Of a stretch of DNA of 64,000 bases, positions 1 through 64,000 are shown one piece after another. The position numbers were made by a program, and so were the translations under genes. The stretch comes from Maribacter polysaccharolyticus (lineage in GTDB: Bacteria; Bacteroidota; Bacteroidia; Flavobacteriales; Flavobacteriaceae), in assembly GCF_028882255.1 (NCBI RefSeq), contig NZ_JARBUY010000004.1:1-64000 (forward strand), read 5' to 3'. Positions within the stretch are counted from its first letter, which is position 1; each line of letters opens with the position of its first letter. A model generated the notes under the pieces. That model made no database searches. It saw nothing but the letters and a program-made list of their open reading frames with translations, and had not been told where the DNA came from.

Positions 1-53
1 ATCCCTCTTGTCAAACGGTCCCTATGTCCCGTCCCTGTCTCTCAAAGCGGGTG

Positions 54-84
54 CAAATATACAACCCTTTTCGAAACCGCCAAA
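54..84 (-). promoter_or_regulatory. Leftward Bacteroidota-type promoter, proximal of two
   Basis: On the minus strand TTTG (84 to 81) and TATATTTG (61 to 54) are separated by 19 bases, an exact match to the Bacteroidota primary-sigma pattern. A long A/T tract lies immediately upstream, as in strong stable-RNA promoters. The transcript would run off the left edge of the window. Confidence 0.6.
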
Positions 85-189
85 TAAAAAAGAAAAAACT
101 TTTTTTCCCTTAAATCCGACTCAACAAACGATCAATGAACGTGGCCGCAAAGGACCTTTTTTCCCAACGACCTGAATCGTTTCGGGCTG

Positions 190-219
190 CAAATCTACAA
201 CCATTTTCCAGTTCAACAA
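190..219 (-). promoter_or_regulatory. Leftward Bacteroidota-type promoter, distal of two
   Basis: On the minus strand TTG (219 to 217) and TAGATTTG (197 to 190) are separated by 19 bases. It lies about 136 bases upstream of the proximal promoter and points the same way, giving a tandem P1/P2 arrangement. Confidence 0.5.
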
Positions 220-613
220 TACTTTTTTGAAAGGTTTTTTCAGATATTCAGAAAAAGGCTTACTAAGATACTGAATATCAGACAACCTAGCAAGAAAAAA
301 ATTTAAAAGAACAATGTTTTCAGTACACAGTCCAGGTGACACGTACGGCCAATACCCTTACAAACATATACGTATCTATTCCCAAATCCAACCCCACAAT
401 TATTCAAAACACTGAAACACAGTACAATACACCTTTTAATCCCAAAAAAAACATCATGAAAGCATCATCATTATGGAAAAAAGGGGTGATTTTACACCAA
501 ACAGGGTTTAACGCATAGGAGCAGCAAAGTAAAACCTTACCTTATACATGTATGTTAAGCCTCAACGTCCCATACTTTGTACAAGAGATACCACGCTTTG
601 GCTTGGGCATCGA

Positions 614-2602
614 TCAGGAAAAGAAATTCCAGACCAATCCGAAACGAATTACGAAGTCACGATAGGGGTAATTGGGCGCGGAATAAAAGTCATATCCCGA
701 AAAGGAGGAATTGAAATGCTCAGCCTTCAGATAAATACGTGTCTGCTTCACCTTGGCATTGATGAAAAAGTCGAGCATGGGGTAACCACCTAATTTCTCG
801 TCGTTCTGAATATAGAACTCTCCCAGTAATGGATTATAAGCATCCATATTATAGGATGTGAAATACTTAAAGGTAATACCTGTTTGCAGGTACATGGCCT
901 TCTTAAAAACATCGGAAGAGAAATAAAGGGTATTCCTGGTTACCAACTGGGGGACATTGAGCACATCATTGCTCTGGGAAACATTTTGGTACATTACCGT
1001 ATTGTTTAACGCAAAACCACCCAATTTAAATTCCTTCTGATACTTCACCTTTAAATGACCGACACTGGCATTCTCTTGAAAGGGGGTCAGGGTTGCCTGT
1101 TCCTCGTCCTCTACCAATTCCTGATCCGGGTCTGCCCCGAAATAGGTATAGTTATCTATGTTCGAATATTTAGCCGACAAGTCGCCCCATTTGTTGGAAG
1201 AGAATTGAAACTGCAAACTATTCACTTTTTCGTTTCCGAAGTTTGAAGTATTGTCCCAATTGTAATTTTCATAATCGCTTTGATACAACAAGAAATTAAA
1301 GTCGGGCATCCTAGCCGATGAATGCAATGTAAACTCAATTTTATTGTTTTCATTGAACCGATAGCCCGCCGTTGCATCCAAAATACTGGTCGATAAGTCC
1401 CCTATAAGGTTATACTTGGCATTCCCATTGACCAAAAAACCCCCAATTTGTTTGGAATATCTGGCCCCAAGACTAATTTCATCACCTTTCAACTGACTCG
1501 GGATCGATTCCCCATCGGCAGTTACCAACAAACTGTTGAAGTAATAATTGTATTGATAATGGCTGATATTACCTTGCAACCTTCCTAATGTGGCATTGTA
1601 AAATTCCGCATAAAACTCGTTGAAGGTCGTTTTTAAAACCGCCTTGTCCTCGACTTCCGATAAATAAGCGGACCCAAAATAATCATTGGAACTATCCTGC
1701 AGAAATTGATAATATTTCGTTTCATAACTAAAGGTATGCCCTAACGACAGCGAGGTCTTTTCGACACGACTGGAGTCCTTATCCTTTCTCAGCACCTTAT
1801 ATTGATGCTCTAAATAGTAACGTTTTCCCAAAACCTTACTTTCTCCATAATCCGAAGAAGAGAACCTGGTGTCTACCCGGGAACGATCTATATAATCGGG
1901 GTCACCCGATTCAAACTGTTCTTCCCCTTTCGTAATCCCCCCGTTTTCTTCGGCATCTATATTTTGACCGGTAATATGGGCCCTGATGGCATACCTCCCA
2001 TTTTTGGTGATGTAGTTTGCCGTAGTCCTGAAATTACCGGACTCCGTTTCACTATAATCATATTTACCCAAAGACCTGAATCCTTTAAAGGCCAAGGAAA
2101 AATTAAAACGCCTAGAGGTGTTCACCGCTAGGGTGGCATCCAACATTTGACCTTCTTCAAACGTAGTCTTGAAAAACAGATCGGTCATTGGCGTAGCTAC
2201 ATTATAATAATCGATATCCTCGATCTCGAAATAATTGAAATGTCTTGCCCTGGCACCCAATTTGGGATACATCCGTGACCGTTCAAAATCAACGCCCAAT
2301 TTATTATAGGGTTGCCCTACATTGGCAAAGGGCATTAATTCAAAATCGTCCTTGCGCAAATAGTTGTACTTGTACTCTTTCTTTATCGTTAAGGTGGTGT
2401 CCAAATAGGTCGTATCCCTCTCAAAAGAAATGATCTTATAATCCTTATAAGTGATTTCAGGGACATCTGCATCAGGGGCTTTCTTTTTGTCGAAGCCCTT
2501 GAATTTGGTGGAATCTGATTTTTTTTCGGGCCGATCAGGTTTCCCTTGCGCATGGAGCATAGGGAAACTGAATACAAATAGCAGTAGGAAAAAGTATTTC
2601 AT
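614..2602 (-). CDS. Putative outer-membrane porin
   Basis: A 662-residue secreted protein with a cleavable signal peptide of about 18 residues ending near HAQG. It then has a polar linker rich in K, D and P, followed by a long stretch of alternating hydrophobic and aromatic segments typical of an outer-membrane beta-barrel. It ends in an aromatic strand (WNFFS), as barrel substrates of the BAM machinery do. Length and layout match the Bacteroidota 'putative porin' family, whose substrate is generally unknown. It is divergent from rnhB, and a TAACTTTG -7 box lies just upstream of the start. The porin assignment rests on overall architecture, not on a catalytic motif. Confidence 0.8.
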   Translation of the reverse strand: MKYFFLLLFVFSFPMLHAQGKPDRPEKKSDSTKFKGFDKKKAPDADVPEITYKDYKIISFERDTTYLDTTLTIKKEYKYNYLRKDDFELMPFANVGQPYNKLGVDFERSRMYPKLGARARHFNYFEIEDIDYYNVATPMTDLFFKTTFEEGQMLDATLAVNTSRRFNFSLAFKGFRSLGKYDYSETESGNFRTTANYITKNGRYAIRAHITGQNIDAEENGGITKGEEQFESGDPDYIDRSRVDTRFSSSDYGESKVLGKRYYLEHQYKVLRKDKDSSRVEKTSLSLGHTFSYETKYYQFLQDSSNDYFGSAYLSEVEDKAVLKTTFNEFYAEFYNATLGRLQGNISHYQYNYYFNSLLVTADGESIPSQLKGDEISLGARYSKQIGGFLVNGNAKYNLIGDLSTSILDATAGYRFNENNKIEFTLHSSARMPDFNFLLYQSDYENYNWDNTSNFGNEKVNSLQFQFSSNKWGDLSAKYSNIDNYTYFGADPDQELVEDEEQATLTPFQENASVGHLKVKYQKEFKLGGFALNNTVMYQNVSQSNDVLNVPQLVTRNTLYFSSDVFKKAMYLQTGITFKYFTSYNMDAYNPLLGEFYIQNDEKLGGYPMLDFFINAKVKQTRIYLKAEHFNSSFSGYDFYSAPNYPYRDFVIRFGLVWNFFS

Positions 2603-2618
2603 ATAACAGGTTACCCCG

Positions 2619-2626
2619 CAAAGTTA
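2619..2626 (-). promoter_or_regulatory. -7 box of the porin gene
   Basis: The minus strand reads TAACTTTG, a perfect TAnnTTTG element, 17 bases before the porin start codon. No clear -33 TTTG was seen at the ideal distance. Confidence 0.45.
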
Positions 2627-2754
2627 ATTTTTTTGTTTCGAATAAAATGTGAAAGTTTTTACAAGAAATATTAATTATGTTGCACTTTATGACAATAACC
2701 CTTCCTCTGATGGATACAAAAAATTATCTTCGTTTTTCGTGAGAACTGATTTTT

Positions 2755-3351
2755 ATGCTTAAAAGATTTCACCACACCTGCGATATAGTCGGTACAGATG
2801 AAGCCGGTCGCGGCTGCCTTGCCGGACCGGTAACGGCATCGGCCTTGATTTTGCCCAAACGATTCAAGAACATCCTATTAAACGATTCGAAACAACTCTC
2901 CGAAACGAAGCGCCAAATCTTACGGCCCATCATTGAAGAGAACGCCCTATGCTATGGTGTGGCACACATCTTTCCTGAGGAGATCGACAAAATCAACATC
3001 CTGAATGCATCCATATTGGCCATGCATAAAGCCATTGACCAGCTTAATGAAGACCTCAAATACATCATCGTGGATGGCAATAGGTTTAAACCCTATAAAG
3101 ATGTTCCCTTTGAATGTATAATAAAAGGAGATGGGAAATATGTAAGTATTGCGGCCGCCTCTGTCTTGGCAAAAACCTACCGGGACGACTATATGGCCAA
3201 ATTGCACGATGAGTACCCTATGTACAATTGGAAAAAAAACAAGGGATATCCCACAAAGGAACACCGGGAAGCCATTCGAAAATATGGCATTACCAAATAC
3301 CATAGAAAAAGCTTTAGACAATTACCCGATCAGTTGACACTGAAGCTTTAA
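2755..3351 (+). CDS. rnhB: Ribonuclease HII
   Basis: This 198-residue enzyme removes ribonucleotides from RNA/DNA hybrids and misincorporated ribonucleotides from DNA in the cytoplasm. The signature TDEAGRG lies at residues 14-20 and supplies the first two acidic catalytic residues (D15, E16). Further acidic residues follow at D107 (IIVDGNR) and D126 (KGD), the expected four-carboxylate metal site. [14 protein letters not shown] at 131-144 is the conserved family helix. The length is normal for the bacterial family. It is divergent from the porin and followed 29 bases later by a lipoprotein gene on the same strand. A near-consensus -7 box (TATCTTCG) lies at 2727-2734. Confidence 0.95.
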
Positions 3352-3380
3352 AAAAGTAACTTCGCCCCAAATTCCATTCA

Positions 3381-5843
3381 ATGAGATCCAGATTTTTTTT
3401 AGGCCTTGTATTTCTATTGACCCTAAGCTGTTCCAAAAAACAAAATACCACCACCTCTTTATTGGATTTCGTTCCGAAAAATGCTTCCATTGTCATTAAG
3501 ATCAACAATCTTGATGGACTTAAAAGCGATTTGAACAACAATGATTTCATGACCCAATCGGAATCGACCGGAATGTACCAAGAGATATTGAAAAAAATAA
3601 AACATTTAGACTTGGTAAAGACCCGATCGGAATCCTTATTGGCTTTTTCCGTTTTGGACAACAACCATTACGAATTCACCTTCATAACCCCGGACAGCAC
3701 CTTTACCACTGTTCTCGACAGTGTACAGGACATCAAAAAGGAATCGTTATACATTGAAAGCAGGTCTGTAGACAAATACGAAATAGATGGCGACTCCCTA
3801 TTTGCCATGCATTTCAAAGGACTGCACACCTTGAGTTCTTCGAAAGCCATACTTGAAAACCTTATGAAATATCCCGACACCCCCAAAAACCGGGAAGGGC
3901 TAAGTAAACTTTATGAAGTTTCCAATACGACCAAGAATGCCTCCATCTTCATTGACCTGAAAAATAGCGACCCCTTAATGGACCACCTTACCAAGAAGAA
4001 TGCGGGGGTACGACTTTCCGATTACTCGGACTGGGCACTCTTGGATATAAACGCCGACCAGAACCATTTACACCTGAACGGTATTTCGGTTGTCGCCGAT
4101 ACGACCCCAAAATTCCTAAACCTCTTTAAGGATACGCATCCTCTTGCCGACAGGACTTCCTCGTACGCACCAAGCTCTACTGACGCGGTCATCTCTTATA
4201 CCTTTGACGATTATACTATTTTCTCCAACAACCGACACCTCTATCTAAAACTGGATTCACCCAAGGATTCACTTTTGAATACGGTTGAAGAAATCGGGGT
4301 GATCCTTAAAGGAGAGGAAAAAGCCATTTTCCTGAACACTTATGGTTCGGAACGATTATCGCAATACCTTTCGGACATTAAAAAATCAGAGTACGAATAT
4401 CAAGGCAACCAAATTCTTCAGCTCAACGCTCCTGATTTTTTGGTTTCCCATTTAAACCCCTTGGTCAATAATTTTTCGGCTAATTTTTGTACCCTTTTTG
4501 AAAATGCCTTTGTTTTCGGGGAAAGCCAAGCTATGATCCAGGACATTATCCTGAACTATAAAAATGGAGTTACCTTTGATAAGACAGATGAGTATGCCTC
4601 TGCCAAAGACGCCCTGGCCGACGAATCAACGATATTATACATTTCCAACCCCAATGGCATACAACAAATTACAAAGGAAGGTTTTTCAAAAGAATCCATC
4701 AGTGATATCCAAAAAGCGACATCAGGGAAAAACACCTTTGCGGCACAGGTAGTAACTGACAAAGGGTTCTTTCATACCAATTTCGCCGTTCAACAGACGG
4801 CAAGAAAATCGAAGATCGCCAACGTCTCCCCCCTGTTCACATTTACCTTGGACGCCGATTTGGCCACCGCACCCCAATTTGTAACCAACCACCGCACCCA
4901 TAAAAAAGAGATCGTGGTACAAGACCAGGAATACAATCTGTACTTGATTTCCACCAACGGAAAATTACTTTGGAAAAAGCAATTGGAAGGCCCCATACAA
5001 GGAAAAATACATCAGGTAGACATCTATAAAAACCGAAAATTGCAGCTGGCTTTTACGACCAGCAACCAATTTTTGGTCCTAGATCGCAATGGTATGGAAG
5101 TGGCACCTTTCAATAAAAAGTTTGAAGGCGGCAACCTTAACGGGTTGGCCGTTTTTGATTATGAGAAAAATAAAAATTATCGCTTCGTAGTAACCCAAGG
5201 AGACAAAATATTCATGTACAACAATACAGGGAACATTGTTCAAGGGTTTAAGTATACAAAAGCGGAAAGTGCCATTATAGCCCCTCCAAAACATTTTCGA
5301 ATAGCAAATAAGGACTATTTGGCCTTTATGCTCGACAACGGTTCATTAAAAATCATGAACCGTGTGGGAAGTGTTCGAACCAAAGTCGACAATCCCATTG
5401 ATTTCTCAAGGAATAATGTGCAACTCTATAAAAACAAGTTTGTTTTAACCGACAAAAAAGGGGTGCTTTACCAAATTGGAGGCAATGGGAAATTGAATAC
5501 GACCAACCTTCGATTAAACGAAGATCATGGCATTGATGCCACCAGCAATACCTTTGTCTATATGAACGACAATGTACTGAGTATTAAAGGCAAAAAAGTG
5601 GAACTTGATTTTGGCGTGTATTCAAAACCTGAAATATTTTACATTTACGATAAGATCTATGTAGGGGTTACCGATATTCAAAACCAAAAAGTTTACCTCT
5701 ATGACAGTCAAGCCAAACCCATCTCCGGATTTCCTGTTTTTGGGACCTCCCCTATAGCGCTGACCGACATGGAGAATGATCGGAAATTGGAAGTAGTCGC
5801 TAAAGATCAAGGGAACTCCATCATAGTTTATCAAATGAATTAA
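3381..5843 (+). CDS. Large lipoprotein with C-terminal propeller-like repeats
   Basis: An 820-residue protein with a lipoprotein signal (LLTLSCSKK, lipidated cysteine at residue 17), so anchored in the periplasm or at the outer membrane. The first 450 or so residues are a mixed alpha/beta region resembling the DUF3352-type proteins of Bacteroidota. From about residue 480 onward there are repeated beta-rich units with phrases such as LYLISTNGKLLWKKQ and FLVLDRNG, as in PQQ/YVTN-type beta-propellers. Nothing catalytic is visible. A TAACTTCG box overlaps the end of rnhB at 3357-3364, so it may have its own promoter as well as read-through. Specific function unknown. Confidence 0.75.
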   Translation: MRSRFFLGLVFLLTLSCSKKQNTTTSLLDFVPKNASIVIKINNLDGLKSDLNNNDFMTQSESTGMYQEILKKIKHLDLVKTRSESLLAFSVLDNNHYEFTFITPDSTFTTVLDSVQDIKKESLYIESRSVDKYEIDGDSLFAMHFKGLHTLSSSKAILENLMKYPDTPKNREGLSKLYEVSNTTKNASIFIDLKNSDPLMDHLTKKNAGVRLSDYSDWALLDINADQNHLHLNGISVVADTTPKFLNLFKDTHPLADRTSSYAPSSTDAVISYTFDDYTIFSNNRHLYLKLDSPKDSLLNTVEEIGVILKGEEKAIFLNTYGSERLSQYLSDIKKSEYEYQGNQILQLNAPDFLVSHLNPLVNNFSANFCTLFENAFVFGESQAMIQDIILNYKNGVTFDKTDEYASAKDALADESTILYISNPNGIQQITKEGFSKESISDIQKATSGKNTFAAQVVTDKGFFHTNFAVQQTARKSKIANVSPLFTFTLDADLATAPQFVTNHRTHKKEIVVQDQEYNLYLISTNGKLLWKKQLEGPIQGKIHQVDIYKNRKLQLAFTTSNQFLVLDRNGMEVAPFNKKFEGGNLNGLAVFDYEKNKNYRFVVTQGDKIFMYNNTGNIVQGFKYTKAESAIIAPPKHFRIANKDYLAFMLDNGSLKIMNRVGSVRTKVDNPIDFSRNNVQLYKNKFVLTDKKGVLYQIGGNGKLNTTNLRLNEDHGIDATSNTFVYMNDNVLSIKGKKVELDFGVYSKPEIFYIYDKIYVGVTDIQNQKVYLYDSQAKPISGFPVFGTSPIALTDMENDRKLEVVAKDQGNSIIVYQMN

Positions 5844-6047
5844 CTCCGATTTACCTCTTGTACTTGATTCTTAACTGATTATACATTTCTTTCCACCGTA
5901 TATAGGATTTCACTTTGAATTGGGGTTATTCTTGTTATTTTTATATACCTCCTGAAAACCAACCTCAATTACCTATTGCAACCCATTGATTATCAATGGA
6001 TCTTGCGAATTCATTGACTTGTAGAGAACACCTAATGTATAAAGATC

Positions 6048-7385
6048 ATGAAAACTCCCATAAGATTTTTAAGGCAACTGATATCTTTCCTTTTAATAGT
6101 AGGATTCGCGACCCAGGTGAATGGTCAGATTTTAAAAAAACTGGGCAAGGTGGCCGAAAGGGCAGCAGAACGGACCGTGGAGCGACGTGTTGATAGTGAA
6201 ACCTCCAAAAAGACCGATGAAGTCTTGGACAGCATTTTGGAACCCGGAAAAAAGGAGGAGCAGCAAGTCCCACAAATTCCACCTATGGATGGTGGCAATG
6301 ATCCCGGAACCACTGGAAATCCCCAAGGTACAAACAGCCCAGTGGGTAATGGTGGGAGCAGTGGCGTTAAGCCCATTGAAGTTTACAGCAAATTCGACTA
6401 TGTACCCGGTGACAAACTTCTGTTCTTCGACGACTTTTCAAATGATTTTATTGGGGATTTTCCATCCAAATGGAATACCAACGCGGGGGGTGAACTCGTG
6501 ACCATTGGTGATTCACCCCAAAAATGGTTTGAGCTGAAATCCGGATATAACATTTATTTTATTCCTGACGTACCTAAACTTCCAGAAGAATATACGATTG
6601 AATTTAATATAATGGCCTTGGGCCTTACCAAAAGAACTTCTTCAACGGCCCATTTGAGAGTTGATTTAAGCGATGATCAAAAATTCAAGGAAGGGGGCAA
6701 CTTTGCCCAAGCACACATCCCCTTCTGTCAATATTCACCCATAGGCATTACCATTGAGAACAGAATCAACAATAAGAGGGAAATCTATAGTACCGTTAAA
6801 GCCGATATCAGAAACGAAATAGTGGATGGCCCCCATGTTTCCATAGCCGTTAACAAGGAACGATTCAGGCTCTGGGTAAATGAGGTCAAATATATTGATG
6901 TCCCAAGGCTAGTGCCTTCGGGAAGTATCTTGAGCACCTTGAAATTTCATGCCAATAATTTCAAGGACGGGGAAGAACGGGTTTTTATAACCAACCTGAA
7001 AGTGGCCGAAGGTGGACTTGATTTGCGCCAAAAACTCATTTCAGAGGGTAAAGTATCTACCAATGGCATTTTGTTCGACTCGGGATCGGCCAACATCCAA
7101 CCCCAGTCTATGGGTATCATCCTCCAGATTTCACAGGTATTGCAACAAGAAAGTGGAATGAATCTCAATATTATCGGGCATACCGATGCTGATGGGGATG
7201 ACGCCTCTAATATTCAACTCTCCAAAGAAAGGGCAGATGCAGTTAAAAAAGCCCTTGTAGAGGTTTACAATATTGACCCGAATAGGCTTCGGACCGATGG
7301 GCGGGGAGAATCAGAACCGGTGGGCGACAACGGTACCCTGGATGGTAAGGCCCAAAATCGTAGGGTTGAATTCGTAAAACAATAA
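6048..7385 (+). CDS. OmpA-family cell-envelope protein
   Basis: A 445-residue exported protein with a signal peptide ending near VNGQ at about residue 27. A low-complexity linker rich in P, G and N (about 75-110) is followed by a beta-rich domain (about 120-325) that looks like a concanavalin/lectin-type fold. The C-terminal OmpA domain (about 335-445) carries the NIIGHTDADGDD and LSKERADAVKKAL motifs and the NRRVEF ending. The OmpA domain should bind peptidoglycan non-covalently, so the protein probably links outer membrane and wall. It is followed 29 bases later by another secreted protein gene on the same strand, probably the same transcript. Confidence 0.85.
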   Translation: MKTPIRFLRQLISFLLIVGFATQVNGQILKKLGKVAERAAERTVERRVDSETSKKTDEVLDSILEPGKKEEQQVPQIPPMDGGNDPGTTGNPQGTNSPVGNGGSSGVKPIEVYSKFDYVPGDKLLFFDDFSNDFIGDFPSKWNTNAGGELVTIGDSPQKWFELKSGYNIYFIPDVPKLPEEYTIEFNIMALGLTKRTSSTAHLRVDLSDDQKFKEGGNFAQAHIPFCQYSPIGITIENRINNKREIYSTVKADIRNEIVDGPHVSIAVNKERFRLWVNEVKYIDVPRLVPSGSILSTLKFHANNFKDGEERVFITNLKVAEGGLDLRQKLISEGKVSTNGILFDSGSANIQPQSMGIILQISQVLQQESGMNLNIIGHTDADGDDASNIQLSKERADAVKKALVEVYNIDPNRLRTDGRGESEPVGDNGTLDGKAQNRRVEFVKQ

Positions 7386-7414
7386 GTATAAATTAAAAAA
7401 CCCATAGAAAAGAG

Positions 7415-8119
7415 ATGAAATACCCAAGAAAAAACCTGAAAACCTTAGTTATCCTATTAGCTTTTTGTCTACCAGGAGGTCTGGCCGCCCAAATGTGTGA
7501 TACCTTTTTCCCTATGAAAGAAGGCCTACGGTTGGAATATACCCTCTACAACAAGAAAGGAAAAGTCGAGGGATCCCAATGGCAGGAATTCAAAAATGTC
7601 CGGAAAACGGCTAATGGCACCGAAGCGGAAATCAATATGGGTTTCATGGATGACAAAGGGAAAAACCCATATGAAATGTCCTATACCATGACCTGTGACG
7701 GCAATGTCATCCGTATCGACTACAAATCCCTGCTTTCGACCCAGATGATGGAACAATACGGTGAAATGGAAGCGGAAATCACCGGAACTGATATAGAATG
7801 GCCCACACAAATGCAATCAGGTATGGAACTACCCGATGCGGGAGTAAGCATGAAAATCAATATGGGGGCCATGAATATGAAAATGGAGGTGGAAATGACC
7901 AACCGTAAAGTAGAGAAGAAAGAAACCATTACCGTACCGGCCGGGACATTCGATTGTTATGTGATCTACAGCGATAATCGTTCAAAGATGATGATGGTCG
8001 ACAAGAATTTCCCGAGTCGTAGCTGGATTTCCGAAGGAGTGGGTACCGTAAAGACCGAATCCTACAATGGCAAAGGGAATCTCCTGAGTTCCATGGTACT
8101 TAGTTCTATTTCTGAATAA
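7415..8119 (+). CDS. Secreted DUF3108-like beta-rich protein
   Basis: A 234-residue exported protein with a signal peptide of about 25 residues (GGLAAQ). The mature part is rich in beta-strands and contains the sequence VPAGTFDCYVI near residues 175-185. That phrase is typical of DUF3108/TapB-like proteins of Bacteroidota, whose function is not established. It lies just downstream of the OmpA-family gene and probably shares its transcript. The fold assignment is a family resemblance only. Confidence 0.7.
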   Translation: MKYPRKNLKTLVILLAFCLPGGLAAQMCDTFFPMKEGLRLEYTLYNKKGKVEGSQWQEFKNVRKTANGTEAEINMGFMDDKGKNPYEMSYTMTCDGNVIRIDYKSLLSTQMMEQYGEMEAEITGTDIEWPTQMQSGMELPDAGVSMKINMGAMNMKMEVEMTNRKVEKKETITVPAGTFDCYVIYSDNRSKMMMVDKNFPSRSWISEGVGTVKTESYNGKGNLLSSMVLSSISE

Positions 8120-8421
8120 AGCACGGACTTCGAAAATACCACCCCCCTAAGAAGGTCTTAACTCAAAATGCCAAAAGGTCTGGAATTCTTGATCTAAACA
8201 GGGAGCTATCCCAGGTAACCGTATTCGAATCCACTTGCGCCTAGGTACCGAATAGCTTGCTGAAAGATTTGAACATGTCAATCATAAACTTCTTCGGTAA
8301 GATTAACCATCCTTCCCGAATGCCAATTAGAACCAACCAAAAGCACGGGAACTTGATATTACCGATATACCTTAAAGAACCTTTATAACCGACATATTAG
8401 AATAATATAAAAATCCAAGGA
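8120..8421. other. Gene-free spacer between convergent genes
   Basis: About 300 bases between the DUF3108-like gene and lipB. No open frame with coding character and no strong hairpin terminator was seen. Confidence 0.5.
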
Positions 8422-9138
8422 CTAAACCGGTTTATTTTGTTTGATGAATTGCGCATGAAACAAATTCTCGAAATGTTTCAATAATTTTCCCTTAACCTCA
8501 TCCATTGGCACCTCTTGCTTTCCCAATTCGACATTCAGGGAAGTAACTGCTTTGCCCCTGATCCCACAGGGAATCATCAAGTCAAAATAGCCCAGATCGG
8601 CATTTACGTTCAATGCAAACCCGTGCATGGTCACCCAACGGCTGGCGCGTACGCCCATAGCACATATTTTTCGGGCAAACGGGGTGCCTACATCCAACCA
8701 AACCCCGGTCTCCCCTTCGGAACGCTCGGCTTTTAGACCGTATTCGCCGAGGGTCAATATGACCATCTCTTCCAAAAACCTCAGGTATTTATGAATATCG
8801 GTGAAAAAATTGTCCAGATCCAAAATAGGGTAACCCACGATCTGTCCAGGACCGTGATAGGTAATGTCCCCACCCCTATTGATCTTATAAAAGGTAGCCC
8901 CTTTTTCTTCCAGGACTTTTTCATCGACCAACAAATTGCCGATATCCCCACTTTTACCCAGGGTATAAACATGGGGATGTTCCACAAAAAGAAAATGATT
9001 GGGCGTTGGCACTGCCGATCCCTCCCTTCTATTTTTGATTTTCAGGTCAACGACTTCCTTAAAAAGGAGTTCTTGGTAGTCCCAGGTCTCCTTATAATCC
9101 TTCAGTCCCAAATCCCGTAATTCAACATTCTTGTTCAT
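8422..9138 (-). CDS. lipB: Lipoyl(octanoyl) transferase LipB
   Basis: This 238-residue cytoplasmic enzyme moves octanoate from acyl carrier protein to lipoyl domains of 2-oxoacid dehydrogenases and the glycine cleavage H protein. The key motifs are all present: RGGDITYHGPGQ at 88-99, the lysine of ARKICAMGV (K157), and the nucleophilic cysteine in MIPCGI (C191). The length is typical. It lies on the minus strand downstream of a lipoprotein gene with a gap of 27 bases, so the two could be co-transcribed, though their functions are not obviously linked. Confidence 0.95.
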   Translation of the reverse strand: MNKNVELRDLGLKDYKETWDYQELLFKEVVDLKIKNRREGSAVPTPNHFLFVEHPHVYTLGKSGDIGNLLVDEKVLEEKGATFYKINRGGDITYHGPGQIVGYPILDLDNFFTDIHKYLRFLEEMVILTLGEYGLKAERSEGETGVWLDVGTPFARKICAMGVRASRWVTMHGFALNVNADLGYFDLMIPCGIRGKAVTSLNVELGKQEVPMDEVKGKLLKHFENLFHAQFIKQNKPV

Positions 9139-9165
9139 AGGTGCAAATATACGAAAAGCGAATGC

Positions 9166-9903
9166 CTAATTCCCCAATTCAACTTCAATCAGAATGGATT
9201 CCGGGTCCTTGATCATATCCAGGAAATTGACCTCATAGACCATGGTTTTTCCATCGATGGAAAACGTGGCATCCTCGACATTCGTTTTCTTTACCCTTTT
9301 CGGAAAATGGTATTTAAACGTATAGGTAGAACTTGATAAAAACATTTCCGCGACCTCAAGACTATCCAAGCTTTGACGAAATAGTTCTTGATCTACTATG
9401 GTCGCCTTTCTTACAAACCTTTTTTTATCGAATACGTAACTAACCTTGGTCGCCTCATTCCCCGAATTCCCGGGCATGGGTTTGCCGCCTGCCACCGGCC
9501 CTACCGAACTAGCGCTTTGAAAGGCATTAAAAGCATCGTTTACCTCGGATACGTCCTTAAAATCGGTAAACATATCAAAGTTCATTATACCCTTTTCGGT
9601 ATCGACCAACATATGAAGGCTAAAGGGTTCGAGCTTTTTGAGTTCTGCCTGTTGTTCTGGGGATAATTGGGCAATGCTATCCTTTTTTTCATGAAGTAAA
9701 TCTTTGAATACAATGGTTGAATCGACAACTTCCTCTATCCGTGTCGAATCTGAGGCAGGCAACATCCTTAGCATTTCACTGCCGTCAAAACCTATGTCCA
9801 TCTTTCCGGTACCATCTGCGTTAAAATAAATTTCCTCTGTAAAATTGCAACCGGTAACCAAGGCCAGAACAAGCAGTAATGACCAAAATCGAAATTTGAA
9901 CAT
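9166..9903 (-). CDS. Hypothetical lipoprotein
   Basis: A 245-residue protein with a lipoprotein signal (LALVTGCNFTEE, cysteine at residue 19). The mature start contains EEIYFNADGTGKMDIGFD, a pattern common in Bacteroidota lipoproteins of unknown function. The rest is mixed and charged with no recognisable catalytic motif. It lies between lipB and a tiny YqaE-type membrane protein gene, all on the minus strand. Confidence 0.7.
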   Translation of the reverse strand: MFKFRFWSLLLVLALVTGCNFTEEIYFNADGTGKMDIGFDGSEMLRMLPASDSTRIEEVVDSTIVFKDLLHEKKDSIAQLSPEQQAELKKLEPFSLHMLVDTEKGIMNFDMFTDFKDVSEVNDAFNAFQSASSVGPVAGGKPMPGNSGNEATKVSYVFDKKRFVRKATIVDQELFRQSLDSLEVAEMFLSSSTYTFKYHFPKRVKKTNVEDATFSIDGKTMVYEVNFLDMIKDPESILIEVELGN

Positions 9904-9913
9904 ATTTAGATCG

Positions 9914-10069
9914 TCAATTAGGGTTATTCAGAATGACCAAAGCCGCTATGACTCCGGGAACCCATCCACAAAAAGTCAAAAGTAAGACAATCAGAAACGA
10001 CCCACAACCCTTCCCGATAACCGACAAAGGTGGAAATATGATGGCCAAAAGCACACGAATTAAACTCAT
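9914..10069 (-). CDS. YqaE/Pmp3-family small membrane protein
   Basis: A 51-residue protein. It begins MSLIRVLLAIIFPPLSVIGK and has two transmembrane segments separated by a short loop; the GCGSFLIVLLLT and FCGWVPGVIAALVIL segments match the UPF0057/Pmp3 family. Family members are linked in other organisms to membrane potential and salt or cold stress; that role is not shown here. It ends 11 bases before the start of the downstream lipoprotein gene, so the two are probably co-transcribed. Confidence 0.88.
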   Translation of the reverse strand: MSLIRVLLAIIFPPLSVIGKGCGSFLIVLLLTFCGWVPGVIAALVILNNPN

Positions 10070-10207
10070 AGAAGTAGGATTTTATTGATTGATGTACTTA
10101 TATGACGTAAAAGAAAGTACTATGTTACAGTTTTGTTCAAAAAGACCCCTTATCATCTAAGGCCTTTATCCCATATAAAACTCAAACCAATGCCGCCTTT
10201 ATAAAAC

Positions 10208-11122
10208 TTAAGGTGAATTTGACCTGGAAGCCGCTGGTTTACAAAGCGCTTCAAGGGTATCCTCAATGTCCCCGGGGGTACTCATTATCTTCATGAAGGT
10301 CCCCATCGTCAAATTGGGCCAATGAAGTGCAATCCTGTATTTGCCGTGCAACATAGTGGCCTGTTTACCTTGTAAAATTATCTCATAAGGAAGGGCCGCC
10401 ACATGCTCAACGCCAATTTTAGGTAAAAAATAGGCCTCACCGTCTTCTTTGCCAGTAAGTCCTACACCAAAGACCGCAACTTTATTATTGGGATATACCA
10501 ATTTGTATACTTGTACGGTTTGTCCTTTTTTTGCCTTTAAATTGGCCTCAATGATTTTCAGTCCTTCTTCAAATGAAGCGAATTCATTGAGTTCTACCGG
10601 ATCGGTAAAGTAGGGCATCATTATTTTATAATGGTATTTTTTAAGCTTATCGGCGGGTACGGTACCTCCAAAAGGAACAAAATCATTGCCAATCGCGGAA
10701 AAAGTACTTTTTAGATCGGCACTGAACTTTTCGAAAACACCTTGATTGGAAGTATAATCATCCCTTAAATAGGCCCTAAGGATATAATCGGGATTTGTAT
10801 AGGACACGGTAACCTTTCCGCCTTTCTCAACCAGACCCACTTTGAATGCTGCTGCGAGTGCTCCCCTATCGGCTGTCTTTACAACCGTGTTTTCCAAATC
10901 CTTTCGGGTGAATACGATTACCTTCAATGAACTTCGGTTTGCAGGGTAATACGACCCTAAAATCCGGAAAGAATTTTCCTTGAGTACTTCGATGATCTTT
11001 TCTGAAGATTGTTCAATGGATCCATTGGTCCCAACAATCCTTATGTACGGTGCCAAATCTTGCGCCACAGTGTTAAAACCAAAACCCAAAACAGCGACAA
11101 TACCTATTATAATATTTTTCAT
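10208..11122 (-). CDS. Secreted protein of unknown function
   Basis: A 304-residue exported protein with a signal peptide ending near NTVAQD (residues 1-21). The first half contains SSEKIIEVLKENSFRILG and YTNPDYILRAYL, which loosely recall DUF302 proteins, but the resemblance is weak. No catalytic or metal-binding motif stands out. It is a single gene on the minus strand between the YqaE-type gene and lysS. Confidence 0.6.
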   Translation of the reverse strand: MKNIIIGIVAVLGFGFNTVAQDLAPYIRIVGTNGSIEQSSEKIIEVLKENSFRILGSYYPANRSSLKVIVFTRKDLENTVVKTADRGALAAAFKVGLVEKGGKVTVSYTNPDYILRAYLRDDYTSNQGVFEKFSADLKSTFSAIGNDFVPFGGTVPADKLKKYHYKIMMPYFTDPVELNEFASFEEGLKIIEANLKAKKGQTVQVYKLVYPNNKVAVFGVGLTGKEDGEAYFLPKIGVEHVAALPYEIILQGKQATMLHGKYRIALHWPNLTMGTFMKIMSTPGDIEDTLEALCKPAASRSNSP

Positions 11123-11345
11123 TGAGTAAAATTTAAAGTTTCCTTAAGCTTGATAATACAGACACTTTTTTCCTGACTAAAGGAAAATTTTCGGTGATTT
11201 GGGTATTATTGAAACCGATTAACTTAACCTTACAAAAGAAGTACTGAGTTCTTCGGTATCCTATGATTTTTATCATAATCATCAATAGTCATCATTAAAT
11301 AAGCTTAAAAATCAAAAAGTAGCTTTTCTCTTTTTTGAAATAATG

Positions 11346-11353
11346 TAATTTTG
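11346..11353 (+). promoter_or_regulatory. -7 box of lysS
   Basis: TAATTTTG, a perfect TAnnTTTG element, 18 bases before the lysS start codon. The upstream DNA is A/T-rich, but no TTTG sits at the ideal distance. Confidence 0.45.
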
Positions 11354-11371
11354 CAGCCTTAATACCATTAT

Positions 11372-13063
11372 ATGCAACTTTCAGAACAAGAAGTAATCCG
11401 GAGACAAAAATTGACCAAATTGAGGGAATTGGGAATAAACCCATACCCCGCACCCTTATACCCCATTAATGCCAAATCAAAGGACATTAAAACAAATTAT
11501 GAGGAAGGGAAAAAAGTAATCATTTCAGGAAGGTTAATGTCCCGTCGTATTCAAGGTAAGGCATCTTTTGCCGAGTTGCAGGATAGTGAGGGTAGAATAC
11601 AGCTCTATTTCAATAGGGATGAAATCTGCCCTGGGGAAGATAAAACCCTATATAATGAAGTGTATAAGAAACTTTTGGATATTGGGGATATTATCGGTGT
11701 CGAAGGGGAATTGTTCACCACCAAGGTAGGTGAAAAAACAGTGATGGTCAAAACCTTCACGATGCTCAGTAAGGCATTACGACCTTTACCCCTACCCAAA
11801 AAAGATGCGGAAGGACATGTTTTCGATGAATTCAACGACCCCGAATTAAGATATCGACAACGCTATGTTGATTTGATCGTAAATCCGTCGGTAAAGGAAA
11901 CCTTTGTAAAGCGTACCAAAATTACCAATAGCATACGTGAATTCTATAATGAAAGAGGTTATTTGGAAGTGGAAACCCCTATTCTACAGCCCATTCCCGG
12001 TGGGGCCGCAGCCAGACCGTTCCTTACCCACCACAACGCATTGAACATTCCGTTGTACCTGAGAATTGCCAATGAACTGTATTTGAAAAGATTGATCGTC
12101 GGTGGTTTTGATGGTGTCTATGAGTTCTCCAAAGATTTCAGGAACGAAGGTATGGACCGTACCCATAACCCTGAATTTACGGTAATGGAACTCTATGTTG
12201 CTTACAAGGATTACAATTGGATGATGGACACCACGGAGAAACTGTTGGAAAAAGTGGCCATAGATGCCAATGGAACCTCGAAGGTGACCGTTGGCAAGCA
12301 TGAAATCGAATTCAAAGCGCCTTATGCAAGAGTGCCTATTTTGGAAGCCATCAAAATACATACCGGTATTGATGTAGCCGATATGGATGAAGAAGAGCTA
12401 CGTGACACTGCGAAAGGATTGGGTATCGAGGTCGACGATACCATGGGGGTCGGCAAATTAATCGATGAAATTTTCGGGGAGAAATGTGAGCATCACTACA
12501 TTCAACCTACCTTCATCATCGATTACCCAAAAGAAATGAGTCCGTTAACGAAGGAACACCGAAACAATCCTGCGCTGACCGAACGTTTTGAATTGATGGT
12601 CAACGGTAAGGAATTGGCCAATGCCTATTCGGAATTGAATGACCCCATTGACCAACGGGAGCGTTTTGAAGAACAGCTGAAACTTTCCGAAAAAGGGGAT
12701 GACGAGGCCATGTTCATCGATCAGGATTTCTTACGTGCCTTGGAATATGGGATGCCCCCAACTTCGGGTATAGGGATCGGTATTGATCGTTTGGTCATGT
12801 TATTGACCAACAACTCCTCGATCCAAGAGGTTTTGTTCTTTCCTCAAATGCGCCCTGAGAAAAAACAGATCGAATTATCGGAGGAAGAGAAATCGATATT
12901 GGACCTGTTAAAACCTGAAGGTCAAATGGAATTGGCAAGCCTTAAGAGCACCGCCGGTTTAAGTGGCAAGAAATGGGACAAGGCCATGAAAGCCCTTTCC
13001 AAACATGATTTGATCAAGGTCGTTGTTGAAGGGGACTCAAAAACCGTTCAACTCAAATCCTAG
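11372..13063 (+). CDS. lysS: Lysyl-tRNA synthetase, class II
   Basis: A 563-residue cytoplasmic enzyme that charges tRNA-Lys. An N-terminal OB-fold (about 40-145) for anticodon binding is followed by the class II catalytic core: motif 2 around [19 protein letters not shown] (about 250-270) and motif 3 around [13 protein letters not shown] (about 468-480). It is about 60 residues longer than the Escherichia coli enzyme. The extra C-terminus (about 505-563) looks like a small winged-helix-type extension, as seen in other Flavobacteriia enzymes. Confidence 0.97.
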
Positions 13064-13240
13064 GTTCGGGCTGCCCGCAGCAGGCAATGAAGGAAGTCCC
13101 TTAGCACCGTGATATTCAGCAATACGCGCCTCTGGACGATATAACCATATACACCCGGAAGTATCCATGAAATGTAGGATATCGCCAGGGTATTGCTCAA
13201 TAGTCAAAAAAAAACTAGTTTAGGGGTCATATAATATCCT

Positions 13241-14671
13241 ATGACGCTAGGCAGAAAAATTGGACTCTTTCTTGGACCCCTATTATTTATTATCCTTTTA
13301 AAATTTCCCGTATCCCTTATTTCCGTTAAGGGCGATATGGTCATTGCCGTTGCCCTTTGGATGGTCGTATGGTGGATTACCGAAACCGTCTCCATTTCGG
13401 TAACTGCTTTATTACCGTTAATTCTATTCCCCGTTTTGGATATTATGCCCATGGAGGATGTAGGGGCCAATTATGGTAGTCCCATCGTATTTCTCTTTTT
13501 CGGGGGATTTGTTATGGCCTTGGCCTTGGAAAAAGTAAATCTTCATCGAAGAATTGCCCTGAACATCATTCGATTGACAGGAACTACCCCAAATAAGGTC
13601 GTATTGGGTTTCATGATTGCTACCGCCACGTTGAGTATGTGGATCAGCAATACCGCAAGTACGGTAGTCATGCTACCCATAGCCATGTCGGTAATCGGCT
13701 TATTGATCGATGATCGGGACGGATATACCAAGAATGACAAGAACTTCGCTTTGAGCGTCATGCTCGGTATCGCATTTTCAGCCAATGCAGGAGGAATCGC
13801 AACGGTCATTGGCACCCCACCCAATTCCGTAATGATCGGACTATTGGAAAACGAATACCATATTGAGATTTCATTTTTGAAATGGATGATCATTGGTGTG
13901 CCCTTTTCTGCCGTAATGCTGGCCATCAGCTATTTCGTTTTGGTAAAATGGATGTTCCCCAATAAGGAATTGAAGTTTACCGCCTCAAAGGAAGTGATAC
14001 AGAACGAACTGGCAAAACTTGGGCCAATGGGCGGAAAAGAGAAAATGGTTTTGGTCATTTTCGGTATTACCGTATCTCTATGGATTTTCAGAACGTTGAT
14101 CAATTCGATCGTCCCCGGCCTGGGACTTTCGGACACCACAATAAGTATGGTGGCCGCCGTCCTTTTATTTACGGTTCCCTACAATATAAAAAAGGGGGAT
14201 TTCATAATCGTATGGGGAGACACCCATAAATTGGCTTGGGGAATATTGGTGTTATTCGGGGGTGGTTTGGCCCTCGCCAAAGGGATGTCGGTGAGTGGCA
14301 TCGTCGATATGGTGGCCCAATTAATAGCCGCTAGCGAAATAAGCATATTATTTACGGCTATCCTATTGATATTCTTGATGTTGTTCATGACCGAGATAAT
14401 GAGTAACGTGGCATTGGTGGCCGTTTTGGCCCCGGTGGTTGCCGGTATTGCCATAGGTCTTGAGGTTCCCGTGCTCTATTTGCTCATTCCTGTTACCATA
14501 GCGAGCAGCTGTGCCTTTATGCTCCCGATGGCCACCCCACCCAATGCGATCGTTTTTGCCAGTGGGTACATTAAGGTACATGAAATGGCCCGAATCGGTT
14601 TCATATTGAATTTGGTCGCGGTCGCCTTATTGGTATTCATGTTCCAATTTGTGATTCCCTTGATTTTTTAA
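13241..14671 (+). CDS. DASS-family (SLC13) sodium/carboxylate symporter
   Basis: A 476-residue inner-membrane transporter with about a dozen hydrophobic segments. It carries the two family SNT-type motifs: ISNTASTVVMLPIA near residue 134 and MSNVALVAVLAPVV near 387. It also has the paired re-entrant hairpin sequences VIGTPPNSVMIG and LPMATPPNAIVFASG, which bind sodium and substrate in this family. Substrates are usually C4-dicarboxylates, citrate or sulfate; the exact one cannot be read here. It is a single gene ending in a strong hairpin terminator. Confidence 0.88.
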   Translation: MTLGRKIGLFLGPLLFIILLKFPVSLISVKGDMVIAVALWMVVWWITETVSISVTALLPLILFPVLDIMPMEDVGANYGSPIVFLFFGGFVMALALEKVNLHRRIALNIIRLTGTTPNKVVLGFMIATATLSMWISNTASTVVMLPIAMSVIGLLIDDRDGYTKNDKNFALSVMLGIAFSANAGGIATVIGTPPNSVMIGLLENEYHIEISFLKWMIIGVPFSAVMLAISYFVLVKWMFPNKELKFTASKEVIQNELAKLGPMGGKEKMVLVIFGITVSLWIFRTLINSIVPGLGLSDTTISMVAAVLLFTVPYNIKKGDFIIVWGDTHKLAWGILVLFGGGLALAKGMSVSGIVDMVAQLIAASEISILFTAILLIFLMLFMTEIMSNVALVAVLAPVVAGIAIGLEVPVLYLLIPVTIASSCAFMLPMATPPNAIVFASGYIKVHEMARIGFILNLVAVALLVFMFQFVIPLIF

Positions 14672-14676
14672 ATATA

Positions 14677-14708
14677 AAAACCCCCGTACATACGGGGGTT
14701 TTGTTTTA
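14677..14708. terminator. Bidirectional terminator between convergent genes
   Basis: Inverted repeat AAAACCCCCGTA / TACGGGGGTTTT with a tiny loop, A tract on the left and T tract on the right. It serves the symporter gene on the plus strand and the repeat-protein gene on the minus strand. Confidence 0.85.
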
Positions 14709-14725
14709 CATTCTAATTTTTGAAT

Positions 14726-15136
14726 TTATTTTTTGGAGAACGCATTAAAATTTTCCGGCAAGTATTGTTCGGTGTCGAAACCAACTTCGACCGGCGTGTC
14801 TTCAACCACATTATAATAGTTGATACTTTGTACATCGGTAGGATAAGCATATGCATCGAACCCTATAGGTAGATATGGTTTGGTGTTGAAATCGTTGTCG
14901 TACTCGTCTTCCATAAAGGAAAGCCCAGCCACATCAAAATAAAATTCATAGGCATTGAAGCCTTCCGGAAGGTAATCCGATGTATCAAAACCAAGTTCAA
15001 CTTCCGTATCCTCCTCGATATAAACTATGGAATTGATATCGAAGTTATCATCATTCCTATGGAGGTCTATTGCAAACATCCCGTTTACAAATAACAGACC
15101 AGTGATAAGACCTAGAAAGATTGCTTTTATATTCAT
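14726..15136 (-). CDS. Small secreted protein with YLPxGFNA repeats
   Basis: A 136-residue exported protein with a signal peptide of about 22 residues. The acidic mature part carries three related units built on GFDT..YLPEGFNAY, PYLPIGFDAYAY and GFDTEQYLPENFNAF, interleaved with VYIEEDTEVEL / NVVEDTPVEV strands. No cysteines or catalytic motifs are visible. Function unknown; the repeat pattern suggests a small surface or periplasmic binding or structural role. It is monocistronic and ends at the shared terminator with the symporter gene. Confidence 0.7.
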   Translation of the reverse strand: MNIKAIFLGLITGLLFVNGMFAIDLHRNDDNFDINSIVYIEEDTEVELGFDTSDYLPEGFNAYEFYFDVAGLSFMEDEYDNDFNTKPYLPIGFDAYAYPTDVQSINYYNVVEDTPVEVGFDTEQYLPENFNAFSKK

Positions 15137-15726
15137 AACATTTCATTTAAATATCATACAAATATATAACAGATTTGAGCAGCTATTATTGTTTGTGAAT
15201 TTGCACTTACTCAATATCTACCCTAATTTAAAAAATTTTTATCAATAAAACACCATATATTTTGTCATATTATCAATTATATTTCGTGAAATGTATCTGG
15301 AATACATGCTTTTCAATGGATTGTTGCGAAGGGAATAAATCGAATTCGAGGTGTTATTTTTTTGTTAAACCCCATATTGCTAACCATTTAACGACCAAAA
15401 CCGTTGTTTTTAAGATAAAAAAATAAAGCCATTGCAATGCAACAGCTTTATTTACCGACTAATTCAAATCCCGATATCCATCGGGGTGGAAAGAATGAAA
15501 TTCTCTAACCATAAGACTACATCATCCCAAAAATGTTACACCCCCGAGACGATTTTCCACGATTTTTCCTTTCTTCATTTCATTATTCCCCGCCCATAAA
15601 ATGGGAAAATCCGTTGAAAAGCAGCATTCATCGATAAGCAAAAAACCCTAACCACAGAAATCGGATATTTCACCTTATAAAATGTTTCATTGGCAACAAT
15701 TCAAAATACGAAGCTGAATCTATACC

Positions 15727-15734
15727 TATATTTG
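15727..15734 (+). promoter_or_regulatory. -7 box of a small transcription unit
   Basis: TATATTTG, a perfect TAnnTTTG element. It lies 28 bases before a 25-codon open frame and about 170 bases before a strong terminator. A matching -33 element is not clear. Confidence 0.4.
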
Positions 15735-15762
15735 ATGGTATAATCAAAAAGCCCCACACATT

Positions 15763-15840
15763 ATGACCTATTTTATAGCTTTAGGAACTTACATGGTATT
15801 AATGTTACTTTTCAAAGTTTATTTCCATTATAACCATTAA
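15763..15840 (+). CDS. Possible 25-residue membrane peptide
   Basis: The frame encodes MTYFIALGTYMVLMLLFKVY followed by FHYNH, a single hydrophobic segment with a short basic tail. It lies between a perfect -7 box (15727) and a hairpin terminator (15906), so a transcript across it is plausible. The peptide is too short to recognise by family and could be incidental to a small RNA. Confidence 0.35.
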   Translation: MTYFIALGTYMVLMLLFKVYFHYNH

Positions 15841-15905
15841 TGTATCTTACATAAAAATCGAATCGGGTCGATACATCCGGTTAAGATTTCCAAAGATTTC
15901 ATAAT

Positions 15906-15938
15906 AAGGGCAAGGAGACATCTTCTTGCCCTTTTCTT
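15906..15938 (+). terminator. Strong hairpin terminator of a small transcript
   Basis: AAGGGCAAGGAGA pairs with TCTTCTTGCCCTT in a nearly perfect stem followed by TTCTTAT. No gene other than the 25-codon frame lies upstream, which implies a short transcript. Confidence 0.65.
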
Positions 15939-16037
15939 ATGTCAATATCTGTTAAACTAAATACAAATCAAATTCGGTTGTTAAACCATTGTAGCTAATA
16001 AAAGTCTTACTATCAAAATCCATTAAAAATAAAAAAC

Positions 16038-16478
16038 ATGAAAAAAGTAATCGTATTGGTTGCCTTGATAGTAGGTACAACCGCTATGGCGCAACAAAGA
16101 AAAGGTAACAGGGGAAATTCAATGAAGGATTTGACCGTTGAACAAATAGCGACCCTTCAAACTAAAAAAATGACTTTGGAACTCGATCTTACCGAAGCAC
16201 AACAAACGAAAATCCAGGCATTGAATTTGGAGAATGCCACCAAACGAAAAGCCAAAATGGAAGAACGCAAGGCGTTAAGGGATTCCGGGGAACGGCCTAA
16301 ATTATCAGCCGATGAAAAATATGCACTTCAATTGGAACGTATGGATGCAGCCATCGCCCAAAAGGCCTCAATGAAGAAAATCCTTAATGACGAGCAGTAC
16401 GCCAAATGGGAAATGAAGAGGCAAAAAAGAGGGAATCGCGACATGGGCGAGGGAAGAGAATCCAAAAGGAGGAAATAA
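16038..16478 (+). CDS. Spy/CpxP-like periplasmic protein (DUF4890 type)
   Basis: A 146-residue exported protein with a signal peptide ending near TTAMAQ (residue 19). The mature part is highly charged and helical, with LDLTEAQQTKIQALN followed later by LNDEQYAKWEMKRQ. These are the LTxxQ-type motifs of the Spy/CpxP chaperone and sensor family, in the short Bacteroidota DUF4890 form. Such proteins buffer misfolded periplasmic proteins or modulate envelope stress sensing. No adjacent two-component system is present. Confidence 0.75.
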   Translation: MKKVIVLVALIVGTTAMAQQRKGNRGNSMKDLTVEQIATLQTKKMTLELDLTEAQQTKIQALNLENATKRKAKMEERKALRDSGERPKLSADEKYALQLERMDAAIAQKASMKKILNDEQYAKWEMKRQKRGNRDMGEGRESKRRK

Positions 16479-16493
16479 CATCAAATAAAGAAT

Positions 16494-16520
16494 AAAAAAA
16501 GGCGCTAAATGCGCCTTTTT
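16494..16520. terminator. Bidirectional terminator between Spy-like gene and hemL
   Basis: AAAAAAAGGCGC / GCGCCTTTTTTT with a five-base loop, directly next to the hemL stop codon, so it can end transcription from both sides. Confidence 0.85.
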
Positions 16521-17810
16521 TTATTTTAAGTCATCCACAATTCTTTCCAAGCTTTTTATGGTAAAATCCAAATCGCCATAGGAAAGGGCATCATTCAAGA
16601 AATAACTTTCAAAAGCGCTGGGGGGCAAATAAACCCCTTGCCGTAACATTCCGTGGAAATATTTTTTGAAGGTCTCGTTATTCCCTTTGGCCGATGATGC
16701 GAAATCCACCACAGGTTCGTGGGTAAAATGCACCGAAACCATACTTCCGAATCGGTTTATTTGATGTGGAATCCCATTCTTGACCAAAACTTCCTCCAAA
16801 CCGTTATGCAAATAGGCGGTCTTATCGGCTAAACTCTTAAAAACACTTGGGTTTTTATCAAGCTCGGTCAACATGGCCAACCCTGCCGCCATTGCCAAGG
16901 GATTCCCACTTAAGGTACCTGCTTGGTAAACGGGTCCGTCCGGTGCCAAATGCCCCATGATCTCATCCTTTGCCGCAAAGGCACCGACAGGCAAACCTCC
17001 ACCGATAACCTTCCCGAAGGTCACAATATCGGCATCGATTCCCAAAGCCTCCTGGGCACCACCTTTTCCCAATCGGAAACCGGTCATTACCTCATCAAAA
17101 ATCAATAGGATATTTTCTTGCGTACATAGTGTCCTCAATCCGTTGATAAATTCTTTCTCAGGGATAATACATCCCATATTCCCGGCGATAGGTTCAATGA
17201 TCACGGCAGCTATGCTCCCCTTATTGGCTTTGACCAATTCCTTTACGCTTTCCAAGTCGTTATAATTGGCCAATAAGGTATCTTTGGCCGTTCCTTGGGT
17301 AACCCCCGGACTGTTGGGGCTTCCGAAAGTAACCGCCCCACTGCCGGCTTGGATCAAAAAAGAATCGGAATGCCCGTGATAACAGCCTGCAAATTTTATG
17401 ATTTTGTCCTTTCCCGTATATCCACGTGCCAATCGAACGGCACTCATACAGGCTTCGGTCCCACTATTGACGAACCTGATTTTATCGATATTGGGCACCA
17501 TGGATACCGCAAGTTCGGCCAAATCGGTTTCAATCTCGGTCGGCATACCGAACGAAGTCCCTTTCTTGGCCTTTTCAATAACAGCATCAATTACCGGACC
17601 ATGGGCATGACCTAGGATAAGCGGCCCCCAGGACGCAATATAATCGATCAATTTATTTCCATCCTCGTCATATAAATATGCCCCTTTTGCCTGTTTTACA
17701 AAAATGGGATCACCGCCAACGGCCTTAAACGCCCTTACCGGGGAATTGACCCCACCGGGGATATACTTCCTGGCCTCGGCAAACAAGGCACTACTTCTTT
17801 TATAAATCAT
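16521..17810 (-). CDS. hemL: Glutamate-1-semialdehyde 2,1-aminomutase
   Basis: A 429-residue PLP enzyme of the C5 haem pathway, converting glutamate-1-semialdehyde to 5-aminolevulinate. The fold-type I aminotransferase signature is clear: [16 protein letters not shown] at 115-130, the cofactor-binding aspartate in [10 protein letters not shown] (about 238-247), and the Schiff-base lysine K267 in [14 protein letters not shown]. The length is normal. It is the last gene of a minus-strand run after the ACC deaminase-like and glucosaminidase genes, 14 bases downstream of the latter. Confidence 0.96.
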
Positions 17811-17824
17811 TTCTATTTTTTGGT

Positions 17825-18655
17825 CTACTTGGTCTGGATAGTGATTTTCTGTCCTATCGCCAAATTATTGGAATTCATATTATTGATCCGTTTTATCTCG
17901 TCAACGGAGATAAAATATCTTCTTGAGATGGAATATAAAGTGTCGCCCTTTTTCACTACGTGAACCTTGTTCGCCATAACCTTAGGTTCCGCAGCGACTA
18001 TTGCATTGTCCAATCGTACTCCCTTGTCGAACCTGTAAAGCTTGTACTTCTCTATAAGATATATCAGTTTTTGTGGATATTTACGATCGGTGGCATAACC
18101 GGCTTCACGAAGGCCTTTCGCCCATCGTTCGTAGTCGGTACTGCCATAGTTGAACAAAAAGGCATAACGGGCCCTACTGGTCAAGAATTCACTATGGTCC
18201 CTATAAGAATACATGGGGTGATTGTATTTCCGAAAGCATTCCCCTTTTTCATCGTCGTCGTGATAATCATAATCGCCTTGCCAACCCTTATGGCATTTTA
18301 TACCAAAATGGTTATTGGTCTTTACCGCCAACTCCCCTTTTCCATATCCACTTTCGAGCAGGCCTTGTGCCAAGGTTATACTCGCCGGGATGCCATACGC
18401 CTTCATTTCGTATTGTGAAATTTCAGAAAAGGTATCTATATACTCTTCCGCAGAGCCTATCGAAAATCTTTTGAATTTCCCGTCATCCTCCGGGAGGGGA
18501 TAACGTCCGGTGGATGCATAGGTATGCCGGGTATTTTCATTCGTGGTTTTAGCCTCCCTTTGAACGGACCTATCGGTATGTGTGGTTCGCTTACTGGCCT
18601 TACAACCGATAAGGAAAATCCCTAAAACCGCTATTGAAATCAGTTTTTTCATCAT
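17825..18655 (-). CDS. Glucosaminidase-domain lipoprotein with LysM
   Basis: A 276-residue envelope protein with a lipoprotein signal (IFLIGCKAS, cysteine at residue 18). Residues about 70-220 form a glucosaminidase/FlgJ-type domain with [20 protein letters not shown], which holds the expected catalytic glutamate, followed by NNHFGIKCH. The C-terminal LysM module ([18 protein letters not shown], about 232-275) binds peptidoglycan. It should cleave wall glycan strands during growth or division. Its start overlaps the stop of the upstream gene by 4 bases, so translation is coupled. Confidence 0.88.
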
Positions 18656-19557
18656 AAATCGATCAATGGTAAGTTCTTTATTTTCAATTTGGCATTCATT
18701 CCTTTTATTCCCTGCAACCCTCCTGTGTGGATGGCCAATATTTTGGTGCCCGGTTTAAATTGACCCTTTTGGACCATATCCAACAAGCCAAACATCATTT
18801 TACCCGTATACACCGGATCTAAAGGAATTTTGGTTTCTCGTTTAAAATCATTCATGAATCTTATCAGCTCAGGAGTTACTTTCGCATACCCCCCAAAATG
18901 ATAATCGGTCTGCAAGTCCCAATTCCCTTTGACGGCAAATTTACGAATATCTTCCTTTAAAAAATCCCCTTTCAAGGCAGGGAAACCCAAGACGTGTTGA
19001 TCGATTCCCGAAGCATTGATGATCCCCGCAACGGTACCTCCTGTACCCACACTACTGCATATGATATCAAAATCGGCATCCTCCCCGGTCAAGATCTCTT
19101 CACAACCTTTAACCGCCAAGGTATTGGAACCCCCTTCCGGTAAGGGATAAAACCGACCGAATTCATCATTCAACCGGGCCAAAAATTCCCCATTCTTTAT
19201 TTTTCTATAATCCCCTCGAGGAACAAACTTCAACTGCATCCCCATTTCGGCCGCCAGTGCCAAAGTCGGGTTATCCTTCCATTTAAAAGCCAATTCCTCA
19301 CCACGGATCACCCCTACACTCTGTAATCCATATTCCTGTGCAGCACATGCAGCAGCTGCGATATGATTGGAATACGCACCGCCGAAGGTCAAAAGGGTAT
19401 CATGCTTCCCGAGCATGGCCTTTTGGATATTGTATTTTAATTTACGGTATTTATTCCCCGAAATGAGCGGATGTATTTTATCCTCCCTTTTTATAAAGAG
19501 GGCAACCCTTTTCTCCTCCAAAATCGGGAGGTTCACTTTTTGGTTCTCAATTCGCAT
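18652..19557 (-). CDS. ACC deaminase / D-cysteine desulfhydrase-family PLP enzyme
   Basis: A 301-residue fold-type II PLP enzyme. The Schiff-base lysine lies in SGNKYRKLKYN (about residues 33-43), TFGGAYSNHIAA follows, and the phosphate loop is SSVGTGGTVAG near 168-178. The family includes 1-aminocyclopropane-1-carboxylate deaminase and D-cysteine desulfhydrase; sequence alone does not separate them, and D-cysteine desulfhydrase is more likely in a non-rhizosphere bacterium. It heads the run with the glucosaminidase and hemL genes. Confidence 0.88.
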   Translation of the reverse strand: MRIENQKVNLPILEEKRVALFIKREDKIHPLISGNKYRKLKYNIQKAMLGKHDTLLTFGGAYSNHIAAAACAAQEYGLQSVGVIRGEELAFKWKDNPTLALAAEMGMQLKFVPRGDYRKIKNGEFLARLNDEFGRFYPLPEGGSNTLAVKGCEEILTGEDADFDIICSSVGTGGTVAGIINASGIDQHVLGFPALKGDFLKEDIRKFAVKGNWDLQTDYHFGGYAKVTPELIRFMNDFKRETKIPLDPVYTGKMMFGLLDMVQKGQFKPGTKILAIHTGGLQGIKGMNAKLKIKNLPLIDL

Positions 19558-19568
19558 TTAACGGATTT

Positions 19569-19898
19569 TCAGCACCAAAGATATTTAATAAAGCTGAAAA
19601 AGGAACGGTTTGCAAGGTAATCCAAGTTTTTTTCATTGCGATAGGCCTCCCGTTCAAAACTAAGGTTTTGATACCCTTTATAACAGTTTAAATAGTACAG
19701 GGACTTTACGAGCCATTCGGTTATATAAAGGATATAGAAAGGGAAAATCAACAATTCCTTTTGTTGAACCAGGTGTATTCGCTCATGGTTAATGAGATAG
19801 ACATCGTTTTTTAAGGCATCATTTTTTAAAAAAATGAAAGGCCAAAGGGAAAGACCTACATAATTTTTATAGAAAAAATGTCTGAATACTAAAATCAT
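19569..19898 (-). CDS. Small membrane protein with a zincin-type HExxH motif
   Basis: A 109-residue protein with two hydrophobic stretches (about 10-25 and 50-70). Between them lies NHERIHLVQQKE, giving an HExxH site at H38, E39 and H42, and a downstream FEREAYRNE helix (E82, E84, E88) could supply the third zinc ligand. This layout suggests a minimal membrane metallopeptidase related to M48/M56 enzymes, though it is far shorter than those. It lies 11 bases upstream of the ACC deaminase-like gene. The peptidase role is inferred from motif spacing only. Confidence 0.6.
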   Translation of the reverse strand: MILVFRHFFYKNYVGLSLWPFIFLKNDALKNDVYLINHERIHLVQQKELLIFPFYILYITEWLVKSLYYLNCYKGYQNLSFEREAYRNEKNLDYLANRSFFSFIKYLWC

Positions 19899-20033
19899 GA
19901 TCCGATTATATAACGACTTATTCCAAATATAATTGTTAAAATATAAACGTCCTCGATAAATCAGGGCGTGTTACCCCAAAAATCGACAAAAACACCCTTC
20001 CCTTCAAAAAAGCAATAAATTCAAAGGACTTAA

Positions 20034-20264
<231 letters not shown>

Positions 20265-20339
20265 TTTTTTAGTCTTTCGGCACGATTTTTGAGCTTATTT
20301 ATTTTAACATGAAGCATTAATTCCTAAATAAAATAAGTT

Positions 20340-20903
20340 ATGAAAACAACGAAAATTCTAGCGCTCCCCATAATGGCACTGCTTTTTTTAAGTTCCTGTG
20401 TATCGGTCCGCGTTTTATCCGATTATGACAAGGAAGTCGATTTCAACGGTTACAACACCTATGCTTTTTATAAAACAGGAATCGATAAGGCACAAATATC
20501 GGACTTGGATAAAAAGAGGATCCTTAAAGCCATAGATGCCGAATTAACTGCTAAGGGCATGGTAAAATCCGATAATCCGGATGTTTTGGTGAGTATATTC
20601 ACTCGGGAACAGGAACAGGTTGATGTATACAACAACTACTGGGGTGGTGGTTGGGGATGGCATCCCTACTATTGGGGTGGTTTTGGTCCCGGTTGGGGAT
20701 GGAACAATCCGGCGGTAAGTACACGCACCCAAGGTTCGCTCTATATCGATTTGATCGACGCCAAAAACAAGGAATTGGTATGGCAAGGTAAGGGAATCGG
20801 CACCTTGGACAACACCAGTAATATTGAAAAGAAAGAACAGCGTATACGGGAATTCGTTTATGAAATACTACAACAATATCCCCCTGGAAGTGCTTCAAAA
20901 TAA
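20340..20903 (+). CDS. DUF4136-type lipoprotein
   Basis: A 187-residue protein with a lipoprotein signal (LLFLSSCVSVRV, cysteine at residue 20). It matches the DUF4136 layout: an N-terminal DYDKEVDFNGYNTYAFY start, a G/W/Y-rich middle (WGGGWGWHPYYWGGF), and SLYIDLIDAKNKELVWQGKG near the end. Members are outer-membrane lipoproteins of unknown role. It is monocistronic, with its own terminator. Confidence 0.85.
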   Translation: MKTTKILALPIMALLFLSSCVSVRVLSDYDKEVDFNGYNTYAFYKTGIDKAQISDLDKKRILKAIDAELTAKGMVKSDNPDVLVSIFTREQEQVDVYNNYWGGGWGWHPYYWGGFGPGWGWNNPAVSTRTQGSLYIDLIDAKNKELVWQGKGIGTLDNTSNIEKKEQRIREFVYEILQQYPPGSASK

Positions 20904-20918
20904 AAAATAAAACGAGTG

Positions 20919-20946
20919 AAACCGCCTTTAAATTGGCGGTTTTTTA
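20919..20946 (+). terminator. Terminator of the DUF4136 lipoprotein gene
   Basis: AAACCGCC / GGCGGTTT hairpin with an A/T loop followed by a T tract, 15 bases after the stop codon. Confidence 0.85.
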
Positions 20947-21015
20947 TACCCAAGCCCAAAAGAGTCCAAATCACGACCCATTTTCGTAACTTTAGATAAA
21001 ACAAAACCAAAAAAA

Positions 21016-22779
21016 GTGTCGTACAAGAGCAATCCCATACTGGACAAACTTCCCGGTCATCTGAGGCAGTTCATAAAACCCCAGGATTACGGGGAATATT
21101 CTGCCATAGATCAGGCCGTATGGCGTTACGTAATGCGAAAAAACGTGGATTATTTAGGTCGTGTTGCACATGGCTCCTATCTGGAAGGCTTAAAAAAAAC
21201 AGGGATTTCGATTGAACAAATCCCGAACATGTACGGCATGAACCGAATCCTTAAAGATATTGGATGGGCAGCGGTAGCGGTAGACGGTTTTATCCCGCCT
21301 TCGGCATTTATGGAGTTCCAGGCCTATAACGTTCTCGTTATTGCCTCCGATATCAGACAACTGGAGCATATTGAATATACCCCTGCCCCGGATATCATAC
21401 ATGAAGGTGCCGGGCATGCCCCGATTATCGCAAATCCTGAATACGCGGAATACCTAAGACGCTTTGGGGAGATCGGATGCAAGGCCATCTCAAGCGCCAA
21501 GGATTTTGAGTTGTTCGAGGCCGTACGGCATCTTTCCATTATCAAAGAAGCCAGTGGTACTACGCAAAGTGAGATTCAAAAGGCCGAGGATAAGATCGGT
21601 ACACTACAACAAAATATGGGGGAACCCAGTGAAATGGCCCTTATACGGAATTTACATTGGTGGACGGTTGAATACGGCCTAATCGGTACCTTGGACAAAC
21701 CTAAGATCTACGGTGCCGGACTTTTGTCATCCATAGGGGAAAGCAAATGGTGTATGACCGATAAAGTAAAAAAAATACCTTATTCCATCGAAGCTGCCCA
21801 CAAGACTTTTGATATCACCAAACCACAACCCCAACTGTTCGTTACCCCTGATTTCGCATTTCTAAGTCAAGTATTGGAGGAATTCGCAAACACCATGGCA
21901 TTACGACAAGGTGGACTACTAGGCATCGATAAATTGATCAACTCCAAGGAATTGGGAACCATTGAATTAAGCACCGGTTTGCAAATTTCCGGAAATTTCG
22001 ATAAGGTACTATCCCACAAAGGCCAACCAATATTCTTCAAAACCAATGGCCCCACCGCATTGGCGTATCGCGAAAAAGAACTGATCGGCCATGGGATCGA
22101 CAAACACCCTGCAGGTTTCGGGAGTCCATTGGGAAAATTAAAAGGCATCAATTTGGCCATTGAGGACATGAGTCCCCGTGACCTTAAAGCCTATGACATT
22201 TATGAAGGAAAGCAAGTTACACTCGATTTCGAGGGAGGCGTGACCGTTTCGGGCCAAATCATTACCGGAACACGTAATTTAATGGGGGAAATTATTTTGA
22301 TTACCCTCAAAAACTGCACGGTTGTTTACCGTGACGAAATCCTTTTCCAATCCCATGGGGAATTTTACCATATGGCCATCGGGGAACACATCGTATCGGC
22401 ATATAACGGTCCGGCCGACTTAAATAGTTTTAACCTTATGACCCATAAATTACATACAACTACCATAAAACCGGAGAAAGACACCAAAAGAATCCAGCTC
22501 GAGCAGCTTTACCGACAAGTTCGGGATTTTAGGGAGGGTAAGAATACCACGATCTCCCGAAACAAGATCTTTAAGGCCATTAAGGACAACTACCCTGAAG
22601 ACTGGCTGTTGTCCGTTGAACTTTATGAACTTGCCAAATCCAACAACGATTTCATATTTGCAGAAGATATACGTGACCATTTGGAAAATGTAAAACTAGA
22701 CAACCCGACAGTAGGTCATTTGATCGATGACGGGATTGCACTGGTCAATGAAAATTTCCATACACATCGCGCCAAATGA
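21016..22779 (+). CDS. phhA: Aromatic amino acid hydroxylase (phenylalanine 4-monooxygenase type)
   Basis: A 587-residue cytoplasmic, pterin-dependent non-haem iron hydroxylase. The iron site is complete: IIHEGAGHAP supplies H129 and H134, and WWTVEYGLI supplies E219. That is the two-His/one-Glu triad of phenylalanine, tyrosine and tryptophan hydroxylases. The catalytic domain ends near residue 290; about 300 further residues form an unassigned C-terminal region, as in other long Bacteroidota homologues. It starts with GTG. A TAACTTTA box lies at 20988-20995. Phenylalanine to tyrosine is the likely reaction, but substrate specificity is not readable. Confidence 0.88.
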   Translation: MSYKSNPILDKLPGHLRQFIKPQDYGEYSAIDQAVWRYVMRKNVDYLGRVAHGSYLEGLKKTGISIEQIPNMYGMNRILKDIGWAAVAVDGFIPPSAFMEFQAYNVLVIASDIRQLEHIEYTPAPDIIHEGAGHAPIIANPEYAEYLRRFGEIGCKAISSAKDFELFEAVRHLSIIKEASGTTQSEIQKAEDKIGTLQQNMGEPSEMALIRNLHWWTVEYGLIGTLDKPKIYGAGLLSSIGESKWCMTDKVKKIPYSIEAAHKTFDITKPQPQLFVTPDFAFLSQVLEEFANTMALRQGGLLGIDKLINSKELGTIELSTGLQISGNFDKVLSHKGQPIFFKTNGPTALAYREKELIGHGIDKHPAGFGSPLGKLKGINLAIEDMSPRDLKAYDIYEGKQVTLDFEGGVTVSGQIITGTRNLMGEIILITLKNCTVVYRDEILFQSHGEFYHMAIGEHIVSAYNGPADLNSFNLMTHKLHTTTIKPEKDTKRIQLEQLYRQVRDFREGKNTTISRNKIFKAIKDNYPEDWLLSVELYELAKSNNDFIFAEDIRDHLENVKLDNPTVGHLIDDGIALVNENFHTHRAK

Positions 22780-22810
22780 AAATGAATCAATAACCTTACC
22801 GCCCAATACT

Positions 22811-24067
22811 ATGAGAACCTATGCCTTAATCGCTATATTATTCTTTAGCGCCCTAGGCCTTGCACAATCGCAGGCCAATTACGACGAAACAAAAGTTCCC
22901 AAATTCACACTTCCGGATGTGTTAACTTCCTTTAGTGGCAATCCTATCACCAATCAGACCGAATGGGAAGAAAACAGGCGCCGTGAAATCCTGCAATTCT
23001 TCGAAAAGCAGGTATACGGTAAGGTTCCCGATCGGTTGGATGAGTATGGCTTTAAACTTTTGGAAGAAAGCAATGACGCCTACGGTGGAAAGGCAAGGCG
23101 CAAACAGGTGGCCATTACATTAAAGAAGAACAAAAAAAGCATTACTTATTACATGCTTATTTATCTTCCAAAAGGAAACCCAACAGCACCCGTTTTCCTC
23201 GGGTATAATTATTACGGCAATCATACGGTGACCAATGACCCCAACGTACCGATTACAAAAGCTTGGGTAATGAACAATGATTCTTTTGGCATAACGGACA
23301 ACAAAGCTACCGAAAGCAGTAGGGGGATAAGAGCACACAGGTGGGCCATAGAAAAGATGTTGGATAATGGGTTTGGCCTTGCGACCATTTACTATGGCGA
23401 AATCGACCCGGACAAAAACGATTTTTCAGATGGTGTACATCCACTATTTTACAGGGATGGACAAACCAAACCCAAAACGAATGAATGGGGAAGTATTTCT
23501 GCATGGGCCTTTGGGTTGAGTAAAGCGATGAACTATCTGGAAAGCGACGTCAATATTTCCAAAGTGTTCGTTTTCGGACATTCGCGCTTGGGTAAAGCCG
23601 CACTCTGGGCAGGAGCTACCGATAAAAGGTTTGCAGGGGTCATAAGCAACAATTCCGGTTGTGGCGGCGCGGCCTTGAGCAGGCGTAAATTCGGTGAGAC
23701 CGTAGCGCAGATCAATACTTCTTTCCCACATTGGTTTGCAGACAGCTTTTTAAAGTATAACAACAATGAAAGAACACTTCCGGTAGACCAACATCAATTA
23801 TTGGCTTTGATAGCGCCAAGACCTTTATACGTGGCCAGTGCACTTGAAGACCAATGGGCAGACCCCAAAGGTGAGTACCTCTCTACATACCATGCCTCCA
23901 GTATCTATGCACTTTATGGTAAAAAAGGGATGACGTCCAAAGAAATGCCTGAAGTTGACCGCCCCTTGCAACAGACCGTGGCCTACCATATAAGATCGGG
24001 AAAACACGACGTTACCGATTATGACTGGGAGCAGTACATTAAATGGGCAAAGAATTTTGCTCTATAA
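22811..24067 (+). CDS. CE15-type glucuronoyl esterase
   Basis: A 418-residue exported alpha/beta-hydrolase. The start at 22811 was chosen because it gives a signal peptide (ending near GLAQSQ); an upstream start at 22727 would overlap the hydroxylase gene and add a non-signal lead. The nucleophile motif is VFGHSRLGKAALWAGA (S258), followed by the CE15-typical NNSGCGGAALSRRKFGE block, and the catalytic histidine is H399 in SGKHDVTDYDW. Such enzymes cleave esters between glucuronic acid of xylan and lignin-type alcohols. It lies 31 bases after phhA with no sugar-degradation genes next to it. Confidence 0.85.
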   Translation: MRTYALIAILFFSALGLAQSQANYDETKVPKFTLPDVLTSFSGNPITNQTEWEENRRREILQFFEKQVYGKVPDRLDEYGFKLLEESNDAYGGKARRKQVAITLKKNKKSITYYMLIYLPKGNPTAPVFLGYNYYGNHTVTNDPNVPITKAWVMNNDSFGITDNKATESSRGIRAHRWAIEKMLDNGFGLATIYYGEIDPDKNDFSDGVHPLFYRDGQTKPKTNEWGSISAWAFGLSKAMNYLESDVNISKVFVFGHSRLGKAALWAGATDKRFAGVISNNSGCGGAALSRRKFGETVAQINTSFPHWFADSFLKYNNNERTLPVDQHQLLALIAPRPLYVASALEDQWADPKGEYLSTYHASSIYALYGKKGMTSKEMPEVDRPLQQTVAYHIRSGKHDVTDYDWEQYIKWAKNFAL

Positions 24068-24138
24068 AAATCCAATCCCCAAAGGGGTAGGTCGGGCGAA
24101 TTTACCTAACCCTTCCCTTACCCTATAATGGCCGAGGC

Positions 24139-25095
24139 TTAAAAGGTGATGAAGGGGTGTTTTTGTTGTAGCTTTTCAATTTTCAGTTTCAACGATTGTA
24201 AGAACTTACGATGCTGTTCCGATTCAGGGAAGAAGGGACGGTGCATTATACCTTTCTGTATTTCTTCAACGGCCCCCATAGTTTGTTGGGCGTTTGCTGA
24301 AATCCATACCCCGCTGAATTTCTCCCAAATATAATCCACCGCCAAATCATTGGGATGTACCATATCATTTTTATAAAACCGATAATCGCGAAGCTCATCC
24401 ATCATAAGCTCAAAACTCTCAAAATAAGCCACTTGGGCCTCTTGTCCCGATTGACTAACCACTTCATGTATCGCACTGATCAAATGGGCCTTACTTCTTT
24501 GGTTCCCTACAAAGCCATCCTTAAGATGCCTTATAGGCGATACGGTCAGTACGCATTGGATTTTCGGATTCACGGATTGCAACAGACCTATCATTTCTTT
24601 TAGACTGTCGACGACTTCAGTTGCCGAAAGCAATTCCTTGGCAAAGGCTTTCTGCGGCACTTTATGGCAATTGGCCACAAGTGCATTGCTTGCCCTATGC
24701 CGATATACCCATGATGTACCTAAGGTAACCAAGACATGGGTAGCAACGGTAAGTTGTTCCCTGCTTAGGGTTAGGGCACCATTCAGTTTCGATAACAGCT
24801 CGTCTTTGGACGAATCACTCAAATCGGAATGTACGTCAAAGCAATGCCATCTTTCATTGTAATGGAAAATATCATCCTCTGAATAAAACTCTCCCCTAAT
24901 GGCCTTCGAAAGCAACTTTTCAATCGCTTTGGGGTGAAACAAAATACCAAACGGATTCTGGAGTGTCCTAAATTTATAATACTCCAATTTAGCCCCGATA
25001 TTCTCCACAAAACAAGAACCCAATAGCAGTACTCGACTTTGATAATCAATTTGATTATTGGCGGATTGTAGCGGTACTCGGGTCTGTAGTTCCAT
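24139..25095 (-). CDS. GSCFA-domain protein
   Basis: A 318-residue protein with the name-giving motif VLLLGSCFVENIGAKLEYYK near the N-terminus, the hallmark of the GSCFA family related to SGNH hydrolases. The start at 25095 (MELQTRV) was chosen because it lies 4 bases after the alaS stop and begins directly before the domain. A longer open frame runs back into alaS. Function is not established; an esterase or acyltransferase role is only suggested by the fold. Probably co-transcribed with alaS. Confidence 0.85.
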   Translation of the reverse strand: MELQTRVPLQSANNQIDYQSRVLLLGSCFVENIGAKLEYYKFRTLQNPFGILFHPKAIEKLLSKAIRGEFYSEDDIFHYNERWHCFDVHSDLSDSSKDELLSKLNGALTLSREQLTVATHVLVTLGTSWVYRHRASNALVANCHKVPQKAFAKELLSATEVVDSLKEMIGLLQSVNPKIQCVLTVSPIRHLKDGFVGNQRSKAHLISAIHEVVSQSGQEAQVAYFESFELMMDELRDYRFYKNDMVHPNDLAVDYIWEKFSGVWISANAQQTMGAVEEIQKGIMHRPFFPESEQHRKFLQSLKLKIEKLQQKHPFITF

Positions 25096-25099
25096 AGGT

Positions 25100-27715
25100 C
25101 TAGGAAAGGTATCCTTTCGCTTGTTCCAATGCCTTCGCAATACCTTCAGGGTTCTTACCCCCAGCCGTGGCGAAGAACGGTTGCCCTCCTCCGCCTCCCT
25201 GGATAAACTTACCCAGTTCCCGGACAATGGCCCCTGCATTCAAGTTCTTTTTAGCCACCAATTCCTTGGAAATATAGCAAGAAAGCAGGGCCTTTCCATT
25301 CTGTTCCGTACCAAAAAGCAAGAACAGATTATCTTTATCATTCCCCATTTCAAAGCAAAGGTCCTTGATTCCCGCAGCATCCAAATCCAATTTTTTGGCC
25401 AAGAAAGCCACGCCATTGATCTCTTCCATCTGCCCCAACAATTCCCCTTTAAGATTTTTGGCCTTATCCTTCAATAAAACTTCCACTTCTTTTTTGAGTC
25501 TGGCATTTTCAGTCTGAAGGGCTTCTATGGCCTTGACCGGGTCTTGGGCATTGTTAAGAAGGTCCTTTATTTCGAATAGGCTACGGTTATTCTGATGGTA
25601 AAAGTCCTTTACGGCATCCAGGGTAATGGCCTCTATCCTACGTATCCCTGCGGCAACGGCCCCTTCCGACCTAATTTTAAAATGCCAGATATCCGCTGTA
25701 TTCCTTACATGGGTCCCCCCACACAATTCTATGGATTGCCCAAAACGGATGGTTCGTACGGCATCACCGTATTTTTCACCAAATAGGGCCATGGCCCCTT
25801 CCTTCATGGCTTCTTCCATTGGAACGTTGCGATTTTCCTCTAAGGGCAATTGGCCATCGATCCTTGCATTTACGAAATTCTCAACAGCCCTCAACTCCTC
25901 TACCGTTAATTTTGCGAAATGGGAGAAATCGAAGCGTAGATATTTGGAATGGACTGCAGAACCCTTTTGCTCTACGTGCGGACCTAAAATCTCCCGTAGC
26001 GCTTGATGCAATAAATGCGTCGCCGTATGGTTGGCGGCCGTTCGCAAACGTTGTTTCCTGTCAACTACCGCCTTATAGGTCTCCCCCGTATGCTTTGGCA
26101 AATGCTTTACAAAATGTACGATCTCATTGTTTTCCTTCTTCGTATCCAAGATATAAACCACATCGCCATTGGCGGCCTCCAAGTAACCTTTATCCCCTAC
26201 TTGTCCGCCTCCTTCGGGATAAAAAGGCGTAAGGTTGAATACCAATTGATATTGCTCCCCTTCTTTTTTAGAAGTCACTTTTCGATATTTGACCAGCTTT
26301 ACCTTGGTTTCCAGGATGTCGTACCCTACAAACTCCTGTTCGGCGTCATTCATCAGGACTATCCAATCCCCTTTTGCCACCTCGGAAGCCGATCGTGATC
26401 GATCTTTCTGTTCTTGCATGGACTCATGAAAACCTTTTTCATCCAGGGTATAGCCTTTTTCTTCCAATATCAATGCGGTAAGATCGATGGGAAAGCCATA
26501 GGTGTCATACAATTCAAAGGCTTTTCTACCGGAAACTTCCTTTCCTTTGGTTTGTTTGACCACATTGTCCAACAAGACCAAACCCTGCTCCAAGGTATGT
26601 AAAAAGGAATGCTCTTCTTCCTTGACCACATTCTCTATCAATTGGCGCTGCTCCTTCAGCTCCGGGAATGCATTTCCCATACTTTCCGTAAGTACATTGA
26701 CCAACCGGTACATAAAAGGTTCCTTGGTATCAAGGAACGTAAAGCCGTAGCGAATGGCCCTCCTAAGAATCCTACGTATGACATAACCCGCCCCGGTATT
26801 GCTAGGCAATTGTCCGTCAGCAATTGAAAATGAAACGGCCCGAATATGATCAGCGATGACCCTGATGGCGATATCAGAAGCTTCATCCTTACCGTAATCC
26901 GTTCCTGTAATGGCTTCAATCTCACGGATGATCGGTGTAAAGACATCGGTATCGTAATTCGATTGCACGCCCTGCAATACCATACACAAACGCTCGAATC
27001 CCATTCCGGTATCCACATGTTTTTCCGGTAAGGGTTCCAAACTGCCGTCTGCCTTACGATTGTATTGCATAAAAACCAGGTTCCATATCTCAATGACCAG
27101 GGGATGATCTTTATTCACCAAGGAAGCACCGGGTATTTTGGCTTTTTCTTCCGCCGAACGGATATCCACATGGATCTCTGAGCATGGACCACATGGACCT
27201 TGGTCTCCCATTTCCCAGAAGTTATCTTTTTTGTTCCCCATGATAATGCGGTCTTTGGGCACAATGGCACTCCATAATTCCAAGGCCTCCGAATCGACCC
27301 CAAGCTTATCGGCATCATCGCTACCTTCAAAGACGGAAACATATAGACTCTCCTTGTCTATTTTCAGCGTCTCTGTCAACAACTCCCATGCCCAGGCGAT
27401 GGCTTCTTTCTTAAAATAATCGCCAAAACTCCAATTGCCGAGCATCTCGAACATCGTATGGTGATAGGTATCTTTCCCAACCTCTTCCAAGTCGTTGTGC
27501 TTACCACTTACCCGCAAACATTTTTGAGTATCGGCAACACGTTTGTCCTTGACCACGCTATTCCCCAAAAAGAACTCCTTAAACTGGTTCATACCCGCAT
27601 TGGTGAACATCAATGTGGGGTCATCTTTTATGACCATGGGTGCCGAGGGTACGATCTTATGGTTTTTTTCTTTGAAAAAGTTTAAAAACAGGGTCCTAAT
27701 TTCCTTGGAATTCAT
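25100..27715 (-). CDS. alaS: Alanyl-tRNA synthetase
   Basis: An 871-residue cytoplasmic enzyme that charges tRNA-Ala and edits mischarged serine or glycine. The class II catalytic domain (about 1-240) begins [14 protein letters not shown] and contains [15 protein letters not shown]. The editing domain carries [13 protein letters not shown] and CGGTHVRNT, giving the His/Cys zinc site. The C-terminal DHHA1-type region ends with the glycine-rich [16 protein letters not shown] block. The length is normal. It is divergent from the M23 peptidase gene. Confidence 0.97.
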
Positions 27716-27765
27716 CTAAAATGGTAAGGTTTTAATAATTTTCAGAAATTGTACGAAACAATTTT

Positions 27766-27773
27766 TATATTTG
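27766..27773 (+). promoter_or_regulatory. -7 box of the M23-MerR-LemA run
   Basis: TATATTTG, a perfect TAnnTTTG element, 46 bases before the M23 peptidase start, in the divergent spacer with alaS. Confidence 0.45.
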
Positions 27774-27819
27774 TTTGTTGCCTAAAAATGAAAGCACAAA
27801 AATAGGATAAAATCCATTT

Positions 27820-28797
27820 ATGTCTAAAGTAAAGTATTATTACGATCCCGACACACTTTCATATCGAAAGATAGAGCCAAAAAAATCAAGACGGTACAGA
27901 AATATCGCATTCTTTTTTTTAGGCTCCTTTCTTTTTGGATTACTATCATTGGTATTGCTTTTAAATACCAATTTAATAAACACGCCCAGGGAACTTTCCT
28001 TACAGCGAGAGGTCAAGAACTACGAATTGCAGTTTGAGCTCCTCAATAAAAAAATGGAACAGATTGAGGATGTCCTGGCCAATGTGGAAGATCGTGACAA
28101 CAACATATATCGGTTGTATTTTGAAGCGAACCCAATACCCGAAGAACAGCGTAGGGCAGGTTTTGGTGGGGTAAACAGGTATAAGGCCCTTGAAGGCTTC
28201 AACAATTCGGAAATGGTGATCGCCACCACGAAAAGGCTCGATATCATCAAAAAACAACTGGCCATCCAATCAAAGTCTTTGGATGAAATTACCAAGTTGG
28301 CCGAAGAAAAAGAAAAATTACTGGTTGCCATCCCTGCCATACAACCCATCAACAACGAAGACCTTACCCGCATGGCCTCTGGCTATGGATGGCGTACGGA
28401 CCCGTTTACAAAGGCGAGAAAAAAACATTGGGGAATGGATTTTACCGCTCCCAAAGGAACCCCGGTCTATGCATCGGGTGATGGCAAGGTCACTCGGGCC
28501 GATAACAATTCTTCGGGCTACGGTAAGCACATTCGCATAGACCATGGTTATGGATATTTGAGCCTATATGCGCATTTAAGCCAATATAACGTAAAGAGAG
28601 GCCAGAAAGTCAAACGGGGTGACCTCATCGGTTTCGTCGGCAATACCGGCCGTTCCGAAGGTCCACATTTACATTATGAAGTTTGGAAAGACAACCAAAG
28701 GATCAACCCGATAAACTTCTATTACGGTAGTTTATCGCCTGAGGAGTATGAGAACATGTTGAAATTCGCCAATCAAGAAAACCAATCCTTGGATTAA
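27820..28797 (+). CDS. M23-family peptidase with N-terminal membrane anchor
   Basis: A 325-residue envelope protein with one transmembrane segment (about 28-48), a coiled-coil stretch (about 60-95), and a C-terminal LytM/M23 domain (about 195-300). The zinc motifs are HWGMDFTAPKGTPVYA, YLSLYAHLSQYN and GPHLHYEVWK, so the enzyme looks catalytically complete. It should cut peptide crosslinks in peptidoglycan. Its stop codon overlaps the start of the MerR gene by one base (TAATG), showing translational coupling. Confidence 0.92.
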   Translation: MSKVKYYYDPDTLSYRKIEPKKSRRYRNIAFFFLGSFLFGLLSLVLLLNTNLINTPRELSLQREVKNYELQFELLNKKMEQIEDVLANVEDRDNNIYRLYFEANPIPEEQRRAGFGGVNRYKALEGFNNSEMVIATTKRLDIIKKQLAIQSKSLDEITKLAEEKEKLLVAIPAIQPINNEDLTRMASGYGWRTDPFTKARKKHWGMDFTAPKGTPVYASGDGKVTRADNNSSGYGKHIRIDHGYGYLSLYAHLSQYNVKRGQKVKRGDLIGFVGNTGRSEGPHLHYEVWKDNQRINPINFYYGSLSPEEYENMLKFANQENQSLD

Positions 28798-29126
28798 TGC
28801 ATATAGACTTACCCGAAAAACGATACTACGGTATTGGCGAAGTCGCCAAAGCTTTTGGGGTAAACACCTCCTTAATACGTTTTTGGGAAAAAGAATTTGA
28901 TGCCCTTAAGCCCAAAAAAAATGCAAAAGGCAATCGCAAGTTCACGCCTCAGGACATAAAGAACCTTCAATTGATCTATCATTTGGTCAAAGAGAGGGGA
29001 TTTACACTCGAAGGGGCCAAAATTCATTTGAAGGAAGAAAAGCAAAAAACACTATCGAGTTTTGAAATCATCCAAAAGTTGGAACGTGTTAAAAGCGAAC
29101 TTGAAAAAATAAAAGATCAACTCTAA
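28797..29126 (+). CDS. MerR-family transcriptional regulator
   Basis: A 109-residue DNA-binding protein. The N-terminal winged helix-turn-helix (YYGIGEVAKAFGVNTSLIRF, about 9-31) is followed by a helical region ending in a short coiled-coil. No C-terminal effector domain and no metal-binding cysteines are visible, so it is a minimal MerR of unknown signal. It is coupled to the preceding M23 gene and precedes the LemA gene by 21 bases. Confidence 0.9.
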   Translation: MHIDLPEKRYYGIGEVAKAFGVNTSLIRFWEKEFDALKPKKNAKGNRKFTPQDIKNLQLIYHLVKERGFTLEGAKIHLKEEKQKTLSSFEIIQKLERVKSELEKIKDQL

Positions 29127-29147
29127 ATAACTATAAACACAATCAAC

Positions 29148-29726
29148 ATGAAAAAATGGTTAATACCCTTGATTATAGTGGCCGTCGTGGTCTTTGGATT
29201 CTATCGTTGGGGTGTAGGCTTCAACAATACGGCCATAAAACTAAAGGAAACTTCCACAAAAACCTGGGCCAATGTTGAGAGTGCCTACCAGCGTAGGAAC
29301 GATCTTATCGACAATTTGGTAAAAACAGTACAGGGTGCCGCGGATTTTGAAAGGGGTACCTTAACGGATGTTATCGAAGCCCGGGCAAAAGCCACTTCGG
29401 TTTCTATAGACCCTACGAATATTACCCCTGAACAATTGGCCAAATTCAATGAAGTCCAAGGCGGATTAAGTGGGGCACTAAAAAGTCTCCTGGTAACCGT
29501 TGAACGGTATCCCGACCTTAAGGCCAACCAAAACTTTCTGGAATTACAATCCCAATTGGAAGGCACTGAAAACCGGATCAATGTTGCCCGTGACCGCTTC
29601 AATGCCACGGTGGAACCCTATAACAACCATATAAAAACCTTTCCGAATTCATTATTGGCCGGATTGTTCAATTTTGAAGAGCTCACTTACTTTAAATCCG
29701 AGGCAGGAGCTGAACAAGCCCCCTAA
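29148..29726 (+). CDS. lemA: LemA-family protein
   Basis: A 192-residue protein with a single N-terminal membrane segment (residues 4-20). The rest is a helical LemA domain carrying YQRRNDLIDNLVKTVQGAA (about 46-64) and LESQ-type helices ending FPNSLLAGLFNFEEL. LemA proteins are widespread but their molecular role is unclear. Here it forms the common LemA-TPM-TPM gene set. Confidence 0.92.
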   Translation: MKKWLIPLIIVAVVVFGFYRWGVGFNNTAIKLKETSTKTWANVESAYQRRNDLIDNLVKTVQGAADFERGTLTDVIEARAKATSVSIDPTNITPEQLAKFNEVQGGLSGALKSLLVTVERYPDLKANQNFLELQSQLEGTENRINVARDRFNATVEPYNNHIKTFPNSLLAGLFNFEELTYFKSEAGAEQAP

Positions 29727-29755
29727 GTCAACTTTGATTTTAAATAGACCGCACC

Positions 29756-30193
29756 ATGTCCAAAGTGGAAGAATTTTTAACGGCCGGGGAAGAGCAGGAA
29801 GTCATACGTGCCATCATAGCGGCCGAAAAGAATACTTCCGGTGAAATTCGCGTACATCTGGAGCCCAGTACGAAAATCGATCTTCTCGAGCGGGCCAAAG
29901 AGGTATTCCACTTATTGAAAATGGACCGAACCAAGGAAGAAAACGGGGTACTGATCTATATTGCGGTAAACGATAGAAAATTTTCCATTTATGGTGACCG
30001 GGGTATAAACAAGGTCGTTCCCAAGGATTTCTGGGATTCCACAAAGGAGGTTATCGAGGCCCATTTTAAAAAGGGAAGATTCAAAGAAGGGCTCATCGAA
30101 GGCATAACAAAAGCAGGAAAAGAGTTGGAAGTACATTTCCCATGGCAATCCGGGGATGTAAATGAACTGAGCAATGAAATATCTAAAAATTAG
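29756..30193 (+). CDS. TPM-domain protein (short)
   Basis: A 145-residue protein with a TPM domain: EVIRAIIAAEKNTSGEIRVH (about 18-37) and NDRKFSIYGDRGINKVVP (about 75-92). No signal peptide or clear transmembrane segment is visible, unlike the following paralogue. TPM domains are linked to membrane-protein quality control and photosystem repair in other organisms; the role here is not known. Its end overlaps the start of the next gene by 20 bases. Confidence 0.85.
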   Translation: MSKVEEFLTAGEEQEVIRAIIAAEKNTSGEIRVHLEPSTKIDLLERAKEVFHLLKMDRTKEENGVLIYIAVNDRKFSIYGDRGINKVVPKDFWDSTKEVIEAHFKKGRFKEGLIEGITKAGKELEVHFPWQSGDVNELSNEISKN

Positions 30194-30965
30194 TTTACTC
30201 GTATTGCTTTTATGCTGTGGATCGGGTACATACGCCCAATTCAGCATTCCCGAAAAACCAAAGAAGGAAACCAGTGTTTATGACTACGTTAGTCTCTTAA
30301 ATGAAACCCAAGAAAAGCGCTTAGAACAAAAACTCATCCGGTATTCAGACAGTACCTCCACCCAAATAGTCGTCGCCATCATCAATTCGACGGAAGGTGA
30401 GCAGATCAATTACCTTGGAGCCAATTGGCTGACGGAATGGGGGATCGGACAAAAGGGGAAAGACAATGGCGTATTAATACTCTTAGCGAAAAACGATCGT
30501 AAAATCGGCATCAATACCGGTTATGGCGTTGAAGGTTCCTTGACCGATGCCATGTCTAGAAGGATCATCGAAACCGTTATCATCCCCCATTTCAAGCAAG
30601 GGAATTTTTATGAGGGGTTGGATAGTGGCACCGATGCCATTTTCCAGGTCTTGAATGGAGAATTTAAAGAAGAACGCTCATTCAACGATGACCCCGGTTT
30701 TCCTTTCGACACGTTTTTACCTATCATCATTTTCATTGTCATTATGATCATACTATCGAGTCGCAACCGCGGAAGCGGGGGTGGCAAAGGTGGTGGCCGA
30801 AAATCGGGACTCGACCTATGGGACGTCATCATCCTTAGCAATATGGGACGCGGAGGCCGATCCAGTGGCGGATTTGGTTCTGGCGGTAGCTTCGGTGGTG
30901 GTGGCTTCGGTGGCGGCTTTGGCGGTGGTATGGGTGGAGGTGGCGGAGCCTCCGGGGGTTGGTAA
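30174..30965 (+). CDS. TPM-domain protein with glycine-rich tail
   Basis: A 263-residue exported membrane protein with a signal peptide (ending near TYAQF, residue 22), a TPM domain (about 35-160, with DNGVLILLAKNDRKIGINTG), one transmembrane segment (about 181-196) and a strongly glycine-rich C-terminus with GGGFGGGFGGG-type repeats. This is the classic YgcG-like layout. It is the last gene of the LemA-TPM-TPM set and overlaps the first TPM gene. Confidence 0.9.
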   Translation: MKYLKISLLVLLLCCGSGTYAQFSIPEKPKKETSVYDYVSLLNETQEKRLEQKLIRYSDSTSTQIVVAIINSTEGEQINYLGANWLTEWGIGQKGKDNGVLILLAKNDRKIGINTGYGVEGSLTDAMSRRIIETVIIPHFKQGNFYEGLDSGTDAIFQVLNGEFKEERSFNDDPGFPFDTFLPIIIFIVIMIILSSRNRGSGGGKGGGRKSGLDLWDVIILSNMGRGGRSSGGFGSGGSFGGGGFGGGFGGGMGGGGGASGGW

Positions 30966-31041
30966 TCCTATTTTGCACCTTTTCACTTAAGGATGAAAAG
31001 CAACCCTATCCCCTTTCTTTTATCTTACCATAAAAAGACAA

Positions 31042-31506
31042 ATGGTTTTAAAGAAAATTCTTATTGGCATCCTCTTCCTATCCTTTGTATTTTCTTGTGA
31101 GGATGACAAAATCGATTGTTCTGCGGTTTTATGTTTAAGCTCCCCTTCGATAGGTTTTGATATCCTAACTGATGGCACTAATGTTTTTTCCAATGGAAAT
31201 TATACTTTGAACAGTGTTACCATTGCGGGTGAAACGGCCATGGAAACCAATATTTCCCTTGAGTCGGATTTAGACTCCACCCAAAATCCGATCCTTTTTA
31301 TGCAAAATCCCAAGTGGACCGATGGCGAGTATACATATACCGTGCATTTAGGAAATGACGAACTCTTTCAAATGAAAGCAACCTTCATTGAATCAGAGGT
31401 AAAAAACAGTTCTTGCTGTGGTAATGTGGCAACAGTACAAAGCTTGGAGATTAACGGAAGTCCAATTGAAAAAACCAACGGATTCTACATAATTTCACTT
31501 GAATAA
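31042..31506 (+). CDS. Hypothetical lipoprotein
   Basis: A 154-residue protein with a lipoprotein signal (LSFVFSCEDDK, cysteine at residue 19). The mature part is beta-rich and contains six further cysteines, including VLCLSS and SSCCGNV, which could form disulfides. It matches the many small orphan lipoproteins of Flavobacteriia, and no function is evident. It is convergent with der, with only 11 bases between them. Confidence 0.7.
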   Translation: MVLKKILIGILFLSFVFSCEDDKIDCSAVLCLSSPSIGFDILTDGTNVFSNGNYTLNSVTIAGETAMETNISLESDLDSTQNPILFMQNPKWTDGEYTYTVHLGNDELFQMKATFIESEVKNSSCCGNVATVQSLEINGSPIEKTNGFYIISLE

Positions 31507-31517
31507 AGTTGATTTGA

Positions 31518-32822
31518 CTACTTTTTTCTCATAAAGACCTTTATCGGCACTCCGGTAAAATTGAAATTCTCCCGAAGTTTATTCTCCAAAAATCTTCTGT
31601 AAGGATCCCTTACGTATTGAGGCAAGTTACAGAAAAATGCAAATTGCGGATATGGAGTCGGCAATTGCGTACAAAATTTGATTTTGACGAACTTCCCTTT
31701 ATAAGCCGGAGGCGGATAACTCTCAATGATCGGCAACATAATATCATTGAACTTTCGTGTAGGTATTTTGTTGCTACGGTTTTTATACACTTCGACTGCC
31801 GTCTCTATGGCTTTATAAATACGCTGCTTTGTAAGCACGGAAATGAAAAGAATGGGAACATCGGTAAATGGTTCTATGGCCTTTTTGATCTTTTCGGTAT
31901 ATTGTTTCATGGTATTGGTTTCCTTGTCTTCCACCAAATCCCATTTATTCACTAAAATCACGATCCCTTTATTATTGCGATGTGCCAACCAAAAGATATT
32001 CGCTACCTGGCCATCAAAGCCTCTGGTAGCATCCAGGATCAATAGGCAAACGTCACTATGCTCAATGGCCCGTACCGAACGCATTACCGAATAAAACTCA
32101 AGATCTTCCTTAACTTTTGATTTTCTTCGGATTCCGGCCGTATCGACCAAATTGAACTCAAACCCAAAACGATTGTATTTCGTATCGATACTGTCGCGCG
32201 TGGTACCTGCTATATCGGTTACGATATAGCGTTCTTCCCCGATCAAAGCATTGATGAAAGATGATTTACCAGCGTTGGGCCTACCCACAACGGCAAATCT
32301 CGGTAATTCACTTTCTTCTTCCACAGTGTCTGGCAACACCTCGACCAAGGCATCGAGCAATTCCCCCGTACCACTACCATTGATACTTGAAAGCGTATAA
32401 TACTCCCCTAAACCAAGTCCGTAAAACTCGACGGCATCTTCTGCACGTTTGGCATTATCAACCTTGTTTACGGCCAAAAATACGGGTTTGTTCACCCTTC
32501 GTAATAATTTGGCCACATCCTCGTCCATACCGGTGACGCCACTTTCAACATCGACCATAAATATCAATGCATCTGCCTCCTCGATGGCCAATTCGACCTG
32601 CTTATCTATTTGTTGTTCAAAAATATCATCACTACCAACAACATAACCCCCGGTATCGATCAATGAGAATTCCTTGCCGTTCCAATCACTTTTCCCATAA
32701 TGCCGATCTCGTGTCACCCCACTTATGGCATCGACAATAGCCTCCCTTCTCTGGATCAATCGATTAAAAAAGGTAGATTTCCCAACATTAGGCCTTCCTA
32801 CAATGGCAACAATAGCACCCAT
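31518..32822 (-). CDS. der: Ribosome-assembly GTPase Der
   Basis: A 434-residue cytoplasmic GTPase required for 50S subunit maturation. It has the diagnostic two GTPase domains in tandem: [12 protein letters not shown] near residue 8 with VNKVDNAKR, and [12 protein letters not shown] near residue 180 with [11 protein letters not shown]-terminal KH-like domain follows (about 350-434, ending [13 protein letters not shown]). The length is typical. A TACCTTTG box lies just upstream. Confidence 0.97.
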
Positions 32823-33211
32823 ACATATTTATTTTGCCGCAAAGGTAGTACTATTTAATCTTCAAAAATTCAAAATAAACCCCAAAATAGTGGATATACC
32901 GCCTTGATAGGGGTATATTTACCTCTTTATGAATTCGATTGTGGCCTATTTTATCCTCGCCAGAACCCCTTAAGTATCAAAAGTTTTGACAGGTATCGCT
33001 ATGGTATGTTGAACTCACGATGCCATCATGGTCCCCTATATTTTGAACATTGTCCGACAGAAAACACCAAGGTGCCCGATACGCCAATGAATACTACATT
33101 TTTAAAGTCGAACAGGGGAGTGCTCTATTTCGCTCCTATTGGGAAAAGATTGCCCATGGGCAAGATGTTATCCATTTTTTTGTTAAATTCAAAAACACTT
33201 AATGGTTATAT
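32823..33211. other. Gene-free spacer upstream of der
   Basis: About 390 bases. The first part holds the der promoter region. A 103-codon frame with TTG start crosses the rest and overlaps the next gene by four bases, but its composition is not protein-like and it is not called. Confidence 0.45.
32840..32847 (-). promoter_or_regulatory. -7 box of der
   Basis: The minus strand reads TACCTTTG, a perfect TAnnTTTG element, 17 bases before the der start codon. Confidence 0.45.
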
Positions 33212-33703
33212 ATGAGCATTTTACCCAATGAAATTGTATTACGCCCAAGGTTTCAACTTCAACTGAACCAACCCAAGGATCTGGTCTTGAAGTCTTTTGA
33301 AATAAAGAACACTCCCCCATTCATCGTTAAACGAATGGATGACCATGTATTCATAAAATTCAATAGGGAAAACGTTCATTTTTGGTCTCCACAATTGCAC
33401 CTGGAAATCAATGATGCAGAGGAAGGAGGTTGCAAGGTCTTTGGTCTTTTTGGACCGAACCCTACCTTATGGACATTTTTCATGTTCCTACATTTTGGTG
33501 TGGCCACCGTTTTTATCGGGCTCGGAATTTGGGCTTATTCGAGTGCATCACTAGGCAGACCCATTGGACTTCACATCGGTCTTATGGCCGTTATGGTCAT
33601 CCTTTGGTTCGTCCTTTATGCATTTGGAAGGGCCGGAAGAAGTAAGGGCAAACCACAAATGCACGAATTGCATCGGTTCATGAATCAAAGGTTAGGCCAA
33701 TAA
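33212..33703 (+). CDS. Hypothetical membrane protein
   Basis: A 163-residue protein. The first 85 residues form a beta-rich soluble part, followed by two transmembrane segments (about 88-108 and 118-138) and a basic C-terminal tail. No catalytic motif is visible. Similar small two-helix proteins are common near era and der genes in Flavobacteriia, but the role is unknown. It ends only 4 bases from the convergent era gene. Confidence 0.6.
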   Translation: MSILPNEIVLRPRFQLQLNQPKDLVLKSFEIKNTPPFIVKRMDDHVFIKFNRENVHFWSPQLHLEINDAEEGGCKVFGLFGPNPTLWTFFMFLHFGVATVFIGLGIWAYSSASLGRPIGLHIGLMAVMVILWFVLYAFGRAGRSKGKPQMHELHRFMNQRLGQ

Positions 33704-33707
33704 CCCG

Positions 33708-34595
33708 TTATTTTTTGTTATAACCGAACCGCTTCAATTGTTTGGCGTCACTCCTCCAATTTTTATTTACCTTAACGTATAGCTCCAGATGTACCTGTTT
33801 GCCGAAAAACTTTTCCAAATCTTTACGGGCCTCGATCCCAACGCGTTTTAAAGCGCTTCCTTTATGGCCAATGATGATCCCTTTCTGGGAATCGCGTTCA
33901 ACCATGATCACGGCCCTCATACGAATGATGTCCGGTTCTTCAAAAAACTCCTCCGTTTCGATTTCAACGGAATATGGAATTTCCTTTTTGTAAAAAAGCA
34001 GTATTTTTTCACGAATGGTCTCATTCACGAAAAACCGTTCGGGCTTATCGGTAAGTTGATCTTTAGGATAGTATGCCGGTGCCTCCGGAAGCAATTCAAG
34101 AATGCGTTCAAACACCCCTTTGACGTTAAAATTATTCAAAGCCGAAATCGGATGGATCTCAACCATTGGCAACTGTTCTTGCCAATATTGCACCTGTGTT
34201 TCCAATTCTTCCTGGGTTGAAGCATCTATCTTGTTCAATAAAAGCAACACAGGAATTTTACTGTTCGCTATTTTTTTAAAGAATTGTTCATCCTTTAAGG
34301 CCTTCTCCCCTATCTCGACCATATACAATAGCACATCGGCATCTTCGAAGGCCGACTTCACAAAGTCCATCATGGATGACTGGAGCTCATAGGCCGGTTT
34401 TATGATTCCCGGGGTATCTGACAAAATCATTTGAAAATCGTCTCCGTTCACAATACCCAAAATCCGATGTCGGGTAGTTTGTGCCTTTGACGTGATTATG
34501 GATAGTTTTTCCCCTACAAATGCATTCATCAAGGTAGACTTGCCCACATTGGGGTTTCCGATAATATTTACGAATCCGGATTTATGTGTTCCCAT
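33708..34595 (-). CDS. era: GTPase Era
   Basis: A 295-residue GTPase for 30S subunit and 16S rRNA maturation. The GTPase domain has GNPNVGKSTLMN (about 12-23), DTPGII and LLNKIDAS. The C-terminal KH domain carries GIIIGHKGSALKRVGIEARK (about 240-259). The length is normal. It is the last gene of the agcS-trmH-era run, 5 bases after the methyltransferase gene. Confidence 0.97.
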   Translation of the reverse strand: MGTHKSGFVNIIGNPNVGKSTLMNAFVGEKLSIITSKAQTTRHRILGIVNGDDFQMILSDTPGIIKPAYELQSSMMDFVKSAFEDADVLLYMVEIGEKALKDEQFFKKIANSKIPVLLLLNKIDASTQEELETQVQYWQEQLPMVEIHPISALNNFNVKGVFERILELLPEAPAYYPKDQLTDKPERFFVNETIREKILLFYKKEIPYSVEIETEEFFEEPDIIRMRAVIMVERDSQKGIIIGHKGSALKRVGIEARKDLEKFFGKQVHLELYVKVNKNWRSDAKQLKRFGYNKK

Positions 34596-34600
34596 ACTTG

Positions 34601-35071
34601 TTACTTTTTATGCCTTCGCGGTTTCGGCAGGTTCCTATCGTACATTACAATACTCCCCGCAACGGCAACATTCAAACTCTTTATCGACTTAAATTGAACC
34701 AGATAATGTGCTTTTTTACAGGCCAAATCACTTAGCCCGTGGTCTTCGGCCCCTAAAAGATACACACATCTTCTAGGATGGTTAAATTCTTCCAAGGCCA
34801 CGGCTTCTTCTTTCATTTCCACCCCTACCAATTGCGCCCCTTTGGGCAGGTTGGCATAAAAATTCTTAAAATGATCATAATGAAAATAAGGCATCGCCTT
34901 AACGGCGTGGTGGGTATCGCAGGCCTGCTTGGCATAACGGTTCCCTATGGTAAAAATAAAACTAGCCCCTAAATTTTGGGCGGTTCGCCATAACACACCC
35001 AAGTTTTCCGGCGTCTTTCCGTTTTGGATGCCAATACCAAAAAACTCATGTTCGAAATTATCGGTGCTCAC
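34601..35071 (-). CDS. TrmH/SpoU-family RNA methyltransferase
   Basis: A 156-residue SPOUT methyltransferase that would transfer a methyl group from SAM to tRNA or rRNA ribose. The three family motifs are visible: NLGVLWRTAQNLGA near 24-37, VYLLGAEDHGLSD near 108-120, and KSLNVAVAGSIVMYDR near 133-148, together forming the knotted SAM site. It is a minimal, catalytic-domain-only form. It overlaps the end of the agcS gene by 14 bases and precedes era. Confidence 0.93.
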   Translation of the reverse strand: MSTDNFEHEFFGIGIQNGKTPENLGVLWRTAQNLGASFIFTIGNRYAKQACDTHHAVKAMPYFHYDHFKNFYANLPKGAQLVGVEMKEEAVALEEFNHPRRCVYLLGAEDHGLSDLACKKAHYLVQFKSIKSLNVAVAGSIVMYDRNLPKPRRHKK

Positions 35072-36422
35072 TTTTTAGCCTCTTAAAGTACTTTTTAGCC
35101 TCTACATTCACTTTAGGTGCCAACAAAAGTACGGCAATCATGTTGGGTATTACCATTAATGCGTAGGAAAGATCTATTAAGTTTTTGACCAACTCCAAGG
35201 ATGCGACCGCGGCAAAGACAATCATTACCACAAAATACACATTGTACCATTTGCCGATTTTGGCATTGGTCAAGAACGATAAACTCTTGACCCCGTAATA
35301 GGAATAGGTAAACAAGGTAGAAATGGCAAAGGCGGAAACAATGACCATTAACAATACACCTCCCCAACTGCCCAAAGAGGTATTAAAAGCATTCAGTGTC
35401 ATGACTATTCCACTACCTTCTTCCAAATAGGCACCACTTAAAATCAAAACAACTGCCGTAAACGTACATACCATAATGGTGTCTATAAATGGACCTAGCA
35501 TGGCTACCAAACCTTCGCGAATAGGCTCATCGTTTTTGGATTGCCCGTGATACATGGGGGCACTTCCCAGTCCGGCCTCATTGGAAAACATGGCCCTTCG
35601 GACCCCGATGATCACCAAGCCCCAAAACCCTCCGGTAACCATGGTATTGAAATTCCAGGCTTCGACGAGGATCATTTTGAGGGAGGGGACGATCAGCGGG
35701 GCATTCAACACCATGACCACGACCACGGCAATTAAATAAACCGCTACCATAAAAGGCACAATGGCCGAAGCTACCTTAGCTATTTTTGTAAGTCCACCGA
35801 AAATCACAAAGGAAGTAACCACTGCCAACACCAAGCCTATGGTCCATTTCCAATTTTCATCCCCCATATTGTATAAGGTCTCCGACGGTGCAACCACATT
35901 CATGAAAGTCTCTGTAAATTGATTGGCCGTAAAAACCCCCAAAAAGCCGAACAGCCCACAAAAAGCAAAGAAGATAGCCAGGGGTCTGGCCCTTTCTCCC
36001 AGACCTTTGGTAATATAATACATGGGACCACCTTGAAGCTTCCCATCTTCATCGGTACCCCTGAACATGATCGCCAGACTACAGGAATAAAATTTAATGC
36101 ACATTCCTATAAGGGCGGTCATCCAGATCCAAAAAACGACCCCTGGTCCGCCATCGTGGATGGCAATGGCCACGCCCGATATGTTCCCGAGTCCTACTGT
36201 GGCAGCAACGGCTGCGGAAAGTGCTTGTAATGAACTTACGTCACCCACGGCATTCTCATCGTCATATTTACCTCTGGTAATATCCAGTGCATGTTTAAAG
36301 TACCTATACGGCAATCCCCTAGAATACATCACCAAAAATACCCCTCCTCCAATAAGCAAGATAAACATGGGCCATTCCGTCCATTTAATGGCATCTTGCA
36401 AAAAGCTATTTAAAATTTCCAT
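35058..36422 (-). CDS. Alanine/glycine:sodium symporter (AgcS family)
   Basis: A 454-residue inner-membrane transporter with about eleven hydrophobic segments. Family motifs are present: VAATVGLGNISGVAIAI near 73-89, QGGPMYYITKGLG near 130, and FSNEAGLGSAPMYHG near 282-296. It imports alanine or glycine with sodium. It heads the agcS-trmH-era run and overlaps trmH by 14 bases. Confidence 0.93.
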   Translation of the reverse strand: MEILNSFLQDAIKWTEWPMFILLIGGGVFLVMYSRGLPYRYFKHALDITRGKYDDENAVGDVSSLQALSAAVAATVGLGNISGVAIAIHDGGPGVVFWIWMTALIGMCIKFYSCSLAIMFRGTDEDGKLQGGPMYYITKGLGERARPLAIFFAFCGLFGFLGVFTANQFTETFMNVVAPSETLYNMGDENWKWTIGLVLAVVTSFVIFGGLTKIAKVASAIVPFMVAVYLIAVVVVMVLNAPLIVPSLKMILVEAWNFNTMVTGGFWGLVIIGVRRAMFSNEAGLGSAPMYHGQSKNDEPIREGLVAMLGPFIDTIMVCTFTAVVLILSGAYLEEGSGIVMTLNAFNTSLGSWGGVLLMVIVSAFAISTLFTYSYYGVKSLSFLTNAKIGKWYNVYFVVMIVFAAVASLELVKNLIDLSYALMVIPNMIAVLLLAPKVNVEAKKYFKRLKSEHR

Positions 36423-36520
36423 AAGGCATGAAGGTAAGAAATTTTTACAACTGACCTTGGTTAAGAACTAAACTAAGTACCAAATTAATTTCCTCAACTT
36501 TTTAAGGGTTGATTTTCTTA

Positions 36521-36551
36521 TCTTTAGCAAAAACCCTTCTTTAGCAAAAAC
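36521..36551 (+). repeat. Direct repeat upstream of the arylsulfotransferase-like gene
   Basis: TCTTTAGCAAAAAC occurs twice, at 36521-36534 and 36538-36551, just before the start codon at 36556. The position would suit an operator or an overlapping promoter/leader element. Confidence 0.5.
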
Positions 36552-36555
36552 TGTT

Positions 36556-38061
36556 ATGAGGTTAAAATTAATTCCGTTATCACCCCTTATTTGCTGTCTT
36601 TTGTTGTTCGCGTGTAGTCAGGAAACGCAAGAAGTTACACCTACTTTTTACCAAGTAACTATAGAAAGCAGTTCTGGTGGCACTACCGATCTAGAAACAG
36701 GAAAATATGAAGAAGGCACAAGCTTAACGATAACAGCTTTGGCAGATGATGGTTATATTTTTGAAAATTGGTCCGGAGATAGCACGAGTACATTGACAAC
36801 GTTAACCCTTACCGTAGACAAAAACATAAATCTCAAAGCTAATTTCATAACGGAATCCAATTTCCAGGTACCAACCGATAACGTTGTCTTGATAAATGAG
36901 GAATCGATAGACCAAAGCGGTTATATTTTTGCTGTTGAAAATGGCGGAAAAGCTTGTTATCTCATAGATCACAACGGGCAATTGATCCATGAGTGGATCT
37001 TTGAGTTGGCTTTAGGCCAAGATGCCGAGCTTACTCCGGACGGTAACCTTATCGGATTATTTAAAGCGGAAACAAGTCCGGTTGGTTTTGGTGGTCAAGG
37101 GGGTATTTTAAGGGAAATTGCACCTGATGGCAGTATCTTATGGGAATATGAGATAGCTACGGAAGACGAGATATTACACCACGACTTTACATTAATGCCC
37201 AACGGAAACATTTTGGCCTTGGTTTGGTATCGTATTTCCAATGAGGAAGCGGTTGCCGTAGGCTTAAACAACACCACCGATGTATTTATGGAAAAAGTGG
37301 TAGAAATAAACCCACAAAGCAATACTGTCGTCTGGGAATGGAAAAGTTGGGACCACATAGTACAGAACTTCAATACAGAGCTACAGACTTATGGGGAACC
37401 TGCCGCCAACAAAGACAGGATCAACATACTGTATTCCAACAACGACGTACACGAATTTGTTGCCAAAGGCGATTTGGTGCACCTAAACGGAATTGCCTAT
37501 TACCCGGATAAAGATATCATTGCACTAAGTGCCAATTTTTATAGTGAAGTTTGGTTTATAGACCATAGCACCTCTGCTCAGGAAGCCACGACCAATAGTG
37601 GAGGGCAGTTTAATAAGGGGGGGCGTTTATTGTACCGCTTTGGCAACCAGAAAGTATATGGAGACAACGATGCCAACAGTGATTTAAATTTTAATCACCA
37701 TCCTAGTTTCATTAATACAAATGGCGAGCTGAGCCTATTGATCTTCAATAACAACACTAGTGTTGGGCAGTCTCGGGTAATGGAATTTTCCCTGCCAAGC
37801 ATAGATGGCAATTCTTTGGACATCGGTACCGAATTACGCTTTGATTTTACCGATGAAGAACTATATTTTGGCCGTGTAAGTGGTGCCGTACGGTTACCCA
37901 ATGGCAATACGCTTATTTGTGAAGGCGATTATGGCTTCTGGGAAGTTACCCCGAAAGGTGAAATCGTCTGGAAATACGACGGAAATGGACAAGGCTACTG
38001 GCGCGGTCTTTACTATGGACAAACGAGTATGACCATAGTCAATTTACTATCCAATCTCTAA
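36556..38061 (+). CDS. Arylsulfotransferase-family lipoprotein with InlB-type repeat
   Basis: A 501-residue protein with a lipoprotein signal (LLLFACSQE, cysteine at residue 20). Residues about 30-97 form one bacterial repeat of the divergent InlB-B type (EGTSLTITALADDGYIFENW). The rest is a beta-propeller matching the arylsulfotransferase (ASST) family: YLIDHNGQLIHEWIF, DAELTPDGNLIG, ILREIAPDGSILWEYEI and HHDFTLMPNGNILALVW. The enzyme family moves sulfate between aryl acceptors. A catalytic histidine is plausible in the HHDF motif (about residue 211) but was not confirmed. It lies just outside the tRNA-linked island. Confidence 0.8.
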   Translation: MRLKLIPLSPLICCLLLFACSQETQEVTPTFYQVTIESSSGGTTDLETGKYEEGTSLTITALADDGYIFENWSGDSTSTLTTLTLTVDKNINLKANFITESNFQVPTDNVVLINEESIDQSGYIFAVENGGKACYLIDHNGQLIHEWIFELALGQDAELTPDGNLIGLFKAETSPVGFGGQGGILREIAPDGSILWEYEIATEDEILHHDFTLMPNGNILALVWYRISNEEAVAVGLNNTTDVFMEKVVEINPQSNTVVWEWKSWDHIVQNFNTELQTYGEPAANKDRINILYSNNDVHEFVAKGDLVHLNGIAYYPDKDIIALSANFYSEVWFIDHSTSAQEATTNSGGQFNKGGRLLYRFGNQKVYGDNDANSDLNFNHHPSFINTNGELSLLIFNNNTSVGQSRVMEFSLPSIDGNSLDIGTELRFDFTDEELYFGRVSGAVRLPNGNTLICEGDYGFWEVTPKGEIVWKYDGNGQGYWRGLYYGQTSMTIVNLLSNL

Positions 38062-38108
38062 AATTGGAACATTTCGATTAGATAAAACCAAAATGAATGC
38101 AAAGTTAA

Positions 38109-38140
38109 TTTGGCGCAATCTAAAAATGATTGTATATTTG
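38109..38140 (+). promoter_or_regulatory. Promoter of tRNA-fMet
   Basis: TTTG (38109-38112) and TATATTTG (38133-38140) separated by 20 bases match the Bacteroidota promoter pattern, about 80 bases before the mature tRNA. Confidence 0.7.
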
Positions 38141-38221
38141 TCGCCCGTTACGGATAGTAGCGTTCTTCTTGTCAGTGTTATGGACTGAAGTTGTAAAACA
38201 AGAAAGAAGAAAAACCCATAT

Positions 38222-38294
<73 letters not shown>

Positions 38295-38304
38295 CTAAGC
38301 CAAA

Positions 38305-38341
38305 AGCCATTTGATTGATTTTCAGTCAGATGGCTTTTTTT
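38305..38341 (+). terminator. Terminator of tRNA-fMet
   Basis: AGCCATTTGATTGA pairs with TCAGTCAGATGGCT in a 14-base stem with two G-T pairs and a TTT loop, followed by a T tract. Confidence 0.85.
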
Positions 38342-38870
38342 CTTCCCGATATTTTCCCGATTTTTAGCCCACCCTCCATTAATGGTGATTGATTAATCAT
38401 ATTAAATACAAGACTAATATAATTCTCTTCCAATAAATTAAATACACATTACCTATTTATATAAGAAATTTTGAAAACCCATACCAATACACAAAAAGAA
38501 CGGGGGGATGTTCATTTTTTCATTCCTTTTGAGGCATACTTTGGCCATACCATGATGACTATCGCATTCTTGGAACAATTTCCGATACGATTTGCATTTG
38601 AAAAATTGCTATATTTTTATAGTCTCGTTAGTAACTGGGGCAGAATCAAGAACATCAACTTCCCTTAAAGTCCAAACTTCACATGTAAGTCTGGTGTACT
38701 GAAACTCCATTGGTTTGAAATTACAAGCTTTAGTTTGTTCTGTTTCCACACCCATTGATTTCAATAGTTCCTAAACCCTCCTTTGAATTTGGTTATTTAG
38801 TTAAAATACACATCTTTATTCATCTAATTTAGAATAAAGTCCGGCATTTTATAATCGTTTATTTGAACTT
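38342..38870. other. Gene-free left end of the island
   Basis: About 530 bases between the tRNA terminator and the toxin gene. No integrase or other recombinase is encoded. Only short open frames exist on either strand (for example 38609-38755 on the minus strand, 48 codons), none recognisable. Confidence 0.5.
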
Positions 38871-38872
38871 TT
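38853..38872. repeat. Dispersed repeat, copy 1
   Basis: AATCGTTTATTTGAACTTTT, a copy of the core ATC[G/C]TTTA[A/T]TTGAACTTT, overlapping the end of the toxin gene. See the finding on the repeat family. Confidence 0.6.
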
Positions 38873-39164
38873 ATAAATGTTCAATGAAGTTCATGCGTTT
38901 GCCCAAAATTCTAACAATAAAAATTTCATCTGCACTGTCAAATTGATAAAAAACAACATGGGCTTTATAACTGTAGTATTTTAAGGTATTGGCAATGGTC
39001 GAAGCATCCTTGGCCAATTCTGGACGTTCAGCTAGTTCTTCTAAAAAGGTTTCTAAATCCAATAGGTAATTGGTGGCCTGGTCAGGACCAAAAAACTTGA
39101 TACCGAACTTATATATACCCACTAAGTCGTGTTGGGCTCTTGTAGATAAACTATAATTGCCCAT
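38871..39164 (-). CDS. ParE/RelE-type toxin
   Basis: A 97-residue toxin of the ParE/RelE superfamily. The start at 39164 was chosen because the family consensus begins at YSLSTRAQHDLVGIYKFGI; a longer frame adds eight residues. The FGPDQATNYLLDLETFLEEL helix and the VVFYQFDSADEIFIVRIL core strands match the fold. ParE toxins poison gyrase and RelE types cut mRNA; which one applies is not readable. It overlaps its antitoxin gene by 14 bases. Confidence 0.9.
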   Translation of the reverse strand: MGNYSLSTRAQHDLVGIYKFGIKFFGPDQATNYLLDLETFLEELAERPELAKDASTIANTLKYYSYKAHVVFYQFDSADEIFIVRILGKRMNFIEHL

Positions 39165-39393
39165 TATCCACTTTTGTGATAATGTCACTTATTTTTAAAT
39201 TGCTTCTGCCACTTTGCAAACCTTCATCAATGGCTGTCTTAAGCTCTAGGAGCTTCATATTCTGTTCTTGGTCCTTTCTTACCAAATCCCTTATGTATTC
39301 ACTATCATTGGTGAAGTCACCGGATTGAACCCTAAGTTTTATCCAACTGTCCTGTTGATCTGTAAAAGTGATTGATTTTCTAACTGTTTCCAT
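39151..39393 (-). CDS. ParD-type antitoxin
   Basis: An 80-residue protein with an N-terminal ribbon-helix-helix DNA-binding region (RKSITFTDQQDSWIK, then SEYIRDLVRKD near 30-42) and a C-terminal tail that would wrap the toxin. The gene order antitoxin-toxin with overlap is typical of type II systems, and the dimer should repress its own promoter. Confidence 0.9.
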   Translation of the reverse strand: METVRKSITFTDQQDSWIKLRVQSGDFTNDSEYIRDLVRKDQEQNMKLLELKTAIDEGLQSGRSNLKISDIITKVDNGQL

Positions 39394-39458
39394 AATTTAA
39401 ACTATGGTGCAATATAGTTCTTTTTTGCACCATATACAAAAATCATTTCGCTTATTAC

Positions 39459-39532
39459 AATCCTTTATTTGAACTTTTTTAAAGATAAAGATTTTGAGTT
39501 TTGAACTGTGCGAGAAAAGGGGAAGCTTACAC
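39459..39532. repeat. Dispersed repeat, copy 2 (extended)
   Basis: Begins AATCCTTTATTTGAACTTTT and continues with a tail containing GAACTGTGCG and AAGGGGAAGCTTACA that is related to copy 4. It separates the toxin-antitoxin pair from the next gene. Confidence 0.65.
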
Positions 39533-39602
39533 TCTTCTTAAAAAATCGCTTCCCTGAATTTAACCTTTCGCGGTTCTATAATTAGGGAATACTCAAACCC
39601 TA

Positions 39603-39845
39603 TTATTCACTTCGGAATAAATTTCTTCCATACCTGAACATATAAAAGGTTACTAACCAAAAAAAAACATTTAGCAAAAAAGTGAACGTAAATTCACCCC
39701 AGTAATAACCTAGGTTTTGTGTTACAGCCTGAGAAAATTGAGAAGCTAAAATCGGCAATGCTAAAATAAGTCTTGCAAGAAAACCAATACTCATTAGAAT
39801 AAATGCTACTCCTATAAACCTCTTTATAACGGTTGGTAACTTCAT
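39603..39845 (-). CDS. Small membrane protein, unrecognised
   Basis: An 80-residue protein with two hydrophobic segments (about 8-32 and 48-68) and basic ends. No motif ties it to a known family. It lies alone between two copies of the dispersed repeat, as a cassette gene would. Confidence 0.55.
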   Translation of the reverse strand: MKLPTVIKRFIGVAFILMSIGFLARLILALPILASQFSQAVTQNLGYYWGEFTFTFLLNVFFWLVTFYMFRYGRNLFRSE

Positions 39846-39862
39846 AGATTCTAAATATTGTT

Positions 39863-39882
39863 CATCCTTTATTTGAACTTTA
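39863..39882. repeat. Dispersed repeat, copy 3 (core only)
   Basis: CATCCTTTATTTGAACTTTA, matching the core of the other copies, between two orphan genes. Confidence 0.6.
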
Positions 39883-39915
39883 ATTGCCTCAGTCCATTGT
39901 TACACACAGACTTTT

Positions 39916-40581
39916 TTATTTTTCAGTAACTTGATAATAAATCATAACGTAAGACGGTGACATCGCCAAAAGTTCGTTGGTATCTTTTCCATTGTCGGTT
40001 AAATGTGCAACTCCACAAAATCGGTCAAATCCATATTTTTCATCTTTCCATGATGATGCAAATACCATTAAAGGTATTTTTTTATTCAATTTCCAACTGG
40101 TATTCTTATAATTTCTCCAGTTGAAAAAGGAATTTTTGTTTGTACGTTTCAATTCAATCTGCACTTTTGAGTAAAAGGCATAAGTTTTAATGAATAATTC
40201 ACTTTTGGTATCGTCGTCCTTAGTGATGATTTTTATTTTATCCATATAGTCATAATATGGCTTTTCTTCCTCAGAATAACGATACGTACTCTCAAATTGA
40301 CCCAAAGTATCTGTCTTTATTAAATTTCCGTTATCGTACTTGTCCGAGAGCAACAATATTTTGTAATCTTTGTCGAATTTTCCAAATTCAAATTTATTCA
40401 TTCGGACTCCTTGAACTTCAATCATCTCAAGTAGGTCCAAAATAGAGGTTTCCTCAGGATGAAATGTTTTCATTGGATCTTCTTTCTCCATTTGAGTCCT
40501 CTGGTCAACTTTAAATTCTTGTCCAAGTGAGAATTGAATGGTCATTAAGCAAATGGAATATAATAAATAATATTTCTTCAT
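39916..40581 (-). CDS. Secreted protein of unknown function
   Basis: A 221-residue exported protein with a signal peptide ending near FSLGQE (residue 21). The mature part is highly charged with a few aromatic patches; no catalytic motif or repeat is visible. It lies between two copies of the dispersed repeat and has no clear partner. Confidence 0.6.
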   Translation of the reverse strand: MKKYYLLYSICLMTIQFSLGQEFKVDQRTQMEKEDPMKTFHPEETSILDLLEMIEVQGVRMNKFEFGKFDKDYKILLLSDKYDNGNLIKTDTLGQFESTYRYSEEEKPYYDYMDKIKIITKDDDTKSELFIKTYAFYSKVQIELKRTNKNSFFNWRNYKNTSWKLNKKIPLMVFASSWKDEKYGFDRFCGVAHLTDNGKDTNELLAMSPSYVMIYYQVTEK

Positions 40582-40933
40582 TCTACGGTATTTAGTTAGT
40601 ATATAACGGTTCGGCTCGTATGTTCGGTTCTTAATTTGAAGATAAAATCGTTTAATTGAACTTTCATGAAGATAATAATTTCGAATATTGAGCTGTGCGT
40701 TAATAAGGGAAGGCTACAAAATGACCAACCATGGTTGAAAACGGTTCTAGTTTTAATTGAAAACTATTTTATAATCAGTATTGCGCTATTGTGTCTATTA
40801 TGCATAAGGTTCCTTTTATCAAGTTTAGATTTAAAATTCATCTGAGGTGTTTTCAACATCTCATTGTTTCCTTTTCGGTGAAATATATTTATAACTCTTT
40901 GGTCATTAAATGTTACTTATCCCCGCTGGAATT
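40582..40933. other. Intergenic region with repeat copy 4
   Basis: About 350 bases between the GH3 stop and the upstream end of the orphan secreted-protein gene. Apart from the repeat copy it holds no coding frame of protein character. Confidence 0.5.
40645..40720. repeat. Dispersed repeat, copy 4 (extended)
   Basis: Begins AATCGTTTAATTGAACTTTC and continues with GAGCTGTGCG and AAGGGAAGGCTACA. The tail aligns with that of copy 2. Confidence 0.65.
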
Positions 40934-43645
40934 TCATTCCTTAACAGTGACGATTTCTTTCAATCGAATGTCTTTACTGGAAGCTCCCACCTGAATTTCA
41001 AATTCACCTGGTTCCACCTTATATTCACGATACATAGCATCAAAATAGCGGAAGTCCTCTTTTATATCCAATGTAAATCGAACGGTTTTTGATTCACCTT
41101 TTTTAAGGTCTATACGTTCAAACTTTCGCATTTGTTTTACAGGCATCCATGTATCTGATTTTACATCTTTAACATAGAGCTGTACGACTTCTTCCCCATC
41201 AAATTTTCCTGTATTTTTAACATTTACCGATACAGAAAGCTTATCAGTGCTCTTTAGTGTGGTTTTATCGGTACTTAGCTTAGTGTATTCAAAATTGGAA
41301 TAACTCAGGCCATGTCCAAATGGATATAATGGCTCACCGGTATAATACCTATAAGTAAACCCTTTACCGGCACGCATATTATAATCCTTGAAATCTGCCA
41401 ATTCATCCGTTGATGAGTAGAACGTAACGGGTAGTCGACCTGCAGGATTATAATTACCCAATAACACGTCAGCTACGGCATCTCCCCCTCGTTGTCCAGG
41501 ATACCAAGCCATTAGGATTGCATCCAATTCGTCTTCCAAACCATCGAGAGATATGGCACTACCGGACATTAAAACAAATATGACTGGAGTTCCAGTATCT
41601 TTCATCGCTTTCAAAGCCCTTAACTGGGTTTGTGGTAGTTCAATTTTAGTTCGATCACCACGGTTAAAGCCTTCAATATTATCACGTCCTCTCATTTCTT
41701 CACCTTCCCACGATGCATCCAATCCACCAACAAATATGGCAACGTCTGCATTTTTAACTTCGGATAATGTTTCTTTGGATATTAGGGTAGGATCAATCGT
41801 GTTCCTAGCAATATACTCTGGTGTTTCCCAAATAAGGTTTACCTCTCCACCTCCCGTGTTTTCGTAATAGTCTACCTTAATATCATAGGATTGTCCTTTC
41901 TTCAATTGAATTTCCCCAAAATAAGGAGTTAAGGATTGATTTGTCCAACCATCGGCAATCTTTTTTCCATCGACCCAAAGCCTACATCCATCATCTGAAG
42001 CTACACCCAGCTTATAAGTACCTGTCAGTGGAACTTGCAATTTACCTGTCCAACTGACCGAAAAAGCATCATTCCGAATCGCTTTATCAGGACTTATAAT
42101 TCCCTGGGCGACTTCAGTACTTGTTGGTGATGTTTCGCTAGGCCATTTGAACTTTATTTGAGAATCCACTCTTATAAAATCGGCTTCGCCTTCTAGTTTC
42201 ATGTTATTAAAATAATGCCCCGTTAAACCTTCTATAGTTTCCCCATTCTCATCAACAGTAGATAAGTACTTTGCTTCAATTATTGGAAAGTCTTTATTAG
42301 TGATATCAGGTATTACCATGGGTACACCTTGAGAATAAGTCACCTCAACATCTTTACCTACGGCATTTTCTATCCCCTCTTTCACCGTAACAAGGTGTGA
42401 AGCTTTTCCAAAATAGTTGCCGCGTAAAGCCTTGATATTATCTGCGTTCGGACCTACTAATGCAATTCTTTTCAGCTTATTCTTATTCAAAGGAAGGATA
42501 CCATCATTCTTCAGCAAAGTCATTGATTTCTGAGCCACAACCAAAGCCATTTCATTATGGGATTTACTATCATTGACCTCAATAGGAATATTGGCATAAG
42601 GTACAGTTTCGGCTGGATCGAACATGCCCAATTTCATTTTTGCCAATACCAAACGATATAAGGACAAATCAATCTCACCTTCGTCAATTAAACCCATTTC
42701 AACTGCCTTTTTTAAATGATTTTGATATACAGACCCACAGTTTAAATCGCAGCCTTTACGCACTCCAATGGCAGCAGCTTCCTCTGGAGTATTAACTATT
42801 TTATGAAAGGCATGAATGTCTCTAATAGCGCCACAATCGGAAACGACATAGCCCTGAAACTTCCATTTGTTACGTAAAATATCTTCAAGAAGTAACCAGC
42901 TTGCACAAGCCGACTCTCCGTCTACACGGTTATAAGCTCCCATTATGGAATATGCTTTGGCATCTACAATTAAATTTTCGAACGCAGGTAAATAGGTTTC
43001 CCACAAATCGCGCGAATTGGGTGTTACATTAAAAACATGCCTATCGGGTTCTGGACCATTGTGCACTGCAAAATGTTTTGGGGTAGCAACAAGCTTCATG
43101 TATTTAGGATCATCGCCTTGAAGTCCTTTTACAAACTGCATTCCCATTTGACCTGTTAGGTATGGGTCTTCTCCATAAGTTTCATGACCTCTACCCCACC
43201 GCGGATCCCTGAAAATATTGATATTAGGTGACCAGAAAGTTAATCCATAATATCTATCAAAATTTCCTTTGCGAACTGCATCATGATGTTTTGCACGTGC
43301 TTCATCACTAATTACATCGGCAACTTTCTTCATCATGGCAGGATCAAACGAAGCAGCCATACCAATAGCTTGAGGGAACATGGTGGCTACCCCTGAACGA
43401 GCCACTCCATGTAAACATTCGTTCCACCAGTTATATTCGGGAACACCTAAACGAGGAACAGCAGGAGCGTGGTCTCCTAATTGTGCAATCTTTTCATCTA
43501 GGTTCATTAGGCTAACCAAATCTTTGGCCCTTGTTTCAAAGTCCAAGTTAACATCCATGAACTTATGGGTTTGGTTTGATACTACCTGACTGCAAACTGG
43601 CAGTGTTATTAAAGTAATTAGTAATGTTGCTAAGTAATTTTTCAT
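40934..43645 (-). CDS. GH3 family beta-glycosidase with PA14 insert
   Basis: A 903-residue exported enzyme. The start at 43645 gives a signal peptide (ending near LPVCSQ); a start 9 codons upstream adds an unrelated lead. The N-terminal GH3 barrel contains EYNWWNECLHGVAR and the nucleophile aspartate in GYVVSDCGA (about residue 270). A PA14 domain (about 455-605, with GTYKLGVASDDGCRLWVDG) sits in the second half, followed by GH3 C-terminal and Fn3-like domains. The NWWNE..HGV motif is typical of beta-xylosidase and beta-glucosidase types. It lies on the opposite strand to the SusC/SusD genes, between repeat copies 4 and 5. Confidence 0.92.
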   Translation of the reverse strand: MKNYLATLLITLITLPVCSQVVSNQTHKFMDVNLDFETRAKDLVSLMNLDEKIAQLGDHAPAVPRLGVPEYNWWNECLHGVARSGVATMFPQAIGMAASFDPAMMKKVADVISDEARAKHHDAVRKGNFDRYYGLTFWSPNINIFRDPRWGRGHETYGEDPYLTGQMGMQFVKGLQGDDPKYMKLVATPKHFAVHNGPEPDRHVFNVTPNSRDLWETYLPAFENLIVDAKAYSIMGAYNRVDGESACASWLLLEDILRNKWKFQGYVVSDCGAIRDIHAFHKIVNTPEEAAAIGVRKGCDLNCGSVYQNHLKKAVEMGLIDEGEIDLSLYRLVLAKMKLGMFDPAETVPYANIPIEVNDSKSHNEMALVVAQKSMTLLKNDGILPLNKNKLKRIALVGPNADNIKALRGNYFGKASHLVTVKEGIENAVGKDVEVTYSQGVPMVIPDITNKDFPIIEAKYLSTVDENGETIEGLTGHYFNNMKLEGEADFIRVDSQIKFKWPSETSPTSTEVAQGIISPDKAIRNDAFSVSWTGKLQVPLTGTYKLGVASDDGCRLWVDGKKIADGWTNQSLTPYFGEIQLKKGQSYDIKVDYYENTGGGEVNLIWETPEYIARNTIDPTLISKETLSEVKNADVAIFVGGLDASWEGEEMRGRDNIEGFNRGDRTKIELPQTQLRALKAMKDTGTPVIFVLMSGSAISLDGLEDELDAILMAWYPGQRGGDAVADVLLGNYNPAGRLPVTFYSSTDELADFKDYNMRAGKGFTYRYYTGEPLYPFGHGLSYSNFEYTKLSTDKTTLKSTDKLSVSVNVKNTGKFDGEEVVQLYVKDVKSDTWMPVKQMRKFERIDLKKGESKTVRFTLDIKEDFRYFDAMYREYKVEPGEFEIQVGASSKDIRLKEIVTVKE

Positions 43646-43677
43646 AATTCTTTGTTTTTCAATGTTGGGCACATAAT

Positions 43678-43760
43678 AAAATCGTTTAATTGAACTTTCT
43701 TAAGGGTAACCATTTTTAAAGATTCATTGTACGATGTACGCGTGAAGCCTAAACAGGGAA
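43678..43760. repeat. Dispersed repeat, copy 5 (extended)
   Basis: Begins AAAATCGTTTAATTGAACTT. The core matches copy 4; the tail is more diverged (CGCGTGAAGCCTAAACAGGG). Confidence 0.6.
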
Positions 43761-43857
43761 ACTTCATACGACGGTATCTATTAAAATAGTCTTCAATACT
43801 CCCTTAGTTTTCATACAAAGTATCAAAAACTGCGTCCCCACTTCCGACCGGACTTGT

Positions 43858-43878
43858 AAAAAAGCCATGGCTTTTTAA
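43858..43878 (-). terminator. Terminator of the TlpA lipoprotein gene
   Basis: AAAAAGCCATGGCTTTTT, a perfect palindrome with T tract on the minus strand, 26 bases after the TlpA stop codon. Confidence 0.7.
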
Positions 43879-43903
43879 TGGTTATAGGTGTTAGGTGCCG
43901 GTT

Positions 43904-45220
43904 TTATTCATTCATTAAATCAGTGACTTTCTTTTCCAATTCCTTTCCTCTTAAATTTTTTGCCACGATAATTCCATTGGGATTTAGAAGAAACGTTGTT
44001 GGATATCCCCCTATTCCATAGGTTTCTTTTATTCTATTTAAATCGTTTGATATAATTTGAGGCCAAGATATTGAATGCTTAATTATCATTTTTTCTAAAT
44101 CTTCTGCTGGACTATCGCCAACAATGCCAATGATTTCAAACTTTGACCTGTCAATGTTTTCATATAAATAAGTTAGGTTAGGCATTTCCTGGATACAGGG
44201 ACCACACCAAGTGGCCCAAAAGTCAAGAAATACGTATTTTCCTTTAAAACTGTCTAATGTAATTGGAGTTTTTGTCTTGAAATCATCCCCAGAAAAATCA
44301 TAAGCCTTAAATCCAATTTGGGTAGAGGGCAATTTGCTTTTGGGTAAATCCATTTTTTCCAATACCAATACATTTTCGTTCTTTTTTACACCTAAATTCT
44401 TATAGATCCCATTTTCAATTTCAAGAAATTCATTTTTTGCGATCAAGCTTTGGTAATGGGCCTTTTCTCCTTTTTCAATCAAGTCGCCAACCTTTATAAT
44501 GCCCACTTTGTCATACGACAAATTTGTAAAATCGTTAGACGAAATAGCTATTTCCTCCCCTTGAAATCTTGCTGTTGCATATTGTGCGAAATTGCTTAAG
44601 AATATGTTGTATTGTTTCATGTGCACGATTAAAAGTGGAGCACTAACTTGGATTATCCTATCATTTGAAAATTGCTCAAAACTCACTTTGATGGCGCTAC
44701 TCTTTACTAATGAATCATTATTGATAGTACCCTTCGGGTTGACTTCCGTAGGTTTAAAAATATCGTCATCACTAAAATCATGATTATTATTTGCGTCGAC
44801 TATCATTTGCAGTTCGCCAACAGAATCTTCCCCAAAAGCAAAAGCGATTTTAGATTTTATAGGTTTTTTCGATAAATTGATCGAGTCTGGCTCCCAATTC
44901 CATGTTTTTTGTAATTCCTCATACCTTTCTTTTGTAATATTCCCTAAATAATAGTTTTGATATACGGATTGGTATATATCTGTATCCACATCTCCAATTT
45001 TAACATCAGTCCAGTTTTTAGGTATTCCGGATGTTTTTAGATGTGTTTTCTTCCAAGGGTCATTTTCATTATCCGAATAAGGTGATATTCCTACCATGGC
45101 TGGATCAAAAGGTCCATACCCCTCTTGGAATGTTATGGGTAATTTGAAGATTTTCTCATTTGAGCAGCCTTGTATGAATAGAAGGTAAATACTGAGCAAC
45201 AAAACAACACTGAATTTCAT
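43904..45220 (-). CDS. TlpA-family thioredoxin lipoprotein
   Basis: A 438-residue protein with a lipoprotein signal (FIQGCSNEK, cysteine at residue 19). A long N-terminal region of unknown fold (about 25-290) precedes a C-terminal thioredoxin domain with active site FWATWCGPCIQEMPNL (about 333-348) and GYPTTFLLNPNG near the end. It should reduce disulfides in the periplasm. It is divergent from the sigma factor gene and is one of four TlpA proteins in the island. The -CGPC- active site is the classical one. Confidence 0.85.
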   Translation of the reverse strand: MKFSVVLLLSIYLLFIQGCSNEKIFKLPITFQEGYGPFDPAMVGISPYSDNENDPWKKTHLKTSGIPKNWTDVKIGDVDTDIYQSVYQNYYLGNITKERYEELQKTWNWEPDSINLSKKPIKSKIAFAFGEDSVGELQMIVDANNNHDFSDDDIFKPTEVNPKGTINNDSLVKSSAIKVSFEQFSNDRIIQVSAPLLIVHMKQYNIFLSNFAQYATARFQGEEIAISSNDFTNLSYDKVGIIKVGDLIEKGEKAHYQSLIAKNEFLEIENGIYKNLGVKKNENVLVLEKMDLPKSKLPSTQIGFKAYDFSGDDFKTKTPITLDSFKGKYVFLDFWATWCGPCIQEMPNLTYLYENIDRSKFEIIGIVGDSPAEDLEKMIIKHSISWPQIISNDLNRIKETYGIGGYPTTFLLNPNGIIVAKNLRGKELEKKVTDLMNE

Positions 45221-45932
45221 CTAATTTATTTATGGTTAATGGTTATTTAGAGCAAGCGTAAAGGCAACAGTTGAACGTCGAGAAGACAGGGAGGGATTCA
45301 CTCCAAGCCTCCTACCTCCCCGTTTGTGCCGATCCCGCATCTTACAACCCTTATTATATATATCCAAATGAATGTTTTGATCTTGTAAATCCTACTTTCC
45401 ATTCCGTTTATACGCAATGCTATCAAATGACAGAAATTAAATACGTATTTTCTTTCAGCAAGCACAGGGGATAATGTAAAAATAGATTACGTAATCAATA
45501 TCGGTTATAAAACATTACCCATAGGTTATAAATTACAGCCTATTTTGAAATTAAATCCCTTAATTCCAATACTTTAATAATAATGACAACGCTAAGGTAG
45601 TTTTAGAAAACTAAGCTGTTACAACTGAGGGAAACTTACGATAAACTGCTCAATGACCGTTAAAGGGTTTGATTCGTCTTTGGTCCAAAAACTTTCCCTT
45701 ATTTCATCTACTTGCGATTTGATGTTTCCTGTAATCATGAATTATTATGAGGGATTTGATTAAATAAATAAAAAATGACATTTTAACTTATCAAGTTAAT
45801 TAAAATTAAATGACTATACTGATTAAATTTTTAAATACTAATTGTATTGTTAGATTTGCCTACGTTCGGCTATTAATAGGTTTATAACTTATCAATAGTT
45901 TCAAATAATATTCATGAAATTTTCTAATCTTA
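45221..45932. other. Intergenic region with an hsdM relic
   Basis: About 710 bases between divergent genes. The only recognisable item is the hsdM fragment at 45619-45738 (separate entry). A 67-codon plus-strand frame from 45271 has no protein character. Confidence 0.5.
45619..45738 (-). pseudogene. Relic of type I restriction methyltransferase HsdM (N-terminus)
   Basis: The minus strand encodes 39 residues beginning MITGNIKSQVDEIRESFWTK and continuing SNPLTVIEQ before a stop. That start matches the N-terminus of HsdM subunits, where a (T)GxxKxxxDxxxxxFW...NPLxVIEQ pattern leads into the methyltransferase. The match breaks off after VIEQ, and no methyltransferase core, hsdS or hsdR follows. 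It is best read as a decayed leftover of a restriction-modification system. Confidence 0.55.
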
Positions 45933-46490
45933 ATGAATCTCATACTTGAGGAAATTAGCAATAAAAACGAAAAAGTTTTTAAAACATTTTTCAAGAAACA
46001 CTATCCGGAATTAATTGTTTATGCTAATGGCTACCTTTTTGATAAGGATGCAAGTGAAGACCTTGTACAAGAAGTTTTCATCTATATATGGGAGCATGCC
46101 GATAGATTGAAAATAGAAACATCGTTAAAAGGCTATCTCTATACCATGACAAGGAATAGATGTTTAAATTACCTAAAGTCATTGAAGATTCATGATGATT
46201 TTGGAATTCTTGAATTTAACATCAATTTAATTACTGAGACTGTTTTCGATGCTACTTCCGAAGAGGATAAAAAAATTGTTTACCATCAAATCTTAAAAAT
46301 TGTTGACACGCTTCCCGATAAAATGCAGCAAATAGTAAAACTCAAGTTTTTCCAAAATTACAAGTATCAAGAGATAGCAAAAGAGATGAATATTTCTGTA
46401 AATACAGTAAAAACACAATTAAAAAGGGCAAAATTAAAAATTACAGAATTGACAACAATTCTTCTTATTTTGCTTGAAATGAAGCATTAA
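45933..46490 (+). CDS. RNA polymerase ECF sigma factor (FecI-like)
   Basis: A 185-residue sigma-70 family factor of the Bacteroidota SusC/SusD-associated group. Region 2 contains YANGYLFDKDASEDLVQEVF (about 29-48) and region 4 ends with QEIAKEMNISVNTVKTQLKRA (about 147-167), a helix-turn-helix. It should direct transcription of the SusC/SusD run under the control of the FecR protein encoded 120 bases downstream. Confidence 0.93.
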   Translation: MNLILEEISNKNEKVFKTFFKKHYPELIVYANGYLFDKDASEDLVQEVFIYIWEHADRLKIETSLKGYLYTMTRNRCLNYLKSLKIHDDFGILEFNINLITETVFDATSEEDKKIVYHQILKIVDTLPDKMQQIVKLKFFQNYKYQEIAKEMNISVNTVKTQLKRAKLKITELTTILLILLEMKH

Positions 46491-46610
46491 AATTCTTTTT
46501 TCGCCACTTTAATTTTAGTGTTTTTTGAATTTTGTTGAATTAAAATTATTTTTTTGTCACCCATTATTGATTTTTCGTTGTCTTAACTTTAAAACAATGT
46601 AAACTTTAAA

Positions 46611-47741
46611 ATGGATTTCAAATTAATTTTAAAAAAACTAAACAATACTCTTTCTGAAGAGGAATCCGCTATTTTCTCTAAATGGTATAATGATTCTAAC
46701 CAGCACAAAGATTTTTTTGAAAAAGTAAAGCAAGCACAACAAGATGAAGCTTTATTAGTGGATATCGAAAAAGGCTGGAAATCCATAGAAAATAAAATAA
46801 AGCCAGTCTCTGCTAAGAAAACCAATTATTTAAAATATGCCGTTGCCGCATCCATAGTGTTATTGGTATCGATTACCATTATAGTCCAACAGAATACTGA
46901 ACATAAGGTTGTTGCTCCTGAAGTGGCAACAAAAAACATTAAAATCGGTACGGACAAAGCAACGCTTACGTTGGCTGATGGCACCAATGTGACACTAGAA
47001 AAAGGGCAACATTATATTTCAAATAATATTGAGAGTAATGGTGAGGAATTAGTGTATCAACCCTCTAAAAATCAAAATCCTGAAATTGCATACAATTATT
47101 TAGCCATCCCCAGAGGTGGGCAATATCACGTGGTGCTTTCTGATGGCACGGAGGTTTGGTTAAATTCAGAATCGAAATTAAAATATCCAGAAGGTTTTAT
47201 TAAAGGAGAACCTAGAGCTGTGGAATTGGTATATGGTGAAGCTTATTTTGATGTGTCTCCGAGCTCAAATCATGAGGGGGCAAAATTTAAAGTAATAACC
47301 AATGACCAAGAAATAGAGGTGTTGGGTACTGAGTTTAATATAAAAGCTTACCGAGATGAAAATTTAATCTATTCTACTTTGGTGGAGGGGAAGATTTTAA
47401 TAAAATCCGACTCTTATGAAAATATTTTATTGCCCAATCAGCAAACCATCATTAACAAAAATAACAATGCTGTTGACCTTATAAATGTAGATGACCTTTA
47501 CAGTATCACGTCATGGAGAAAAGGTGTGTTTAGTTTCAAGGATATGCCTTTAAGTAATATAATGAAAGTATTATCCAGATGGTATGATGCCGAGGTAATA
47601 TTTGCCAATAAAGAGGCAGAAGATATTTTATTTACAGGGATATTAGATAAGAACCAATCCATTGAAGAGATTTTATTCTCAATTTATAACACCAATAACA
47701 TCACATATGAAATAAATGATAAGACTATAATCTTCAAATAA
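46611..47741 (+). CDS. FecR-family anti-sigma factor
   Basis: A 376-residue inner-membrane protein. A short cytoplasmic N-terminus (about 1-70) would bind the sigma factor; one transmembrane segment lies at about 75-92; the periplasmic part (about 120-376) is the FecR domain, with AIPRGGQYHVVLSDGTEVWL and ELVYGEAYFDVSP, then a C-terminal DUF4974-like region. It would release the sigma factor on contact with the STN domain of SusC. Confidence 0.92.
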   Translation: MDFKLILKKLNNTLSEEESAIFSKWYNDSNQHKDFFEKVKQAQQDEALLVDIEKGWKSIENKIKPVSAKKTNYLKYAVAASIVLLVSITIIVQQNTEHKVVAPEVATKNIKIGTDKATLTLADGTNVTLEKGQHYISNNIESNGEELVYQPSKNQNPEIAYNYLAIPRGGQYHVVLSDGTEVWLNSESKLKYPEGFIKGEPRAVELVYGEAYFDVSPSSNHEGAKFKVITNDQEIEVLGTEFNIKAYRDENLIYSTLVEGKILIKSDSYENILLPNQQTIINKNNNAVDLINVDDLYSITSWRKGVFSFKDMPLSNIMKVLSRWYDAEVIFANKEAEDILFTGILDKNQSIEEILFSIYNTNNITYEINDKTIIFK

Positions 47742-47842
47742 AAAAGAAAGGGAATCAAGGTTAGGAATTCTCACAACACAAACCTCTTTTCCCTCTTAAA
47801 GATAATTAATCAAAAGTTTAACTAATTAACTCAAGCAAATTT

Positions 47843-50800
47843 ATGGAAATTAAATTAACCAAGGTTTTTTTCTTTCTCCGAAAGAAACTGTTAAAAATCA
47901 TTATGAGAACTTTTATCTTTTTATTGTGCTCAACAGTATTTAGTTTTTCTCCAGTAAATGTATTATCACAGAACTTGAAAATTAAAATACCGGAAGATAA
48001 AACCCTTACCGTTGACCAAGTTTTCGACATGATAAAAGAACAAACAGACTTTAGATTTATTTACCGGTCAGACATATTCAAAAATTACCCCAAAGTAAAC
48101 GTTAAAAAAGGGGTTATGAAAGCGAATAGATTGTTGGAAAAGAGTCTGTCAAAAGGGAATTTCAAATTCAACATTTCAGCCAATAACACCATTACGATAA
48201 GAAAGGCATCTGCCGTTCAGGAACTAGAGATCTCAGGTATTGTCACAGATGAAAACGGCCTACCTATACCTGGAATAACGGTGTATATTTCAAGTAGGGA
48301 ACCTGGTAGCGGGCCAATAAACAGTGATTTTTATATTAGGGGCACAGCCACAGATTTCAATGGTGAATTTAAGATAACAGGAGAAGTTGGCTATTATCTA
48401 ATAGCTACTGGTCTAGGGTTTGAATATTTTAAAGCCCAAATTACCCCTGGTCAAACTATTTATAATATTTCTTTAAAGGAATCGGTAAGTGAACTCGATG
48501 AAGTTGTTGTTATATCATCGGGTTTCCAAGAAATATCAAAAGAAAGGGCCACTGGCGCCTATGTGGGGGTTAAAAAAGACCTAATTAATAAGCCTGCATC
48601 CAGTATTTCAGAAAGAATCATAGGCGCAGTTGCAGGGGTTCAAAGTACCGTTGCAGCAGATGGATCCGTTAGTTTTCAAATTAGGGGTTTGTCAAGTTTA
48701 GTGGCTAATGCAGATCCTTTAATTGTTTTGGATGGTTTTCCCATTGAAGGGGCGTTTGAAACCATTAACCCCAATGACGTAGAAAGTATTACGGTATTAA
48801 AAGATGCCGCTGCAGCCTCCATTTGGGGAGCAAAGGCAGCCAATGGGGTGATTGTAGTTGAATCAAAAAAGGTAAAAAAACAGAAGACCAACGTTTCCAT
48901 TTCTACATTTGTTCGTACTTCCAGCAAGTTGGATCTGGATTATGTACTTGCGAGGGGCTCAAGTGCAGATTACTTAGAATATGAACAGGCTGCCTTTGAT
49001 ACCAATTTTTTTGGCGATTACTTTGGACCTCCTAGTATCTCGGCAACTCAGGTATCTTCCCCTTATTCCCAGGCCATAGTAGCAATGAACGAGGCAAGAT
49101 TAGGGAGAATCACGGAAGCTGAAAGAGATGCCACTTTAGCTACCTTGGCCGGTCTGGACAACTCTGATCAAATAAGGGATTATTTGTTGGCTACCCCCTT
49201 AACTGCTCAGTATAACATCAGCATCTCCGGTGGAAATGAGAAAATGGCCAATAGCCTTTCCTTATTGTTCGAAAATAAAAATAGTTATTTCATAGGTGAT
49301 GACACCAAAGAATATCAGGTAAACTTCAAAAATCAAACGCAGTTGGCAAAGGGTTTAAAGTTAGACTTCGGTGCTATGTTACAGTACTCCGATGTAACAG
49401 CGAACTCTGGTGATATGCTAAACGTCATTAAAGGTCTATCGCCTTGGGATATGCTAAAAAATGAAGACGGTTCTTTAACAGATATGTCTTACTTAAATTA
49501 TTACATGCCCAATTTCAACGAATTTGTACCTTCTGAACTTTTCCCTTATTCCGATTGGTCATACAACCCCATAACCGAAGTTCAAAATAGAGATTTAAAT
49601 ACAAAACAATTAAATACTCGCATAAATGCCGGTTTGACCGTGGATATCATCGACGGATTACAATTGTCCTCTAAAATCCAATATGAGTTGTTCAACACTA
49701 AAAATAGGGATTATTACAATGACGAAACATATGCTGTCAGAAAATTTGTAAACGAGACCTCAGGACCTGAATGGCGAACAGGTGATGTGCCGACTCAATT
49801 GGTTCCAAGTGGTGATATCTTAAATTTAAGTTCTAGCGAAGTCAATGCCTATAATTGGAGAAATCAATTAAATTTCAATCGCACATTTAGTGAAAAACAT
49901 CATGTGGATGTATTGTTGGGCAGCGAGTTAAGTAATAGAACGGCCAAAGCTACGATCAACCCTGCTTCATTTGGTTATAATCCAGAGACATTAATAAGTT
50001 CAGACCTCTTAGAGGATCGGGACACTCATCGTTTATGGAATAATTTGCCGGCAACATATGCAGGTTATTTCCATTCATTTGGTTTGTCGTTTCAACATTA
50101 TTTCAGTGAAACCACAACCAGACTGTTCTCATTATATGGAAATTTAGCTTATACCTTTGATGATAAGTATGTAGTAACAGGGAGTTATAGAACAGATGCG
50201 GCTAACATAATTTCGGAAAACCCGGCTTTAAGATATGATCCCTTTTGGTCAGGTGGTTTAGGCTGGCACCTTGGAAAGGAAAATTTCATGGAAGGGGCTT
50301 CTTGGCTAGATAAGATTTACCTAAGAACTACCTATGGTTCTGGCGGTAATATTATTCCAAACTCATCATTTACCCCGATTATCAGTTTGGGCAGTAGCCT
50401 TGATCTGGTTACAGAACAACTTACAGCAACGGTTATTGATGAGGGCAACCCTGATCTTAGATGGGAAAGAACCACTAGTTTAAATATTGGCGTCGATTTT
50501 TCAACCTTTAAAGGTAGGTTGTATGGTAGTATAGATATTTATAATAAGAAAGGTGAGGATTTAATAGTTGACCAAGCTACATCCGGGGTTTATGGAACAA
50601 CATCCCAGAGATTGAATAAGGGAGAAATGGTAAATAAGGGTATAGAGCTAAGCATTGGTACCTCGCTACCTATAAAAGGAAACGACATTGTGTGGTCCGG
50701 AACTTTTAATTATTCCCATAATGATAATGAAATTACTGAATTCAACAAATTGGTATATGGCTCTACAGAGTTGTCCATAGGGCCTACAACTTCTTATGTT

Positions 50801-51454
50801 GAAGGGTATAACGCAAACGAACTTTGGTCTTTTGAATATGCCGGCTTATATGATGCAGGAGGTGGTGTTATGGCACCCAGCGTATATGGGGAAGATGGCA
50901 GCAATATCGATCTTAACTTGGGAGCAGGTGGTAATCCTCTCGATTATATGATTGCAGGTGGTACAACGAATGCCCCAACAATACTAGGCGTTAGAAATGC
51001 TTTTAAAATTTACGATTTTGACTTTTCATTTATCTTCACCGGAAAATTTGGTCATGTTTTTAGAAGACAGGGCTTTAACTACGACGATCTTTCAAATGGA
51101 AACTCCTATGTTAATGAGAAATTTAGCGAGGTAGCCAACGGTGATCCCAACGAAATTTTACCATATCCATCAACTGGGGGGGTATCTAGGTATTATTTTT
51201 ATTCTGTTTATTACCCTTATTTGTCTTACCTAACAGAAAACGCATCACATATTAGATTGCAAGAGGTCAATCTTACCTATAATCTACCAAAAAGTATCAC
51301 AAATAAACTAGGAATAAATTCATGGAGCCTTTTTGCACAAGCCAATAACTTGGGAGTCATTTTGTTCAATGATTTTGGTGAAGATCCAGAATACCCCAAA
51401 GAAAGTCTAAGGCCACAGGCCACCTTCACATTAGGCATGAATTTAAACTTTTAA
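47843..51454 (+). CDS. SusC/RagA-family TonB-dependent transporter with STN domain
   Basis: A 1203-residue outer-membrane protein. The N-terminus is the long leader seen in this family; an alternative start at 47903 (MRTFIFLL) is possible. Residues about 48-122 form an STN (secretin/TonB N-terminal) signalling domain. A carboxypeptidase-regulatory-like domain follows (about 130-215), then the plug with SFQIRGLSSLVANADPLIVL and DAAAASIWGAKAANGVI (about 265-350), and a barrel ending FTLGMNLNF. The STN domain lets ligand binding signal to FecR and the sigma factor. With SusD it should form a lidded import complex for large ligands. Confidence 0.95.
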   Translation: MEIKLTKVFFFLRKKLLKIIMRTFIFLLCSTVFSFSPVNVLSQNLKIKIPEDKTLTVDQVFDMIKEQTDFRFIYRSDIFKNYPKVNVKKGVMKANRLLEKSLSKGNFKFNISANNTITIRKASAVQELEISGIVTDENGLPIPGITVYISSREPGSGPINSDFYIRGTATDFNGEFKITGEVGYYLIATGLGFEYFKAQITPGQTIYNISLKESVSELDEVVVISSGFQEISKERATGAYVGVKKDLINKPASSISERIIGAVAGVQSTVAADGSVSFQIRGLSSLVANADPLIVLDGFPIEGAFETINPNDVESITVLKDAAAASIWGAKAANGVIVVESKKVKKQKTNVSISTFVRTSSKLDLDYVLARGSSADYLEYEQAAFDTNFFGDYFGPPSISATQVSSPYSQAIVAMNEARLGRITEAERDATLATLAGLDNSDQIRDYLLATPLTAQYNISISGGNEKMANSLSLLFENKNSYFIGDDTKEYQVNFKNQTQLAKGLKLDFGAMLQYSDVTANSGDMLNVIKGLSPWDMLKNEDGSLTDMSYLNYYMPNFNEFVPSELFPYSDWSYNPITEVQNRDLNTKQLNTRINAGLTVDIIDGLQLSSKIQYELFNTKNRDYYNDETYAVRKFVNETSGPEWRTGDVPTQLVPSGDILNLSSSEVNAYNWRNQLNFNRTFSEKHHVDVLLGSELSNRTAKATINPASFGYNPETLISSDLLEDRDTHRLWNNLPATYAGYFHSFGLSFQHYFSETTTRLFSLYGNLAYTFDDKYVVTGSYRTDAANIISENPALRYDPFWSGGLGWHLGKENFMEGASWLDKIYLRTTYGSGGNIIPNSSFTPIISLGSSLDLVTEQLTATVIDEGNPDLRWERTTSLNIGVDFSTFKGRLYGSIDIYNKKGEDLIVDQATSGVYGTTSQRLNKGEMVNKGIELSIGTSLPIKGNDIVWSGTFNYSHNDNEITEFNKLVYGSTELSIGPTTSYVEGYNANELWSFEYAGLYDAGGGVMAPSVYGEDGSNIDLNLGAGGNPLDYMIAGGTTNAPTILGVRNAFKIYDFDFSFIFTGKFGHVFRRQGFNYDDLSNGNSYVNEKFSEVANGDPNEILPYPSTGGVSRYYFYSVYYPYLSYLTENASHIRLQEVNLTYNLPKSITNKLGINSWSLFAQANNLGVILFNDFGEDPEYPKESLRPQATFTLGMNLNF

Positions 51455-51464
51455 AAAAAACATA

Positions 51465-52991
51465 ATGAAAAAAGGATATATATATACACTGTTTGTTGCT
51501 CTATTAACTTTATTTAGTAGTTGTGATGATTTTTTGGACGAAACCCCATCCAAAACATCGGCTATAAGTCCAAGTTCTCTAGAGGAGTATGAAGCTATAT
51601 TGGACAATTATACCCAGTTTTATAAAGAGGGCATTTATCCAGCGATTTTTGGTACGGATGATTTTGGATTAATCACCGATCTACACGACAATGGTGGGCT
51701 CTATAATACATACCATGCCATCTATGGTACGTGGAACAACGAGTTGGGCCCAGATGCAGGAAATTCTGGATGGTCAGGGGAATGGAGAAAAATTTTCATG
51801 GCTAATATGGTTCTCGCCGAAATTGAAGATGTTGACGCCACTGACGAAGAAAAAGCCAATATTATAGCAGAATGCCATTTTATCAGAGCATATAGCTATT
51901 TTGTTTTAGCCAATACATTTTGTTTACCCTATACAGAGGCAAATAAACAAGAGTTGGGACTGCCCATAAAGCAAACAACCAGCTTTGATGAAAGTATTAA
52001 AAGAGCGAGTCTTGAAGAAACTTATGAGTTAATTGAATCAGATCTCACAAAAGCTTTGGAAATAACCCGAGAGTTTGGAGAAGTCAATGATTTAAAACAA
52101 TCTTGGCGGGCAAACACAGCTGCTGTAAATGGTTTTGCGGCACGCTATTATTTGTCTTTAAATGATTATGGGACCGCGCAAGCTTTCGCCCAAATGTCCC
52201 TTGACGAGTATGACTTCTTGAGAAACTATAATACAGATATGCGGTATTCGGATATTACTTATAACGTAACCATTTTTGATCCAGACCCAACTCAAGTAGA
52301 AATACTTTATCCCTATACCCGTGAATTACAGAGCGTGCATGAAGATAGATTGGAGTTTGGGGAATTATACTATTATAGAATGATGTACAACGGTAATTGG
52401 GCCTATTGGCCATCACCGGAATTGCTTGATCTTTATGATCAAACCAATGATTTAAGATACAAATACCATGTGGTGGAAGATTATTCATATGACCGTGGGG
52501 CCAAAGACCCTCCATATAGCTATCCAGGTTATATTTTCTTCTTTAGGAGTGATCTTCCCAGTGGGCCATCTGTTTCAGAAATGCTCCTAATCAAGGCAGA
52601 ATGCCAAATAAGACAGGGGGCCTGGGCCGAAGGGATTGAAACAGCCAATATATTAAGAGCTGCCAGAATGGATGCCATGGCAGATGCTTCCGAAATTAAT
52701 TTAAGTGCAACTTCTCAAGGAGAAGCCTTAACGCTGCTATTGGAAGAACGCCGAAGAGAAATGCCTTTTGTTCACAGATGGTATGATATTAGACGCTACA
52801 ATAACAATGAAGATACCTCGGATGATGTCATTGTCTCCAGAACGTTCTATCCATATAATGCAAACGTCATTTTAGGCGATGAAAGTCCGGTTACCATAAC
52901 CTTGGATATAAACTCTAGAAAATATGCCTTCCCGATCCCAAATTCGGAAATTCTTATTTCAGAAGGAGCATTGGAACAAAATCAATATTGA
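51465..52991 (+). CDS. SusD/RagB-family surface lipoprotein
   Basis: A 508-residue lipoprotein (signal LFSSCDDFLDETPSK, cysteine at residue 20) with the family's helical tetratricopeptide-like fold. Typical markers are FLDETP at the start, EWRKIFMANMVLAEIEDVD (about 106-124), ECHFIRAYSYFVLAN and the C-terminal LLEERRREMPFVHRWYDIRR. It lies 10 bases after SusC and ends in a strong terminator. Its ligand is probably what the SusC pore imports; no sugar-degrading gene lies directly next to it. Confidence 0.94.
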   Translation: MKKGYIYTLFVALLTLFSSCDDFLDETPSKTSAISPSSLEEYEAILDNYTQFYKEGIYPAIFGTDDFGLITDLHDNGGLYNTYHAIYGTWNNELGPDAGNSGWSGEWRKIFMANMVLAEIEDVDATDEEKANIIAECHFIRAYSYFVLANTFCLPYTEANKQELGLPIKQTTSFDESIKRASLEETYELIESDLTKALEITREFGEVNDLKQSWRANTAAVNGFAARYYLSLNDYGTAQAFAQMSLDEYDFLRNYNTDMRYSDITYNVTIFDPDPTQVEILYPYTRELQSVHEDRLEFGELYYYRMMYNGNWAYWPSPELLDLYDQTNDLRYKYHVVEDYSYDRGAKDPPYSYPGYIFFFRSDLPSGPSVSEMLLIKAECQIRQGAWAEGIETANILRAARMDAMADASEINLSATSQGEALTLLLEERRREMPFVHRWYDIRRYNNNEDTSDDVIVSRTFYPYNANVILGDESPVTITLDINSRKYAFPIPNSEILISEGALEQNQY

Positions 52992-53002
52992 TTTGTGAAA
53001 AC

Positions 53003-53037
53003 AAAAGGCTTGTTAAACTTTCTTTAGCAAGCCTTTT
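53003..53037 (+). terminator. Terminator after SusD
   Basis: AAAAGGCTTGTTAAA pairs with TTTAGCAAGCCTTTT in a long stem with one G-T pair, 12 bases after the SusD stop codon. It separates SusC/SusD from the TlpA genes. Confidence 0.85.
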
Positions 53038-53187
53038 AAACCGAATCTATCGTTTTCCTATCGGTAAAAATCCGAAATAAAGGCTCTTGTTTCAATTGTC
53101 GGACTGCGAATTGTTCTGTTTGCACATGCCCTTTTACGGCAAATTACCGAGGGGTTATTTCTTGTTAATCCAATCAAATCATAAAAC

Positions 53188-54567
53188 ATGAAAAAAATAA
53201 AATTCATGCTGTTTCTTACAATTTTAGGAATGGTGGCCTGTAAAAAAAACATCCCCGAAATCAACTATGTTATTTTAAAAGGGGTTATCAATAATACAGA
53301 AGGAGGCCAGCTTAAAATTAGTTCCATTGAGGGGTTTTCCAAAACTATAAATTTTAAAGATTCAGTAGCATTTATAGATACCCTAAGGATTAAGGAAGGG
53401 CTCTATTACATTCGTTATGACAAGGGGTATTCACCTGTTTACATGGCACCAGGCAACGTTATACATTTTTCTGCTGACCACCAGCTTTATGGCAGAGCAT
53501 TGAATTTTAAAGGGGATAATGCAAGTATAAATAATTATTACTCTAAAAAGTTTCTAGATGTATATGCTTTCAAATTGAAAAACAAGGAACATTATGCTTT
53601 GGAAGAATCTGATTTTGAAAATCTTATAAAGAAGCTTCAACTCAGTGCGGAAATGAAACTTGATGTTGTTTCAAATATACCTGACGAACTCAGGGCCAAA
53701 GAAAGACGTGCTTTAAATTATGAAAGAATAAACAGAAAAAGTATTTATGAATATTATCATGCCCACTTTGCAAAAAAAGAAGGGTTTAAAACTACTGATG
53801 CCTTTCAAAAGGAAATCAATGATTTACCTTTAAACAACACAGCGGACTTTTTCTATTCTTCAGATTATAAAAGCTTGGTAAGTCAGAAAATCACAAAAGA
53901 CGCCAAGGAAATTGCCAAAAGGGATTCTATTTCCTCTCCCCTGGCCCAATTGGATGCAGCTTCAAAACTAGAAAAAGACACCATTGCCAACCAGCTTATG
54001 TACAATACTTTAAACATGTATTTACCCATGGCAAAGCAAAAACAGCTGCTGATAGATAAGTACATGACTTTATCTACCAACCAAGAGCACAAACAAAAAA
54101 TAAAGGTCCTTTACCAAGAACTGCAAGCCTTGGATTCCAATAATCCCTCGCCCGAGTTTGTAAATTACGAAAACCATGATGGCGGAAGTACGTCATTGGT
54201 AGATTTAAGAGGAAAATTTGTTTACATGGATATTTGGGCCACCTGGTGTGCACCGTGTAAATATGAAATCCCTTATCTAAAAAAAATCGAAAAACAATAC
54301 CATGATAAAAACATCCATTTTGTAAGCATTTCTACAGATAAACAAAAAGATAAAGACAAATGGAAAAAAATGGTAACCGAAGATGAAATGGGGGGAATTC
54401 AATTAATTACGGATAATGATTTTAACACCTCTTTCATTAAAAAATTTAAAATCATGGGCATACCCCGATTTATATTATTGGATCCAGAAGGAAACATTGT
54501 TAGGGCCAATGCACCAAGGCCTTCGGACAAAAAGTTAATTGATTTGTTTAACGAACTAGGAATTTAA
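53188..54567 (+). CDS. TlpA-family thioredoxin lipoprotein
   Basis: A 459-residue protein with a lipoprotein signal (ILGMVACKKN, cysteine at residue 19). The N-terminal part (about 25-125) has the beta-rich DUF4369-type fold seen before many TlpA domains in Bacteroidota; a helical section follows, then a thioredoxin domain with IWATWCAPCKYEIPYL (about 347-362) and IMGIPRFILLDPEGN. It should reduce disulfides at the periplasmic face. It starts 197 bases after SusD, past a strong terminator, so it needs its own promoter. Confidence 0.88.
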   Translation: MKKIKFMLFLTILGMVACKKNIPEINYVILKGVINNTEGGQLKISSIEGFSKTINFKDSVAFIDTLRIKEGLYYIRYDKGYSPVYMAPGNVIHFSADHQLYGRALNFKGDNASINNYYSKKFLDVYAFKLKNKEHYALEESDFENLIKKLQLSAEMKLDVVSNIPDELRAKERRALNYERINRKSIYEYYHAHFAKKEGFKTTDAFQKEINDLPLNNTADFFYSSDYKSLVSQKITKDAKEIAKRDSISSPLAQLDAASKLEKDTIANQLMYNTLNMYLPMAKQKQLLIDKYMTLSTNQEHKQKIKVLYQELQALDSNNPSPEFVNYENHDGGSTSLVDLRGKFVYMDIWATWCAPCKYEIPYLKKIEKQYHDKNIHFVSISTDKQKDKDKWKKMVTEDEMGGIQLITDNDFNTSFIKKFKIMGIPRFILLDPEGNIVRANAPRPSDKKLIDLFNELGI

Positions 54568-54672
54568 TCCACATAGGTTAAAAATAAATTGGTAAAGTTT
54601 TCATCTGTTTGTATTTCTCAATAGGGAGCTACATTATTAGCTGATAACCGACACCTCAAAACACTAAAATCA

Positions 54673-55866
54673 ATGCATAAACTTTTTTTATTACTCGTAT
54701 TATTCGCATTTACCGGTTCTTGTAAAAGGCAGGTAAATACAGAGGGCTATACTATTTCAGGCAATGTAAAAAATCTTGATAATGTTTATATCAAACTCAA
54801 AGAAGGAGGGTTTCGTGATCGGTCTAAAATAAAAACCATAGATAGTGTTAAAATTGCCAATGGTAAATTTGAATTCAAAGGAAAGGTAGACCATCCAGAT
54901 ATGGTAAATTTAGTGGTTGAATCCAAATTTCAAGCTCAATTCATAATTGAAAATAGCGATATAAAAATTGATATCGATGTTACCCGGAAAAAGGAAAAAA
55001 GCCCTTATTTTAAATTCGAAGTTACGGGCTCCAACAGCAATGAATTATATCAAAAAGCGGATGCAGCCTGTCTAGCAGTTTTTAAAGACGCCAAGTATAG
55101 CCAATTAGACACTTTAAAAGCCTTATTTGTTAAAGCAAAAAAGGATACATCATACCTTGAAAAAGCACAAAAATTAAAAGTTGAATTAAGTCCTTTGACT
55201 AAAGAAAGATCTGAAAGATACAAAAACAAAAAGTATGATTTTGTTCGTAATAATCCGGAGGATCCGGCATCGGTATATATCTTAGGATACTTTTACAGCG
55301 AAGTTAGAATGACCGCTGAAGAGCTAGAAGAGTTCTATAACCTCTTTAAAGGAGACGCTCGCAAAACAAACTTTTTTATATCCCACATTTCAAAAATTTA
55401 TAAAAATTATTTTGAAAAATTAGGTGTTGGCAGCATTGCTCCAGATTTCACTTTAAATAATCTAGAAGGCCAACCGGTACGTCTTTCAAAGATCAATGCC
55501 AAGTATAAGTTGGTAGATTTTTGGGCCAGTTGGTGTATTCCCTGCAGAAAATCATTTCCGCATTTGAAAGAATTAAGAGAAAAATATAAAAATGATGGCT
55601 TTGAAATTATAGGTATAGCCACTTCGGATGGTGAAGATAAATGGCGAAAAGCAATTGAAGAAGACCAGACACCATGGTTACATGTATTTGATGCGACCAA
55701 TACATCAAAGGGCACAGCAAATGCCAATAAAGGCGATGTTTCAACAAATTACGGGGTTTCCTTTTTACCTACCTCCTTTTTAATGGATAACAATGAAAAA
55801 ATCATTCTTAGAAACCCATCAAAGGAAGAATTGGATATGAAACTAAAAGAGCTATTTGGCTATTAA
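54673..55866 (+). CDS. TlpA-family thioredoxin lipoprotein with DUF4369
   Basis: A 397-residue protein with a lipoprotein signal (FAFTGSCKRQ, cysteine at residue 17). The DUF4369 domain (YTISGNVKNLDNVYIKL, about 25-115) is clear, followed by a helical linker and a thioredoxin domain with FWASWCIPCRKSFPHL (about 283-298) and SFLPTSFLMDNNEK. The active site -CIPC- differs from the -CGPC- and -CAPC- of its paralogues, which suggests a different redox partner or potential. It is 105 bases after the previous TlpA gene. Confidence 0.9.
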   Translation: MHKLFLLLVLFAFTGSCKRQVNTEGYTISGNVKNLDNVYIKLKEGGFRDRSKIKTIDSVKIANGKFEFKGKVDHPDMVNLVVESKFQAQFIIENSDIKIDIDVTRKKEKSPYFKFEVTGSNSNELYQKADAACLAVFKDAKYSQLDTLKALFVKAKKDTSYLEKAQKLKVELSPLTKERSERYKNKKYDFVRNNPEDPASVYILGYFYSEVRMTAEELEEFYNLFKGDARKTNFFISHISKIYKNYFEKLGVGSIAPDFTLNNLEGQPVRLSKINAKYKLVDFWASWCIPCRKSFPHLKELREKYKNDGFEIIGIATSDGEDKWRKAIEEDQTPWLHVFDATNTSKGTANANKGDVSTNYGVSFLPTSFLMDNNEKIILRNPSKEELDMKLKELFGY

Positions 55867-55882
55867 ACTAACTAATTGAAAA

Positions 55883-57067
55883 ATGCAAAATATTAAAAAT
55901 ATAATTTTTATCGGTTTAATTCTACTTATAGGAATAGCGCATAGTTCAGCTCAAAACAATGATAACAGCTTTACCCTTACAGGAGAAATTAAAGGCTTAA
56001 ACGGTAATTTATATTATAGGCACCCAGATAAAAAATATGACCGAGCTACACCATCAGATTCCATTGTAGTCAATAATGGCAAATTTACATTAACAACTAC
56101 TGTTTCTGAATTATCCATGCTCAGAATATTTCCTTCATTTAGGGGGGCAGATAAAAAGTTGTCCAAAATACCTAAGGGGGGAAAAGGCTATTTACCCGTA
56201 AAATGTGCCTCTATTATGGTCTATGCATCTCCAGGTGCACATGTTACCATAAATGGTGAAGCAAAAGATTTTTTTGATGCCTATCCAAGTGGAAATGCAT
56301 ATAATGATGGCTTAGCAAAGGTTAATAAGCTAATGTACCCAATGTATAACGAAATGGGCAACTTAGCCGTACAAACCACTTATGAGGAAGAGGAAGTTAA
56401 AAAAGAAGCCATTAATAAAGAATCTGAAGCCATTTTCAAAAAATCCATTGATGCTTTAACCGATCACATTAAAAATAATCCAAACGATTTAGCTTCTGCC
56501 TGGTACTTAAATGATTTAATGTTACGCACCCAAATATCCAATGACCAAGCTAAAATGTTGTTCAGTTCATTATCTACAGATTTAGCTGAATATTCAGATT
56601 ATCAAAATGTATCATCGCGTATACAAGGTATAAAAACAACTGCCGATGGTTTTCCCGTACCAAGTATAAAAACGAATGCAACCCTGAACGGAAAGGAATT
56701 TGATATCACTTCTTTGAGAGGTAAATATGTCCTGATAGATTTTTGGGGTATTTGGTGTAGACCCTGTATGGCAGAAATGCCAATTATAAAACAGTTTCAA
56801 GAAAAACACAAAGATAAATTGGTGGTGATAGGAATTAACTCAGGTGATACCAAAGAAAAAATCCAAAAGTTTGTTCAAGAGCATGATTATACTTGGCTAC
56901 AACTAATGAGCGACAAAAAAAATACTGCCGATAATTTTGTAAATAGGTTTAACGTACAAGGCTTTCCAACAAAGTTCATTGTAGATATGAAAGGAAAAAT
57001 CATTAAAAGAATTGTTGGTAATGGCGAAGAGGCCTTTAATCTTTTAGAAGATCTTTTGAGCAAATAA
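55883..57067 (+). CDS. TlpA-family thioredoxin protein, soluble
   Basis: A 394-residue protein. Its signal peptide ends near HSSAQNN (about residue 23) and has no lipobox, so it is a soluble periplasmic form, unlike its lipoprotein neighbours. The DUF4369-like part (about 28-110) is followed by a helical section and a thioredoxin domain with FWGIWCRPCMAEMPII (about 287-302) and FNVQGFPTKFIVDMKG. The -CRPC- active site is again different. It lies 16 bases after the preceding TlpA gene, so they share a transcript. Confidence 0.9.
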   Translation: MQNIKNIIFIGLILLIGIAHSSAQNNDNSFTLTGEIKGLNGNLYYRHPDKKYDRATPSDSIVVNNGKFTLTTTVSELSMLRIFPSFRGADKKLSKIPKGGKGYLPVKCASIMVYASPGAHVTINGEAKDFFDAYPSGNAYNDGLAKVNKLMYPMYNEMGNLAVQTTYEEEEVKKEAINKESEAIFKKSIDALTDHIKNNPNDLASAWYLNDLMLRTQISNDQAKMLFSSLSTDLAEYSDYQNVSSRIQGIKTTADGFPVPSIKTNATLNGKEFDITSLRGKYVLIDFWGIWCRPCMAEMPIIKQFQEKHKDKLVVIGINSGDTKEKIQKFVQEHDYTWLQLMSDKKNTADNFVNRFNVQGFPTKFIVDMKGKIIKRIVGNGEEAFNLLEDLLSK

Positions 57068-57237
57068 ACACCAAAATAAATCTAAAATGATATTACTCTC
57101 CATGACCTCTAAATCAAAATCAAATAGCTATAGAAAACACTAGTAACAAACCGTGTTTTGATAATTGATATTTAACTGCCAGGGGGAAAGGGATAATTTA
57201 ATACCTACAATTCAAATAAACATATAAAAAACATTAC

Positions 57238-60039
57238 ATGAGAAAATTATCAGCTTTGTTTCTACTAATAAGTACAAATATTTTTGCACAAGATTTACGG
57301 GCTCCAATTCCAGAAGACGAAAGTATCAAAAAAGGGGTGCTACCCAATGGTTTAACGTATTACATTAAAAGTACGGATGTAGTAAAAGACGCTGCCAGTT
57401 ATTACATTATTCAAAATGTAGGGTCTGTTTTAGAAAATGACGACCAACAAGGTTTAGCTCATTTTTTGGAACATATGGCATTCAATGGAACCGAGAATTT
57501 CAAAGGCAAAGGAATCCTTAATACGTTTGAAGAAAAAGGTTTGGTATTTGGTAGGGATATAAATGCCTACACTTCTTTTGACGAAACAGTTTATAACATC
57601 AACAATGTCCCAACAACCCCGGAACTCATAGAAAAAGGCTTATTGGTGTTGCATGATTGGTGTAATTACCTATTGTTGACAGATGAAGAGGTTGATGCCG
57701 AAAGGGGTGTGATCAAGGAAGAATGGAGAACACGCCAAACCGGACAAATGCGTTTGTTTCAATCTTCATTACCAATAACGTTTAACCATTCCAAGTACGC
57801 CGAAAGATTACCCATTGGTTCAATGAGTGTTGTTGAGAATTTTGAGTACCAAGCGCTACGCGATTTTTATCATGATTGGTACAGAACCGATTTACAAGCC
57901 ATTGCTGTAGTTGGTGATATTGATGTGAATGCGATTGAAACAAAAATCAAAAAGCTTTTTTCAGGAATTCCAGCCGTAAAAAACCCTAGGGAACGTTTTA
58001 TTATTGAAGTTCCGGAAAACAAAAAAATGCTTTATAGCCTAGGATTGGATAAAGAAATTTCAACTGCACTGTTAAACTTCGGTATCCGTCATGAGAAATC
58101 TTCAAAAGACCAAACAGTTGAAGATTTAAAGAACGCATTATTAGAATCAATGGTTACGAATATGCTCTCTGCAAGAATAAAGGAAGTGGCCCAAAAACCG
58201 GATGCACATTTTTTAGGAGCTAGTTTGGGGTATAAATCAATGTCAAGAAGAAATAATGTTTTCAATATTAGAATAACCCCAAAACCGGGAGAGCAACAAC
58301 AATCTTTCGCTGAGGTGCTTACAGAAGTTTTTAGAGCCGTTAAATTCGGTTTCACATCCTCAGAAATTGATAGAACTATAAAAAAGTTTTCTAACCACTA
58401 TGAAACACAAATAGCAAAAAAAGATGATAAACATCACGGAGCGATAATTAGTGTTATAAAAGACAACTATCTAAATAACAAAACCATAGCTGATATTGAA
58501 AAGGAGTATGCTATTGCTAAAACATTATTTGCTTCTTTTACTCCAGAAACCTTGCATAACACCATCAAAAGGCTGTATGCAAAAAAGAATAGGTTTTTGA
58601 ATGTCACAGGGGTTGAGGGCCAAAACAACTTAACAGAGGAGCAAGCCCATACTACTATTGATACGGTCGAAAACAACCCGCACCTTACCCCTTACACTGA
58701 AGTATTTGAAGGTAAATCTTTAATTTCAGGACTGGATATAAACGAAGGAAATATTGAAAAGACTGAAAACAATAAGGCCCTTGGTTCAACAACCTATACA
58801 CTAAGCAATGGTATTAAAGTTCATTATAAATTTGCCGATAAACAGAAAAACACTGTAGCATTTTATGCCATAAGCCAGGGAGGTAATTCATTGATAAAAG
58901 ATGAAGATTTACCATCTGCCAACCTCGTAGGCAACCTAATTCAAATGTCTGGATTAGGGGAATTTTCAGCCACGGAACTACCAAAAATTTTAGCGGGGAA
59001 AACAGCTTCAATGGCACCTGGCATAGGCGAAACTACAGAAAATCTTAAAGGGTCCTCCACTTCAAAAGATGTCGAAACCATGTTGCAATTGGCGCATTTA
59101 CACTTTGTTAAACCCCGTTTTGACGAACAAGCGTTTCAAGTATTACAAGGTAACATCAATAATTACCTTATTAGAAGGAGTAAAGATGTAAATGAGAAAA
59201 TAAAGGACAGCATTACAACTACCTTGTACGGTAATGATAATCCTAGAAAAAGAATCTTTGACAGAGAATTTGCCAATGACATTAGTTTTAACAAGATGAA
59301 AACTGTGTATTTAGGCAGATTTGCCAATCCGTCAGATTTTGAGTTCTTTATTGTAGGTGATGTAAAAGCAGATCAATTAGAACCATTATTATCAAAATAT
59401 ATAGCTAGTTTACCAACTACTACAAATACGGAAACCTATAAAGACGTAGCCGCTTCATGGAACAGTAGCAAAGTAGATGAAGATATTTTTCTTCCTATGG
59501 AAGACCCCAAAACCAATGTTAATATAGCATTTAAAATAATCAATGATTACACGGTTAAAAATAAACTTGTAACTCAGGCTTTAGGTGATATTCTGCAATT
59601 AAGATTAACCGAAACACTTCGTGAAGAAGAAGGTGGAGTGTATAGCCCTAGAGCGCAGGCATTTTTAACCAAGGCCCCTAAAGTTTTATCGTACTTATCA
59701 GTTGGTTTTGATTGTAATCCTGAATTGGCAGAAAAACTTATAGGTATTGTTCATGGTGAATTGTCAAAATTGGCAATAGGAGATATTAAACAAGAGGATC
59801 TCGACAAAACACTTACCAGTTATAAAAAATCCAGGGAACAATCCAAAAGCAATAATAATTATGACATGGCTTTATTAACAACGTTTTTCAGGGACGGATA
59901 TAATATGGATGAGTCAAAAAACTTTGAAGATGTAATTAAGGGTATTGGCAAAAAGGATATTAAAACCTTAGCAAAGCAATTACTAAAGAAAGGAAAGTCT
60001 TATGAAATAGTATTTAAACCATTAAAAGAAAAAATATAG
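57238..60039 (+). CDS. M16-family zinc metallopeptidase
   Basis: A 933-residue exported peptidase of the pitrilysin/insulinase family. The signal peptide ends near IFAQDL (about residue 18). The inverted zinc motif HFLEH (H75, E78, H79) is intact, with the third ligand E155 exactly 76 residues after H79 (EEVDAERGVIKEEWR), so the first half is catalytic. The second half (from about 520, YTLSNGIKVHYKF) repeats the fold without the metal motif. Such enzymes cut peptides enclosed in a chamber, usually below about 70 residues. It is probably the peptidase that processes the ligand imported by SusC/SusD. Confidence 0.93.
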   Translation: MRKLSALFLLISTNIFAQDLRAPIPEDESIKKGVLPNGLTYYIKSTDVVKDAASYYIIQNVGSVLENDDQQGLAHFLEHMAFNGTENFKGKGILNTFEEKGLVFGRDINAYTSFDETVYNINNVPTTPELIEKGLLVLHDWCNYLLLTDEEVDAERGVIKEEWRTRQTGQMRLFQSSLPITFNHSKYAERLPIGSMSVVENFEYQALRDFYHDWYRTDLQAIAVVGDIDVNAIETKIKKLFSGIPAVKNPRERFIIEVPENKKMLYSLGLDKEISTALLNFGIRHEKSSKDQTVEDLKNALLESMVTNMLSARIKEVAQKPDAHFLGASLGYKSMSRRNNVFNIRITPKPGEQQQSFAEVLTEVFRAVKFGFTSSEIDRTIKKFSNHYETQIAKKDDKHHGAIISVIKDNYLNNKTIADIEKEYAIAKTLFASFTPETLHNTIKRLYAKKNRFLNVTGVEGQNNLTEEQAHTTIDTVENNPHLTPYTEVFEGKSLISGLDINEGNIEKTENNKALGSTTYTLSNGIKVHYKFADKQKNTVAFYAISQGGNSLIKDEDLPSANLVGNLIQMSGLGEFSATELPKILAGKTASMAPGIGETTENLKGSSTSKDVETMLQLAHLHFVKPRFDEQAFQVLQGNINNYLIRRSKDVNEKIKDSITTTLYGNDNPRKRIFDREFANDISFNKMKTVYLGRFANPSDFEFFIVGDVKADQLEPLLSKYIASLPTTTNTETYKDVAASWNSSKVDEDIFLPMEDPKTNVNIAFKIINDYTVKNKLVTQALGDILQLRLTETLREEEGGVYSPRAQAFLTKAPKVLSYLSVGFDCNPELAEKLIGIVHGELSKLAIGDIKQEDLDKTLTSYKKSREQSKSNNNYDMALLTTFFRDGYNMDESKNFEDVIKGIGKKDIKTLAKQLLKKGKSYEIVFKPLKEKI

Positions 60040-60111
60040 TCTTTCTGAATAAAATTGTTTTTAGTTTAATTTTTTGAGTTGGCCAACCATAAGTTTAATA
60101 GATAGATGCCG

Positions 60112-60142
60112 AAAAGGGCTAGTATCAATAGCCCTTTTTTTT
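60112..60142 (+). terminator. Terminator between the peptidase and dsbD
   Basis: AAAAGGGCTA / TAGCCCTTTT hairpin with T tract, 73 bases after the peptidase stop codon and 22 bases before the dsbD start. Confidence 0.8.
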
Positions 60143-60164
60143 AATGAATCAACGAAATGTAATT

Positions 60165-62120
60165 ATGAAAAAGTTATTGATAATTATAGTATTTGCCTTT
60201 ACCACAAGTGGGTTTTCCCAAATTTTAGATCCCGTATCCTGGTCTACCTCTGTTGAAAAAATTTCCGATACCCATTATGAATTAATAAGTAAAGCCTCAA
60301 TTGAAACAGGTTGGCATCTATATTCCCAAAACGTTCCCGAAAATGGTCCAATACCAACTACGTTTTCCTATGATGACAGTGATGGTAGTTTTAAAATAAT
60401 TGACAATACAGAGGAAGAAATAGGGCATACGGTACACGACCCCGTTTTTGAAATGGAAATTAAATTTTTTGAAAATTCGGCCATTTTCAAACAAAAAGTA
60501 GAAGTTCGGCCAGGAACAAAAAGCATCAATGGATCTGTGGAATTTATGGTGTGTGACGATGCGCGCTGTTTACCACCCACCGAAATCGATTTGGTTTTTA
60601 GCCTCTCGGACAATTCAAAAACTGAAGCATCGGATACAACCACTAATATAATTTCACCTCGAAATTCCGTTAAAGCTTCGAAGAAAGGACTTTGGGGTAT
60701 ATTCTTCATTGCATTTCTATCAGGTTTTGCAGCGTTGTTGACACCCTGCGTATTTCCCATGATTCCAATGACGGTGAGTTTTTTTACCAAACAAAGTAAA
60801 ACCAAGGCAAAAGGCATAAAAAACGCCATTATTTATGGGGTTTGCATCATTGTTATTTATGTGTTATTAGGAACTGCAGTAACAGGTGTTTTTGGGGCCG
60901 ACGCCTTAAACGCTCTGGCAACCAATGTCTGGTTTAATATTATTTTCTTTTTTCTGCTAGTCGTTTTTGCAGTCTCGTTTTTAGGCGCTTTTGAAATTAT
61001 GTTACCAAATTCTTGGGCCAATAGCGTAGACTCAAAAGCCAATAGAGGTGGACTCATAGGTATCTTTTTTATGGCATTGGCATTGGCCATTGTGTCATTT
61101 TCATGTACTGGGCCCATTGTCGGTACCTTGTTGGTAGAAGCCGCATCCAAAGGAGGTTTAGCACCTATAATAGGGATGTTCGGTTTTTCATTGGCCATTG
61201 CATTACCCTTTGCATTATTTGCTGCCTTTCCAGGTTGGTTAAACTCATTGCCAAAATCCGGAAGTTGGCTAAATACGGTTAAAGTTGTTTTAGGTTTTTT
61301 AGAACTGGCCTTGGCATTTAAATTTTTATCACAAGCTGATTTGGTATTGCAAGCACATTTACTGGAACGTGAAGTATTTTTAGCCATCTGGATAGCCATT
61401 TTTGGAGCTTTGGCATTTTATTTATTTGGAAAAATACAATTACCTCACGATTCCCCACTAAACCATATATCGGTAGGTAGATTAGGTTTGGGATTGGTGG
61501 TACTATCATTCACCATCTATATGATTCCAGGGCTTTGGGGCGCACCATTAAATTTAATAAGTGCCTTCCCACCACCACAGGACTATAGCGAATCCCCTTA
61601 TGGTGTTGGGTTTTCTAAATTAGGGACAACAAATGTTTTAGACACTCAATTAGGTTTGCCCGATGGTGCCCACCTATTGGCACCACATGATATTTTAGCC
61701 TTTAATGATTATGATAAAGGCTTGGCATATGCTAAAGAAGTGAATAAACCGGTAATGATTGATTTTACAGGTTGGGCCTGTGTAAACTGTAGAAAAATGG
61801 AGCAAAACGTTTGGCCAAAACCTGAAGTATTGAACATCCTTAAAAATGATGTGGTTTTAATCTCATTATATGTTGATGATAAACGCCCGTTGGAACCCCA
61901 TGAAATAACGGCATCCCAATTAAAACCCGGGAAACAATTGAAATATATTGGTCAAAAATGGAGTGAATTGCAAACTTTAAGGTACAAGGCAAATTCGCAA
62001 CCATTTTATGTTCTGATGGATCACAGTGAAGAAAACTTAATAGACCCCGTTGCCTACACCCCAGATCCTAAAGCATATCACAATTGGCTGCATGAAGGAA
62101 TTAAAAACTTTAAACAATGA
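60165..62120 (+). CDS. dsbD: Thiol:disulfide interchange protein DsbD
   Basis: A 651-residue inner-membrane electron carrier. The start at 60165 gives a signal peptide; an in-frame start 7 codons upstream adds a short lead. The periplasmic alpha domain (about 20-145, with [12 protein letters not shown]) is followed by eight membrane segments holding [17 protein letters not shown] and [10 protein letters not shown], and a C-terminal thioredoxin domain with [14 protein letters not shown] (about 530-543). All three cysteine pairs needed to pass electrons from cytoplasmic thioredoxin to the periplasm are present. It should recharge the neighbouring TlpA proteins. Confidence 0.94.
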
Positions 62121-62138
62121 TATTTTTATTATAGATAG

Positions 62139-63665
62139 ATGAATGTTATCAGAAATTTTCTAAAAGGGACATCAGATTCACGCCAAAAAGCGGTATCAAC
62201 ATCAAATCTTGAAACCTATTTTTCGGCATTTAGAGATCATGTAGTGGGTTTGGACAAGACATTCATATCCCCTTACGGAGAAAAAAAAATCATATATGCC
62301 GATTGGACCGCCAGCGGAAGACTATACAGACCCATTGAAGAAAAATTACTTTATGAAATTGGTCCGTTTGTTGCCAACACACATACCGAAACCTCAATAA
62401 CAGGAAGTGTGATGACGCATGCCTATCGTGATGCCAGAGCTATCATAAAAAGGCACGTTAACGCATCCAGTGATGATGTATTGTTAACCGAAGGTACCGG
62501 TATGACCGGGGCTATCAATAAGTTTCAGCGTATATTGGGCATTAAGGTCAACGAAAATCTGAAAGAACACACCCAAATTCCAGAAGAAAAAAGACCTATA
62601 GTTTTTGTGTCACACATGGAACATCACTCTAACCAAACCTCCTGGTTAGAAACCATTGCACGGGTTAAGGTCATTCCGTCCAATAGGGAAGGTTTGCCGT
62701 GTTTGGAAAGTTTGGAGCGACTACTACAAGAACACAGTCAAACGCCCATAAAAATAGCAGCAATTACAGGGTGTTCCAACGTAACGGGAATTAGAACACC
62801 TTACCACGGCATCGCTAAAATAATGCACCAAAATAACGGTTTGTGTTTTGTGGATTTTGCATGCTCAGCACCTTATGTCCAGATAGATATGCATCCTAAA
62901 AGCGAAGACGAATACTTAGATGCCATCACTTTTTCACCACATAAATTTTTAGGTGGCCCCGGAACAACAGGTGTTTTGATATTCAATAAAAAACTATATA
63001 AAAACCTAGTGCCCGATAACCCGGGAGGTGGAACCGTTTCCTATACCAATCCTTGGGGCGACCATGATTTTATAGATGATATAGAAACCCGCGAAGATGG
63101 TGGAACCCCTGGTTTTTTACAAGCCATTAGAATTGCACTTTCCATTAAGTTGAAGGAAAAAATGGGCATTGAAAACATCATGGAAAGAGAGCGCGAATTG
63201 AATACCATTATTTTTGAAAGACTATCAAAAATCAATAATTTAAACCTATTAGCACCTGATCACACAGAACGTTTAGGCGTGTTTTCATTTTATATAGAAA
63301 ATGCGCACTACAATTTAGTAGTAAAATTGTTGAATGACCGTTTTGGAATCCAAACCAGGGGTGGCTGTTCCTGTGCTGGTACGTATGGGCATTATTTATT
63401 GAATGTAGATCAGCCAACATCAAAATCCATTGAGTTAAAAATATTGGAGGGCTGTTTAATGGAGCGTCCGGGCTGGATACGTATGTCCATTCATCCGACC
63501 ATGACCAATGCCGAGATCGAGTTTATTTGTGATGCCATTGAGCAAGTGGCAAACAACTACAAAACATGGGAAGAAGATTACGAATATGACTTTATTAAAA
63601 ACGAGTATATCCATAAAGAAAATCATGATGTTGAGAATGGAATAATCAAGGGTTGGTTTGAATAG
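62139..63665 (+). CDS. Class V aminotransferase / cysteine desulfurase-like PLP enzyme
   Basis: A 508-residue cytoplasmic fold-type I PLP enzyme of the cysteine desulfurase/selenocysteine lyase superfamily (COG0520-like). SHMEHHSNQTSW at 158-169 and ITFSPHKFLGGPGTTGV (Schiff-base lysine K269) form the cofactor site; GGGTVSYTNP follows. Near the C-terminus RGGCSCAGTYGH (C410, C412) matches the position of the desulfurase active-site cysteine loop, but the exact chemistry is unproven. It is longer than SufS and lies 18 bases after dsbD. No suf or isc genes are near, so iron-sulfur assembly is unlikely to be its role. Confidence 0.85.
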   Translation: MNVIRNFLKGTSDSRQKAVSTSNLETYFSAFRDHVVGLDKTFISPYGEKKIIYADWTASGRLYRPIEEKLLYEIGPFVANTHTETSITGSVMTHAYRDARAIIKRHVNASSDDVLLTEGTGMTGAINKFQRILGIKVNENLKEHTQIPEEKRPIVFVSHMEHHSNQTSWLETIARVKVIPSNREGLPCLESLERLLQEHSQTPIKIAAITGCSNVTGIRTPYHGIAKIMHQNNGLCFVDFACSAPYVQIDMHPKSEDEYLDAITFSPHKFLGGPGTTGVLIFNKKLYKNLVPDNPGGGTVSYTNPWGDHDFIDDIETREDGGTPGFLQAIRIALSIKLKEKMGIENIMERERELNTIIFERLSKINNLNLLAPDHTERLGVFSFYIENAHYNLVVKLLNDRFGIQTRGGCSCAGTYGHYLLNVDQPTSKSIELKILEGCLMERPGWIRMSIHPTMTNAEIEFICDAIEQVANNYKTWEEDYEYDFIKNEYIHKENHDVENGIIKGWFE

Positions 63666-64000
63666 CCACAGTTGGTCTATTCTTTAATTATGATTATGAT
63701 AGCTTTTCGTTAAAATAATGGATTGTCATCTTTGAAGGTTCATTGTTTTCATTGCTTGATGTTAAGAATCATTTAGAGAACATTTAATGAATTTGGTTTA
63801 ATCCGGAATATTATTTAATCACCTGAAGACTAAACCTGCTTACGTTTTTACATAAGATATAGGTTTTTATACAGCATGGAACCCCTATAACATAGTTTGA
63901 AAAATGGAATTCTTGCTACCCATAACCCGAAGGTCGCCGGTTCATGTCAAGTCCCCTATATTGAATCAAAAGTCTTTCAATTTCCTAAAAGGCTTTTTAA
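63666..64000. other. Gene-free right edge of the island
   Basis: About 335 bases after the PLP enzyme. Apart from the tRNA copy at 63921-63956 and a T-rich tail that recalls the tRNA terminator, no gene, integrase or strong hairpin is seen. Confidence 0.5.
63921..63956 (+). repeat. Decayed tRNA-fMet 3' half (right copy)
   Basis: The 36 bases match 38255-38290 at 32 positions, in direct orientation. The anticodon CAT and the T-arm are recognisable, but mismatches in the T stem and the missing 5' half make it non-functional as a tRNA. It is followed by a segment resembling the tRNA's downstream terminator (AAAGTC...AAAAGGCTTTTT). Read as the distal attachment site of the island. Confidence 0.65.

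Follow-up and report, generated by a model that had tools for sequence, protein, structure and literature searches.

The window, a stretch of 64,000 nucleotides from Maribacter polysaccharolyticus, carries ten open reading frames between positions 45933 and 63665 (Table 1). All ten are intact and lie on the plus strand (10/10), which confirms the single-strand gene run described in the first-pass annotation. After assignment of the genes to families by Pfam/NCBIfam, the run is divided into two modules: module A (ECF sigma/FecR-SusC-SusD and three TlpA genes) and module B (a PqqL/FusC-type M16 protease, DsbD and a SufS-like PLP enzyme). Gaps of 196, 170 and 104 bases lie inside the run. Scans for sigma-70 promoters (66 found vs 70 expected), terminators (12 vs 13.7) and the Bacteroidota promoter pattern (7 vs 4.9) returned about the expected numbers or slightly more.

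Table 1. Genes of the run and its divergent neighbor
Feature	Position	Strand	Basis
ECF sigma factor, Bacteroidota Sig70_bacteroi1 type	45933..46490	+	TIGR02985 144 bits, cut-off 126
FecR-type anti-sigma factor	46611..47741	+	PF04773, PF16344
SusC/RagA TonB-dependent importer, possible N-terminal STN domain	47843..51454	+	TIGR04056 542 bits, cut-off 368
SusD-type lipoprotein lid	51465..52991	+	PF14322/PF07980; best solved sequence match 8ypt
TlpA-type reductase 1, CAPC, probable lipoprotein	53188..54567	+	family match; Cys18 by eye
TlpA-type reductase 2 with DUF4369, CIPC, probable lipoprotein	54673..55866	+	Cys17 by eye
TlpA-type reductase 3 with DUF4369, CRPC	55883..57067	+	signal sequence by eye
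M16 zinc protease, PqqL/FusC group	57238..60039	+	HFLEH and E155 intact; signal sequence by eye
DsbD, N-terminal, membrane and C-terminal domains	60144..62120	+	PF11412, PF02683, PF13899
SufS-like class V PLP enzyme, SPHK and RGGCSCAG loop	62139..63665	+	no signal sequence by eye
Fourth TlpA-type protein, CGPC, divergent neighbor, probable lipoprotein by eye, membership uncertain	43904..45220	-	

Among solved structures, all nine matches of the window SusC are of the SusC/RagA type. The score against 5t3r, which we take to be a glycan importer, is 193 bits in three pieces, slightly above the 184 bits of the full-length match to ButC. The STN domain previously assigned to this SusC stays below threshold in the window copy (E 0.0079); it exceeds the cut-off in one relative (L021, E 2.7e-9), and two of the three relatives tested gave nothing. 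The best solved sequence match of SusD is 8ypt with 72 bits (the next has 37), according to its title alone a BfUbb-ButCD complex, i.e. a SusCD pair holding a ubiquitin-like protein. In the fold search SusD and 8ypt share about 20% identity and RagB is also among the matches, with a predicted SusD model (pLDDT 58) that is too poor for reading a pocket.

The three TlpA thioredoxin proteins with different CxxC motifs are all present as claimed, and two of them are probable lipoproteins as judged by eye. Family matches and residue positions likewise confirm a DsbD with N-terminal, transmembrane and C-terminal domains, whose cysteines (137, 142, 202, 234, 321, 546 and 549) are presumably paired as in known DsbD. 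The M16 peptidase is intact, and an alignment of 18 M16 sequences shows no variation at HFLEH (75-79) and E155. By sequence it matches 9ldy, a P. gingivalis protease, with 528 bits, PqqL with 252 and FusC with 124, and the fold search gives the same order, with 18-23% identity to FusC and PqqL. The PqqL fold match has a TM score of 0.47 and an rmsd of 37, which perhaps results from an open chain. By sequence and fold, the window M16 is closest to the PqqL/FusC group. For IDE, another M16 enzyme, structure titles name complexes with small disulfide peptides, insulin among them.

The class V PLP enzyme has the expected GGCSCAG loop, in which Cys412 corresponds to the loop cysteine of SufS (R-x-G-x-x-C-A loop). 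RGGCSCAG is found in 54 and SPHK, with the PLP lysine, in all 57 rows of an alignment that includes the window copy and repeats. With 147 bits the protein stays far below the cut-off of the SufS family TIGR01979 (475). The first-pass annotation had this enzyme handle released cysteine, and this turned out to be the weakest step, since it is dsbD, and not SusCD, that the PLP gene tracks. In 20 hand-picked csd loci, mostly away from an M16 orthologue, dsbD lies directly upstream in nine and one TlpA gene away in two, and SusC/SusD was seen in none. Half of the 120 family genomes (60) carry the gene, and by position only five of these 60 have it no more than 10 kb from an M16 match. We therefore discarded the idea that the PLP enzyme proves cysteine use; it gives no evidence for the handling of imported cysteine.

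Within the host genome, 20 SusD matches were found (19 over the cut-off), and the window SusD is the only one with a nearby M16 match; a Redoxin-family match lies within 5 kb of this SusD alone and within 9 kb of one other, so that the grouping exceeds chance. The G+C content of the run is low, orthologues of M16 and SusD are absent from both same-genus genomes (2/2) at the thresholds used, and the gene cluster was probably acquired.

The linkage sample comprises all 44 M16-orthologue loci found in 42 other family genomes. The searches scored at most two M16 and at most three SusD candidates per genome, so that paralogues are under-counted. A second set of relatives consists of the best 80 of 585 confirmed places, and six of the 44 sampled M16 rows repeat its records. 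Locus genes were labelled by profiles built in this analysis from the relatives (E 1e-6) instead of Pfam, which led to stray small 'susC' labels (L010, L014); SusCD was scored as present only if both SusC and SusD were seen. By this measure, SusC and SusD lie upstream of M16 on the same strand within 10 kb in 21/44 loci (two of the 44 are too short to tell), and 16/44 show SusC, SusD and M16 in strict runs. At the SusD density of the host, a same-strand SusD would lie within 10 kb by chance with a probability of about 0.02, if related loci are treated as independent. DsbD is found downstream of the M16 orthologue in 31, TlpA nearby in 23 and the PLP gene in 21 of the 44 loci, and all four parts (SusCD, DsbD, PLP gene and TlpA) come together in nine. 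A TlpA gene directly follows SusD in all seven other family genomes that have a SusD match with E <= 1e-60. In one genome (G036) there are four M16 genes with at least 49% identity, three of them with sigma/FecR-SusCD upstream.

The two modules also separate and recombine. SusCD is missing from 21 of the 42 M16 loci of sufficient length, and likewise from L005 and L006, where M16 is 77-80% identical. The nearest M16 (83%) is paired with a different SusC (27%), and the M16 that accompanies the nearest SusCD (76/83%) is more distant (62%). Separated halves are found as L117 with L123 and as L166 with L125, and in the genomes G222 and G337 the two halves are on different contigs. Module A has TlpA genes even where module B was not seen adjacent (L117, L166, L169, L170). 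Linkage to SusCD was gained or lost at least 18 times across an M16 tree with 79 rows, and so the SusCD-M16 pair seems to re-form; this tree is a quick one, built without a mixture model, and carries a warning of long branches meeting. On the same tree, 14 independent pairs gave no significant association of SusCD with TlpA (median p 0.22) or DsbD (0.45). In seven relatives ABC-2 genes replace TlpA/DsbD: none of these loci has TlpA or DsbD nearby, in contrast to 26 of 27 other loci. A partner family found in relatives shows a CxC pattern in 9/9 full copies. Overall, the co-occurrence proposed from the window alone does recur, although as two modules instead of one set. A single fixed pathway made up of precisely these genes was rejected, since the halves separate and swap and only nine of the 44 loci have all four parts. 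SusCD, M16, DsbD and TlpA are repeatedly associated, as had been suggested; the PLP gene tracks dsbD.

A family scan detected no glycoside hydrolase within the run, in agreement with the first-pass annotation. A GH3 gene is located on the opposite strand, 2.3 kb upstream, and fucosidase and GH92 genes follow downstream. Homologous loci do not always include polysaccharide enzymes either: among the linked runs whose genes were scanned singly (except for a few small genes), carbohydrate-type matches appeared only in L159, where a sulfatase and a marginal GH59 match occupy the interval from SusCD to M16. The other genes scanned inside the linked loci encode thioredoxins, proteases, DsbD_N, ABC-2, amidohydrolase and cyclase-type proteins, belong to DUF4465, DUF4843, PKD_2 or F5/8, or match no family. 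In distant Bacteroidales, L030 has a GH97 gene together with a tricorn-type protease, and L067 a GH31 gene between SusD and M16.

We consider it about an even chance (roughly 0.5) that the run is a SusCD-type importer for a cysteine-containing peptide or small protein, maybe metal-bound, which is reduced and then cut. In such a system, a ligand at SusC/SusD would be sensed via the STN-like domain, FecR and the ECF sigma factor, which would switch on the cluster, and SusCD would carry the ligand to the periplasm. DsbD would keep the TlpA proteins reduced with cytosolic electrons, the TlpA proteins could open disulfides of the ligand or release a thiolate-bound metal, and the PqqL/FusC-type M16 protease would cleave the unfolded chain. 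The SufS-like enzyme would be a companion of DsbD, and any tie to imported cysteine is a guess. As to the ligand, we infer a cysteine-containing peptide, which might be a disulfide peptide, a small protein or a metal complex. Counting against this reading are the higher score of SusC with 5t3r than with ButC, the poor SusD model, the M16 loci that lack SusCD, the missing significance on the M16 tree for TlpA and DsbD, and the carbohydrate-type matches in L159, L030 and L067.

It is conceivable that A and B are two independent adjacent operons, with B as a general periplasmic unit for redox and protein turnover and A importing something unrelated. The M16 loci without SusCD (half of those of sufficient length, and also L005/L006), the halves on separate contigs in two genomes and the gaps that break the run all favor this explanation. 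However, M16 is joined by many different SusCDs in 21/44 loci with at least 18 state changes, and TlpA genes belong to module A even without a visible module B, so that we regard independence as rather unlikely. The same limited probability is given to a Fus-like metal acquisition, in which SusCD imports a metalloprotein or metal-thiolate peptide, TlpA/DsbD reduce the thiolates and the carrier is degraded by M16. Metal-uptake systems are typically under FecR/ECF control, and the CxC pattern of the relatives' partner family points in this direction as well. FusC and PqqL offer precedents, with the processing of imported ferredoxin by FusC and the iron-dependent expression of PqqL (PMC6793856). 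Against this stand the lack of any metal-uptake gene in the run by family scan and the low identity of M16 to both proteins.

An ordinary polysaccharide or glycopeptide utilization locus with its glycoside hydrolases elsewhere seems improbable. SusCD usually serves glycans, and the flanking GH3, fucosidase and GH92 genes and the matches in L159, L030 and L067 would fit; however, the GH3 gene is on the opposite strand and the remaining in-run genes of the linked loci gave no carbohydrate-type match in the single-gene scan. Still less probable is a role in taking up or removing peptide toxins of bacteria or modified peptides, where a disulfide-bonded antimicrobial would be imported and destroyed by the reductases and M16. 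The title of 8ypt, the closest solved SusCD by SusD sequence, and the small disulfide peptides solved with IDE are consistent with it, but no toxin, immunity or precursor-peptide gene was recognized in the run, and among the small ORFs listed for two flanking stretches only one, of 67 codons, has three cysteines, with nothing else to support it.

To return to the peptide importer, the same parts appear in swapped combinations across related flavobacteria, which suggests a general kit for the uptake and dismantling of small proteins or peptides. Tentatively, and with somewhat less confidence than for the run itself, flavobacteria might possess modular SusCD protein/peptide importers, in which a kit of FusC/PqqL-type M16, nDsbD/DsbD and TlpA is repeatedly re-attached to divergent receptors, each with an ECF/FecR switch of its own. 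Disulfide-bonded or thiolate-metal proteins would be reduced and then cut in the periplasm, and the ABC-2 cassette would stand in for the thiol kit elsewhere. An undescribed CxC protein, partnered by a separate DsbD N-domain, would be another optional component. If SusCD acts like this in Bacteroidota, some CAZyme-free SusCD pairs would be protein or peptide importers, the TlpA genes adjoining SusCD would gain a role, and the ligand question would become testable via deletion of defined modules.

Among the matches listed for the open-access literature (titles and starts of abstracts), no locus joining M16, TlpA or insulinase with SusC/SusD appeared, which does not prove absence in print, and there was no ButCD paper; a 9LDY paper was not found in the open-access literature either. 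Passages searched in PMC10434189 contain nothing on this gene set. With polysaccharide utilization loci the run shares the ECF sigma/FecR-SusC-SusD core, but no carbohydrate-active enzyme lies inside. With DsbD/TlpA thiol-reducing pathways it shares a complete DsbD and TlpA partners, yet it adjoins an importer and a protease and has three TlpA genes. RagAB, other peptide-binding SusCD importers and BfUbb-ButCD (8ypt, known by title only) also consist of a SusCD pair, whereas the run adds linked reductases and an M16 protease. Protein import with periplasmic proteolysis has been described for Proteobacteria, namely Fus of Pectobacterium and YddB-PqqL of E. coli; in the text of PMC6793856, SusC occurs once, in a supporting-figure legend, and SusD nowhere. 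Like the run, these systems have the gene of a TonB-dependent receptor linked to that of a PqqL/FusC-type M16 protease of the periplasm, and their receptors are strongly divergent while the type of protease is constant (PMC6793856). The run differs from them by a SusC receptor with a SusD lid in place of the FusA/YddB type, by the additional TlpA, DsbD and PLP enzymes and by ECF/FecR control. Since its receptor is SusC, it is not a member of the Fus/YddB-PqqL group, but it resembles a protease-associated import system that is built on SusCD and includes a reduction step.

All ten genes that the first-pass annotation had assigned to the run were found, intact and on a single strand, and their families were confirmed with Pfam and NCBIfam. 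The run is best read as a modular cluster in which SusC and SusD would import a putative peptide or small protein, which would then be broken down by reductive proteolysis. The observation behind the earlier proposal of a disulfide-peptide utilization system stands, while its interpretation is only half right. The intergenic gaps are, in order, 120, 101, 10, 196, 105, 16, 170, 104 and 18 bases; since tight packing is confined to susC/susD, tlpA2/tlpA3 and dsbD/csd (csd being the SufS-like PLP enzyme gene), a single transcript for the whole run is possible, but no more.

The genome of the window holds 20 SusD and 24 Redoxin matches. By position, a Redoxin match comes within 5 kb of SusD only in the window (and within 9 kb at one further SusD), and no other SusD has an M16 match nearby. 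A first M16 scan of genome contigs confirmed 585 places, of which the best 80 were kept. A second M16 search, in 397 family genomes, gave matches at E ≤ 1e-250 in 43, including the genome of the window, and all 44 listed M16 loci from the other 42 genomes served as linkage sample. SusC and SusD lie upstream of M16 within 10 kb in 21/44 loci, two of the 44 not reaching far enough to show it. DsbD follows M16 within 4 kb in 31 loci, a PLP gene is present within 9 kb in 21 and a TlpA gene within 10 kb in 23, all counted on the strand of M16. SusCD, M16, DsbD and TlpA are repeatedly associated, but there is no fixed set, as all four partners are near M16 in only 9/44 loci. Strict same-strand runs (gaps <600 bases) retain SusCD in 16, DsbD in 30, the PLP gene in 19 and the full set in 7 of the 44. 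Given a chance of about 0.02 for such a SusD near a random gene, derived from the SusD density of its own genome, 21/42 loci would arise with a probability of about 1e-24, a rough figure since the loci are related to each other. Among 60 less closely related M16 loci (from L023-L084; 18 too short), SusCD was seen in eight, DsbD in three and the PLP gene in one.

The run consists of two modules that swap partners: sigma/FecR-SusCD-TlpA and M16-DsbD-PLP. In L122, whose M16 is the closest of those sampled (83% identity), DsbD and the PLP gene reach 75 and 78%, yet SusC only 27%, and the nearest SusCD (L130; 76/83%) is accompanied by an M16 of 62%. Two genomes (G222, G337) carry the SusD ortholog (67 and 69%) with TlpA genes on another contig than the M16-DsbD-PLP module. 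Seven other genomes reach E ≤ 1e-60 with SusD, and in each of them a TlpA gene comes directly after SusD, although one (G021) has a stop inside susD; at L118, a further SusD ortholog is followed by a u500 pair (see below) and an M16 gene instead of TlpA. Linkage to SusCD switches no fewer than 18 times on an M16 tree of 79 rows, and neither TlpA nor DsbD follows SusCD significantly (median p 0.22 for TlpA and 0.45 for DsbD, from 14 pairs). Between M16 and dsbD there is often (L122, L125, L128, L130 and others) a small separate gene of about 150 aa, whose match to the window DsbD is confined to residues 8-156; it is absent from the window. A Lutibacter locus (L015) has seven TlpA-type ORFs ahead of M16, one cut at the locus end.

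Among 20 csd loci, selected out of 62 places and for the most part distant from the M16 ortholog, none showed SusC or SusD. Instead, dsbD lies directly upstream of csd in nine and one TlpA gene away in two, and these 11 include all nine loci of at least 77% identity; dsbD is absent near the other nine, including the second copy of its own genome (73%). In one of the 20 (L087) a distant M16 gene precedes dsbD. The PLP gene is thus a partner of DsbD. Behind the PLP gene, hutH- and hutU-like genes (histidine use, named by eye) occur in L008, L010 and L014, and a hutI-like gene in L008 and L010.

In seven loci (L007, L049, L053, L058, L065, L139, L160), ABC-2 permease and ATPase genes lie between SusCD and M16, where they stand in place of TlpA/DsbD; one permease and one ATPase were checked with Pfam. 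TlpA or DsbD is near in 0/7 of these vs 26/27 other SusCD-linked loci (Fisher p 1.5e-6, which overstates the evidence, since the seven form about three groups on the tree). Another partner, u500, is an undescribed family of proteins of about 500 residues; none of its tested copies matched Pfam or NCBIfam. It is paired with a small DsbD N-domain-like protein in L015, L117, L118, L156, L166, L171, L172 and L173. A CxC pair is present in 9/9 full or nearly full-length copies, and a longer CxC-D-H pattern in seven. Of the 7/397 family genomes that carry u500, five have it together with SusCD and TlpA in one run; in G006 (L173) it lies beside a TlpA gene, adjoining a sigma/FecR-SusC locus, and in G306 (L174) a short copy adjoins a susC-like ORF.

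The low-G+C stretch holding the run was likely acquired. G+C is 0.356 at 38300-64000 vs 0.422 at 1-38000 and 0.403 in the next 16 kb, the shift starting at 38001 (2-kb windows) where a tRNA-Met gene adjoins the stretch; at third codon positions the values are 0.27-0.37 for the genes of the run vs 0.48-0.51 for lysS and alaS. Two sampled genomes of the same genus (G032, G267) have no SusD or M16 ortholog at the thresholds used. Neither the window nor L004, the continuation of the contig, showed a repeat of the tRNA end. The stretch also holds a probable ParE/antitoxin pair, named by eye.

Features of the run, its surroundings and the u500 family
Feature	Location	Strand	Remark
ASST (arylsulfotransferase) domain protein with InlB-type repeat	window 36556-38061	+	adjoins tRNA gene
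tRNA-Met gene	window 38222-38295		
Low-G+C stretch	window 38222-64000		
Probable ParE/antitoxin pair	window 38871-39393		
GH3-type gene and fourth TlpA protein	window 40934-45220	-	divergent from run
Ten-gene run	window 45933-63665	+	
Hybrid two-component regulator, two fucosidase-like genes, GH92 gene	L004:4057-15660		same contig 64057-75660; one fucosidase-like gene scanned
u500	L166:7115-8683		
u500	L117:497-1984		
u500	L118:11647-13215		
u500	L156:9319-10869		
u500	L015:7077-8561		

Directly behind the run lies a glycan locus. Among the in-run genes of linked loci, all but a few small ones scanned gene by gene, matches of carbohydrate type occurred only in L159, which has a sulfatase and, marginally, GH59. 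The families otherwise matched were thioredoxins, DsbD_N, trypsin-like and aspartyl proteases, an amidohydrolase, a polyketide-cyclase type, DUF4465, DUF4843, PKD_2, F5/8, thrombospondin repeats, ABC-2 families, or no family. For 63 unassigned neighbors of at least 150 residues, located inside the runs or close to them in 26 loci, 25 of 74 families were listed, and these include two sulfatases and a single C-terminal domain of GH109. Distant M16 genes can sit within ordinary glycan loci, since in Bacteroidales GH97 (L030) and GH31 (L067) lie between SusD and M16.

The best solved sequence match of SusD is 8ypt (72 bits; next 37), by its entry title a BfUbb-ButCD complex. This receptor evidence may favor a protein ligand but is suggestive only, because SusC scores 193 bits with 5t3r, in three pieces, vs 184 bits with ButC over its full length. 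By sequence, the M16 protein matches 9ldy best (528 bits; by title a putative zinc protease of Porphyromonas gingivalis), followed by PqqL of E. coli (252 bits) and FusC (124 bits), and Foldseek with its AlphaFold2 model (pLDDT 87.5) returned the same order. FusC and PqqL define the protease-associated import systems, in which, according to PMC6793856, a protein is imported through a TonB-dependent receptor and then cleaved by the M16 protease, as shown for ferredoxin and proposed for the remaining cases. The run shares the protease and linkage features of the Fus and YddB-PqqL systems but differs in the receptor feature and is therefore not a member; by analogy, it would nevertheless work like a protease-associated import system.
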